This document shows, piece by piece, positions 1-64,000 of a stretch of DNA of 64,000 nucleotides (its first letter is position 1; every line of letters begins with the position of its first letter). Below the pieces are notes generated by a model. That model had not been told where the DNA came from. It saw only the letters and a list, made by a program, of their open reading frames with translations, and did not search any database. Source of the stretch: Mesaphorura yosii (taxonomy: Eukaryota > Arthropoda > Collembola > Poduromorpha > Tullbergiidae); NCBI GenBank assembly GCA_009869945.1, contig WIXG01000147.1, positions 62,001 through 126,000 on the forward strand, given 5' to 3'. The position numbers and the translations under genes were made by a program.

Positions 1-1
1 G

Positions 2-493
2 CTCCACATCCGGAACTTCTTGTCCAATGTGTTGCTAAAGGGAAAAGATGCCAGAGCATCGCAAATAAAGAGGAAAATGGATAATAAGATCAGCTATTTT
101 CGGTCGAATCCTGGAAAGGTAGAACCGGGCCCGTTATACCTTGAGCTGCTCAAGAGACGGAGTTGCCATTTGTATATAATCAAGATCACCAAATCACTCA
201 GCCCAGACGCAGCTGATGTTAGGTTTGGTGGCTTATGAGATGAATTTTTACGGCAGAACCCGTATGATTGTGATTGTGACTGCTTTCAGGATGGACTCTT
301 GACTTTGCAATCGCCATTGCGTTCCTGCAACTATGACAGCGGCAGTAACTCAATGACCTCGCATCACGAAGACGGCCATCAGCTACGACAGTCAAGGTCT
401 CAAGCAACAGCATACACAAACAGAATTTTCTGTCTTACCCTTGCTTTGTTGTTACTTTGGGCCTGGATTGGCTCTAAGTTTTCCTTTTTGTAA
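2..493 (+). CDS. 3' end of a tail-anchored membrane protein gene (partial, unrecognised)
   Basis: Two exons are visible, 2-118 and 290-493, separated by a 171-bp intron with donor AAG|GTAGAA and acceptor TTTCAG; both junctions are phase 0 and the combined frame is open from the window edge to TAA at 491-493. The 106 visible residues start with a basic segment (LLKGKDARASQIKRKMDNK), pass through a polar Ser/His/Gln-rich linker, and end in a hydrophobic stretch of about 16 residues (FCLTLALLLLWAWIGS) followed by five residues. That layout is typical of a tail-anchored protein with its bulk in the cytosol. The N-terminal part lies outside the window, so I cannot name the family. The splice agreement makes the coding call fairly safe; the topology is inferred. 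Confidence 0.5.
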
Positions 494-711
494 GTGGAGT
501 ACTGGCCTCGCCCGTCACAGTTCTAGATTATTTCAAGTCAAAGGCTAAGGTAAAAGTTGTTGGTATCGAAATCCAGTTTATTCGTGTAATAGTCCTTTCA
601 CCCTTGACGGTGGCATTGATTTGAACTGGAATTGTGTGGTTTCAGTAACTCCAGGAGCCGTCGTTGTTCGTGAACGATTGTTGGGGACCATTAGCATTGC
701 GTGGCCATAAG

Positions 712-2390
712 ATGTATGGCGGAATCACCGAGCGTTACGAAAGTTTGGCGGATTCCGAGGCCCAAGACGACTTGCCAGAGCTTGGGATTTGTGGAGATGG
801 AATGAACCAACTTATGAGGGTAATCTAGAAATCCGTAGGACTTTTATACGTCCGAATACCAGCATCCAACATTCAAATGTCAAACGCTTTGTTTTGGCCA
901 TTCCAGACAAACACAATGGACGATTTCATCAACCATGCGGGTGGTGACGGTGGCGCTCCTGACATTGACTCCTTCAGCGCACTACAACGAAAAACGCACG
1001 AAATTCTTTATAGTGGTAGCCGTTTAATGGACACGAGTGCTTCATTATCTGAATTGTCGCGAGGAGAAAAAAACGACACGCAAATTGGTACCTCAGATCC
1101 GCAAACAGTTGACCAAAACGAGACGACGTTGAGTTCACTTTGGGGAAGTCCACTATCAAGCCCGCTGATGGCGGAATGTGGTGTTGGCTCGCGAGAAGAC
1201 ATCTGGAAAAGTGCTTTAACAAGCTCGGCAGCAGAATGTGATCAAGCTCGGATCGACAACAACGACGACATTCCGACGGGTATATCAATTTGTAATCACT
1301 TTCCTTGAAAGCTTTGAGAGATTTCAACTGATTACATTTAGAGCATCAGCAAAACGTTATTGAGAAGAGAATGTCGTCGTTTTGGGCTGAAATTAATGAG
1401 CGTGAGTTGACGTCAAAAGATGAATTTTTGGCAGCATGGACGAAGAATGTGGAAGATATTCAGCAAGATCTAGTGGCATCGCAAATTCAGCAAATCGCTG
1501 AAGTTATGGAAGACGAGGACTGCCAGTCAAAAACAGCAGCAAGTTCCAGAGGCGCAGATGGACAGAAGGTGGAAGGGACTTCTGCTGCTCAACATGACGA
1601 CGCCAGACAGTATCCGAAATGGATCCTATTTGATCAGTCGCCAACACAATGCCCTGAAGACGAAACTGACACTTGCCAAAATCCCTTCATGGAAGAGCTT
1701 GATTCAGATTACCCGAGCCCGAATTCGCCAACACAGTGCCTTATTGAAGAACTGGATTCGGACGATGACCACCAGGCTCTTCGCTCGCATCGCACTGCTG
1801 GTCTTATTGACGTTCGGCGGCCCAACACTTGTCCAACCCATTTGGCCAAGACCTGTGCTGGAGAAGGAGATCAGCTGAACCACGTGAAGATCGCCGAGTT
1901 GTTTTTCCATAAAATGGATGAGCAACGTAAGATTGATTATTTATTATGATGGATTTGCAAAATTGTAATAATGATTGGTCTATCTTCAGACTTGTCCGAA
2001 GCTTCTGTCCACTTCTCCAAAACTCCTCTCAATGGCCGTGGAGACTCAATTGGCAAGGAGGGCAGCCCGGAAAGAAGCATCAATTTCAAGCGAAGAAGCC
2101 AAAACAGCACGGAAGAGGACACGCTCAAACAGTCCCATGAACAAGTTAGGATGCGGAAACCAACGGAGGTCGACGATCAAGAAGCAAACGGAGAAACTGG
2201 GAGCTCAGAAGAAGATGACCTCGGCGCGCTTTTAGTAATGGACGTAGAAGAACTCCCAAAGGAAGCTCACAACACTCGGCTTCGAAGAATATTAGGCCTG
2301 GCTGCTGTTTGCAATCGCATCCAAAGATTCATGAGCACGAGAGCCCCACCATGTTGCTCAAATCCTTTCACAAATCCTGCGCAACGTTAA
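712..2390 (+). CDS. Uncharacterised acidic protein, four exons
   Basis: Exons 712-819, 907-1279, 1342-1926 and 1990-2390 join in phases 0, 1 and 1 through introns of 87, 62 and 63 bp and give about 488 residues. I do not recognise the family. The N-terminal 160 residues are Asp/Ser-rich; a helical segment follows (FWAEINERELTSKDEFLAAW, then Gln-rich helix). Residues about 250-310 carry an imperfect internal repeat in which SPTQC is followed or preceded by EELDSD, giving a strongly acidic patch. There is no signal peptide or membrane segment, so a nuclear or cytosolic protein is likely. The start was chosen as the first ATG of the exon whose phase fits the next. An ATTAAA at 2595-2600 could be the poly(A) signal. 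The last exon is also open in a second frame to 2235 and in a third from 2237 to 2469, so its C-terminus is less certain than the rest. Confidence 0.55.
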
Positions 2391-3116
2391 GCAACTCCAG
2401 TGCAGCGAGGAAGGAGAAGAAGTCAAGGAGGATGTTTGGACTATCAGACATTAAAGTTAAAAGTCATTAGTCAAAGTATCAATCTTGATTGATCTATTGA
2501 TCTCTGACGCAATTCGTTATAGTCTCCCGGTGATGATAAACTCTAGGATTTTAAACTTTGTTGTAAAAAGAAACTCACTCTATTCATGCACACAATTAAA
2601 GAACAATCATTATCAAAACACGAAAAGTTCACATTTGTGTCCTAAATACAGTAACAAGATCACAAACTGCTGTCATTAAAACAGATTTTCAAAGACAAAG
2701 CCAGTAAGCAAGAAGCAACGGCGGCACGCAAGCGGACGTGCCTCAGCAGCTTGGATGTTGAGTAATTATCTGCTTTCATATGATAATTCAAACATGATTA
2801 ATTTCAAAATTTATTGTGGGGTCGTGATCGTGATTAGCGCTGGTCAGCTTCTGCATTCTGCTCCTCTCGTGCATTGATGACTGATCTACTTTTGTGCGAT
2901 CACGTAGATTTGGGAAAGGATTTGCAAAGAAGATAAACGCTGATCTGACCTTTCGAGATAAGAATGATTTAATAGTACAAGTTTTAAGCTATAGTGAAGA
3001 AGTTAAAACAAGAATTTCGCTTACAGGTTCATGTAAATTATACTTGTGGTTGGCTTTTGCTTTTGGATTCGCGGTGCAGTGGGACAGCTGACCATCATTT
3101 AAGGATCTTAAGTCGA
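2391..3116. other. 3' region between two convergent genes, no gene seen
   Basis: The stretch should hold the 3' untranslated regions of the plus-strand gene on the left and the minus-strand gene on the right. An ATTAAA lies at 2595-2600 on the plus strand and an AATAAA (minus strand) at 2810-2815. A third-frame open stretch continues to a stop at 2467-2469 and is discussed in the findings. Confidence 0.4.
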
Positions 3117-3543
3117 TTATGACCATTCTTGAGCCGCACTCCTGTTGTTGCTCATAAAAAGTTCTATCATGTTTTTGTCGGAATTATGCTTAATGACTTC
3201 TTCCCATTCCAGCTGCTCAATCTGCGATTGGATAATCTTCAGCTTGAACGTCAGCTTGCCAGCTTTTGTTCGAAGACGGAGGCCTTCCTTTTCAGCTTTC
3301 TTCTTGGCTCCTGGCCACCCAAGTACGCTTTGTATTCTTTACGCTGCTTTTAGCCAACTGCAGCGTTGCAATTAACTTACTGTAACTGTAATCGCCTTGA
3401 AGATAGTCCAGCCGCATTCTGTATTCGCATCTTGCCAGTTTCCGCTTGAGCAATTCTTCATAGTCACGAAACTCGTCCAGCGTCTGTGGATTTGAGAAAC
3501 GCTGGCGGAAAAGATCGACCAAGCCACAGCCAGAGGTGTCCAT
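3117..3543 (-). CDS. Small coiled-coil protein, two exons
   Basis: Exon 1 (3543-3381) starts at ATG and ends at a strong donor ACA|GTAAGT; a 70-bp intron ends in GGCCAG at 3311, and exon 2 (3310-3117) runs to TAA. The phase 1 junction restores a single frame, giving a charged protein of about 118 residues, whereas the unspliced frame stops soon after. The sequence is mostly predicted helix with heptad-like spacing: EELLKRKLARCEYRMRLDYL near residues 30-50, then a Lys/Arg-rich stretch, then LKIIQSQIEQLEWEEVIKHN near residues 80-100. I do not recognise the family. An AATAAA on the minus strand lies at 2815-2810. The small size, helical charge pattern and clean splice make a real gene likely; a scaffold or ciliary role would be a guess. 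Confidence 0.5.
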
Positions 3544-6500
3544 CGTGCTAAGAATCGTGGGGTATTCGTCAGATTAGACGAGAATAAGATCCAGTAGAAA
3601 TGGAATCACACCAACTGACTACGTCGTTCTGTTATCGTAGTAGAGAAGTATTGACGAAAGCCAATCCTAAGAGCTCACTGAGAGAGAAAGAACCCATCGA
3701 CTGAAGTTGCGTTGATTCGATGATTTTGTCCGCACTAATGACAATCGTTGTCAATGCCATCGCCAAAATGGACTTTCTTGCTCCATATCCACCAGCATCT
3801 CGTTTCCTAATGATTCTAGCACTAGCCATTGCACTGCGCTGCGAAATAATTTATTGATACACGACAAGTTTCTGCATTTTGGTGTCGTTCGGAGAGGACC
3901 CGTACCTCGTATGAAATAATTAAATCTGCAAATGAATGAATATTATTTACCCTGGTAATGCCAAACTATGTCTGTAAAGCCGCAGTATTATGATTGAAAT
4001 CTTTTACGCTGACCTCACGCTGACGCTGGGCTCATTGTTGTGATTTAAGATTCATTGTTTGTCACGCAGTCGTGTCGTTGTCGCATTGCCTGAGATTTAC
4101 GAGAGAAATTAATTCCTACGCACTTCGTTTTGTATTTCACAGCAAACTACAAATTGCCTTTCACTAATTCCGGTTAAAGCCTGAAATTATGATTCATTCT
4201 TCGTGTTTAAGAATTCTGCAAAAGAAATTGCAAGATTATGAATTATAGGTACATTGTACGTCCTGAGCGCAGAGTTCTTGAACTTGGTGCAGTGCGGTGA
4301 GAAATCGAGGTTCAATTTCACACCATTCCTTCAATGCTGCGGGTGTTTGTATTTGAAGCTCTCAGTCACGTCCGTTCTAGTTTTCCGCCTGCATCGTCCG
4401 AACAAAATGATTTTCATACCAGTGGCGCTCGCCGATGCGATTGTTATAGATTACACGTCAAATAAGGTGTGGACACTAAAACGTGTGCGGTGTTGGGACG
4501 TGAGGCGCATTTCTCACAATGCAAATGCATAATAACAGGTATCCACTTCGTGGTGACTTCCTCCTCTCGCTATGCCTGACTGCCTGACTTCTGTATCCCC
4601 ATTTTCCATAACCCAGATTAAAATAATCAAATGCACATAAAACCAAACCAAAGCCAAGCCAAGGCGTAAACAATCAGACCACAATGCAATGCAATCTGCA
4701 ATCGAGTCTTCGAGTCCTATCGTTCATGCCTCATTCCGTCATTCCTTCTTTCTCGTCTATCAAATACTTCAATCAAGACTCGAAAAACGTGACGATTCAG
4801 AATTCAGATTCAGGTAGGCAGCAGCAGCAACGCAACAGCAGTGGCAAATAGCAACGTTACGGTCAAAACGTGAGCCTTGATTAAACATTGGCCTCTGAAA
4901 TGCTGTACGATGCAACGTGAAATGTGCTTGTTACTGTTATTGTTCGATTGACCCAGTGCAATAATGCAGAGCACAGCGAGGACGATGGCAATGGCAATGA
5001 CTTCATCTCTGAAAACCTTAAACTAGTTTGAACGCAAAAGGTAAAACTCAAGTCAGCATCAGCAAGTGCTTGATTTCCTTTTAAGCCGGCGACTCATTTC
5101 GGTACTGCCAATTTTGTATGGCTGCCTGCCTTAAACTTTAGGCCTAGGCAGGCCCGGCGTGAGGACCAGTTTTTGCAGCCTCTTTGTGCGCTGTGTACGT
5201 GTGATGCTGTTGATGAGCTGAGAATTGTATCAGAATCCTGATACTTTGCAAATAACAACCGCGAGAGAAAACGTGCGTGGTTTTGGGCTATGTGCAGAAT
5301 TCAGAAACCAGTTTTCATCCCGGCATTAAATTGTGTACATAAACTTTGACTCTGCTGCCTTGCTATTTTGTTTTTGCAAGAGAGTGTCAAAGTATTACAA
5401 AGCGTATGCTCGGAGTTCGGGTTGACTACTGACAGCTGACAATTTAAAGAAGTTGGGACCGAATTTAAACCATTCATATTAGAGACATGTCAATTCGGGA
5501 CTCCAGCCATTCACTGCACTGCACTGCAGTGTTCATCAATCGCTGCACCGTGTGTTATTATAAACTTTGTTTAAATTTTCCTTAGAACTGAGAGATCTCA
5601 AAAACTCATATATTCTCGTTAATCTCAGAATTGAAACTGACTCGAGCCACTCGAAAAGGGAACAGGTTAATTTTTTAATTCGCCAAGTCACCGGAATAAT
5701 CGAGTGTTGATGGCAAGATGGCATTAATTTGACGCCTTAATTTCTATGCCTTGAGTGTGCGACGCCCCGCTGCCAAAAATTAAAGACAATAAATTATTTT
5801 GTAATAATTGCATACGCTTAATCCTAATCTCGGTCGCATTCTCAATGAAAGCGAATGAAATGAAAATGAGTTTTTACAGGAAATTGGCCAGTTGTACTTG
5901 CCAATAGCGAATGGCAATTGGATCCAAGGCAGAGAAAGTGGTTTAAGGATTAAAAGTGAGTTTTCTTAATTTATGGGTTGATGGCAGTTGTAAAGTAAAA
6001 AGGCGCTGTTCGTTCATACGTTGTATTACATTTACAGTGTGTCAAGTTCAAGACACGGCAATAAAGTAGTACAACCCAGTACGAAGAAGGTGGTTCGCGA
6101 TTGTGTGTTTTCCTGTAGCCGCAACGTACAATTATCTCGTGGGGCTGCTGCCGAGTAAATGGTTTGCTAATCCGCCGTGGTTTGCAAACGACTTGATGAT
6201 GATCTTCGCCTTCATGTGAATTGTGAATTAGTGTTGTTCTGTTGGTCCAACCTTGCACATTGTTCCTTGTGTATGTAGTTTCAATTATTTCAATAATTAA
6301 CTATTACCTGTACCGCCAGTGCATGCGCAGTACTGCAGAGTTGAAACAGGAAATACCGGAAACGAGCATCACATCTTCACTTGGCAGTTGGGCATCAGAA
6401 TCTTAAATCCAAGACAAGAGAGATCATACTCACCCCACAACACTTCAACGCCATCAGTGCGGCAGGAAAAGTGGAACTGACTTGGCTCGGCCTACAGTAA

Positions 6501-6944
6501 AAAGTGAATTTCTATCGTGCAGGTGATCATTATTGTCAAGTTCAGGTTTTCGTCGTGAAAATCACTGACTTGCGGTTTCGTAGAGAGCAACATCTCTTTC
6601 TCACCTGTATGAAGTGCAGTGTACCCTAGCGTATTTTGGCTGTGATGGGAAGTGAAGTGAATCACTCGTGAGATTCATGACTCGATCTTGACTTGAATAC
6701 TTAACAAGAAAAAAGTTGAAATCGACAAAAATTTTTATTCGGACCCAGAACTAGAACGAAATTCGAATAATTACATCTGATATTGAAAGTGAAGTTGCAA
6801 CTCATCAGGCCGTAATCAGGAGACTTGTGCAAGTCAGTGTGTTGGTTTGCCTAATCGCGAACGGATTGCAGTAAAAGTGTCAGCGTTTGTAATGTAGTTT
6901 TGTAATTAATTTGACGTTCCAGTGGGATCCAGTTTGAGCTTACA
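3544..6944. other. Gene-poor 3.4 kb stretch, likely promoter and 5' UTR regions
   Basis: No coding exon is convincing. A 65-codon minus-strand ORF at 3829-3632 begins with a good ATG (MASARIIRKRDAGG) and has a weakly hydrophobic middle, but there is no splice or similarity support. The region lies upstream of the minus-strand coiled-coil gene and upstream of the plus-strand proline-rich gene at 6945, so it should contain both promoters. Confidence 0.4.
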
Positions 6945-9900
6945 ATGCATGGACATTGCGAGACTTTAGAAGAACTACGCACAAGAAAAATGAACAGGAA
7001 GAAGCTGATTTTGTGTCGTGACCTGAACATTCGCCAATTTAGCAGCAACAAATCCACTGCAGTTGGCCCCGGTGCAATGTTCCTTCTAGTTTTAGTGTTC
7101 TTCCAGTTAATGACTGCTGCACACACGCTTTGTGTGTGGCAGCGAGGTGACGGTGTGCGTGTCGCCTGCGGATTTCGCCAGTCCGGCCTGCTTCGGCTGA
7201 GAAACTTTGGAGGAGTTAAGAGTTGGGCTGGCCTCGGGTTCAGGTAAGTTGATTTTGACTTGGATCCCAACAACTGATTTTGACTTGCGTAAGCCGATTG
7301 AGGCTAGTTTATGCCTTGATTCTTGCTCCTCACAGCGTTGGAGATGAAGATGGTTTCAAAGAGTCACTGACGAACGTAGAGCAAGCTGAAGCCGAAAGTA
7401 GAGCGTATCAGGACAAAGGTACCTTCAATTTGCGCGAAACCCGCGATCAATACAGCGACACCAAACCGTACGCAATTTACTTGAGTGAGGATGAGAATTC
7501 CGACGAAATTCCTGAAGACAGTGACACACGAAGGCGAAGATTTGGGAATTACGATGATCTGTCAACAACATCGACCACTCCATCCACCACAACTGCATCA
7601 AATCCTGCTGAAAAGAATAGCAACAGCTTTGAGAAACGCAGCAGCCAAGAGTCGGCCAAGGCTTCACAATCGTACAATTCTGGCCAATCTCAAAAACAGC
7701 AAAATTTGAAGAAATTGTCTGTGAGTGTAAACATACCTGAATTCGAGCCAATGCCGGTTGAATTCGAGTTGAGTTCTGTGAATGTTGGAAGCAATGAGAC
7801 TGTGGAAAAGTACTTGAACAGCAATCAAAAGCCCACAACACCGTCGCACAAACTAGACCTCAACAAATTCTATAAGAAATCCGTGAAGCCAAGTGCCGGC
7901 AGCGTGGGTAGCAAGAAGAAAAGACCGTTTCGCATTCAGTTGCTGGAAACGACCGAGCAGATTGCGGAAGGGTACAAGTACAAGAATCGACGCGGCACGG
8001 ATGGCCAAATGTCGCATGAGAGCACGCTGCTGGTTCCGGCTGTGGCGGCACAGAATCAGCAAAAATTGAGCAAAGCATTACTTCGACAGCACGTGAAAAA
8101 TCCTGGAGCAGGTAAGCCCGATCTCTATCATTATGTTAAAGTCAAGTTCAGCGTCAGTTGTATCGTCAAGAATTAGAAACCAAGCAGCAATCACGTAAGA
8201 GTTACATGATCTTCAATTTCAGTCGGAGAGTCAGAGGAAGCCGCTGACGCTGCAGTTGCTGCCAGCAATCCTGTTGTTTCCATTGGCCGGCATTTCAATT
8301 CCGGCAGCGCCGTCACCGGGTCTGCTTCGCTGTCGCTGAAGGACGTCGAGAAGCATTTGCTCAATTTGAGAGACAAGCTTCCACCGGCTGGCGTCCTGCA
8401 GGGTTTAATGAGAATGAATGCTCCGCCGCCAGGAGGAAACCGCAGAAGTTTCCCACGTGAAAAGAGACCACCAAATCAACATGGCCATGGTCCACCACCT
8501 CGGCCAAGTGGGCCGCGCAACCATCGGAAGCCCGGACCAGGAGGCCCACGGAATCCACCTAGGAAGCCGGAACCGACAGGTTTTCCAAAACAAAAGTTTC
8601 ATGGATTTCATGGTCCACCTCCTCCGGATAATTCAGTGAAGTTGCCACTGGCCGTGCTGAGGAAGTACTTGCCAAAGACATTCAGCTGGCCGGGACGAAA
8701 TAATCCGAATGCAAGACGACCAATGCCACCACCACCGGGAGGAATTAAGGGTCACGCTAACAGAAAAAATTCTATGGGCTCTCGCCCGGCTCTTCCACCG
8801 TCAAAATCCCGTCCAGGCCCAGGCGATTCACATTTTGCAGGGTCCATAAATCATCACCAAGTGCGACCCAAAAATCATCACGGGCCACTTCCTACAAAGT
8901 TCCCGTCCGACTCTCCCAAAAAGGTGGTCTTGCCAGTGCCGGTCAAAGTGCCAGTGAATCCAAAGCGTCCTATTGGTCCACCAAGACCAAATCTTTCAAT
9001 GAAGCCTCACCAGCCACGTCCTTCACCGTTCGCGCCTTCACCCGCCGTGTTCGATGATGACCACGACACAAACACGGCTGGTTGGCGCCCCGGACTTCCC
9101 GAGGTTTATTTCCGACACCAGCAACAAACTCCTTCCGTGAGTTACATCACGCCTACGGCCATCACAATTTCCTCTCCACCGCCGTCGGTCGTTGGACAGG
9201 AACACACTGCAAACGAGAAGGAATCAATCTTACATGCGCTCAAGACCCTGAGTCAGGCCAAGGCTGAGGTTATCAAATCAATTGTGAAAGAAGGAAGCTT
9301 ACCGCAAGGTGTGATTAACATTGCGAGCAGCACGAACGAGACTTCCTCGACTGAGCCACCGACGTCGGGACAAAATCATTCTTCAACATCAGCAGAAAGA
9401 GCGTACAAGTATCCACTCCCACCTTCGAAGTACATGTCGCCGCACCCACCGACGACAACGGCTCTCCCAGCGATCTTGCCGATGATTTTGCCGACATCAA
9501 CGCATGAGCAGCAGGAATCGAATCTACATTATCAGAAGCAGCTGCTGCCACAATTCGAATCTGCGGATCCAGGTCCAAGTCCATTTTTCCACTCGAGTGA
9601 ATATTACGGTCACGAAAGCCACGATCATTTCGAAAGACCAGAAGTGCTTCCAGAGAACGAACATGCGGATGCGGAGCAGGACGAGACTGAACTTTACACC
9701 GAAAAGATAAATTCCATCTCGGCCAAGCTAAGTGAATTACCGGACAATGAGGAGTTCATCACGCTGCCAATCGATGACGTTCTCTCAATGCTGCTGGCGA
9801 CCACGAAGCAAGCAGGATCTGAAGAGAAATCAAAGGAGTACGTGTCAACTTACTTCGGAGTCAATAAAGACTTGCAACAGGAGCACGACGATGAGGACGA

Positions 9901-10798
9901 CGAGGAGCGTCTCTCGAACCGGCAGACGGAGCTTGGAAGGATTTTGTACGACATGGGAATCATCCACCGCATTGCGGCTGGAAATCTTACCGTTGCACAA
10001 ATGACTATAGTTAACAAGTTGATTGACTTGAATCAGAACGAGAGAGGCTTGGAAGATGATGATGACCACGAGGCGTATGGGTCTGATAAGAAGAATGTGT
10101 ACGCCAAGAAACAGGCGGCAAAGTACATTCTGCCGACGAGCGCATACTCGAACTCTGGATCGACTCCTTCGCGATACACAACCACAACTGAAGCCCCGAC
10201 GACTACGACAACGACAACGACTAGACGACCGACGTCTCCGCCATATGATTACTCGTACCATCGCGGTATCACCAAGCAGTACACAAGCTACGCTACGGGT
10301 CGACCTCAGACCCAAACATACCTGAAGACTGGGTACGGGTCCCTCATCGATGAAAAGGTGAAAGCGGCCCTGTACGAATACAACACCAAGCAAGCCGAAA
10401 AGAATAGGAATCAAGATACGTTATCCAAGCGCCATGGGCATGCCAGCAGCGACCGTGATCATGACCGTGCCCACCGTAGACGAGTTTCCAGCTCCAAGTC
10501 TGACCGTGAAAGAGAAGATCGGTTCAGTTCCAGGTCCAAGTACTCGGAAAGACGGCCTCTATTGTATGAACGTGAAGAGGAAGAGTCAAAAGCATCGTCT
10601 CGTCCATCCAGCTCGCGTAAGCGAGTATTGGGGCGAAAAGAGCGCAAGGAGCCGGCGGAACACGTTGTAATCATTCGCCCATCACCGGCCAGAAGAAGGT
10701 ACCACTCTCACTCGTCATCATCGTCGTCACAAAGAGAATCGAAGCAAAAGCACTCGTCGTCGCCACCTGTAATGGTAGATTTAGGTAGTATTTTATAA
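6945..10798 (+). CDS. Long, probably secreted, proline-rich low-complexity protein
   Basis: Exons 6945-7243, 7336-8111 and 8223-10798 join in phases 2 and 1 through introns of 92 and 111 bp, giving about 1,216 residues. A hydrophobic signal-like segment (MFLLVLVFFQLMTAA) starts at an internal ATG at 7077, residue 45 of the longer frame, so translation may begin there. Exon 2 is Ser/Thr/Gln-rich. The start of exon 3 is dominated by Pro-Gly-Arg-Lys repeats (GPPPRPSGPRNHRKPGPGGP). Then come a helical block near ETELYTEKINSISAKLSELP and ILYDMGIIHRIAAGNLTVAQ, an acidic run, a Thr run of about eight residues, and a basic Ser/Arg/Asp-rich tail. I do not recognise the family; composition suggests a secreted matrix or cuticle-associated protein, or one cut at its many dibasic sites. 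Stop TAA is at 10796-10798. A GT at 10785 could allow a further exon, so the C-terminus is not certain. Confidence 0.65.
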
Positions 10799-11699
10799 AT
10801 TGTACCTTGAAAGACTGTACCACGAAGAAAGGAGCAGGACATACCTGTTAGCGCAGGACTCCAGTCTCCGTGCAGATTCTGGTAGTGATGCCGGTAACGA
10901 CTTGATTACAATTGCAAACGCCATGTGTTAACTATTCAGTTCTAGTCAATACAATTTTACGGTTGGTGACGAGGATTGCAACTGCACGATTATGATCAGG
11001 TGAAGAAAACCAACGAAGAAGACCAGTGGGTGCAGGTCGGGCGTGTCTCCATAGAGATCGCGATCACAGACTCAACCGTGGAAAAGTGTGGGCGATGGAA
11101 GCAGGAGTCTTTCCAGCCGGTAGAACATAACTGCTCAATTGCTGAATGAATTTGGCGTTGGTATTCGGTAGCGTCTGCGTTCTGATAATAACTTATTATT
11201 TTAATGGCGGTAAATTAATTATTGCAAGTTTAGTTAGTAGTTTAGATACTTCAATAATGTGCTGCTGCTTTCTTAGAACAAAAACTTTGATCTGTTGACA
11301 AAATATGTATCGAGCAGCACTTTCGAAATTTTTTTACTGGGAACAAAGTCAGTCGAAATGGATTTTATATGTTAAAACAAAGCAAAATTTCAGAAGGTAC
11401 TTTCTCCATAGTTCGAAGTGAGGTTTCAATATTTTTAGCGTTTATTAAATTTTTTTGTCATTACATTTTTCTTTTAAGTAATGTAATTTGTTGATTGAAT
11501 TTTTGTTCAACAGCATCATCGTCATTTCTTGATGCTCGACGATGGATAGATTATTGGTTAATGCCCTAAAAGCAGTTGCTGGTTTGCGTTTGATTGTAAA
11601 TATGTCTTAGTATTTTGTATTCTTTACTCACAGCAGTATGCAATAATTAAACAGTAGATGAAATGGCAATAATAATTGCGTAGAAGGGAGAAATGCTTG

Positions 11700-11705
11700 A
11701 ATAAA
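11700..11705 (+). terminator. Candidate poly(A) signal AATAAA
   Basis: AATAAA about 900 bp after the stop of the proline-rich gene, inside an A/T-rich stretch. It is the most likely 3' end for that transcript. Confidence 0.35.
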
Positions 11706-14700
11706 CAAGACTTACGTGGTTGTAATTGCACTGCTCTGTGCTTAACAAAAATCATGAATCTGGATCCTTAGCCAAGTTAATCAGTCGAAATTCGTGTTTG
11801 TGACTCCCTGCCTTCTCTGCGCCTGAACTGAATAAGGTAATGTCTTTAGTATCGAAAATTATAATACGATAAGGTGTCGTGTCGTGCTCGTTTTGGTCAT
11901 TTTCTTGTTTAATCCTATAAAAAGTATTGCATGGGTTGAAAATAGTCTGCGCGTACACGTGAACTTAGGAACTAGCGACAAAGAAGCGGCTAGACTGGAG
12001 ATCAGCGTGGTCGCGTACAAAATGAAGGTACAATTTCAAAATTGTGAACCGTATCGCATATCGACGTAGCGTATCAAGTATCAAGTAAAGTAATATCACG
12101 CATTTTAAGTCGAGAAGCGAATTGTAATTGTAGTAATATGTGGGTGTAGAATGAGAGCATCGACTCGCGCGCAGCGCAGCGGCAACCGGCCGCCGGGCTC
12201 TGGTCTGGGCTTCGGGATCTCGGGCGTAGAAAAATTCGGGACCTGACGGACAACGTCTGTTTGGACTTACGCTAATTTCGTTGATAGACTCGTCTCCTGG
12301 ACCGGATCGGCGCGGACGCCGGTGCTGAGCTGCGCACGAGTCGGTGCCTGTGTTATTAACTTACAAATACAAATGCAGCGGCGATATAAAAATGACTTAA
12401 CCTAGTTACAAGTTACGTTACACAGAGACACGACCTGTAATGCAGTTCTGCAACTACGGAGCGAATATATCTTGAATATATCGAGTTATTGTAATTACTT
12501 AACTAGAGTACAGCACAATGTTATCATACAAGTTAATAAGCAATAATTAACAATTATAATCTTTCGACGCGGCGGCGGTTTGATATCAGGCGAACATCGT
12601 CTAGCATGGCAAAACTTCCGGGAACCTTAAATACTTTGCGTTGGCGTCCAGGACCAGGAAACGGGGCGGAATTCAGAGTTCATATATTTAGTGCCGATTC
12701 AGGAATGGAACGAACGAGGACAGGACATTCCGGTCGCAGTCGGGGTTGCGTGGAACGGAGAGAATAATGCAAGGAACGACGAGACGAGAAGGGTCGCTTG
12801 GTTCAATTCGGTGGCTTGGCTTGATTTGAGGTTATCAAGTTTAAGAGGTCAAGGTACAATAACAATTTAGATTAAGTTAAAGAGCGCGAGGAACGGACTT
12901 TGGTGCAGGTGCGTAAGCAACAACAACAATGACGAGAAGGAAGGATAAATTTCGAGTAGAGAACCCAAAAGTATCAATTGGATCGGATTATTGCAACAGC
13001 AGCCGTCAACTAATTCTGAACGTGCTTTGCTAAGTGCTGCCGCAATGGTGCTACAATCTCTAACTCTACACGAGGAACGTTGTGCAAGGTTAAAGATTTG
13101 CTCAGGGCAAGCAGGCAGGTAGGTAAATTGCGTCAGGACGAACAAACGTGCGGGCAAGCACAAATTACACGTAGATTAACCTCAGCAGTGGCCTGTACTA
13201 TAATTAAATCGGGTAATGTCATCATAATACGTCGCTTTATGAGTCGCAAGGACAAGTGAGCCATTTTGCCATATTAACCGGTGGTTTAGTTACGAAACGG
13301 GAATAATAGCCGTCATAACCTGTGCTTGTTGGCTGTAGACGCAGTCACACACCAACAGGACGCATTCCAGAAGCCGAACGAAGCAGTACAACAACACAGC
13401 AAATCCTTCAAGCAAGAAGTACAAGCACTTCATGCAGATCGCACCTTGAGATTACGACATTACGATTCCAGCACCAGTGGCTGTGGCAGCAGCGACTCGA
13501 CTGTCAAGACATAAACACTGTACAGAAATATTTCTCCAGGCAAGCCAGCAAGGAGCAGCTCCGTGGTTCTAGTCCCAAGGCATGGCCCGGCCTGGGCTGG
13601 CGTTGGCATGTCTTTACTTTTAGTTACTCCAGCCAGGAGAACGGCCGCACACGCACTGGCACGGCCCGCGAAATGGCATAACACAATGGCTCGTCGTCGG
13701 CACGACATTTTCTCAAACTCAAACTATTGATTAACAATTTAAGTTATGGTTATGCATGAAACTATAAAAATACGTAATACAACGAGCGAACAGCGGTGGA
13801 AGTAAAAATGGGAGAAAATGTTTACGAATTTTTCGCGTACGTTTCACCGCGCAGCGTCGCATGGAAGCATGAACGGGAATATTTACAAGGTTTTCCTTTC
13901 TGCCTGGTAATAATCTTAAAAACGTGCAAAACACGCATATTAAATTAAGCAACCTTTGCCCGTGCAGCTGCTGGCGGCGATGCAACGGAGCATGGGTGCC
14001 ATTGCGTGTGTTTGGATTTCAAGTTGCGGGGTGTAACCGAGTAATGGTATAATTGTCATAACCAATTGAAACTGTCCAGGAAAGAATACGGTCGTTTGGA
14101 GGGGAAGGAAAGCGATAATCGTGCATGCACCTTCACACACGGGGCAGCTAGGAAATAAAGTTGTCGGACAGACACGGGCACAAATTACAGGCTAACAATG
14201 ACAATACACAATTGGCATTCAAGTATTCACAAGGAAGTGTGCAATTGGCGACAATTAAGCAGGCAAGAAAGAAAGCGCGCGGACGAGAATTTGGCAAAAC
14301 TTGGAAACTATGAAAATGCAAAAGAATTCGTCAATTGAGAGCGACGCGTACGAGCAGAGTCAAGTAATCCGAGCGACCCACATTCGAGGAGGGCAGAACT
14401 GAGTTATTAGAGTACTTGAGGCTAATAAAATATGAGTGGAGTCGATTAACAGAAATTTAAGGTTGGGAATTTGGCATTTGGCCGCGCACGACGACGCCAA
14501 GACGCCAGACAGGCTGCATGACGGAAAATGAATCACTTTCTCCACGGCAGTACTCGCAAACTGCAGACTGAGCTCGTTTACCTTCAGCAGAAGCGTTCAG
14601 CCTCTGTCGAGAGTGCATTGTTTACTTTGATTATTCGATCGGTTTCCTTTTCCTCTTCATCTCGACAACAAAAAGCACAAACACACTGGCGACTGGAGGC

Positions 14701-17700
14701 GCAGAAGGAGAAAGGAGCCAGCCAGCCCAAGTGGGAAATGAAATGAAAAGGTTACTTTTTGAGCCAAAAATGGCACGCAGAGCAGAGCATCCGAGTCGGA
14801 GAACGAGAAAGCGGAGAAAACACGATCTGCCTCTGCGGCGGAGAAGCGTCGTTTTATTACGCAATGCGTACATGGGCCGGACACGTTTATGATTCCGCAG
14901 CAGTTAGTTTTGCTTGAAAAATGAGATCTTCTGCTCAAAAGCCCTGCAAGCTACGCTCGCTGCCAGAGCGCGATATGAGACATTTCGCTCCAAATCCCAA
15001 ACAACTGAAATTTAAATCCCCTTAAATAGCAAACAGCGTAGGTGAATTGTATTCACGTCGTAGTCGCCGCATGCATATTTTAGCGACTGCTGACTGAGCT
15101 GCACCTGAGCACGAGCGCGAGCGTGGAGAAAGTGAATCAGATTTAGGTTACACGTCAAGAAACACGTCAGGACAAGGAATTACGTATCACAATGCAGCAG
15201 CGCAGAAAATACAATAACGAAATGAATGAATAATGTCATTCATCCACCGACACGACGCAGACACACCGACGATTCGGTGCGCCGGGCTGTACGATGTTCG
15301 CATGCATGGAAATGGACTGGTGAAGGTGTACGGCGGGGCAGCGATGACAGGCGGCCAGGTACACGAACACGTCCATTAATATTGTCACTGGAAGGGAAAG
15401 TCGTGCATGTCATTTTCTAAGCAGCTGCAGATGACTCGGAATTAAGATCCTGACGTCGCCTTTCTCATAATTAACTCTACAGACACGGAGACATGCCAGC
15501 CACGGCCAAGGCGTGGAATCAGACACAAAACACAACACAAGAAGCAAGTCGATAAATTAATGGAGACTGGAAAATGAGAAACAATGAGAGGAGTCGTGAA
15601 AAGTAGAACGTTGTGCTATGAGAGGAATGTGGAATGCGTCAAATTCAAAAACTTCGAATTCGGGATCATTGCGCCACTACGATGTTAATATTGCTTGAAA
15701 TACGTATCAATTGTTACTTGAGCGAGCCCGCAGCGCATAATTAACATTAACGACACACTTGAAACTTAATCGTTTGCGCAGATTATAATTGTTATTCTTA
15801 CAAGTATAAATAAGCCAAAAATAATTAACAATAATGGACTTGACAGTTTGCAATTTGTTTGGTTCGATAAATAAGATAAGGTTCTTGTGCTTCGAGTATA
15901 AATAGGAGTCAGTTTTTAAATAAATTAAAGCCTGTGGCTACCGCACAAGATTGTATAATGTGGAGGTGTGGTAGTACGAGAAATTACATTTATTAAGAAG
16001 GATTACATTACATTAGCGTACATAGCACGTAGAGTAGAAGTAGAAAAATCGATCGATGTGGACGAATGCGGCATCGGAGCAGAGGTGATAAGCACACTAC
16101 GGGCACGGACATGATAAATTAACTGCTGTGTGCACTGTGCGGAGGTAAACTTTTAAAAATTGCGACCGGAAGTTCCTGTTTTGTTGTTGCTGAATAGGGA
16201 CGAGCTGGTTGTGGGTCTTTTGTGCGACGCAGCCTACTTTTTGCCTGATGGCTTCCAGGAGATGTTTCCAATGCCATGAAATTGTCGACGCAGCGAGTCG
16301 CTCGCAGCCCAATCCGAGTTCATGTACGAGTCATCATCGTCGGCTTGAAATTTCTAAAGTACAGGACAGAAATGGGAAGTATTGGATTAGAAAACAACGG
16401 TAATCGAACTATTGACACCTTGAAGAGAAGCGTGCAGGCAACCAAGCTCATCAACACCGAATCTAAATTAAATTGCGTTGCGTAAGCTCTAATTAAAGCG
16501 TTTAAGCTACGCCAAAAGCGAAAGCAAGCAGCAAGTTTAAATGTGTCAATAGTCAATACGGTCAATAGTTTGGATTGGTGAATGAGTCCAAAGTTTAGGC
16601 CATCAGCTTGAGCGCAGCGCTACGAAGTTGTTTAAAACGCTGACGGTGAACAAAAGGTGACAAGTCGAACAAATTGGCACCCACCGCCATTAAAGAATGG
16701 CTCTTGCCTGTTTATTGTCATCAGAGTAATAATAGCATTATAAATGGGTGTGCAATAAGTAATAAGGGCAAGGCGCTCCGCGTATACTTCTCATGAGTGC
16801 TATAAACCTCTTTAGGCGTCCATTCCATTGCATCGTATGCGCCTTTAATAGCTTCTCTAAAAATGCTGTTATGTACACAAACAGGCAGACAAAGGAGTTG
16901 GAGCTGGCGAAAGGTTACATAGTGAAGTGTGCAGCACAATACCGGGCCTACATTTTTATTATTGACTTAAACGATGTAATAATGATATTTATTATATTTT
17001 CCTACGACGACGACCGACTCATGGCATGCAATGCGAGTAGCGCTAGCGCAACCCATCAGCAGGAAGATAAGGCCAGACAGACTAGACAGAACGGAACGGG
17101 AACAGCAACAGGGCACGCGGCACGATGCGGACATTTCCCAGCGCGGCGTTTCGTCCCGTGCTTTTTGTAGTCTTATTGATTTGATCACAATAATAGCCAT
17201 CATGCTAAATGTAATGCATGCGAACTTTGCGCGAAGCATCGGACACCAGAATTCTAGAATGTCCAGCAAATGTATGAACAGGAATTTACACGTATGACCT
17301 CGTTATGTCAAGTAGGTAGTCCGGCCGGCCGGTGGCAAGTTTATGGTCAAGCTGCAGTCTTTTGTCTCGTCTCGATCCGCTGTCAGGAATTGGGTTTTAA
17401 TTTTATACGTAGAGAAAGTAGCCGTGAGGAGTTCAGAAGTCCAGATCATCCTCATAATCATGTTCATTATGTATTCAGTTAATCAATAAACCGAATGTAG
17501 AATATATGTATACGTACAGCATTTGTGACTAATAATAATGTCCAAGTCCTTTGTACTGCATATATAAAAACGTACGCTACGGCCGCCCAGGCAAAACGTG
17601 AAGCACATTTTCGGAGATAAACGTACAAGAAAGCAGGCCAGGCCAGGCAAAGCTGCCGTGAAAATGTGAGCGTGCAAGAGAGTAAGCCATCTTCAATAGA

Positions 17701-17954
17701 ATACGCCAAGCATCATGAGTGAGGTAATACTAGGTTAACGATTCATGGCAGTCTTGTGTACATGTGTGTACGTAAGTACGCTTAAGGTTTATTTTTATGC
17801 ACAGCAAAACGAAATAATCGACTCGGCCTGACAAGCAAATGACAACTACAGTCGTCTTGCCATGGGCCTAGTCAAAAGGGTTGGTGGTTATTCAGGAATT
17901 GGGTTTTCACTTGTGACGAGTCCGGGTTCTCAAGTGCCTAAATCAACACCATCA

Positions 17955-17960
17955 TTTATT
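17955..17960 (-). terminator. Candidate poly(A) signal for the long tipE transcript
   Basis: TTTATT on the plus strand reads AATAAA on the minus strand, about 220 nt beyond the stop codon of the exon ending at 18,179. Confidence 0.4.
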
Positions 17961-18178
17961 GATGAACTATTTAGTTTCCTTTTTCAATGGACATTTAGCA
18001 GAAAGCCGATGGCAATTGCCAATGCAGGCAACGGAATTGGCAGGACGTGCACTCGATCGCGTCGCGGAGAAGGGCAGCAGGCCAATGGAGCAACAAGGCA
18101 GGAGGCAGAGCAGTTTGGGTTGTAATAATAATGTAAAATTCATGATTGATTAATATTATTACCAGTCTTCTTTTCTTG

Positions 18179-19032
18179 CTACCTCTTTGACTTTGACTGG
18201 TTTTGAGGTTCGACATCTTCTTCGTCCGAATCAGACCCACTATTAGAATTAACTGCTGGCAGAGTGCTGCTGGCACTTGTGCTCGCTATTAAAGTGGGAT
18301 CAATGAAGCCCGTCCTCGCAATTGCTGTCGAGTCTTGTCTTTGCCAGCGGTATGATCGCTGGTGTTGTTGCTGCTGTAGGATGCTTGGCAGAGGTGAAGA
18401 TGAGGACACGGGAGCCGTTGCACCTCCGGCTCGATATCTGCGATGCTCATCCACCGACGACATTGTGTTTGTACTAGAACCCATCAGTACACTGCATTGG
18501 GAAAGGCTTAGAATTAGAAATCATCTGAGATTACAAAAGTTGGAGTTTGGGAAGCAATTTATTAAAATTTTGGACTTTAACTCTGAAACTTTAGAAGTTG
18601 ATTTACATTTCAAGCGAATGAATTTTGATTTACTTTCTGTTGGAAAACTGAATTTCAATCGGTGGAAGCGATTTGGTTGATTTTGCAGGCATGAATCCGG
18701 GCTCAAGGTATTTTGAGCCCATAAGATTCGTCAACGACTTGGACCCGGACGACGTGGATGGGTAGACGTCGATTGCTGTTGACGAACTGCGACCGGCGGC
18801 AGCCGTAAAGGTGTTAAGCGTTGGTGTCGGCGGCGTGATGCTGATCACTGCATGTTGGGTAGCAGCCGCAGGAGTAGTGCTGAGGGGCCGGATGGCTCGC
18901 GGGATCCGAGACGACGAGGTAGCACGTGGTTGAGGAGCGATTGCATTCTTGTTCGGAGGCGGTTTGCTATTGCCGCGCTGAAAACGGTACGGCGGCTGAC
19001 CACCATTCACATGTACAGCCACAGCCCCATTC
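18179..19032 (-). CDS. Two probable C-terminal exons (of tipE, or of another minus-strand gene)
   Basis: Exon 19032-18634 opens at an acceptor CACTTTAG and ends at AGAAA|GTAAAT; exon 18491-18179 opens at AATGCAG and runs to TAG. The phase 2 junction between them gives a continuous Ser/Thr/Pro/Ala-rich chain of about 237 residues ending in an acidic block (SGSDSDEEDVE) and basic tail (QNQSKSKR). Exon 19032-18634 has no usable ATG before residue 95, so it must be fed by an upstream exon in phase 2. The tipE donor at 23073/23072 supplies exactly that phase. The composition resembles the low-complexity cytoplasmic tail of the tipE main exon. Confidence 0.5.
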
Positions 19033-22000
19033 CTAAAGTGTTTATGGAGGACAGAAAACGGTAGAGGTAACGTTTTCAGAGGATGCAGGGGATTAGACAC
19101 TTTTTGACAATCCCCTAGCAATGTGCCAAAATTGTGGAAAAATTGAAGCGGAATGTTTGCATGGCAGAAAGTAATTGAGATCAATTTCTAAAAGAGTGAT
19201 CTCTCGAGCTCTAAAAGAGTGAGCTAGCATAAGATTCATCAACGACTGGCGACCATTCAAAATTCACAATACCAATACAGATAATTGGCAACCACAAAAA
19301 TGTAGTGAAGCAAATCTTTGACAAAACTCAAGACACCACAAACGCAATACGCAGACTAAAAAGGTCCCGATAATCAGACAAGCAAGCAATGCGTTTCTAT
19401 TCTAAACTAGATTAGTCAAGCCATGACACAATGCACAACGAATAACGAAGAGAAGCATTACTTCAAAACTGACCAAAATCAAAACTTTCAAAAGTAAAGT
19501 TTTCACCAATTCGAATTCTACTCTATCCAAAAAGGTCTACTTCAGATGCCAAATCTACGGTATATGATCTATTATGGGCCAAATAACAGCCTTCTTAATT
19601 TCTATGCTTTTGTTTCTGATGCAGACAAGACTGGCAGCAGGGCAAGTGGTGGTCAAAATCAGATCTACGGGAGCAGTCAAACTACGACGGGCCTTGCTAA
19701 CTAGCACTAGCACGTGGCGGTGAGAACATGACAGAAAAGACGAAATAGAGAGAAACTGAGTTATACCCTGGTTATAGAATTCCTGTGCCATTCTGCCAAA
19801 TTCAGCTCAGGGAAGCGGCCAATCCATCGCTTTTGTCATTGGAATTTAGGCTGACTTCGCACAGCCTGCACGCTGATTTTAATTCCCATTAATGGATATT
19901 TATGCCTTGTCGATTTGTGCGCCAAGATTTTAGAGTAACAGTATGAAAAGGAAAGGAGAAAGCAGTCGACACTAAAAGTCCGTCTCTTCGAAGCCCCCGA
20001 GCAGAGTTGGCTCACCCCTAGACATAACAAGAACCAAAAAGAACAACAAAGATCTTAATTGTGGGCTTGAATTCGCCCTGGACATGAATGGACGAAAATA
20101 TGAACTCAAACTTCGTGCCGAGTTTAAACTAGGACTCGGATTTCAACTTTAGCTTTGCTCTGAATACTAAAGCGCACTTTTACGTACTCTTTTCATCATC
20201 TCGTCTCATCAACTTGTCAAAAGAAAACTTTTCACTGCAGCTCACGAGCTCTTTAACTTTTACACGCTTTGCTCCTTTGCCCGAGCCTTTTTAAAGAAGA
20301 CAGCCAAGTATAGAAAGAACTTGGAATGAAAAAAGAAAAATATTTACTTTTCTCGGCTGCTCCGAGCTTCAAGACTCCATCAAAAAAGACAAGAAATGGC
20401 AAAAGTGCCATAAAACAGATTACACTATAATGCTATCCATTACAAATCCTTTTCAGTGGAGCAAAGCACACATTTCAGTTATAATGACGCAATTCAGCCA
20501 ATTGGATTGCTGCCGAGCGATGAAGAGTCTCGTCTAGTCTCCGAGTTCTGTAAGACTATTAATGTCTATGCAAAATTCGTTAATTCTTAATAACTTCAAC
20601 GCCAGACACGCTGCTGCACTGGCAGATTGCAGTTCAGAGCATAATTGAATTCTTTTGCATCGGAGCCCAAGACGCAGAATTCAGCTCAGTCAATTCGTCA
20701 TATCATAGAAGGTAGGACAGCGTACGTATTGTACAAGAAAGATCAAAAGTCAAGTCAGACACAGCGAAAGGCGCAGGTTAAATCCACCTTTTTCGTTTTG
20801 TAGGTCAATTTAATATTAAAGAATTCAGCAGCACATTTCGGAAAAAGTACCAAGAGAGCAGTTCATCCTTTCCTACATTGCACTGCAGCTCATCAGTTGG
20901 CTCCTAGCTTCGGCTCCGCTGTCTGCTCTGGGATGAACGAGAACGAGCTCACGTACACATTTCTCTCACGAAGGTGAAAGCACAAGTTGGAAGAAACTAT
21001 TCCGCCTCTGCTCTCGATGCAACGCGACGGAGTCTGAGCTGAGCCTCTTCTACAAATTAGAAGACAAATGGAACAACGCATGGATGGACGGCCAGACTCC
21101 TTGAGTGAGTCCGTCTAAACAAATCCACGATACGGACCTGCGGCATCTCGAACAGACGTACAGCAATGAGCATTTCTTTCTCTGGAACCGACTCTTGAAT
21201 CTTGCCAGCTTGTTCTGCAATCGAGTGGGATGGCGAGGAATGAAAGAATCCCATCAATCAGCTCTCATTATTGTTTTCATTGATAAGTGTATTGCTGCGT
21301 TTAAGGATATCCATCTAAATCTGTGCTCTGATCGTACAAGTCAACACGTCTAGTAGCTGCAGTGATATGATTATAGATATTTTTTTCCGTCTCCAGGTTT
21401 TTCTACAGATGTGGGATCCCTTACATACAAACTCAAAGTCGGATGCAGTGTATTGTGCATCTTAGTTAAAGCCTAGAAACTGGTATTACTACACGTCCGA
21501 AATTATGAAAGTCGCAGGTGTTTAAATGTTGGTCTCCAAATCCTGCAGACGAATATTCAGCAATTATGCGTATGCCGTCCAATGCCTGACAAAAGCCTCA
21601 GAAAAATGTAGTGTGGGCGAAACCGTGTAATTACAGCCACTTAAGCCTCGTGAAAAGGTCTAGAACCCACAACCCGAGTTGTTGCTACATGTCAGTTCTT
21701 CCAGCATATGTAGTATATATGACCCGCATCCTTAAAACTGTGCGTAACATTTTGACAAATGAATTGGCAATCAAAAGACCCAATGTATCGTATTGTCAGT
21801 GCTTGCAACAATAATCAATACCATCTGGTTGGACTCAAAGTCTGCACTAACATCCAGTTGTCCATGCAGGATTGCCGACAAACGAAATGATTATTGGACC
21901 CAGATCCATTAATTATTTTCCGTGTTGGTGTTATTGTGTAAACTATTGCAAGTCGGCAGTCGGCGCAACAGTCACTTAACTACATTAAATCAGCCAAACC

Positions 22001-25000
22001 AAATTAATAAACTCAGAAATGTCAGAAGTTTAATAAATCGCACTGAAGACCTTCCCCAAACCCCAAGCGTCATACACTTTGATTTTCGACACAGACGTAT
22101 CTTCACTAACTGTACTAAGTTATACATGCTCTTTTTCCGAACTTTACAATGGAGTAAAAACAGAGCAACACGGGCTATGCTTATGGACTGTACCAAAGCT
22201 CATTCATGTTTCATATTTCAAAAGATATCTTGATCTCGGAACTCTCAGAAGTCTATTTACCTTCAAAAGAACCAAAACATCGTCACTTGAAGTAAGATAA
22301 CCACATTACAGAAATCTGACCAGACGCAAACGGGCAGGCGTCAAAACGAAAAGGTAAAGCAGTCCTCTCAAAAATTCTTTTGAGTTGAAATTAAGTTTGC
22401 ATACACGATTCCAGGCCCAAAACAGAAGTCTCGAGAAGATTGCCGGTTTCCCAATCTCTTTATGCATCTTTTTGCATGAATAGCAAAAAACGACAGCTGC
22501 TTTATTTTCTCCGTCGCACGCACTGAACGAAAGCGACGAAACGGCATTTTTTGCGAATAACTTGTCAATCAACTGCTACGACATAATTGCTACATAACAA
22601 TTTCTTGTTATATCGCACAGCATAAATCACAATCACTCAAGTCATGTTCCATACAAAATAGAAGCGTCACGTGTAACACACGAAGTGCATCATAAAATGA
22701 CACTCCTCACAGCGTAGTTTGACATGTGGCTAATTCGATTGCGATTTCCATCACTCTTGACGGGTGAAACGGTTGGAAACTAAAGCTAACCGCATTTTAT
22801 GTAAATAGTCGAACCAATCAAACGAGTTGCCTTTAACGCATGACATGACAAAAGCGACAGCTTCAAATTGTGTCAATTTACACATTCACACTTTACTCGC
22901 GTGAATTTTTTTTGTCAGTCTAACGAGAGTTTTCAAGAGTTCAACAATTCTGCTTTTGAGGAAAAAAAGGCTGAATTCAGAATTAAAATGCCTGAAATCG
23001 TGTTAAATATTAATCAGAGCCTAAATCAACTCAATCGTAAACAACGGACAAAGTGCTCAAGCATGGGCGTACCCTTTATTTTTGGCAGCAGGGTTGGTTG
23101 GTCCATTCCGTTCGGGGGCTCTAGCAGTAGAAGTTGAACTAGTCGTAGTGGTGGCGTTATTTCTAGAACTTGCTGGCAGGAGACGTTGTTCATCACCATC
23201 GTTTAGGTTCGCAGGACTATTGTCAACAACAACACTCGTACTCGCCGGAGGTTTCTGTTTTCTAAGACTCGGTAGCAGGTCACTCATTTGAATTACGACT
23301 TGTCCTTGAGCAGCAGCTGCGGGTGGCTTCAGCGAAGACGACGAGGCGGCTCTCGCCGTCGTCGGTTTGGCCATCGCTGTCGAATCAGCAGTGGCCGTTG
23401 GTGCTGCAGGAAGACGTTGCGGTTGAGGTTGAGATGCGACGGCGTTAAGTCCGCGTTGTTGTGACGTGCTTCGTTGAATTATGTGCGCCTTCTCGTCGGT
23501 GGTCGACACGGACGCGTCCAGGTCGTCGGACGAGCCTTGTCCTTCTCCGTCTCCCGGCAGGAGTCTTGGTATGGATGCAATGTTGTTATTGGTACTTGAT
23601 GTTATGAGAATTGGGTCCGTGGTTAGCAAGTTAGTGGTAGAGTTATTAACGGCGGCGGCAGAAGCGGCGTTATTGGCAGTTTGACAGCTAGACGATGTAT
23701 TCGCATCAATTGCGTTCACGTCGGCGGTTGAGGCAGCGGCGGTAACAGAATGCGGCGTTCGTGGCGCGGTCGGGCTCGGAGCGTATATTTTAAAGTAGGC
23801 AAACACAATGTAAATAGTTGAGATTACGAAACAAGGAATCGGGATTGCCATTGAGAGAACCAGTTCGAAGAGAAGCCGGTTCATGTTAAATGTAGTCACT
23901 ACGAGTTTGGGGTCAACTTTGCTATAATAGCAGGAGAAGTTTCGCCCTACATGGGCGTACTTGGACAGGAATCGCGAGCAGTTGACCTTCGGTGGGTAAC
24001 CGCAGCCACGGACGTTGGGAAAGAGGTGGGCGCGGTGGAACCAGCCCCCTGACGAGCCTGCAACGGCACCACCGCCACTCGACTCACTTTCACTGTTCAG
24101 GTTGCTGGCGCTGGAGGAGCTGCTGCTGCTGCCAGGCCTCAGCACTCGAGAATTTGAGTAGTACGAAGATTGCAGTGAGGCTATGTGCGGAGAAGACAAA
24201 GACGAAGAAACTAAACTCGAGCTCAATGTTTTGTGCTTCTTCTTCTTGTGAATATTTCTATCGTCTGTTGTCAGCGTCGACCCTTCGCCTTTCGAACTCA
24301 GTGAACTCGAACTCGGCACCGTTCTCTGATAATTATTGTTATTAGCGTAGTAGCTGCTGCCATGCACAGAGTACACATTATTAACAGAGTTGCTAAACTG
24401 TGGCTGGTTGTTAGTCTGATAGAATGGAATCTGCATTTGTTGTTTGTAAGTCGATGAAAGTCTACTGTTGATATTGTTTAGCTTTGTGGAAGTGTTCCAT
24501 CTAACTCCAGACGTTTCTTCATCAATTGTGGATTCGCTGTGACTATTGCTCCTGGAAATCGCTCTCCGACTTCGTGGCCCACCTGCGTAGTGGTGGTGGC
24601 TGCGGGTGGTGGGCGAATTGTCCGTCACAGCGGTCGTGGTCGGTGATCCGCCAATGCGGTACTTGACAAGTATTTGCGTACAGTTAAATATTTCTTTCGT
24701 ACAACCTTCACGACATGACGTCCATGTGCAATTACTACTACCTATGAGATTTATAACTTCTTGTGTATAACAGAGAGTTGGTTCAGGATCAAACTCTTTA
24801 AAGATAGTACTGAAGGCCGGGTCAATCACAAAAGGCACGAGGAAGAGGAATGCGAAGAGACTGAAGACGGCGAGCAAAATAAAAAAGGCGGTTGTGTAGA
24901 ATAACGCCTTTTCTCTTATCGTTGGTTCAACGGGCGGCGCAGGGCCGGCTGGAGCCTTCTCTTCTTCACCTTCCACAACAACTTCACCATCAACAACAGC

Positions 25001-25843
25001 GCCTCCCGATCGCTGATTTGGTGCCAGTTGTCCGTCTGGTCCAAGTTGAAGCCCGTCGGGCCCGAGTAGTTCGTCGTCGCCAGGCCCAACGCTCGTATCC
25101 TCCGGTTCGGCTCTTGTCTTGATAATCTCACCGTGAGGAAAATTGGAATCACATTCGTCCAGCTCCAGTATCTCGACATCAACACCAGCAAACTCAAGTT
25201 CCAGCTCACGTCGCGACTCTTCATCGGAGGAAGATGCCAAGTCCAGCTCGCCATCTTCCACGTCCCGCACGCGGTCTCGTCCCAACGTCCCCTTCGCGAT
25301 GATGGGCAGCAGAGGCGGTGGCAGCGGCGGCGGCTGACTCGATCCCCGTTGCAGTCGGTTTGGTCCATGCTGCTGCTGCGGTGTTCGGCTGTGCAGGTCG
25401 ATGAGAGCTGGCGGTGACGAAGAAGAAGAGTCTTGATGGTGGTGGTGATGATGATGCGATCCCTGCTGCTTATGGTGGTGGTGGTGATGATGGTGTGATC
25501 CGCCACTGCCACCCCGTTCTGAATCAAACGAAGCAGACTTGTTGGAACTCAGCGAGAGCTGTTTCGCGATGGCATCTGCGATCTTCGCTTTGGCCCTGTT
25601 CTCTTCCTCCTCCGCGGCAGCGGTAGCGCTGCGCCGAGATGTTGCGCCAGTGGTGGAGGACCCTCCGCTCCCACTCGATCCCTTTCTCCGGTTGGTCTCA
25701 ATAAGCGTGCTGCTGTTTTTGCGCGTCAGCGAAGAGCATGTTGAAGTGGTTGTTATCGTAGTTGATGTCGAAGGCGTCACATTTGTCGGTCTGTGTTGCT
25801 GAGTTGATGATGCTCCTACTCTCTCTTCTTCCTCACCCGGCAT
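18179..25843 (-). CDS. tipE: tipE: auxiliary subunit of the Para sodium channel, with long cytoplasmic tails
   Basis: The main exon (25843-23057) encodes 928 residues from ATG. Membrane segment 1 lies near residues 313-338 (LFYTTAFFILLAVFSLFAFL) and segment 2 near 658-685 (LSMAIPIPCFVISTIYIVF). The loop between them holds the family cysteines, including CTWTSCREGCTKEIFNC and FPNVRGCGYPPKVNC, and sites for N-glycosylation. These blocks match Drosophila TipE closely, which is about 450 residues; here the N-terminus adds about 310 residues, with His runs near 114-140 and an acidic stretch, and the loop has a long Ser/Asn-rich insert. Either the frame stops at 23057, or it leaves at donor AAAGG|GTACGC (exon end 23073) and joins exons 19032-18634 and 18491-18179: strand and phases (2, then 2) fit, giving about 1,164 residues. 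The main exon is near certain; the two extra exons are inferred and could belong to another minus-strand gene. Confidence 0.85.
19033..23072 (-). other. Probable 4.0-kb tipE intron, no internal gene seen
   Basis: If the long tipE model is right this is its second-to-last intron. It contains only short unconserved ORFs. Near its 3' end a partial copy of the neighbouring exon and a short tandem repeat are visible at 19,187-19,254. If the short model is right, it is 3' flank of tipE. Confidence 0.4.
19187..19254. repeat. Short tandem repeat plus partial copy of the adjacent exon
   Basis: The unit TCTAAAAGAGTGA occurs twice about 23 bp apart (19,187 and 19,210). Directly after it, 19,228-19,254 matches 18,720-18,745 inside the coding exon, sharing CATAAGATTC then TCAACGACT with one substitution, and differing beyond that by a short indel. 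The exon copy is preceded by a perfect 8-bp hairpin (GGGCTCAA at 18,699-18,706 and TTGAGCCC at 18,713-18,720). Confidence 0.5.
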
Positions 25844-28800
25844 ATTATCGGGCCTGATCTCTCACCTGATACGCAACCCAGGGACACAACCCAAGTTATC
25901 AGGTCCCTTGAACATTCTTTAGCGCTGCTGACGCAGAATCATGAGCAACTTCGAGTGAAAATGACAAGATCAATTGACGTTGCTGGCAGCTTGACTTTCT
26001 CTTGCGCGTGATCCTGCTTGATTCTGACTCGAATATTTGCAGCAGAAGAATCTCATGTAATAATAATAATTGCATCCATGATTTGAAGGCTTGACAATTT
26101 ACTGGTTTAGCAAAGTTCATTGTTATTGTATACGTTACGAGTACGGAAATGCAAGAAGCAGCAATTGGCGAGTGGCGATTCGATTCTCGTACTCTCGAAA
26201 ACGCAGGAAATGGGGTCAGTTTCGTAATCAATCAGTTAGTCTCTTCTGGGCACAGTTTCTACCTTGGTCTTGGGGGAACAACCCAAAGCAGCATTCTTAA
26301 TCGCGTATACACTCGCTAATTACATTTTTCCGGCTTTTACTTTTGTCGTGCATGTGGCTTGAGACGAAGGTTTCTTGAAAACTTCTTGCATCTTCGGTCG
26401 CATTTGAAGCTTGTTCAATATGAATCACTATGCGGAGTACGAGTAAAATGCTTAGAGCTAAGAATGAGCAAAATCCGTGTACTTGCACTTGTCGCTGCTG
26501 ATATTCGTAGGTAATTAAACCCGAAACACACATAATGAGAACTGCTGAGACCATACGAACGTGGAGAAACTGAAAACACATAATTTCCTGCGAGTACGGA
26601 CACACGACACAATGGAACAGCGGCGGCAGCAGCTTGTCAAAAACGTGGAGACCATTATAAACCGTAATTACAGATCAACAGCACCTGGATTGCACTGATT
26701 GCACACGAGTACACGCTGTATTGTGTAATGAGACGGCGACGAGACGGCCACGGACATGAAACAAGTAATAACTACAATTATGAATTCTAACTCAAAGCTC
26801 TGCAGGGTGTAGCATTTAGCATTGCAATTGTAGCACCAAAGGAGAATAAGTTGAAGACGATCTGTAACACAATTTAAGTGATTGCACTTTCACCGCAACA
26901 ACACCAGGCCAGCTGGAGTACGCTCTATGCTCGCTTAATCACATAACCTCTCAACAAACGAGTGCGCGGTAATGGCAATAATAATAAACCAAACACGAGA
27001 TGAAATGACGAGGCAGGAGGCAGAAGATCAAGTTAAAAACACAGAAATCTGATCTTTTCTTCGAGCTGCCGAATTGCTGCACAGCGCGCACAGACACAGA
27101 TTGTGCGGCTGGTTAGTAACTTGATCTTGACGTGTATTGTGATGTATGAGGCTCTTTCGAGAATACACAGCACTTGGCCACTGCACACTGCTGATGATCA
27201 GGAAGAGATAATTTATATTGAATGTATCGACATCGAGAACGAGCACGGCAGAGAATCTTCCAACGTGTAGCAAAATAATATTAATTGCTATGCAGCGCTG
27301 CGTAGCACATATTAATTAGTAGAGAAAGCAAGGCAACTGGCTGGCTGCAGAACATTCACTATTTGCAATTTGCGAGACTTGGACCTCTTGAATAACAACG
27401 TGCAACTTTTCCAAAAACAGAAACCACGTTTTCGAAAGAAGCTGATTACGAATTATGAAGTACTAGTTAGAAAAGTAACAAGCAAAATATTATTGGATTG
27501 CAAGCACTTAGCAATAATTTTGTTTCTATCCTTTGTTTAGAACCACGAGTTTGAGTTCATAGTCACGTCACTGAGCCTGATGATTGTCAATCGTATATCG
27601 AGTCAAGCCAAGTGGGGTTTCAACAATGGGTTGCTTCAATTCAATCGTTCTCCACTTTCACCATGTTGGGGTTCACAGTACACTAATTGTCTTTTATGGA
27701 GGGGCGAATTGTTGCCTGATTCCCACGGAGCCCGAAGCACTGCCCTAACCCATTGTTACGTGTTACGTGGTCGTGGCTGCTGTGTGGTGTGCTGCTGGTG
27801 GGACGACGTGTGCAGTAATTTCAAATTTTGAATAAAAATGGGAATGGGTATGAATGAGAGCAAGTTCGAGCAGCAGCACCAACACGAGAGGAGCAGCAGT
27901 AGAACGTGGAGCAACTAGTACTTGTCTTCTTCGCCATTTTGGGGAATATTGCAGCAGTGAGTGTGCGGTTGCTGGATAAAAAGGAATAGAGCAGGACTGC
28001 AGTAGTGTAATAATAAGATAGCATGGCTAAGGCAAAGAGTTCGATTTAAGACTACGGGAACAAGTATAATAATAATAGTACACATACCAGCTCTATACTT
28101 GGCGCTTTCTCCACGCTGGCTCGCTGGCTGCGTGCAGCAGTCAAAACGGTCTTGTAACCTTGTACATATGAAAGCGACCAGCGGAGCAGAGCAGAGTAAA
28201 AGCAAAATTATAACGAATACTCCAAGGTGCTGGTTTGCTTTCGTTCGTAACACAACGGGCCAAATGCGAAAGTCTACTCTACTTTCAGGTTCCAGCCGCC
28301 TGCTTTGCCATAGCATGGAATCCAGAGCCAAAGCCAACAGAACGAAGTCAGTCAGGAAAAACCTGCACTGCATGGACGGACGACTACTTGGTATGGCTCG
28401 CATGTCGCCTGCCTTTCCCATTGCCTTTGCATGGCCCAGTCGCAGACCGACTTAGTTTCTATCTTTGTGTCTGCGTCTACTTTTACCGTCGCAGTCAAGC
28501 CAAGTCAAGTCAGGCCAACGTCAGACCGACCTAAGTTTGTCCATTTCCAGTTCAAATCCCATGCCATTCCGTGCAATTATTAGCTGCTTGGAAGTGGGAA
28601 GGTACTCGTGGAATTATAAATTCAAGAAATTGTGGCTTTAGTCTAGACAAATGCAATGAGATGGAATTCCTAAAATAGCGTCTTTTCTTTTCTTTTTTTC
28701 TTAACGTGAGTCGAGTAATTCATTGATCCAAAGCGGATGAAATCTGAAACAGAGTACCTTAATAATATGAGCTCATGAAGAAAGACAGTGCGACACAGAC

Positions 28801-31800
28801 CGAATTAGTCAGACAGGATCCGATTGCGAAAGAACGAGGACTCACGCAAGTGCAATGCTGAGAGCATAACTCAAAAAGTATTCAACACAAATGTCATCGT
28901 ACCGCTACGAAACTTTTTCTTTAATAGTTTTCCTCTTAATTTATCGAAGAAAGTCTCGCATGCAAAAAAGGCACGTGAAATATGCTTTCTGCTTTCTCTG
29001 TCCGCACCGCACTGCATACTGCATTGCATGACATGCAGAGTGAGTGTAGCCTGCATATTTCATGGCGCAAGGCAGGGACTCATTCCGGCTCTCCTCAGGC
29101 CAATGCAAGGTACTGATCTACGAACTCACTCGCTCTCGCAGCAGTACTCTCTGAATGAGTAATAAAATAATGGATTACATGACTACGAATGGAAAATATT
29201 GACTATTCGACGAATTCACGCAATTCCTTCTACAGGACAGACATGGACTGACAACGTGCATAATGAAATGAAATTTGATCCACCCTTCTGGCACGGATGA
29301 ATTCTGCGTACGTTGTCTGCTCTGCTGTCATAATCCCATAATTCGATTTTCATTCCAAGAACTCACGGCATGACTTCGAGACGAAGACCAGTTGCCAACG
29401 TGCAGATGCGCTTGCTCTCACATGAGCTGGAGCGTCGAGTACACCAGACGTACTATTAAATGGCTAAGCGAGGCCGAGGTAAGGCAGGCGAGTAGAAGTG
29501 TGAGTTTGTCGTCCGCACAAAAATGAGACATAAAACGGAAATGAGAAGTTGTTTACACTCATTGCTTCCAAATTACACGTCGCGAGAATGGTGAAAACGC
29601 TCGAATGTTGAAGCCATGTTCACGATTCGCCGAGCATCGTTCAATGGCTCAAATGACTCAATTGCAGCCTGTCTTTTATCAGCCGGTTAGCCACAATTAC
29701 GCGCAGCATATTTCTCAGTTAAAGGCAAAAGCTTGACATCCGGAAGAATATTTTCAGCCTTAATGCGCAAATTAATAGTGCGATATTCTCTCGAGGAATG
29801 CAAAATCTCACGTTTTGTGGTTTTGTGCTCCTACTAGTCAAGACGTTTCATTTTTCATGCTTTCTCACACAACATTACAAAGCACGGCATGAAAGATGAC
29901 GTGCTCATCAGCACAGCAGCGTGCCTGTGCCGGAGTTTGGTGAAAGTTCATTTCAACTGTCAACAACATCTTTGTCAAGATGCAAGCGTCTTTGTACTTT
30001 ATTTATGCGTGTTAGCTCCGTGAATCGAGTGCGAGCAGTCTCAACCAGGCAGTCTTTTTGAGGCAGGAGTAAATTGGAAGTGAGACACTTTGCTGGCTGC
30101 TGCGTCGCATTGTGTGAACTGACTTGACTCCTGGCTCGTGCTTTGGCTTAGATAACACACACAGACCATAACATCTTTCTCTGGGCTATTATTATGACAT
30201 ATTGAAAATGGTAATATGTCAAACTGCTCGTACTACAACTGTAAGAGGTCACAATGCAAGTGTTCGCATCGCGGGTCCCGACAGATTCATTTCTTGATTT
30301 GTAAGTTAAATGAATTACTTTTCTTTGTGCAACTTTCTTTTACTCCCGTGCCTTCTTCCTTTCAGTGTACTGCACTTCTCGCATCGTCTCGTCTCGTTTC
30401 GTGAAGTGAAACGTGAAGAGTAGAGAGGCGTGTCCGCAACGAAACTCTCTAAACCCAACACTTTACGGAGCTGTACTTTATGCATGTGCTGGGCGGCTCG
30501 GGCAAGACGGCCAACTTTTCAGCATTGCAAAATTCTTTGACTTTCCGCTTGATGTTTGACCTGTCTCACTCGCAGAGTCAAACAAGGCACACCGACGTGG
30601 ACATAAATATGATTTGTAATCACGTCCTTCTCCGGCCCAGCGATTTTGTCTTTCAACAAGATTACAAGCAAGCAGACAAGGCCCCAAGTCCAGTACACGA
30701 ACATGGAAGGAATTCAAACAAGATCTCAATCTAATGCAATACAACATCGTACTCGAACAAAAATCCAATAAAATAATCCAACAATAAAATCCAAGACAAG
30801 ACAAATGAATGACAGACAATGACAGAGAACAGAGTTTGCATTTTGAAAAAAGAAATCGATCCTGTTGCTCTGCTGTGCAAACTTGAGACGTTCCAGGACA
30901 GTTTGTCAATAAACCCACAATTTGGGTTTTGCACCGCGACTGTCAATTAACCGATTGGACGATTCTGTTACGCGCTAGTCTAGTCTGTACCTGTGGATCT
31001 TTTTATTCAACACCTAACAACCAAGATTGAATTAACTAATTGGCATGCCTGCTGGCTGTTTGCTGTTTAACTAATTCAAAGGGCCACAATCAAACTTTGG
31101 ACAGCATTATTCTGAGATACTCGCGTCTAGTTTACAATCGTCCTCGCCTGCGATATGCAATGGGCTGTGTTCATCAATAATAAATGCAACTAGGGTTGTT
31201 GTTGCCGTCTGGCGCTCACGCGCATATTGCGCTCGTACTATAAATAAAGTTATTGCAAAATATCAAACACGATCAATCTGCTTTCTTTCTGCGCCCATGC
31301 TTTGTTCTGCTTTGCCCTGACTTTTTCACCAAGCCAGACACGGGTTTCGTTTTGCATTGTAGAGGCAATAAATTCGATCGCCGCTCTCAACGCGTGGCTA
31401 CGCGAGCACATTTTACAACGCATTGATTTCCTATTGGAAGACATGCATAAGACAGAAGAGTCATCATCGCTTGCTCGGTTCAAGCTCAAGCATTTTATCG
31501 CACTGCGCTTCTGTTTCGCTCCGGTCCCCGTTCACTCTCCAAGTGGTCATAGATATTTTATTTTTATCGCAGTGCCGGACAGGAAAAAGTCCGGCTTCGA
31601 GTCTAAAGTCTTAACAATTTCGTTGCTTCATCCGAATTGCACTGTTTCCCTTACAAGATGACCAGTCGCAGTCGTATCTTGCGGTATTACATGGCATCCG
31701 AGTACTAAGAAGAAAAATGCGAATGTCTTTCCTTAAAGTCCGTCCAAGTGGAGCGCGAGCAAATTACATTCTAAAATTCTACATTACACCAGAGGAAGAA

Positions 31801-34800
31801 GACGAAGACGAGACGATCGCCAGCAGCATTCAGCACGTCCACGCTCAGTGCGTACGGATCCTAGTGCTCGTATCGTACTGCACTGCTGACTATTACGAAT
31901 ACTAAAATATGTATGTTGAAGAGAGTTTTGGGAGAAATTTATTCTACTTTCCACTTTCTTGTCTTTCGGCATCTTCCACGCTGCCCATTGCCGATTCCAG
32001 TGCAGTGCACCGAAATGCTGCTGCCGTTGCTGTAATGAGAGTACGGTTCAAGCATGACAAAACAGGCGAGCGTGGCTTCCTCTTTCTCGTGATATGTGAA
32101 GCGTGTGCACATGTATTTCAAATTTCTTCGTGTTGGCGTGTTGGACCGTAGCTTCAAAAGTATGGAGACAAGCCGAAAGATGAAAAGTGTCAATAATCCA
32201 TGCCAGACCAAGAAAACATGAAAATATGTGAACAGAAAAAATTTACATTTAGGCGACGACAGTGTCGAAGGGTTTATAGAATGCAAAATATAAGGAAAAT
32301 GTAGAAATTTTGTTTGCGCAAAAGTCTTGTTCTTTCTCTTTGTTCCGGAGACGTGTGAGTAATTAGAAAAATTAAACACATCCAAATACACAGAGAGACT
32401 CACGTATGAGTAATTAAAGGCAGAACGTGTGAAGAAAGATTTTTGAGTGTTGCGTTGTCGAGAAATTGTGTTAATTGCTGTATCATTGTACGAGAGCAAT
32501 CTGAACTGACATATAGCGTACATGAATGAACAAATTCCGCGAGTTTATAAGAGAGCAAGAGCAAAGCTCAAGCTGAATGTTGCTGTTGCCAACTTTCACA
32601 GAATTGACTCAGCTTTCCTCATCCGGACTTGATTCACTGCAAACTCGAAGAGGAGCACAACATTCTTCTAATTCAAGCTGCGCCGTGACTTTGCTTGACT
32701 CAGTTTCACTCACTCCAGAGCGATCAGAGTCGGAAAGGAAACTTTCGCTCGCCCGTTGGCTGGCTGCATTGACGGGACTTTCTTTCGCCGTACTACGCGA
32801 GCATACCAAGGACAATGCGGTAGAGTAGTTAAAACCCACTCGTACTCATAACGCACACAATGGGAATGAGAGCATAGCAGACATAGTCTCGGGGTTTACA
32901 AGCTAATAAAAAACTGCTTTGCCAAGTTAAATACTTTAAGCCGGGGCTAATAACTGCTGGAGTTACAAACTACTAACTACATAATAAATAGACCATATAA
33001 AATGAGAGCCAACATCAACTGCGGCATAGACGGCGTGGCGTAGACTGGAAATGGAGCTCGGACGCTTGATAAATGCGGTGCGGTACCCAATAATTTTATA
33101 TCATGTGGTATGTGCCATGCCTCCGTGTTCGCGACTGCGAGAGCAACGGAGTGTGTAAATAAAAACACTCATAATAACATTTAATAACCGTCGTACCTTA
33201 AGATTATGACCCAACAAAAGTCAATACCGTAAATTCCGCTGTCGCTCCTCCGTTTGCCCGTTTGCCGTTGTGTTGCTCCGACTTGACACTTGACGATTGG
33301 CAGGTTAAACCTTTCTACAGCAGGTTAAATCGCATCGGTATGCCGCATAACTTTCTCCTGCCTTTCCCACACCGCTCTTGCATAAGCCCGTCTCAAGTCT
33401 TAATCTCTCACGACTCACAACCTTCGACGGCTCTCCGAGACGTAATCTCTCTCATTTGATTGATTGAATTGAGTTACAGCCACAGCTGTGTATTTTTGGT
33501 GTAATTCGTTCGTGTATGTCAATGCATGCTGTATGGAAATCTGATTGATTCATCAAACGTTTACGATAACCTCCAAGCCAAAGTCTCGATCTCCCATGTT
33601 GCCGAGTTGGTGGTCACAATCCCATTAACAATTCAGATAAAATTTCAAATTCTAATTCTCGTAATCAAAGGTTATTGGTCTCTAAATTCGGTACGGCTAA
33701 TTTCATTAGTCGAAGGTCTGTTCACTTGCCATGTAAGACTTTGGTACGATCTCTTCAGATTATCATTGCGTATGTAATTTAACAAAAGCGGCAGGGAGTA
33801 GCTCATTGGTCATTTGCTCAACACTCAGACGTGGCGTATGAGCCCCAACCAAAATGTTGACATCATAAAAATATACGGAAAGCATGATACAGGCCAGTTA
33901 ATGGTTCGAACCGGGCATCGCATTACTACTTTCATTAGTACCTTCAGTCTAATCATTCAAATCTTGGCATTAAAAATCATCATATACTGAAGCCTTGCCC
34001 AAGGCAAAAAGAAGAAAGCCGACACTCTGGCGACATTCTGTGTCGCTTATGCAACGGCCTAGCTGCCCGTTACGAGTGCATAAATAAAGCTCGTATTACA
34101 AATTATGCGGTATTTAATATAGCTGCATTGCATGGTGCACGGAACGGCAGAAGAATGGAATCGACGTGCCGGGCGGAATTCTGCACTGCCACGTTTGGAA
34201 TCCGGCATGGCACAAAAACGCGTGCGAAATCGAAATCGAACTCCAAAGAAGAGAAGAGGAGAAAGTTACAAAAATACCGAAGCTTAGCATAAAAAAGTGT
34301 CCAATTTACCCTGGAGAGATTGTTCACACTCACTCTATCCTCTTTTTATCTTATAATGCTCACCATCAAAATGAAACTCACGTAAAAAAAATTTTCAGCA
34401 GTTCATGCTTTCTCATTACTGCACTGCAACCAAACCGGGTAAACAGAAAGTCTAACGAACGAACGTTCCTCTATTTCTGTTCTGCTGCCTGCCTACTTGC
34501 TCTACTCGACGGCACGAAATAGCACGAATAGTTTCAGAACACTCGCTCTAGTTACTTGCTGATACTGAGGTTGGGTTTGGAATGTGCTGCAAATCGATAC
34601 CTTCACTTTTTCACGCAAGCTGGAATCACTTTACTCGGCCAAGTCTGTACAACGGTTTCGGCAAAGGTCCGCTGCTGGCGTAGCAGCTCAGTCTCTTTTT
34701 ACAACTCGACTTTCTCCTTCCAGTTTAGGAAAAGTGCTATGATTTGATTCTGATTTCTCCAAGTGAAACAATCTGACATCTTTTCTAAAGTGCGTTTGGA

Positions 34801-35695
34801 AACAGACAAGCAGCACTCTTTTGTAATTCTCGAGTTTAAGGTAAAAAGAAGGAAAAAATAAACGACTTTTAATGCGCATCAGTGGAATTACACCTTCTGG
34901 TGGACATACTCCAATTCCAAAGGTAAGTTTTAAAGTAAATTCATATAAAATTGCTTGAGTATAAATAACGTTTATTAATCTTTCGTTGGGACGAAAAGAA
35001 GAACACATTAAATTAAAGCTGCCATTCCATGCAGTTTCAAAAGCTTGGAGTAATTTTAACTATAAACTCCTGTTAATCAAGCTGAGACTGTGCTTTATCA
35101 AAGAATCATTTCAAGCTAACTTTGCATTGATAGCATGTAACATTACTGCATTGTATTAGATATCATTTAAGTTAAATTAGATTTGGTATTCGTCACCTAA
35201 GATAATAGATAAAGATACATAAACTCTTTTCGCAAGCGAGCATTACAACCACACCAAAAACACAACCCTCTAACATATGACCGAGCCACCACGCTCAAAT
35301 ATGCACGAGAAAAGCCGAAGTCCATTTGCTACTGCACGCGAGCCAACCCAAGCCAAGCCGAGCAGTAAGAAGAAATATTCTAGACCATTTTTATTGATCC
35401 TTGGTGAAAGTTCCGAACTAGCAGAAACCAGCATTTGCTGCACTGCAGCGTACTCGTCCATTCGTCCTACGTCTTTCAAGTGACCTCGATACGAAATACC
35501 AACTCAGCACGAACACTCCAAACGTACGCAGTACAAGAAAGGGAAGACATGCTTCTAATTCTAATTCTGGAATTTGGGTTGTGACGCTCATCAAATAGTC
35601 AAGCTTGCGAAACTTAATTCTTCAAATAGTCGACTTGTATTAAATATCTGCACCAAGTCATCTAGTAATCGTCAAGCCAAGTCAAGTTAAGCATA
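25844..35695. other. 9.9 kb gene-poor stretch between divergent tipE and the next Teh gene
   Basis: No coding exon could be supported on either strand. The longest ORFs (minus strand 32,523-31,939, 194 codons; minus strand 28,421-27,915, 168 codons; minus strand 30,918-30,478, 146 codons) have erratic composition, no splice partners and no recognisable motif. The stretch carries both divergent promoters and any shared neuronal control elements, and perhaps untranslated exons. A decayed tRNA-like promoter lies at 33,790-33,852. Confidence 0.45.
33790..33852 (+). repeat. tRNA-like sequence, possible SINE head
   Basis: TAGCTCATTGG at 33,799-33,809 fits the RNA polymerase III A box, and GTATGAGCCCC at 33,836-33,846 resembles a degraded B box at tRNA-like spacing. 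A better B-box core, GGTTCGAACC, lies farther on at 33,903-33,912. I could not fold a clean cloverleaf, so a decayed tRNA or a tRNA-derived SINE is more likely than a working tRNA gene. Confidence 0.25.
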
Positions 35696-37253
35696 ATGAA
35701 TTCGCCGTTCGAGAAGCGAGTGTGCTACACCGTGTGCATTTGTCAACTGACGGCGGTCCTCAGCTGCGTGAGCATCGTCTACCTGACGGTGGCGGTGTAC
35801 TCACCATCTTACAAAATCCTCAGCAGTGATTTCTCAGAGAATCCTGTCATGTGTACGACTATAGCGAACAAAACTCCTGAGGACTGTGATAGTGAGAGTG
35901 GGCCAGGTGGTGGTGGTGGCTGGAATTCGTGCTCAGAGTGGTGCCTCTCAAAATCGTCCGGTTCGTGCCCGAGGATAATGGTCGATGTGCGACAAAATGG
36001 AAGTAATTTGATGCTGGAGGAATGCGAAGCGGTGGAGACGATCTGGTGTCATGGAATAGATCCGAATAAAAAGCAGACTGAGTAAGTTAATCTGCCAATC
36101 CGACAGGTTGTACCTTAGCCCTTATCTATAATGAATTGCATTGCTATCCTAATGCAGATGCTATCGTGGCGACTGCGCCGGAATGACAGGACTCTTCAAC
36201 TGTAAGCTTATTCGTTTTTACATTATAGCATTAGCTTTGTTTCAATCGTAAATTAAATTCAACACAGGCACGGTTCCGGGCATGACTGGCGGTCTCGTCA
36301 GTGGTGACGGTGCGTATGGCTCGCGCTGCCGTGACCTCACTTCCATCCTCGAATGTACCATCGTCAACTTGGAGAAAGAAATCCACTGCCAAGATCGGCG
36401 TAACTGTCTCAACCTGCGAGGCATGTACAAATGTCAAGTCGGCTACTGTTCAAGAGTCCTGCCACCATACAACTGCAAGAAACGCTGCGTTGGAATTCGA
36501 ACCGGAGAGAAATCAGTCATTATACGACAAGGCGATATAATTTTTTCTGCAAACTGCGGCCGAGTTCGAAATATCGACACAGATAAAGAAGTCTGGCCTC
36601 TGAGCTACAAATCCAAGACGAAACCTGACCAACCGCCGACGCTGCTCATGTTCTGCACGGATCTGTACATGAACGACAAGACCAACGGTACAAGTACAAT
36701 CCGAGTTTCAGACTGCTTCAATGGCACTCTGCTGGAACCAGACTTCTTCGGGTGGAACACAACAATCGACATTCTACACCAGGCACACGTCGATTCAATA
36801 GAAAAAGGATCGAACGAACGAGACGGAAGTCCCAACGCCGAGACTTCGCTTGTGGGTCCAACCGAGTCCGACCTCATGATCTATAACAATACTCGTCTTT
36901 ACATCAACTACGAGAGCTGCGTCAATACACTCATATTGAATGAATGCGAGAAGTTTTACGAGAAGTACGGTGGAGATGGGAGCGATCTGCGAACGAATTC
37001 CCGGTTCCAATGCTTCTACTCACCGACCTCAAGTCTATTTGCGACATTGCGATTCAGTCGATGGACCACACTCATGGAACTCATGCTGGCGACTGTCATC
37101 CCAATCTCACTAGCAATCATCTCCTGCTTCACGCTCGTCCTGTGCACACGAATCATTCATGTTGGCGACGACTCTCACTTCTACTTTCAATGCTGTGGGT
37201 CGGAGGACAAGGCCATCCTGGAGAAAGAGACCGGGGAAGCGATGGCATTATAA
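35696..37253 (+). CDS. TipE-homologous sodium-channel auxiliary subunit, Cys-rich loop (Teh class)
   Basis: Exons 35696-36081, 36158-36201 and 36268-37253 join in phases 2 and 1 through introns of 76 and 66 bp, giving about 471 residues. A short cytosolic N-terminus is followed by membrane segment 1 near residues 10-33 (ICQLTAVLSCVSIVYLTVAV). A long extracellular region holds over 20 cysteines and several N-glycosylation sites. Membrane segment 2 lies near 420-445 (MLATVIPISLAIISCFTLVL), and a short C-terminus follows. The order of segments, the SCSEWCL motif and FQCFYSP before the second segment fit the TipE family, although this is the most divergent of the four. The cysteine block around CYRGDCAGMTGLFNC is EGF-like in spacing; an EGF-like loop is, as I recall, a feature of one Drosophila Teh protein (Teh4), so Teh3/Teh4 is a tentative class. 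The next family member starts 285 bp downstream on the same strand. Confidence 0.8.
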
Positions 37254-37538
37254 GACGACGACGTGGCTTCAACTGACAAGAAAGACAACTTGCCAATCAT
37301 GCACAGCACAACCAAAATAACAAAAATATGAATTAGGACTATTTTATAGAGAAACACAGACCTTCACGTTTACAACTCATAAATTTTCATTTGATCTTTA
37401 GAAATACATGTGATCTTCATCAAAGTCCAATCACCTTTCACTTTCACCGTCACGCTTATATTCCCCTCTAATCCGTCAATTTGATTTCGTACAGACACTA
37501 AATTCTAGTAGAGAGTTTCAAGTCGGTTTGCCGTAATA

Positions 37539-39081
37539 ATGGTTGGAGCAGCGGGAATAGTCGCTCGTGCAGGTTAGCTAACAAACCATTGATTCTTTTC
37601 CACTGGAATCTCGAAGTAACATTAATTGTACACTTTCAGTAAACAACAGTCGCGAACGCCGAGAGAGCAGAGCCTCACGTCGTGGGAGCGATGATAACAA
37701 TAACAACTCAGGACAAGATGGCGGACCTCGACTTGGTTCACGCGCAACAATCGCAGAAATTCTCGCTTCTCGACATCTGCTTGCAGTCGGTTCGGGTGGA
37801 GTTGGTGGCAGCACTACGTCGCAGAAAAGTGCTGCCTCCCAACTCAACCCCATGCAGCGTGAACCTCCGGAACCTCCGCCCGAGAAAATGACCATGGCCG
37901 AGCAAGTCAAGTTCTACGTATCACTCACACTGGGCATCATTGCCACACTCTGTGTCTTCGCTCTGCTTTTTCTCATTCCGCTTGTGGTCGAGCCCTCTAT
38001 CTCGACCCTTTTTGCTGATTTCGATTCCGAGGCGGCGACATGCGTGACCACACGAGCTGAAGAAGTGACCGGGTTGACAAAGTGTGGAATTTACAGTTCG
38101 TGCAAGGAAGGATGCACAAACACGCCTCACAAATGCATTCAGATTAATGTCAACTACAGAAAAGCGAACAAACCTGGCTTCAATCCGATCAAGAATTTCT
38201 CGATGGTGGCTCCTTACGAAATCAACGTAGGTCATTCTCTAAATACGCATTTTCCATTCTCATGAACTTTGTTGATGTGGTCTCCCCAGGACGAATCTCA
38301 CTGGGACGCTGTTTACACGCAGTTGTTTATAAATGCAAAGGGTTGTGGATATCCACCAAAAGTGGTGTGCGATGACTTTAAATCCATTTACGGAAAGGTA
38401 TGAAAATAAATCGAATCTGCCATGTCTGAATCGTGCTGACTGTACAAATCACCATGACCAGGTCGGCGTGGCATTTCCCTGCTTCTACAGTCGCACAAAC
38501 CCTCGACTTGTGATCACCGACTACAACTGGGAAGAAACTGCTTTTCCTCTGATATTTTCGCTTGGGATTCCAACTGGATTGTTTACGATATCGATTGGAG
38601 TACTAAGCGTGTGGTATTGCCCTATGTGTGAGGAACGCGGCAAGAATAAGCGCCCTTGTCGGGCTCGATACATGATCCCAAGACCTAATGCGGAAGACAT
38701 ACTTCTACGAGATAGGAAGCTGAAGAAACTGGACAAGGATGGTAGTCAGAGTGCACGCAACCGAAGTCAGCATCTTGTCCCACCACAACCACAGCCAGTC
38801 ATTCAACAACAGCCAAGGCGCAAGCATTCTCTGTATAGACCAAATTCCCCGTCGCTGGCAACGATTTCTTCTGGAGACACCACCATATCGAGCATGAGTG
38901 TCAACTCGTGCGATAGCGGGTAAGTCCAGCAAGGTAAACCTTAAATCGATTTTTTCCTGCTCTAGCATAGCAAACTGTCTTTTGAAACAGGTGGAACTCT
39001 CCACCCACACCACCACCAAGGTTGGGATCGAGGTTTGACACATCAAAATCCAGTCTCGGGACTCGAACAAGAAAGCTATAA
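37539..39081 (+). CDS. Teh1: Teh1: TipE-homologous sodium-channel auxiliary subunit
   Basis: Exons 37539-37572, 37640-38226, 38290-38397, 38462-38919 and 38991-39081 join in phases 1, 0, 0 and 2 through introns of 63-71 bp, giving about 425 residues. Membrane segment 1 is near residues 100-128 (LGIIATLCVFALLFLIPLVV) and segment 2 near 278-300. The loop carries CGIYSSCKEGC and NAKGCGYPPKVVC and ends FPCFYSRTNPRLVI. Directly after segment 2, SIGVLSVWYCPMCEE matches the distinctive end of Drosophila Teh1, so orthology is well supported. Drosophila Teh1 is shorter (about 280 residues); here the N-terminus is extended with Ser/Arg/Asn-rich sequence and the C-terminus with a Gln/Pro-rich tail. Its product is expected to raise Para current and alter channel gating in neurons. 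The first exon codes only 11 residues; it was chosen because its phase 1 junction gives VNNSRERR in the open frame. AATAAA lies at 39,433-39,438. Confidence 0.88.
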
Positions 39082-39392
39082 ACGTCGCAAAAACAAATCG
39101 AAAAACTCCTTAAAACCAATACCTGCAACCAGGTTCTGCCTGTTTGTGATACCATTTAAAACTTCGTTAAAAGCAATCCGTAATACACTTGCGCTTCAAG
39201 TCCTTCCGACACTTAACGCAAAGGTGCTACTACAATTTCAATGGATCTAACAACCAGATATAATAATTATTCACTTTAAAATGCAATGCAAAGTATGACA
39301 GAATGATTCTCACATTTTCAACTATAACGTGTTTACTTGTGTAGTACTAGGGCAAGAGCGCAACTATAGTGCTTATGTGCCACAATGTTACC

Positions 39393-40485
39393 TCACTCAT
39401 GAATTTGTAATTGTAGCATTAAGCTATTAAGCAATAAACCAAGTCTTAGTTGGTAATAGATCGCGATTTGCGAAGCGGAAGCAGAAATGGAGAATAAAGA
39501 ATTGTCCTTGTTTACCTTTTGTTCTTCCTGCTTCTTGTAAGCGAACATCATCAATTTCTTTCGTTCTTCTTCCGTCAAAGCTGGTTCACGGCCTGGAGGT
39601 CCTTGTCCACGCCTGCTGATCTTAACAATCACTTTGGTCTTTTCATTCCTTCCGATGAAATCTTGCAGCTGTTTTCCGGGAAGGATTTGCTTTCCACAAA
39701 ACCACAGTTCCCCCATACTTTCGTCAAGAATCTGTGGATGTCACGAGTTAGTTAAGTAGTGCATGTCATTAAAATGTGTACAACTAACTCACGTCGAGAC
39801 TGGCTTGAGTACCCGCTAGGTAATCTTCTTTATTTTCAAACTCCATCCGGATCGGGTCATGCGGTGGCAAATTCATCGGGTAAACAATTGTGCAAGCCCC
39901 ACGAAGGATGTCCAATTGCTCCTTTATTGTTACTTCATTTAAAGGAGTGTTTGAGTCGACCAGTTTCTGCAAAGGTTAAGTTTGCTACAAATTTCAACAT
40001 TGCGTCCTGCAAATTGTGGACCACTGATTACTTTCGAAATAGCTGCCTTCGCTTCGCCAATTGTGCGCGTCAGGACTGACTGCATTTTTTCTATGGGTTG
40101 TTTGCCATTACGGCGACCAATTGGGTCGCGATTCAATGTGAATCCACCACTTGGAATACATGTCTCACCCCACTCATCAACACGTTTTAGTTCCTCAATT
40201 TGTTCATCAGTTAAACCCAAAATGTCTTCCGGTAGATACGTACCATGCTTGGCCAGTTCTTCCATTTCTCCGGGCAACAATAAGAGAAAAAGTTGAAGTG
40301 CTCATGAAGGAAATTCATCGTCACGTCTCATAAATTGCACACGTACCATCACAAATGCGGTGTATTTTTAATCTCCCATTGTAAATGCGGGTTATGCTTG
40401 CAATCAGTGCATCAGTAGGTACTGTAACAGCCGTTTCGACGAGGAACTGACTTTCATCTCCACGTTTGACATGAAGCTTAACCAT
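39393..40485 (-). CDS. CFAP298: CFAP298 (C21orf59/kurly) orthologue, C-terminus diverged
   Basis: CFAP298 acts in cytoplasmic assembly of axonemal dynein arms and in cilium polarity. Exons 40485-40347, 40267-40032, 39966-39793 and 39731-39516 join in phases 1, 0 and 0 and encode 255 residues that follow the family throughout: KLHVKRGDESQFL at the start, GLTDEQIEELKRVDEWGE, RGACTIVYPMNLPPHDPIRM, MEFENKEDYLAGTQASLD, GRNEKTKVIVKISRRGQGPP. The human protein is about 290 residues and ends in a conserved tryptophan-rich tail after the KKQEEQK-like helix. Here no such exon is found before the Teh1 3' end. A donor AAG|GTAAAC exists at 39516, yet reading through gives 40 unrelated residues to a stop at 39393. 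The 3' end therefore overlaps or abuts the convergent Teh1 gene. An upstream in-frame ATG also exists, but the conserved start is MVKLHVKRG. Confidence 0.9.
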
Positions 40486-41163
40486 TTTGACCTGCGCTTG
40501 AGACACAACTCGATGCGATCTGCATTCATAAGGTACAAAGTTCATAAAGTGTATCAAAAGTCTCAAGTCAAGTTCCCAACTGTCAGATGAAAACATATCG
40601 CACTTACCAACAATTTTACCAAAACCACAGAATTCTGCTCAAAAGGCGATGCAGTTCAGATAATGCAACAGCGCTCCACGTTCAGGGTGTACAGAATTAT
40701 AATCTCGATTTTTATTGACCAAACTTTGCGAATTCTCAACTAACGTCAAAACAGACGCTAAAATTCTACGACTTCATTCCTGCAATGTGATCCAGTCTCA
40801 GCGCGCTTTCGCACCACATGTATGAAGTTCAATCCTTGCATTTATGTAGAGCTTCAGCAAGGCGATTATTGCACGTCGAAGTTTGACGGTTTGTTAACAA
40901 AGTTAACGTAGTACTAGGAATTATTGTTTGTCAGTACGGCGGTAATTAATTTTTGATCGTGGAGCAATTGGAGGACACATTCACAATTGGCAGCGAAATT
41001 CATCAACTCCAGTCACAGGCCACATTGCGTTTATTTACGGCAGCAAAATTGGTCCCTGGTTTGTTCGTGTGAAGATAAGTAAGTACAATTATCTATGATA
41101 GTCTTGCTAGTCAAGAATTCGTTTAATTACCAGTGATGTCAAGAATTATATTATTTCTAGGAA
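40486..41163. promoter_or_regulatory. Divergent promoter region between CFAP298 and prefoldin 3
   Basis: The 678 bp between two head-to-head start codons must hold both promoters. A 5' untranslated exon of prefoldin 3 probably lies here: AGATAAGTAAGT near 41,070 resembles a donor, and TTTCTAG at 41,154-41,160 resembles an acceptor just before GAAATGG. No TATA box stands out. Confidence 0.4.
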
Positions 41164-42027
41164 ATGGCATCTATTGAACTACTGAACGGAGCTTCCAACC
41201 CCGATACAGACAAGACTGGAGGCGCTACGGGAGGGGAAGAACCTTCTGTAATACCAGCGGGCCTTGCAGTTCAAGAATCGGAAACACTGGAGCAAAAATT
41301 AGAGAAGATACCCAGAATTGAGTTTGTGGAAGATGTGGACTCATTCATGTTACTTCCTGAAAACGCGCAAAATGCTCAAGAAACGCTTAAAAGAATCGAG
41401 GACATGCACCACCGAATGAAAGTACTGGAAGCAAGCAATGTCAGCACGAAGCGAAGGTACGTTTGTCCTTCATATTACGCTGACAGATAAATACAAATTA
41501 CAATGATAAATAATCGGTGCGGTGTGGTCATTCCATCTCCAGGTTACAAAACCAATTGTCAGAATTTGAGAAGGCGTTGGAGATCATCGAAGAACTGAAA
41601 GCCAGGAACGCAGCGAATGAGTCGTTATCAACCCATTTTCGATTAGCTGATCATGTGTACTTAAAAGCAAAGATCAAGCCGAACCAAAAGATTGGACTGT
41701 GGCTGGGTGTAAGTTCTTCATTTCTAAATTCGAGAAAAAGGAATTCGATTATGGATTAGGAGATGGTGATGGCAGTAGGCAAAGGAGGAATTACTGTTAA
41801 TTTTTTTGTAGGCCAATGTAATGTTGGAATATGACATCGATGAAGGAGAGGCCTTGCTGTTGGAGAAGAAAGGAAAAGCAAGCGAAAGTCTTAGTATGAC
41901 AAATACTCTTATCGATACAATCCGGGAACAACTGACCACCATCGAAGTAAATATGGCCAGAATATACAATTGGGATGTCAAGCGAAGGCAGCTGGAAAAA
42001 GAGCAGATGCTGGCCAAGAAGGAATAA
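41164..42027 (+). CDS. PFDN3: Prefoldin subunit 3 (VBP1)
   Basis: Prefoldin 3 is an alpha-type subunit of the hexameric prefoldin chaperone that hands nascent actin and tubulin to the CCT chaperonin. Exons 41164-41456, 41543-41708 and 41812-42027 join in phases 2 and 0 through introns of 86 and 103 bp and give 224 residues (human about 197). The family core is intact: KIPRIEFVEDVDSFM near residue 45, paired coiled coils (QNQLSEFEKALEIIEELKAR and the C-terminal helix), the central LWLGANVMLEYDIDEGEALL hairpin strand, and TTIEVNMARIYNWDVKRR. The N-terminal 40 residues are a variable, low-complexity extension. The start is the first ATG after a probable 5' UTR intron. AATAAA lies 208 bp after the stop. 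The gene is divergent from CFAP298 and followed in tandem by PRMT7. Confidence 0.95.
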
Positions 42028-42234
42028 TGAGCTATTTACTAAGGACTAGGATTAACCTGCGTACTGATGTATTTAACATTTGTAATTTCTAACATTGCTA
42101 TTTATGTGTCTGTTGGGTAAACTGTCATTGCATTGATTATGATTATAATCACTTTAGCCGCTTTAAAAGCGAAGTAACATTGCTACTGCAGACAAAGTAC
42201 TGTACTTGAAAGCCTTTATATTCTAATGGGTTTT

Positions 42235-42240
42235 AATAAA
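42235..42240 (+). terminator. Poly(A) signal of prefoldin 3
   Basis: AATAAA in an A/T-rich context 208 bp after the prefoldin 3 stop and upstream of PRMT7. Confidence 0.5.
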
Positions 42241-42780
42241 CTTCAATTGAATAACCACGCTCCAACATCCTGTTATGTTTTCTGAAGGAATTCTTCTTGG
42301 TTGGAAGTTACAGTCACCAGAAATCGGACATACAAACCATGAGAATCCTTGCCTCGAATTCAGAGGATGGACGTGGGAACCTCATCCAGTAAGCACGTTG
42401 TATCATTCGACTGACTCAACTTATCACCTGTCGAAGCTATTGATTATGGGTTTAGGATATGAGACTGGAAGAGAGCATTCTGATTGCAGCCATTACTTTG
42501 GAATAAGAGTCGCCCAATTTCAACACTGGTAGGTAACACATCCATTAAAGGTAGAATGTCGGCTTTCGCAAACACATAATTAGTTCCTAATTGAAAGCTT
42601 TAATTTGTTCATTTTGTCCAGGCGTGCATGCAGGTAGTTTGGAGAACTTCGACACTACAGGCGCTCCGCACAAAGCTTATTGTCACCTGCATTCCTTCAA
42701 TAGCATCAATAAGCTGTCAGGCAAGACCTCACAAAGTTTGCTCGGCACGCCTGTTTTCAAAATCAGGACATCTTCCGGTC
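42241..42780 (+). other. PRMT7 promoter and 5' region with a possible N-terminal extension
   Basis: The stretch separates the prefoldin 3 poly(A) site from the chosen PRMT7 start. From an ATG at 42,628 the PRMT7 frame is already open, adding 51 residues before the start used here (MQVVWRTSTLQALRTKLIVT at its beginning) that contain Arg and Lys but no acidic residue. The ATG at 42,628 has T at -3, whereas the one at 42,781 has G at both -3 and +4. An 86-codon ORF at 42,275-42,532 in another frame has no splice or similarity support. Confidence 0.4.
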
Positions 42781-45339
42781 ATGGAGTTGATAACTGATAG
42801 CAGCCCCCAACAGTTGAACTTCATTCAAAGGATAAACAAGGACGGTACATCTGAATGGGTAGTTGCATCTGAAGATTATGATTATAATCAAGAAATTGCG
42901 AGAGCGGCATACGGTGATATGCTGCATGATCACAACAGAGTAAGTGATTGATGCCGATACGCGTCTTTAATTTTAAAGAAATAACGCATATATTTATTCC
43001 TGCCATATGTTCTGACAGAACATTCGATATTATGATGCGATCAAGTTAGCCGTTCAACATCGACATGCTGCTAACGAGAAAGCGACTGTACTCGATATTG
43101 GAACTGGGACAGGGCTTTTGTCCATGATGGCACTAGCTGCTGGTGCTGACGCTGTTTTTGCATGCGAAGTAAGACTTGTCCCAAGAGCGATAACTCATCT
43201 TAGAGGCATTAGTGATATTAGTTCATGTTGTAAATGCGCATGTAATTTTGGCAGGCATTCAAACCCATGGCAAATTGTGCAGACAAGGTTCTGAAACGGA
43301 ATAATTATCGGGACAGAGTTAGACTAATCCCAAAGAGATCTACGGATTTACACATTGGACCTGAAGAAGACTTACCGTGCAAAGCAAATATTCTCCTTGC
43401 TGAAGTTTTCGACACAGGTTTGCAAATTGCAATTTCGAACCATTAAAATTAGCCGAAGTGAGTTATGCAATCATCTCCTTTTCTACTCCAGAGTTAATTG
43501 GGGAAGGTGCAATTGAAGTTTTTAATCATGCGAAACGGGAGTTAACGACAGTATGTTGATTTGATTACCATTGTTAGCGAGTTTATAAAAATCGTATGAT
43601 TCGTGTTACATTTATAATTCTTTTCCAGCCGGATTGTATTGTCATTCCATCACGAGCTAATGTTTATGCTCAAGTGGTATCTTGGACGTTGCTAAGCAAA
43701 TGGAATAGACTCCAAGACTTCCATTCTAACGGCATCACTATAAAGTATCCGGATAATCAAAATTCACGACGTTGTGCTGGCGTTCCCAGTGTTCATGACC
43801 TACAACTTACTCAGGCGAAGAGTTTCACTCCAATATCTGAAGAAGTTCTTATCTTTGAGTAAGTGCAAATAAGCAAGTTCAATCAGCAAAAGGGGTCCTG
43901 TAATTTGGCGTATTTTCTTAGGTTCGATTGGAACAAAATTCAGCCACTATCTCGAAACAATTCAATTCGATTCCAAGCACTAAACGAGACTGAATCTTAC
44001 GGTGTTTTCTTGTGGTGGGATCTAATCATGTACGAAGGTGCAGACTGGACATCGGAAGAGAATATAATAGCTTGTCGACCAAACTGGAGTGGAAAGTACC
44101 ATTGGAGGGATCACTGGATGCAGGCGGCTTATTACCTGCCTGCTGAATTAATCATAGAAAAGAGTGCATCATACACTTTGGAGTGCGCACACGACGAATT
44201 TTCCTTCTGGTTCAAAATTAACAGTGCCTCAAGTCCAAAACCGATTGAAGCACAGCATCCTGTGTGCACGTGCGGTCTCCACTTATGCTTTAGCCGAAGC
44301 AGATTTGGACTGTTGAATGACGAGAAACGAAGAAGCAAATATTTCGCTTCCCTGCGACAAATAATCAGGTCTAATGAAACTGTGGTATTGGTGATCAGCG
44401 ATGGATCGTTCTGCGGTTTAATGGCAGCAAGGCTTAATGCGAAGAAAGTCTTCATATTAGAAAGCGACGCTTCAACAGCCAAGCTGACAAAGTTGTTCCT
44501 TGAGTTAAATCAACTTCAGGCTAAAGTGCTCGAAAAGCCTCACGCCGAACTGACATCGGATGACTTCGACAACATGAAGGTAGAGAATTTCTTCATAAAT
44601 ACGTTTCAGTGTCAGTGCAAATTTTTGAAACCTCTTGTCCTTCATTCGTCTAAGGTCGATGTGGTTATTGGCGAGCCATATTTCCAGACATCTGCACAAC
44701 CTTGGAATCATCTGACTCACTGGTGCGATGCCCTTGCATCTCTGTCTTGGAGTTTCTCCTCTGACGTCCTCCTTGAACCAAAGACGGCAAGCATAAAATG
44801 CGTGATAATGAATTATGAGCATCTTTGGAAAATAAGTTCCCCGGTGGGGACTGTTTGTGGTTTCGATCTGGCAGATTTTGATGATCTTATCGCGGTAATT
44901 TGACGAAAATCGTATGCAATAAAGTATTAGTCATACGTGTAGATATTTGCCCATTTGTTTTCAGAAATCCTCTGAATTTGCTGATACGGCAATCGACTCA
45001 CAGCCGTTGTGGGAGTATCCAGGAACCGCATGCAGTGAGGAAATTGTTTTGGAATCAGTTGACTTCCGAGAATTGGCACATGGCACCAAGAAAGTAGTGG
45101 CACCATCATTATGTCCTGTACCACTAAACTCTCAAAATTTTCCCAACGGACTAGCCCTTTGGATAGAGTACAACATTGGAAGCGAGGTTGTATCAACCGG
45201 ATTTGATCCTGCTTCACGACCTGCTAGCCTGATGGGAAAGCAGCTGGACTGGGATCCAAATTGGAAACAAGGGGTGTACTTTTTCAACAGGAAAGAGATT
45301 AAGGACTTGGCGGAGTGGTGGCAGGCTGCCAAAATGTAA
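42781..45339 (+). CDS. PRMT7: Protein arginine methyltransferase 7
   Basis: PRMT7 is the type III enzyme that makes monomethyl-arginine in histones and RNA-binding proteins using S-adenosylmethionine. Seven exons (42781-42939, 43019-43168, 43255-43417, 43492-43550, 43629-43858, 43922-44894, 44965-45339) join in phases 0, 0, 1, 0, 2 and 0, giving 702 residues (human 692). The first catalytic module has DYNQEIARAAYGDMLHD near residue 35, the SAM-binding VLDIGTGTGLLSMM near 75, the double-E loop ILLAEVFDTELIGEGA, and later HWRDHWMQAAYYLP. The second module is degenerate, as in the family: its SAM loop reads VISDGSFCGLMAARL. VDVVIGEPYFQTS and the C-terminal WIEYNIGSEVVSTG are also conserved. Introns are 63-86 bp. 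The active-site residues visible are all present, so the enzyme should be functional. The start at 42,781 has the better initiation context; an upstream in-frame ATG at 42,628 would add 51 residues. Confidence 0.95.
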
Positions 45340-48300
45340 TTAAGAAGTTATCCGTTGCATTTTTATTGTTATTGACTCCATAAATATTTTATGACTTTGG
45401 TTGGCCAACATGTCGAGAAATCTTCTTGCTCAGATCCATTTCCCGTGTTTATAAATTTCTCAATCCGACCTCGAATGTTGCTGGTACACTGTGGAGATTA
45501 AATTCTGATCAATCTAAGTTGATATGCGTAAACAGTTTTTACTGTCGTGCATTCGAATGCTGACCAATAAATTATTCAACCACCAAATACACGTATTTTT
45601 TTGCCAATATTTAGCTTTGAAAAGTAAGAAAGCTTGTACTAACTTTCTTACAGGTTCGAAGAGTCTTGCTTGCCATGAGTCATGTCGTGAGGTATGACGA
45701 CCTTGTTCTCCATCGCGTTGCATGCACAGTCCGACTAGCCGTCATTTGATATTCATTACGCAATAACTTTAAGTGAGCTAATGGCTTCCAACTTTTGTGG
45801 CTTGACTTTTGTCAGAATATTTTGGAATAACGCAAGTATCGACTTTTCAGGTCAGGCCGGCTTCTAATTTCTTTCTGTGGACTCGCTGCGTCATGAAGAA
45901 GGCGGGTAAGGCTTAAGGCACCTGGATTGCCATTGTTTGTTGCTCGTCTGTCACTTTCCGTTCTCTGTGCTTTAGCACGTTAACTAATTCATGACCTTCC
46001 TCGCCTTCCCATGCATTAATTTCGTATAAGCTTTTGTCATTCGAAATTAGCCGATGGCAGTTGTACAGCATATCGCACATACGAATTATACACGTGTGTT
46101 TTGTCTACGTGCTATTGTCAAGTTAATCAATAAAAATGGCCGAGAGATTGCGAAATTGCTGGCAACCTGCAGTCGGCATTAATGTGACGTTGACGAGAAA
46201 GCACGAAGGTGACAGCATCATTTAGAATGCCAGTCGGCACAGGCAGAAGTGTCCTTGACGTTAGGGATTTAATATTGCATGCCGGCTCCTTCATGAGTCT
46301 CGGTCAATGTTGACAAAACAGCGATTTCCCCATGCCGATTCATTGTGAGTTAATAACCGGGTCCGGAAATTGGTTCACACCTGAGGAAAAGTTTACTCTC
46401 AAACAGGCCACTCTGGCTAGCGGAGGTGATGAATTTATAAAGTGCATTGATTCGGGCAAGTTCACGATGAAATTGTTTCACCTTTCACTGTTAATTTCAT
46501 ATCAAGGTTTGAATGCATGCTTCTGTATTGCACGACAATTGAAGGCTCGTGCTCATCGGTCTTCCCTCAATGCACGTCAACGTGCTGCATGGGTGAATTT
46601 TCGCCTTACGCCTTGCCTTCTCTTTCGTTCTGCGACATCCACCCTCTTCCATACTGATTAGATCATCACAAAAGTATCGGTTTCTGCGTTTCTGCAGACA
46701 TTTCAAGGCCAACATTGCCGCCTGAATAATGAAGAGCGCTTCCAACGATTCGGATCAGTCTCACGTTCCCTCATCGGAAGATATTTATAGCATCATAAAA
46801 ACGACGGTCGCAACCTTTCTTGTACTCTGGCCTATAATTTGGGAATTGTGAATATGTAATCGGGAATTAGGGGAAATCACAATGACGGTGCACGGAATTT
46901 GCCGTCCCGTGCATTTGACATGAAATATGATTTGGAACATGAACCTGCCTCCTGCCCTGTTGCAAAAATATACGGTTCGCAGAACAGTGCAATACAGGGT
47001 TTACTTTTCCGTTTACATGGGCCATGGACATGCACGTACCGTAAATAATAGCCTTACTTTAATTGAGAAACTTGATTAAGTATTAATGCTGCTCGCAGGA
47101 GCGCACCGGAAAGGAGTCGAAGCAGGAAAGGAGCGCATGGCTGCGGGTTAAACTTTCTCCTTGAGAAGTACAACCCGAAGCACACGGCCTTACGGCTTGT
47201 GCTGTGGCCTGGGGAAGAATGCCAAAGCAAGCTGGCAGTTGCGTCTTGCGGCCAGCAGACGATCAAGAGCCATTTAAAGTGAAAGCCAAGAGCCCTGTGT
47301 TCGGGTGACATAATAAATTTCAAAACGAAAAATTGGAAATGAATGTTTCACCCAAAGCAGGCAACCACGCAGCACTTTTTTGGTGAAAACATATCCATGT
47401 AGCGAATAAGTGAACTGGTAGCTTAAGCTGAATTGCACGTTTAATTTTTTGCTACTGCCATTGCTTCTTGCATGTGGTCGAGGTGGAGTTGATGGTTGGA
47501 GCGTGTCACTTTGCATCGTAGAAAGCTTAGCAGCAACCAACCGACCGCGTTCGCATTGGCATGAGACAACTTTACTAATTTATGGCACTCTCCTTATTCT
47601 ATTTCATAACGTCCGTTCGTGATACGACAATCTCAATCATAACAAATGGAGCCTTCAGCTCCGTGCTCTTGTTTCCAGTTTTCCGCATAGCTCGTCAGCA
47701 CACGGAATGCTGCTAATACGTGATGTCCGTAATGGCCGCGCAGTGTCAATTGTGAAATTTGCCCTTGTGAATAGTGCGAAATTGTAACTGAACGATTGAT
47801 TGTTTTGTGGATTGAGGCAGTTTGAGAAAGTGCAACATTTTTTGATTACCTTCATCTAAGTTTATGTGAATCGTGAGTGATGGGGCCGTCTGGTGCTAGT
47901 TAGACACAAGCTAAACTGAAATTGTGCAAACGCTTCCATGAAGTGGGTGCTGCAATCAAACAATTTCAGTCGATTTTTAACGTTTGTATTAAGCATGCCA
48001 TAAAAATCCACCACTCAAACATTCAATTTCAATATCCTTGAAAACACGAATGACTGCCAGTTGCGCTACAATGTCGGAATGCAATAAGTGAAGTGGCTCA
48101 AGAATTAACCAGACTTCAGAGGATCCGCTTGTTCATGTGGCTGATAATATATTGAACTTTACCTTTGACCGTCGTAACTGTTTTTGTGAGAACAACCATA
48201 AATTGTGGACAAATAACTTGCAAAATTGTGAAATAAGGCCTCTGAAGTAGACGTTCCAAGAATGGAAAACATTTATCCAGTACTCTGAACTCCTACACCT

Positions 48301-48531
48301 TGAAAATGGCTTATGTATTTAAAGACGTCATAGTCGTCTAAAGGTGCATTCCAATGCAGATTGCACCAGTTCATACAACACGAAATGTGAAGTGGAAGTG
48401 GACGCTTTTCTTCTTTCCGTGCTCGGTACAAGTAACGGAAGAACATGAGTGAGCCACAAAATCTGTCAACGGAAAATGTACAAAAGAATGTGTTCTGAAG
48501 TTGTGCTTCGCATTAAACTACGACCTCGAAG
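45340..48531. other. 3.2 kb intergenic stretch, no gene seen
   Basis: It holds the PRMT7 3' UTR, with an ATTAAA at 45,497-45,502 and an AATAAA at 45,566-45,571, and the promoter region of the next TipE-family gene. ORFs such as 46,332-46,661 lack conserved content. Confidence 0.4.
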
Positions 48532-51500
48532 ATGGATGTCAAGCGAAAGGCCAACAATACAAAACTCAACACACGCGTACAGGCCGTCGACAATAATCCT
48601 CCGCCCATCGGATCCAAAATCTACGCAAAGAACAGCAACAGTTTTAGCAGTTCGAACGGGGCTGTCGCAAATGGCAACGCTGTTCGAAACGGCAAGCCTC
48701 TCGTCCATCAAAACAGTTTCATAAATGGCGGCCCAGTGCCCCCGGTGCTTACTGTGGTAGTTGATCCAGACAAGTTAGAGGCGGCCAAGAAGCGCCGGGA
48801 GGAAGAAAAGGAGAAGGAGCAGCAAGCGCAAGTTAAGAAGCCTAAACCAAGTTGGAAACAGCGATTAAAATGGCTGGTCACCATGTTTCTGTCCCTGACT
48901 GCCGTCTTGTCGGGGTTTTCTTTACTATTTATCATCCCACTTGCGGTTGACCCGATCTTGCACGGATTCGAAGCTCAATTCTCGCCCGAACCCGTACTAT
49001 GCAGGTAATTAAGCTATTTCTTAATATGCGGAAAATTTTAAACTTAATACCAGAAGTTATGATTTGAAACACGTACGAGGCCATATTTCAAAACAACCAT
49101 AATATTATTTTGGATAAACTCAAATAAGATAAGTGTGACAAAGTTGGATCGTACATTGAGGTTGTGTTGGTGTTCAGGCTTAACCGGTTAACTAAATTTT
49201 GTTGTAACCGCGAATGTAACATTGCGTTTTATCGTTTGTTCCACCAGGACCACTTCATCCCGCTTCGCCTACGGAACGGTTCAGTGTGACACTCCGAGCT
49301 GTCGCGAGGGCTGCACGGCTGACGTGTACAATTGTACCTTTATCTACGTGACGTATTCGAAGGATCAACCTTGGAGTCAAAGCCAAAGCAGTTTCAGCAA
49401 TTCGCCTGCTGGCAGGGGTGCTGTCGTTGTTCCTGCTCATGCCAACGTTCCTTTCAGAAATAGTTCAGACATCAGCACATCAGGCTCCAATTACACCTCG
49501 TACCTTTTCAATAATAATGAGATTGACTCGTCGGACTCGAATTCTGATTTCAACGAAGACAACTTGACATTCTCCAGTGAGTGGTTCGATTCATTTTTAA
49601 TTAAGTAAAAGCTTTCATTGTTTTCTGTTTATTTTTTGTGCCTAACAGATGCAACTCTGTTCGTGACTCCGACTGGTTGCGGATACCCACCAGAAATCAA
49701 CTGCAGTGTCTTTGATGAACTGTACATGCAACCTGGGAGCGTGTACCCTTGTCATTATAGCCGTGCGGACAATTCCCTCGTTGTTCCTTACTACAATTGG
49801 AACGAAGAATTTCTCTGGTTAAGTTTTATACTCGGATTTCCATTGAGCTCATTGATCACGGCGTCCATTCTGCTTTTCGTGGTTTACAAATGGAAAGTGG
49901 ATTCCTTGCCGTGTGAGGAAGGAGAATTTAGCGATGTTACGGGCGGAACGGCGCAGAAAACATCGGCGAATGGCGGACCACCGTTTAAAGTGTAAGTCTT
50001 AATTCACTTTGGGAGTAATAATTAGGCTTAAGCGTGTAGTTTGGCGACTGTGACGTGCGTCGCGTGCTCACGAAACTGCCATTTCTTCTTCTGACATGCA
50101 CGTGAAAAGAGTGCTGGTGTGATCGTCGTGTATGCAATTTAGCCTGGTTGAAATGTGGCCCATGCTGCGTTATGGGTACTTGCGTTCTAACCTAATGGTA
50201 GTTTTTATATTTTCTGGAACAGAAAGGATCATTTTCATTAAGGGGTGGGTTTGGGCCACACTTTTATATTTTTGTTATTGGTAGGCCTTAGTGTCTAGAA
50301 TAAAGCCCACTCCAGCCTAGGGTCAAATTCAGCATTCAGCGAAAGGAAATTCAGAAGAAAATGATGGCAGAGCTGATACGGATTGGAACGGAAATTGAGG
50401 AGCAAACTCACAGGCGACGCAATTGAATTTCCCTTCAACGAAAAAGGCGATAAGAATTTCTTTACCGGCGAGCAGGTAGAAAAGATAAGAAAAGGACCAA
50501 ATAAGATAAGTTCCCGGACGGTTCAATCTTAGTGATAGCTCATTTTAAAGCTAAGCTAATAGCATGCCGATTTTAATTTTGGCCTCAACTCAGTCCTGTG
50601 ATACTACTCAGCGATATTTGCTCGAGTTGGGGAAAATAAGCAAAAAAAGATCTTGAAGGACCATTATTTTCAAATCCCTCAAGTGCATTGATCCTGATGA
50701 ACAAGTAGCACTCCTTCACAGAAGAAAATCTCACTTTACCCCAGCCTCAAACTCCATATGTAAGAGTTATGGCTGGCCAAAGGCTGCATCCCAATTTCCT
50801 ACCTTCTGGGCCTGGGCGTGTTTATTAACCAAACCTTGTGAGTGAGTAGCCCTTGGGCAGGGATGAAAATAACAACATACCCCAACTCGAAATTCGCTTG
50901 CAAGTTCTGCCAAAAATTGGCGAAGTTTCCGACTTTGAACTTTGACCTCGGATATCTCCGGTCTGGGATGGAATTTCAGGTCCCTTTCTTTTGGGTTGTG
51001 TTTCATCATATTAGGACTACATTACGAGATACCACAGGTTCCTGAAATATGGCATAGGAAAAAGTTTAAAATTGGGGGCCAAACTTTGGAGTGACCTTTT
51101 CCCTAGGCACAGTGCTGAATTTGACCCCAGGCTGGACTGGGCTTTATTCTAGACAATAAGGCCTACCAATAACAAAAATAAAAAAAAGTTTGACCCAAAC
51201 CTACCCCTTAATGTATATGATCCTTTAAAGTGAAAGTGGTAGAAGCAGTTCACGTTCGTGTTGGCCTCGTTTAAACGGTATTAACTTAATACTGCAATGC
51301 CACGATACTTTATAAAAGTGAAACATATTTCATTATTCATGCAATGATTGCGAATATTTAGGCGATCTTGACAATCCGTACGTAATAAGGTCGTGGGCTT
51401 TCTCTTTGCGTTAACTTTATTCAAGCTATGCATTCGTTCTAGATTTTTGTAATGTTTGTCGTAGTGTTTTGTAGCTTGATTGATATGAAAAACTTGCAGA

Positions 51501-52015
51501 CTGAGTAATTTTTATTTGACGAAACCATGTGAAGCGTGGCAAAGTTTATGTCTGATATGTCTCACTTGTTAGTGTGCTTTCCATTGATTAGGTGCTTTCT
51601 CATTTCTTTCAGGTCGACGAAGGAGAAATGGGCTCAACACAACAATCACAACCATCATCATAACCCACACAATTCGATTAAGTCGAAGGCAGAGCACGTC
51701 AATGAGACGACTACGACTGCATCCGATACCGAGACACACATTCCCTCCGAGGAAAAGCCCTCAACCTCATCTTCAGTGAAAGCCAACGGTCACGGTCCTC
51801 CAAAGGCAGCTGCTGTACCGGTGCAGGAGCCTGAACCTGCTCCTGAGTCTGCTCCAAGACCTGAACCTACGCCAAAGCCGGCACTTGAACCTCCGCCAGC
51901 CGTACCAGGACCTTCAACATCCCATCCTCATCCCCACACTCCCAATGTCATCCCAATCGCAGTGATAGCACAAAGTTCGTCCTTTACATCGTCAACTGAC
52001 AGTGCAATCACATAG
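48532..52015 (+). CDS. TipE-homologous sodium-channel auxiliary subunit (Teh2/Teh3-like)
   Basis: Exons 48532-49004, 49248-49576, 49649-49991 and 51613-52015 join in phases 2, 1 and 2 and give about 515 residues. The N-terminus of about 118 residues is polar, with a Glu/Lys-rich helix (KKRREEEKEKEQQAQ). Membrane segment 1 is near 126-148 (FLSLTAVLSGFSLLFIIPLA). The loop has CDTPSCREGCTADVYNC, several NxS/T sites and PTGCGYPPEINC, ending YPCHYSRADNSLVV. Membrane segment 2 is near 333-357 (LSFILGFPLSSLITASILLF). The C-terminal exon codes a His-rich then Pro/Glu-rich tail. The cysteine pattern places it firmly in the TipE family; which Teh number it matches is not decided, hence no symbol. The first intron is 243 bp, the second 72 bp and the third 1,621 bp; the last contains a transposon-like element. 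AATAAA at 52,192-52,197 is a good 3' end. Confidence 0.88.
50223..51226. mobile_element. MITE-like non-autonomous DNA element with about 112-bp terminal inverted repeats
   Basis: The arm 50,223-50,334 and the reverse complement of 51,113-51,226 match along their length with roughly nine in ten bases identical: both read AAAGGATCAT, then CATTAAGGGGT, GGTTTGGG, TTTTTGTTATTGGTAGGCCT, TGTCTAGAATAAAGCCCA, and GGTCAAATTCAGCA. The 780-bp interior has no long ORF, so the element would need a transposase supplied elsewhere. It sits wholly in the third intron of the TipE-family gene. I could not fix a target-site duplication. Confidence 0.75.
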
Positions 52016-52191
52016 TACAATTCGACCGTGCTCTTTTACCTGGAACTACAATATAAGACTGGATCAATTAAAGTGAACTCGAAACGCCTACACCGACCGG
52101 TAATAATGTATACTCTCGAGTTAATTCATGCCCACATTTGTATGAGCTAATATTGTGTAGGATTTATAGATGTACAGTAAAGAATGTAAAG

Positions 52192-52197
52192 AATAAA
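52192..52197 (+). terminator. Poly(A) signal of the fourth TipE-family gene
   Basis: AATAAA 177 bp after the stop at 52,015, in an A/T-rich context. Confidence 0.5.
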
Positions 52198-52549
52198 TTC
52201 TTAAGGTATTGTAATTATAAGAACGATGGAATCAGTTAGACGTAGACACGCCAACGCCAAGCAAGGAGAGCTGGCACACATTTTGCGTCGGTTGGTCGTT
52301 TGCTTTCACGATTTTACGCAATCCTCATATTCACATTCCAAAAAAACAAAGAATCTAAACCATTATTTTATAAACCAAATGAGCTCCACGTCCATTTGTC
52401 GTAAATTCTGAAGCCTCTTATCTGTACTATTTACATCAGAGACAATTTAGCTCAAGGTGGGCAATAATGAGAAATGTTTATTTTCGGAACGCTTCTGGAG
52501 CACAAAAACAGTTCGTCAAAGTTATTGGACACATGACAGTCAAATCATT

Positions 52550-52989
52550 AACCACTTAACAGACGTTTGACATTGAATTCCGCATTTACGAGCACGTTAA
52601 GCACGCATTTCTTATCACCTCTTGTAAAATTATTCAGTGTGTCAGGAATTGAAATGTTGGCAACGTCGTAAAACTGTCCATACTCACCTGGGGCAATCGC
52701 GTGTCGCCTCTTCGTATGTGACAGACTACGACACAGACTTGTATCGTCATTTTGACCACGGTTGCTTGTCCAAGAGCAGAAGACGATTACAGAAGGCTCG
52801 AACCACCACAGACTGGAGGCCCAGACGATAAGCGAGAAGTGGTTTTGCTCTGACCGGCTATACCGAGGCAGCGGCGAAGGCGGTCGGTGACGATGGTGCT
52901 CCCGACTCGTACCCACGACTTAAACGATGAGGTTTGAATACGGTAGCACTGAAAATGTTCTGACGAGTTCTCTGCATTGAAATATTCAT
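52550..52989 (-). CDS. Possible small spliced gene (very tentative)
   Basis: A minus-strand ATG at 52,989 opens a 43-codon frame rich in Arg, Ser and Ala with no acidic residue before Glu 29 (begins MNISMQRTRQNIFSATVFKP), like a mitochondrial presequence. Downstream a strong donor CCCCAG|GTGAGT (intron start 52,687) and an AG at 52,621 or 52,619 define a 67-69-bp intron of the size usual here. I could not connect these pieces into one convincing frame, so only the splice signals and the presequence-like start support a gene. Confidence 0.2.
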
Positions 52990-53330
52990 GGTGAAAGATC
53001 TGTGTTTATGAACGGATTCGAAAGCTCACAGAACACCGCATTACATCATCATATAACTTTCATTTTAGTTTTGTAAAAATGATAAACGTTTATGACAAAG
53101 ATTCCTTGCGATTGCTTTCATTGTGGAACCCGACTGTCTATTAACTTGGTAGCATGACTTGGCTTTGACACAAATTAAAAGCAAGCACTATGGAAAGAAG
53201 TAAATTGAAACAAACAATTTTAATCTTAAATCCAAACGTTTCGCATATTTTATTCACCTTTTAAATTAAAGACAAAAACAAACGCACAACTTGCATTGAC
53301 AAGTTACATAAAAAAGTTAGAGACAAGATC
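52990..53330. other. Short intergenic stretch with MYND-gene 3' end
   Basis: AATAAA on the minus strand at 53,253-53,248, 78 nt beyond the stop of the MYND gene, is its likely poly(A) signal. Nothing else is seen. Confidence 0.45.
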
Positions 53331-54121
53331 TCATGCGGTAGGCTCAGACTTCACTGCTTCAGGCATCGGTTCTGTTTTCTCTCCGGTCGGAGTCGGATCA
53401 GCCTTAACTTCAGCTGTTGGTTCAGCCTTAACCACTGTGGCGGGTGGTGCCGCCGAAGTTGAGGGACCAGCCGCCGATGTTGATGCTACGGGCTCGGAAG
53501 ATGAGCTGGCACCGGCACCTTGTTCAGGCAGTGGAGGGGGATACTGATTCTTGACGACGTCCGGATTCTCCTTGAACCAATCGTAGTTGTCACATTTTTC
53601 ACTACGTTTCTCGTACTCCGTAGTGATGAGCTCTTTCAAGTTTCCAGTGATGCAGGCCTCATGCAATCTAACCAGATCGCGTTTAAGTGATACAATCAAT
53701 CCAGCGTATAGTCTTAATAGCTTCAACTCTTCGGCTTCATCTTTGCAGTTGACAAAACCATAATCACGCCGAACGTCTTCACCACTTGGTGCAGCATCTT
53801 TCTTGGCGGCTTCATCCAGCTGATTGACCGACCACTCCTGGACTGTCGTTGCACTGAATCAGAAACAAACGCTGTTTTATGTTCGGTGAACTAACTTCAC
53901 AGTTTGATTATGGATTTATAAAGATCTATCTGTAGTGTCGCAACTTACAATGGTGTACATGTCGGCCTGTGATTTTTCCAGTCTTGTTTTTGATGGTCAA
54001 CCGTGCAGTAAAAGATCTTCTTGCATCTTGTGCACCTGTTTCTTGATTCAGTAGAGCAAACTGGGCAATTGCCAGATTGCGGAAGGGTCTCCAACACCCT
54101 CTTAAGCTGGCGCTGGAGCAT
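53331..54121 (-). CDS. MYND-type zinc-finger protein
   Basis: Exon 1 (54121-53949) from ATG and exon 2 (53853-53331) join in phase 2 across a 95-bp intron with donor TT|GTAAGT, giving about 231 residues. Residues 19-55 form a complete MYND finger: CPVC, then RCTRCKKIFYC, then HQKQDW, H and C, with all eight zinc ligands present. MYND fingers bind proline-rich peptides in partner proteins. The spacing and HQKQDW resemble the finger of EGLN/HIF prolyl hydroxylases, but no 2-oxoglutarate dioxygenase domain follows. Instead there are helices (LLRLYAGLIVSLKRDLVRLH) and a Pro/Ala/Ser-rich tail carrying VKAEP, VKADP and VKSEP, of which VKAE and VKSE fit the SUMO consensus. No catalytic domain is seen, so an adaptor or transcriptional regulator is likely. 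I do not recognise a named orthologue. It is head to head with the CCDC174 gene. Confidence 0.8.
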
Positions 54122-54924
54122 AATTTCTTAACTTCGATGACCGTTCAGTCTTCAGTATCCCCTTTTGTGTAGTTGATGGAGTGAGTTGTACGACCAATAA
54201 TTAGGACGAAGTTGCTGGCAGCAAAAAGAGAAGCACATAAGCAAAATTAGGTTGATTGAGGAAACCAGGAGGAAATATTTTATATGCAAAATTACCTGTG
54301 TTCCCTCCTTAGATTCTGGATGATTCCTGTTATAATTAAATTATACCGATGATACAAAAGCCACTTGCATGGGTTTGAATTTCGAGCAACAATTTCTTTC
54401 TTTATGCCGTACTTTTTATGCTGATGTAGGTCTTCAACAAAGATGAACACGGACACAACCTCGCCACAATTATTGATGGGACTGTAATTTAAATGAAATC
54501 ACACTAATTAATTACAGTTAGTTTAAGTCAAATTATGCAATTGTGCTAGAACTTGAACACATCCGTACTCAGTACGGCCGAGGTGGAAACTTACTATCGC
54601 TTGGGAAACTTTTGCATCGGTATTGTAAACAGAACGCATTCGTCCTTTACAATTTGAATACGAAAGTGGGAATATGCGAATTCCCAAGAAGGCAACAGAA
54701 TACGACAGACATCAAATCAAGTTTGTTGCCGATTCGTTTCTTCAATTTTTTCTCCAATATAGAAATATGTCTCTAATATAGGATAGAAATCAGATAGCTT
54801 CATGATTATTTCGTTCGTTGAATTGGTTCAGCAAAGGTAAATTGGGAATTTGACTACGCCCTGCTCAAACTTGGAGGACATACCGCTTTCTGGCGCGGAA
54901 GTAATTAGTCCTGATTGACCAAAG
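54122..54924. promoter_or_regulatory. Divergent promoter region between the MYND gene and CCDC174
   Basis: The two start codons face away from each other across 803 bp, so this stretch must contain both promoters. A 77-codon ORF inside it (54,543-54,776) has no support. Confidence 0.4.
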
Positions 54925-55981
54925 ATGAATACGAAGAAGGTTATTGATGTTGGAATCACTTCGGTGAGTACCTTTTGTCTCAAAATTCAGTCATGCATTT
55001 GAGAGACATTTAGATGCCCCAGCTTTGCAATAGAGAGCAAAAGACATTTTATATTGGCAAGATGCTGATCCTTAATTGGATTAATGAATACTGATTCCTT
55101 TGATTTTATTTGGCTTACAGTCCCTCGTCGAATTAAAAGCCGAGGTACTACGAAAGCAAAGCGAGCTTAAGGCATCAGCTCCTTCGACGTCAAAGGCGTT
55201 CGGAGTTCAAAAAACGGTGAAGAAATTACCTAAGGTGGTGAGAAATGCTGGCGTTGAGAAGCGAAATGAAAGAGATAAGGACATGGACGCAGAAGAGGAC
55301 AAGTCTATCGAACGGGCAAGGTAATTACTAATTGCGATTCAAGTGGCTGCTCACAACGCAGGTTGGCTTAATTGTCATTCACAATTCAGATATGTGCTCG
55401 AAGAGAAGGCAAAGCTTTATGACAAGATGAATCGCCGTGAGACTCTGGGGTATGATGACAAGGAGCATCCCGTACTTGCAAATTCACTGGTTGACTTCCA
55501 GCGCAAAGTAATCGACAACATTTCCGAAGATCCACAGCATTATGAGCGTCCTGACAGATATGCTGACGCTATCGCTTCGAATGAAGAAGAGTACGAGGTC
55601 GACGAGGCTGAATGGACGGAATTTACCGACAGTTTGGGAAGAACTCGCCGTTGTCTCAAGTCTGACTTGGCAGAATTTATTTCCCGGGATGAAGAGATGG
55701 TGAAGATTACAAAAGATGAGCCGACCATCTCGCCAGAAGATGAATTGTTAATACGCAAGCATGAAGAGTGGCAGAAAAAGGCGGAAGAAGTTGCAATGAA
55801 AAGTCATGTGCATTATCAGGATGTTCTATACGACGGTAAGTCACTGTTTAATTTATGCAAACTGTGGTGTGATGGTGGTAGTAGCGATGAATCAATTCCT
55901 TGCTCAATACCAATATTATATTACCCAATGTCTCAACCAGCTCGAGGGATTCAGTATCAATTAGCGCTTTGCAATTCGTGA
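54925..55981 (+). CDS. CCDC174: CCDC174 orthologue, C-terminal half not found
   Basis: CCDC174 is a nuclear coiled-coil protein associated with the exon junction complex. Exons 54925-54963, 55121-55320 and 55390-55835 join in phases 0 and 2 and encode about 228 residues that follow the family in order: SLVELKAEVLRKQ, DKSIERARYVLEEKAKLYDK, WTEFTDSLGRTRRCLKSDL near residues 155-175, and VHYQDVLYDG at the end. The human protein (about 467 residues) continues with a conserved block beginning near RELGVGYF. No exon of that kind was found in the next 3 kb. A donor GAC G|GTAAGT is present at 55835. If it is not used, the frame adds 48 unrelated residues and stops at 55981, the end given here. The gene is either truncated here or has a long next intron. 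Confidence 0.8.
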
Positions 55982-58900
55982 GGATTGAGATCTGAATTCT
56001 AGTCACCAGTCACTTCACTTGGCTCATATATTTTCTATATTGATTTCATTTTGTCTCACCAAACCCGCATTTTCTCCTACATCAGAACCAGACATCATTG
56101 CGAGATAAATGGTGTCATTTTACCTGTACCAATCGGCGTTGTGTTTTGTGGGTTCTTTGGACAATTGTCAGTTAAATAGTTTCGTATGGTATTATTAGTG
56201 GTCGAGTTGAGTCCTTAGTTCAATCAGAGATTGAACATCCATTCAAAGTTTAATAGGCGGATACTCATGCCAATCCTGAAATTGTTCCGCTGAGATACTC
56301 TGATCATGTGAAGTCTCTACGCGCGTTCTACTACCGCAAAAATAGTATCGCATTTCGCATTGTTATCGCATCACAAGATATATTACGCATACCGGGCATT
56401 CAATTCCAGCGCAGGCTGACAGGCTATTAAATTGTGTAACATTATCATCATCAGTTGTTCAACTGGAAGGACCACACAGTGCGGAGCCGTACCGAGCAAA
56501 CTTATACCGATTTGAGTTATTTATGGCCTCTGCGAACATAAAGACGAAAGTTTATGGCTACTTTCAGCGTTCTGTCTGCTACGGTGAATATGAATGCGGT
56601 AAGTGGCTGTGTTCAACCAGAAGCACATCCTTCTCGGGCCGCAGACATTGTGCAAGCTCGCTCCGCTTTCTCTGAGAGTTTTCTTTCTCGTTTCGGTTTC
56701 ATGTGCCCACTTATTTGGTTGCGTTGCCCGACTGACTTTTCGCGAATTGTGAAACTCTGGGCAAGGTCGAAGCAGGAAAGGAAGGAAACCATCGCACCGT
56801 AGGAAAGCGATATTTTCATAGAGCCGAAATGCAAAGGGCGGAGAAAATGAAAAAATAACCAAATATCGAGATAATTTAATAAGCATTATTATTTTGCTTG
56901 CGACCTTTCTCCAAAAGTTCGATATTTGGACTTGAGTAGGGAAATAACGTCCATAATATTCTTGGTCCGCATGACGTGCTGTTGGACAGGGGCGTTTGTA
57001 GCTTGGAGTCAATCCATTTGGATGAGTTAATAGCCCGACACGAGAGCAAAGTAGCAGCAAATGTATTCCCAAGGTCCTTGGACATATTGAGCCTGTCCAA
57101 GCGCCGTGCTTGCTGGATAGATGAAACGAACCTTGAAATTAGGTTTTTTAAAATTGCAACGTTAGGCCAAGAACGAGGCAGGGATGGCGGCGAGTCCCAG
57201 ACGCTATTTGGAATGCAATGAATGAAGAATGGATTAAAGAGGTTTTACGAAAGCATTGGCGTTCTTGAGTCTCGCGTTTTGCGTTACTTTGTACAGTTCG
57301 AGGCGTTCTTGAGAAATCCAACTTTTACCACGAAATCGAGCTCACCAAAGTGTAATTGCCAATTATTGCGTGCGTGTGTCCTTGCAAGTTGTCGGTTTTT
57401 CGTTCGTTCGTGCCGAATTTGGTGTTACCAGGATGGAAGGACGCATGTACTCCTTTTCTCCACAGGCGTACAAGCTCATTGTTGTTTCATGATGAAGAAG
57501 ACACAGGGACTAATCATTCCCATTTATTAAATGATATGAGCTTTAATTAATAACACACTGGGGTCCTGACATGCTTCCGAATCGATTTACGCAGTCTAAC
57601 ACTGCGACCCAGTGTCAAAAGCCATGCATTCAGGCTTTGCAGGGTTGGAAAGGGTAACGAGAAAATGTTCATCCTGCGAGTGGCTCGGTACTGTCGTTAT
57701 CTGTCTGCATCGACCTACATTGCGAAATGCTCACGTATCGCAATAGAGCAGAGAAAGCCAGAGCAGCACAACGGGCAATCGTTTTAGGCGACCATAAAAT
57801 GTAATTTAAATCCCAATGCGCAATGCAAACGCGAACGAACTGGAAAAGTTACTTTCGAGAAATGAGCATGTAAGTTCTGGCTACATATTTGCATACCGAA
57901 TTTCGGATTACGCACAAAGTTTTCCACTCACGATGATCACGAATTTGGATTCGCACACGAGGCGATGGAACGAAACGAGAATGAGATCGGGAAAAAATAT
58001 GGTAAAAGCCTGCCACGAAATTCCAGGGCTTAAAAGTTTATTTAATTCCGACGCAAACGCTTCGCATAGCTTTGGCTGCAAAGACAAACTTATATGGAAA
58101 TGTGAAACAAATGAAGCTCGAACGTGCTAGGGCCAAATCATGTGCAAAATTCTAAAGATAAACGGAAAGACAAATAAATTCCTGCCGAGCTGTCTAGCTA
58201 GACAGAGAAAAAGGCAAAGAAAAGCTGACTCTGGCTCTGGTTGGAAAAGATTGGACGTGCGGACGAGATTAGCTGTCTGAGGACTAATTTGAAGCAATAT
58301 TCATATTTGTAGACTCTTAATTAGTAAACTTTTCCCCATTTGAAGTTGATGTTGATGTCGTTTCCTCTTCCTTCCCCTGCCTCTGCCTAGTTAGGTGCTG
58401 CACCAGATTTCCAGCTTCTTCATTAATATACAGTTCTTTAATTTGAACTTAACTTTGCTTCATGAAATGAAATGAAGTGCGGGCGATGAATAAAGTTTGC
58501 CAATTAAGGAGATTCAGGAACAGGAAGTCGGTGAATAGGAATTATTGAATGACTTTCTTGCTTTAATTCACTCTCAACATGAATTCCGAGTAAAATTTTG
58601 TACGAACCAAACTCGATAAATATTTGGAATTTAATAACAGTAATACATCATTAATATTCTGGAGTTTGATATGGGCGTGGTTAAAATATGTATTTTCGGC
58701 TTTCGTTCGCTGGCGCTGGTATTTTTCCGACTGTGAACACGCTACACATGTGAAAGATCTTTCCTCTTCCATGCTAATCTGTTTTGACATTAACTAAAGA
58801 CTTAAGGCTAGAACTTCACTACCATTAGGCTATATGGTTAGGATCACATTTGCTTTCATTCCATTCACAACTCACGGTCACAGCAATCCACACGTGCTTC

Positions 58901-59176
58901 GAAGTAAATAAATATATTTTGTCTTTTCTATACAATATTTCGGTATTTGGAGATTATTAATTTCACTAATGATGTATTACGTTAGGTTGATAAATTAAAA
59001 ATGGAATACTCGCCTACTTCCTACAGACTATACAAAAGAAACTCGTTGGGACTAGTAAATAATATTTGGTTCATAAAAAGGCGTAAAAATGAACAAAACG
59101 TGTTACGACGTCACATAGGATCATAGAATGTAAAAATATTTGTGAAATTAATAACGCTAACTCACATGGAATTGTG
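55982..59176. other. 3.2 kb without a convincing gene
   Basis: ORFs on both strands at 56,521-57,530 overlap one another and show no conserved content. If CCDC174 continues, its missing exons should be here, but no stretch resembles them. The 3' UTR of the Ly6-type gene occupies the right end. Confidence 0.4.
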
Positions 59177-60961
59177 TTACGGTTTTAGCAGCGTGGCTAT
59201 TATGTAAACTATTGGGAGTGGTATGCACAGGTTGGCAACTAATATTGCAGCCACAGCTCCGGATTTGGCTTCATCTCCGTCTATGCGATTCGTGTTGGTG
59301 GGGTCATGCCGACTGCTTTTTCCGTCCATGTCAATGCCGTTGTTCGGTGAGTTCTCCTTTGGCCTTGATGGATCGGTGCTGCCCGAATCCACCGGACCGA
59401 ACCCGCTTCCATTCTCTGAGTTTGGTCCAAGCAGGTCCTCGTCATCCGTCTCGCCGTCCTCGAACAGTCCATTGTCGTTTGCAACCTCTGAACCACGTGG
59501 GACCACCGACCGGCTCGCATACGACGGTGGTGGTACTGGCAAGGGGAAGTTGAATTTGGAGCGGTCCTTGTTGCACAGTGAGCCAGTGCAGTAACAGAGT
59601 TCAACTGTGTTTGCTACCTTACAGTCGTTGGCGGGGAATTGAGCACAGGTACGAGCGACGTTGGAACCTGGAGGAATGGAAAGAAAACAGAGTAGATTTT
59701 AGTCCCATGCAATTTGTCATATTTTGAGGAGGTGTTTGTCGCCACGAGTTATGAGGCATGAGGCAAATCTCATATGCAAGTTTGTCATTCGAATTCAGTC
59801 TATTTTTGCCTATCTATTGTCTCGTGAGCCGAACTTGTGTCACATATGCTTGTTTTGACTGATTTGGCATGGCGTGACAGTGAGAAGATGGGATCGGATC
59901 ACATTAATGCCAAATTTCTGTACTCCTGGAATTCCATTTCAATGATTTGTACAGAACACAAAAGACACAGGAACTCGAACATTGGTGGTGGGTCGCGGAG
60001 AAAAATTCCAAGATGCGGCATGGCGAGTAGAAGTGACGGTATGTGCGTGTAGGCGTAATGAGAAAGGAAGAACGAAAGAAAAATGCGGGTCTTAAGATGT
60101 CACCGTCTTTCCATTTCTCATACTGCGCTTTGAACTATAGTGATATGATTTGAGTTCTCTTTTATTTCCGAGCGTGGAAGCCGCAGCTTCCACGCTTCGC
60201 CTTTGGCATTTCGTTTTCGGGAGTGCGACCGGTGAAAGCTCATAAATACAAATCTCGGTGGGCTTTTCTCTCTTTAAATTTTGCTTACTCACAGCAGTGA
60301 CTCATAAGAAATGCAGGTGGGTGGTTGAAATATTCTGTGAGTTTGACAATAGGCGTAAAAATAGAAACGAGGCTCATTGATCATCGCCGCTGAGTCTTGT
60401 CAGTGACAAATCTTTGAAAACGCCTTCTGACCGTGAGTCTGCTAATTTGTTATTTGCAAGCTGTTAAACGCGCATGAGATCACTCATCGCCATCGATGCT
60501 AATTTACAATGTCTATTAAAGTGAGCACAATGAGCCTCATCCGTCTTGTCTCATGAATAAATTAGAACCTACGCAGAATTCCCTCGCTCGTGGCGTCAAA
60601 TAGGTCGCAGAGAAAGGTTAAGACCAACTCGCATTCGCACACTCACCGTCAGTTCTTAGCAAGCATCCCGATGAATTCATGGGACAACTGAATATGAATT
60701 GCGTATGTGGGTTGAGATTCACATTCGTCTGTGAGTCGAAGTAGGAACAATCGCTGACATTCTGCCCGGGAAATGTGGACACAATATCCTTGTAGATGGT
60801 CGAGCTCCTGTCCGGTGGGAGACACACGTAGCATCGGTGGAAGTGTGGATGGTAGTTGTACACAGGATGTGGAGACTGTGCCTGCGAGGAGTCTGAAATT
60901 GTTGACGCATGGGCTTGGCCATGGCCGTGTCTTGAGTATTCAGGCGATGAGTTGGCTTCTC
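59177..60961 (-). CDS. Ly6/uPAR-type three-finger GPI-anchored protein (5' exon missing)
   Basis: Exons 60961-60647 and 59667-59177 join in phase 1 across a 979-bp intron, giving 267 residues. The three-finger cysteine pattern is clear: HRCYVCLPP, a cysteine in NVSDCSYF, FIFSCPMNSSGC, RTCAQFPANDC, and the closing ELCYCTGSLCNKD. After the domain comes a Pro-rich then Asp/Glu/Asn-rich stem of about 110 residues, and a hydrophobic C-terminus (AVAAILVANLCIPLPIVYII) fitting a GPI-anchor signal. Arthropod Ly6 proteins such as Quiver/Sleepless regulate potassium channels and acetylcholine receptors, and others organise septate junctions; I cannot say which group this is. The first exon here begins in phase 1 after acceptor TTTCCACAG, so an upstream exon with the signal peptide must lie beyond 60,961; none was identified with confidence. 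Confidence 0.75.
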
Positions 60962-63900
60962 CTGTGGAAAAATGCAATCAAAGAATGTAATTAAATCAGG
61001 GGTAATTTTTATTGCTGCTGCGCTTTTACAATATCAACTCAAATTATGCCACTGCGACGGGGTTGGATTCGCAAATTAAACCAGGAACACGTACGATTGA
61101 CATCATCAACGTGCATAATTTTATGCTTCAGAGAACTCGAGTCATGCCTGCCAGAACAGAAACTGGATCCCGAATGCATAAACTTTTGGTTTGGCTCACG
61201 TATGCATAATCCGAGTCCGTGAGAACAATGCAATAAAATCTACGCTCAACCTCCATCCGACCATTGTGCGCTGAATGTATGTGGGAACTTGAATGCAGCT
61301 GAATTCAACCACATTTTTGCATCCGTACTTTTAATTTATGCTAATTTGTGTGAGAGTTTTGGATTTTCCGTAGGGTAATCGTCGACGCAGAGCGAACGCG
61401 CAAATATTTGGCAAAAAATCAAAAATAGAATTCTCCAGTTTCGGGCACCTGAGACTGGATAACACACATGTGCACGAGCTAACATAGGAAGTCGTCAGGG
61501 TCATCATTACCATCATCAAACGCTCTGCTCAGGTCTTAACGTCAGAGTCACAGGTAAAAACCGTACGTACGGAGGGCAATCGAAATGAGTCTGATTCAAG
61601 AATAGCAATAGCATTAATATTCTTATTATTGTTCCTTTCCACTACAATGGAGCGTTTTTTGCAGACTTTTTGTAAGTGTGATTGTGGACATGTACGTACA
61701 ACAATGAATTAAACTTTAATGTACTATTTCAGGCGTCTTTTGTGCTTTGTAGTACCTCGTTTTGGTATGCGTTAAGCTGCGGCCTGCCCTGAATGCTGAA
61801 TTAGCATTTATTGCCGTGATATGCCAATTATGTGAATCCTGCTTATCAATCGTCCCGCGGCGCGCCGATACAAGATTTATGTGCTGGGAATTTTAAATAG
61901 CTTCTTGGAATCACCATTGATGCGGCGCGATGCGATGTTGCGTTGTGAATTTCATTGTCATTCTAATTTGCCTTCACATCGCTCGCGATTTGCCAGTCCA
62001 CTTCCAGTGCATGGCACAAGCGCCACAATGTATGGCTTTGATTATTGATTGGTTGACATTTATTCCAATGCCAGGCCGGGCCAAAGCATACTACGCAATG
62101 CTAATGCTAATGGTGTGTCAAAATATTTCAAGCATGGCCACATTGTTATGTACACAGAATGACATGAGGACATTAGTCAGTGTCAGAAATGTCCACGGCC
62201 AAGGAAGGACAAGGGTTGAATCACAAATTGAGTGTAAGTTCGCGTGGAATTGAGGACCGTAGAGCTTATGGCTTTGACATTGACATTGCAGCGCTTGTAA
62301 TCAATTAAATCCTTTCTTTTCTTCTTGCTTTCCTACGCAAAAGGATTCTGTGTAAGTGTAAATGTGTTTTGTCTCTAAATGACATGGTGCGCTACGCTGC
62401 GTTGAAGGCTTAGGCTTAAAAACTCTACAGACTCACTCGCTCTCGCGTCATATTTCACGGCTATTTTAATGGAATTCTCTCGAGTAGTATTTGAACTGGG
62501 AAAGCGCTACGTCAAACGGCTTTAATTAAACACGGGTAATTTGAAGGAATCACACTTCATAAGACTCTCATTTTATGCGCAAACACATTTGTGACAGGAA
62601 AGCTTAGAAATCCATGTTCAGAGCTCAGTTCCGTCAGACCAGCTGCAAATTAAGGATTTACGCCTTTCTTTCTCCACGTGAATGTGAACCATGCCAAGCA
62701 ATGAATCTAGCCAACGTAACCTAAATTATAGATATGGAAATGTACTTTTGTTTATTACTGCTCCAATTCAAGTCATGCCATCCCTTTACGGTTTTTCGGC
62801 ATCAGCATCGACATCACGGTGGATCTATTTTTGTTCCCATTTAGGCTTATGCCCTAAATTAAGCTTAAGGCCATGCTCATCGCATTTGATATTCTCTTTG
62901 ATGGTTGCAAATGAATTCTTTTTGATCTCCCAACAAAGCGTTCTACATCAGAGCGAATTGAGTGCAGATCCTGAAGGTTAATGATTTTGACGTGGAATTT
63001 ATTTTTGAACACGCTGGCATGTGTGTTTCCGTTTCTCAAATCTCTTAATCAAGCTGCCGACAAAATTATTTGATTTCTAAGGATTATTTAAGTTCGGCTC
63101 TTACGTCAGGTGCGTTTTGTCTTTGACCGATTTGTTGTCCTAACCTTAATTAGTCTAAATGAATGAGCACCGACTTGACAAATGCAGTGTTAAGTGGTTT
63201 TATTGTGGGCCAAATTCGCCTGGTATCCAAGGCAAGAGAAATTCATGCTTTATATCAGTGGAATGTCAAAATTGCGGTAAAACAGAGAAACAAACCCATA
63301 TTTGCCGTAGAAGAACGTTGCTGGCAAAATTCCAGTTCGAGATCCAGTTGGAATACAGCTGGATTTCATTCATGTAAATAATGTAAATTATTCTGACGCC
63401 TTTCCTCATTTCGCCTCGACCTGCATCCCGAACCATGCTTGCTAGTTGTGAGTGATAACAGTTTGTTTCTCATCTGTTACCAATAATAAGCAGTTTGCGG
63501 TTCGTGTTTGTGTATAATTTATGCATGCACTTTCACTCCTCCGTTCTCTAACATTTTTGTCTATGCAAAACCATTCCAATCATAAACTAATCTCTGTCTC
63601 TGACTGTGCTTTGCTGTGTGAATGTGAAGGCTGCTACATAACTCACTTGCACATACTTTTCAGAGGATTCTCATTTCTCAAGAGGACCCCGGAACTCAAT
63701 GAACCGAGACACGATTTAGAACGTACTGCATTTGTATTCTGAGTCGCCCATCGCAGCGCGTCAGGGCGAGTTTGGGAGGAACTTGACTGGTGAATAGGAA
63801 TAGTCACCTTTATCGTCTTTAACACAATGATTTATAAACGCATTCACGTATTTTAGAATCTCTCTTGAGACTTTTCTTTTCAGCATCCAGCGGCTATGCT

Positions 63901-64000
63901 CCTCACAAAGGCAAGCAGGGAACTAATCCTGTGTGTACTTTTTGGCTTAGGACAGACTGCGACTGCTGCATTGCAGTAGCAGGCTCAGCAGGGCATGGAC
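60962..64000. other. Right-hand 3 kb: probable 5' intron of the Ly6 gene, no exon identified
   Basis: No minus-strand exon with a signal peptide and phase 1 donor could be found. At the extreme right, on the plus strand, TTTTCTTTTCAG at 63,872-63,883 precedes a 27-codon frame starting at 63,896 whose product looks like a signal peptide (ELILCVLFGLGQTATAA), but it stops at a TAG at 63,977-63,979. It may be chance or the start of a gene beyond the window. Confidence 0.3.

Follow-up and report, generated by a model that had tools for sequence, protein, structure and literature searches.

We found that three genes of the TipE family, whose members are sodium-channel auxiliary genes, are nested in the last intron of a predicted CFAP298 gene in an arthropod genome that looks non-insect. 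It is likely (probability roughly 0.72) that we have here a nested version of the arthropod TipE locus, from a lineage that is not an insect one. The window, the whole stretch of 64,000 nucleotides that we analyzed (C147:62001-126000), holds a fourth family member outside the host gene. The initial annotation had described four clustered TipE-family genes here. PF16972 matches and gene models with GT-AG introns bore this out, and the outer coordinates that it gave, 18179 and 52015, agree with our models. The nesting in CFAP298 was absent from it. Gene models were made from sequence only, by joining exons through GT-AG introns and open frames, and the genome searched comprised 93.0 Mb in 1,127 contigs. 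The features are as follows, in window coordinates except for the last.

16234..16353, minus strand: last exon of CFAP298 (39 codons plus stop; acceptor ctttag/AAATTT)
16354..39515, minus strand: last intron of CFAP298 (23,162 bp; donor AAG/GTAAAC, acceptor TTTAG)
39516..40485, minus strand: upstream exons of CFAP298, from the ATG through the penultimate exon (junctions upstream of it placed by eye)
18179..25843, minus strand: TipE orthologue; three exons (25843-23073, 19032-18634, and 18491-18179), 1,160 aa
35696..37253, plus strand: EGF-type, Teh3/4-like gene with a Cys-rich loop; exons 35696-36081, 36158-36201, and 36268-37253, 471 aa
37539..38923, plus strand: third TipE-family gene (37.5-kb gene); four or more exons (37539-37572, 37640-38226, 38290-38397, and 38462-~38923), the 3' end being approximate
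48532..52015, plus strand: fourth TipE-family gene (48.5-kb gene), outside CFAP298; exons 48532-49004, 49248-49576, 49649-49991, and 51613-52015, 515 aa
Contig C479: fifth TipE-family gene (C479 gene), matching PF16972; single open frame of 353 aa

The penultimate exon of CFAP298 ends at 39516 and matches PF11069 with an E value of 2.9e-27. PF11069 was found at two places genome-wide, C147:101504-101710 (profile positions 2-72) and C147:78261-78353 (positions 67-97), both on the minus strand and about 23 kb apart. When the CFAP298 exons were joined, in phase, the score rose from 95.3 to 133.8 bits and the match covered positions 2-97 of the 97 in the profile. With only these two places in the genome, a second CFAP298 copy and a nearer last exon were both ruled out. 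Scanning the window with a CFAP298 C-terminal pattern gave four matches, and none but the 16.3-kb match fits. We take CFAP298 to be the orthologue of fly CG18675 and human C21orf59, which is given in part by PMC3240667. The fly CG18675 terminal peptide is 37 residues long (PMC3240667) and the last exon here encodes 39, so the host intron would be the same intron as in insects. The last intron encloses three of the four window genes, namely, TipE together with the EGF-type and 37.5-kb genes. About 8 kb separates the 48.5-kb gene from the 5' end of CFAP298, and one prefoldin and one PRMT-like gene lie between them.

PF16972 was matched by exons of all four window genes in a profile scan of exon pieces and of the genome. 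E values for the eight exon pieces scanned ranged from 1.2e-80 to 0.0016, and three of the eight scored under the 26-bit cut-off. The best value, 1.2e-80, belongs to TipE, in which every PF16972 match lies within the first exon; its two C-terminal exons were placed by reading frame and splice sites only. Two exons of the EGF-type gene scored 21.2 and 19.6 bits singly, under the cut-off. When cores were joined, all four window genes and the C479 gene exceeded 26 bits, with 265.6 bits for TipE, 143.0 for the 37.5-kb gene, 116.5 for the 48.5-kb gene, and 36.3 for the EGF-type gene. The genome-wide PF16972 search, in which only the best candidates were scored, gave 12 matches at an E value of ≤1, 10 on C147 and 2 on C479. 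The joined model of the EGF-type gene scored only 8.1 bits for EGF_CA. No second EGF-type gene was found genome-wide at an E value of ≤10, the five matches being this gene's own exons and TipE.

With the long variable loop of TipE cut out, the core of TipE is 37% identical to that of the 37.5-kb gene, 35% to that of the 48.5-kb gene, and 28% to that of the EGF-type gene. The 37.5-kb and 48.5-kb genes share 35%, and the EGF-type gene shares 25% and 23% with them, respectively. The C479 gene is 20 to 33% identical to the window genes and closest to TipE (33%). Core identities of 23 to 37% rule out a recent tandem duplication of the four window genes. Recent lineage-specific duplication was one of two outcomes that the initial annotation had named as fatal to its reading, and these values argue against recent copying. 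It had also suggested that the window would fit a four-gene ancestral set. The four clustered genes (TipE, one Teh3/4-like gene, and two others) do fit such a set, but the genome contains a fifth member. Judged by eye, the aligned TipE-family proteins would have two membrane helices flanking a Cys-rich loop, in which the cysteines are invariant. Firm names can be given to TipE and to the EGF-type class only.

The arrangement is known from insects. In the insects that they examined, Li, Waterhouse, and Zdobnov (2011) found TipE genes inside the last CG18675 intron, with a block Teh2-Teh3-TipE in which Teh2 and Teh3 are on the strand opposite TipE (PMC3240667). The cluster has also been confirmed in a damselfly (PMC5381652). 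TipE genes of a beetle and the silk moth have escaped from CG18675, and mosquitoes and the silk moth have no Teh4 (PMC3240667). In Drosophila melanogaster, four family members are on 3L and the fifth, Teh1, is on 3R (PMC3240667). For pancrustaceans, a set of four genes has been proposed from Daphnia (PMC3240667). The initial annotation had both points right. Like the insect locus, the locus here has the same gene family in the last intron of the same host (CFAP298/CG18675), with the non-TipE genes opposite TipE and the EGF-type gene nearest to it. Host and TipE are both on the minus strand here, and gene order and strands fit Teh2-Teh3-TipE if the 37.5-kb gene is Teh2. In contrast to insects, which have Teh3 and Teh4, there is one EGF-type gene here. 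It has three exons, and a single-exon Teh3 retrogene was not found genome-wide. Also unlike in insects, one non-EGF member lies beyond the host 5' end, and the terminal exons of TipE and the host, which overlap in insects, are 1.8 kb apart (18179 versus 16353).

Daphnia pulex, the one crustacean in the species list of Li et al., has four TipE-family genes and an empty CG18675 last intron (PMC3240667). It resembles the present genome in having a single Teh3/4-like gene and no Teh3 retrogene and differs in lacking nested genes and in having four members rather than five. Li et al. described the nesting for insects alone, considered it more likely that it arose in the insect ancestor, and allowed for an escape in Daphnia (PMC3240667). 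In the body louse, as here, a further member is close to the nested cluster. Louse Teh1, however, is about 15 kb from TipE, whereas the outside member here is on the host 5' side, away from TipE. We found no nested TipE locus outside insects in the titles and opening lines of abstracts of the TipE papers that our searches listed, and passages of PMC6259924, PMC11288129, and PMC5034548 likewise contained nothing about one.

Several sequence features bear on the lineage of the genome. The Ubx exon in L014 ends KELNEQEKQARAKEVVQSLHGGHDQNGQN, with neither QAQA nor poly-alanine. Both QAQA and a poly-alanine stretch are common in insect Ubx, and that of two springtails has QAQA without poly-alanine (PMC3910676). 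Unlike these springtails, the exon here also lacks QAQA, which counts against a springtail as well. Gustatory receptors (7tm_7) gave 61 matches genome-wide at an E value of ≤0.001. Odorant receptors (7tm_6) gave none at the same threshold, a zero that is weak alone, there being no match in any control genome either; a partial control for it is provided by 7tm_7. From the Ubx motifs, the 61 gustatory versus 0 odorant receptor matches, and the missing Teh3 retrogene, the genome looks non-insect.

Other markers were less informative about placement. Branchiopods have two-domain globins. Globin gave three matches genome-wide, and a branchiopod affinity was set aside because the two genes that we read are single-domain, not of the two-domain kind. 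As a test for a springtail, DIOX_N gave 12 matches genome-wide, and the three proteins that we read did not resemble isopenicillin synthase by eye. COX1 had no match in the genome, and 18S was not found in it with a short probe. Among 43 rows for arginine kinase, the best two, 4rf6 and 4wo8, each show two matched stretches on a long chain. 4bg4 (618 bits) and 5zhq (613 bits) scored above 6ky2 (547 bits), and these scores do not place the lineage. 4bg4 and 5zhq are presumably shrimp and crab arginine kinase chains, and 6ky2 is presumably that of Daphnia magna.

Because a nested locus is found in an apparently non-insect genome, nesting probably took place before the insects, unless it arose twice. 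The simplest history would be a single nesting event before the insects, later escape in Daphnia, the beetle, and the silk moth, and addition of the Teh3 retrogene in the insect line only. An older nesting calls for a loss in Daphnia, unless Daphnia is more distant from insects than the lineage here. If TipE genes had instead entered the same CFAP298 intron twice, in insects and in this lineage, then the same host, the same intron, and TipE with an opposite-strand EGF-type neighbor would all have had to recur. We regard such convergence as improbable, even though the unnested Daphnia locus shows that nesting is patchily distributed beyond the insects. Slightly less probable still, and in our view very unlikely, is that the genome belongs to an insect, so that nothing here is older than already known. 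The locus layout is insect-like, and a 93-Mb genome is possible for an insect. Neither the Ubx exon without QAQA and poly-alanine, nor the receptor counts, nor the failure to find the Teh3 retrogene agrees with this. A nested locus outside the insects is the reading that we prefer. Points against it are that Daphnia pulex is not nested, that with a fifth gene the set is not simply four, and that the outside non-EGF member and the nonoverlapping terminal exons depart from the insect pattern.

Li et al. preferred a date for nesting after the insect-crustacean split (PMC3240667); if the genome is non-insect, the event would be older than that, and Daphnia would become a case of escape. The locus would then also test nesting versus shared regulation as the glue of the cluster. 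Any break within the host intron would disrupt CFAP298 as well, and nesting may in this way help to hold the TipE genes together. More tentatively, with the odds somewhat short of even, the last intron of CFAP298 may have been home to sodium-channel auxiliary genes since before the insects, perhaps since the early Mandibulata. If that is true, the unnested Daphnia locus is a later escape, and the nested genes have stayed together for considerably more than 450 million years.

Judging from the family, each of these proteins would combine two membrane helices with an outer loop rich in disulphides and would join the Para sodium channel, raise its current, and tune its inactivation. TipE and TEH proteins enlarge the Para current, and TEH1 shifts activation and inactivation (PMC3715519). 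In the honeybee, the EGF-type TEH3 and TEH4 slow inactivation (PMC4894402). By analogy, channel effects may be divided among the members here in the same way. The vertebrate BK beta subunit KCNMB4 likewise has a Cys-bridged loop flanked by two membrane helices (PMC3240667), a structure that is only predicted for the proteins here. A profile search with five proteins gave BK beta-4 (KCNMB4) at an E value of 0.12 and beta-2 at 0.19; this match is not significant, and nine ribosomal eL40/ubiquitin-L40 rows scored better than KCNMB4. Four single-sequence searches listed no KCNMB. When the 928-aa frame of the first TipE exon was searched against PDB, there was no TipE or BK beta chain among the best 60 of 73 matches, which look like low-complexity noise. 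Sequence kinship to BK beta is weak, and a Slo-beta-like fold is a likely prediction.

The initial annotation had identified the 37.5-kb gene as Teh1 and had argued from its linkage to the cluster that this arrangement is older than the dispersal of Teh1. The linkage argument was already in print, having been made from the body louse, aphid, and wasp, with Teh1 beside the cluster, as in the louse, proposed as ancestral (PMC3240667). The Teh1 label is unproven, and the indirect evidence leans against it. In cockroach TEH1, a single exon covers residues 1-269, one intron lies near the C terminus, and the membrane helices are at 40-67 and 225-243 (PMC3744522). Four N-glycosylation sites are common to PaTEH1 (98, 135, 161, and 205) and DmTEH1 (101, 129, 142, and 191) (PMC3744522). 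From the same source, we infer a site near the first loop cysteines of insect TEH1, and we translated the conserved Teh1 motif VPLYVDP from primer DPS1. If VPLYVDP ends at 67-71, the PaTEH1 sites would lie at about +27 to +31, +64 to +68, +90 to +94, and +134 to +138.

The 37.5-kb gene has IPLVVEP (4/7 residues of VPLYVDP), introns within the loop, and one N-x-S/T site (+67) in the core examined, with none near the first loop cysteines. In the 48.5-kb gene the motif reads IPLAVDP (5/7), and there are three introns and six glycosylation sites, none of these sites near the first loop cysteines. The C479 gene has CPLLIDP (4/7) and sites at +27 (SNCTW), +70, +95, and +139, counted from where the first helix ends in DP, with further sites at +43 and +158.

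We give two assignments equal weight, and each is possible without being the better bet. The 37.5-kb gene may be Teh1, inside the cluster and the CFAP298 intron, with the 48.5-kb gene as a Teh2 displaced outside. It has the second-strongest PF16972 score among the five genes (143 bits for the joined core), and in the louse, aphid, and wasp Teh1 lies close to the cluster (PMC3240667). Yet it occupies the position of insect Teh2, has at least four exons rather than one exon for residues 1-269 as in the cockroach, has one core glycosylation site versus four, and matches 4/7 of the motif. To the same degree, the C479 gene may be the true Teh1, dispersed as it is in many insects, with the window holding TipE, Teh3/4, Teh2, and a further old paralogue. 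Its single 353-aa open frame resembles the one-exon core of cockroach Teh1, its four sites lie near the offsets estimated for PaTEH1, and their spacing of 25 and 44 resembles the 26 and 44 of PaTEH1. Its motif is no better than that of the 37.5-kb gene, however, and below that of the 48.5-kb gene; it has two extra sites, DmTEH1 spacing differs, and TipE also has a first site (+29). Being closest to TipE, whose core is likewise one exon, it could be a TipE retrocopy. Gene-order arguments on Teh1 need tree-based names first, and we leave the orthology names as candidates, the 37.5-kb gene being a putative Teh2 by position. By sequence, the C479 gene appears to fit two of three insect TEH1 features better than the 37.5-kb gene does.

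We found a fifth TipE-family gene of the genome at C479:16412-17056, on a contig separate from that of the window, as a single open frame of 353 aa. It adjoins open reading frames that by eye resemble TRMT5 and FAD synthase genes. On the window's own contig (C147), we recorded the following features (window positions unless stated otherwise).

8210-10795: long proline-rich open frame
27918-28451, minus: open frame with a weak Vps55 match, inside the CFAP298 intron
41161-42027, plus: prefoldin subunit gene (PF02996 match; prefoldin 3 by eye)
42604-45339, plus: arginine methyltransferase-like gene (PRMT7-like by eye)
59180-59698, minus: open frame rich in cysteines, containing CYCTGSLCN
L026:1-2358 (C147:42001-44358, outside the window): long proline-rich open frame

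The prefoldin subunit gene lies directly upstream of CFAP298. The methyltransferase-like gene scored 25.0 bits with PRMT_C, below the cut-off of 27, and 24 bits with PrmA, above the cut-off of 22. The Vps55 match reached 24.0 bits against a cut-off of 24.6 and is possibly due to chance.

The two proline-rich open frames, separated by ~26 kb, have the stretch NEKESIL-AL-TLSQAK-EV in common; they are probably tandem paralogues. The CYCTGSLCN-bearing frame resembles Ly6/quiver-type channel modulators, and its sole Pfam match was to DUF4690, below threshold.

Across the genome, the 7tm_6 profile search detected no odorant receptors, and this profile had no match in its control genomes either. The gustatory-receptor repertoire is large, with 61 matches on many contigs, many of them in open frames of >350 aa. 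We also found eight Hox-like matches on three contigs (names by eye). Six, including Ubx- and abd-A-like ones, lie on C22 over about 280 kb; C621 carries a divergent Antp-like homeobox and C209 a Hox3-like homeobox.
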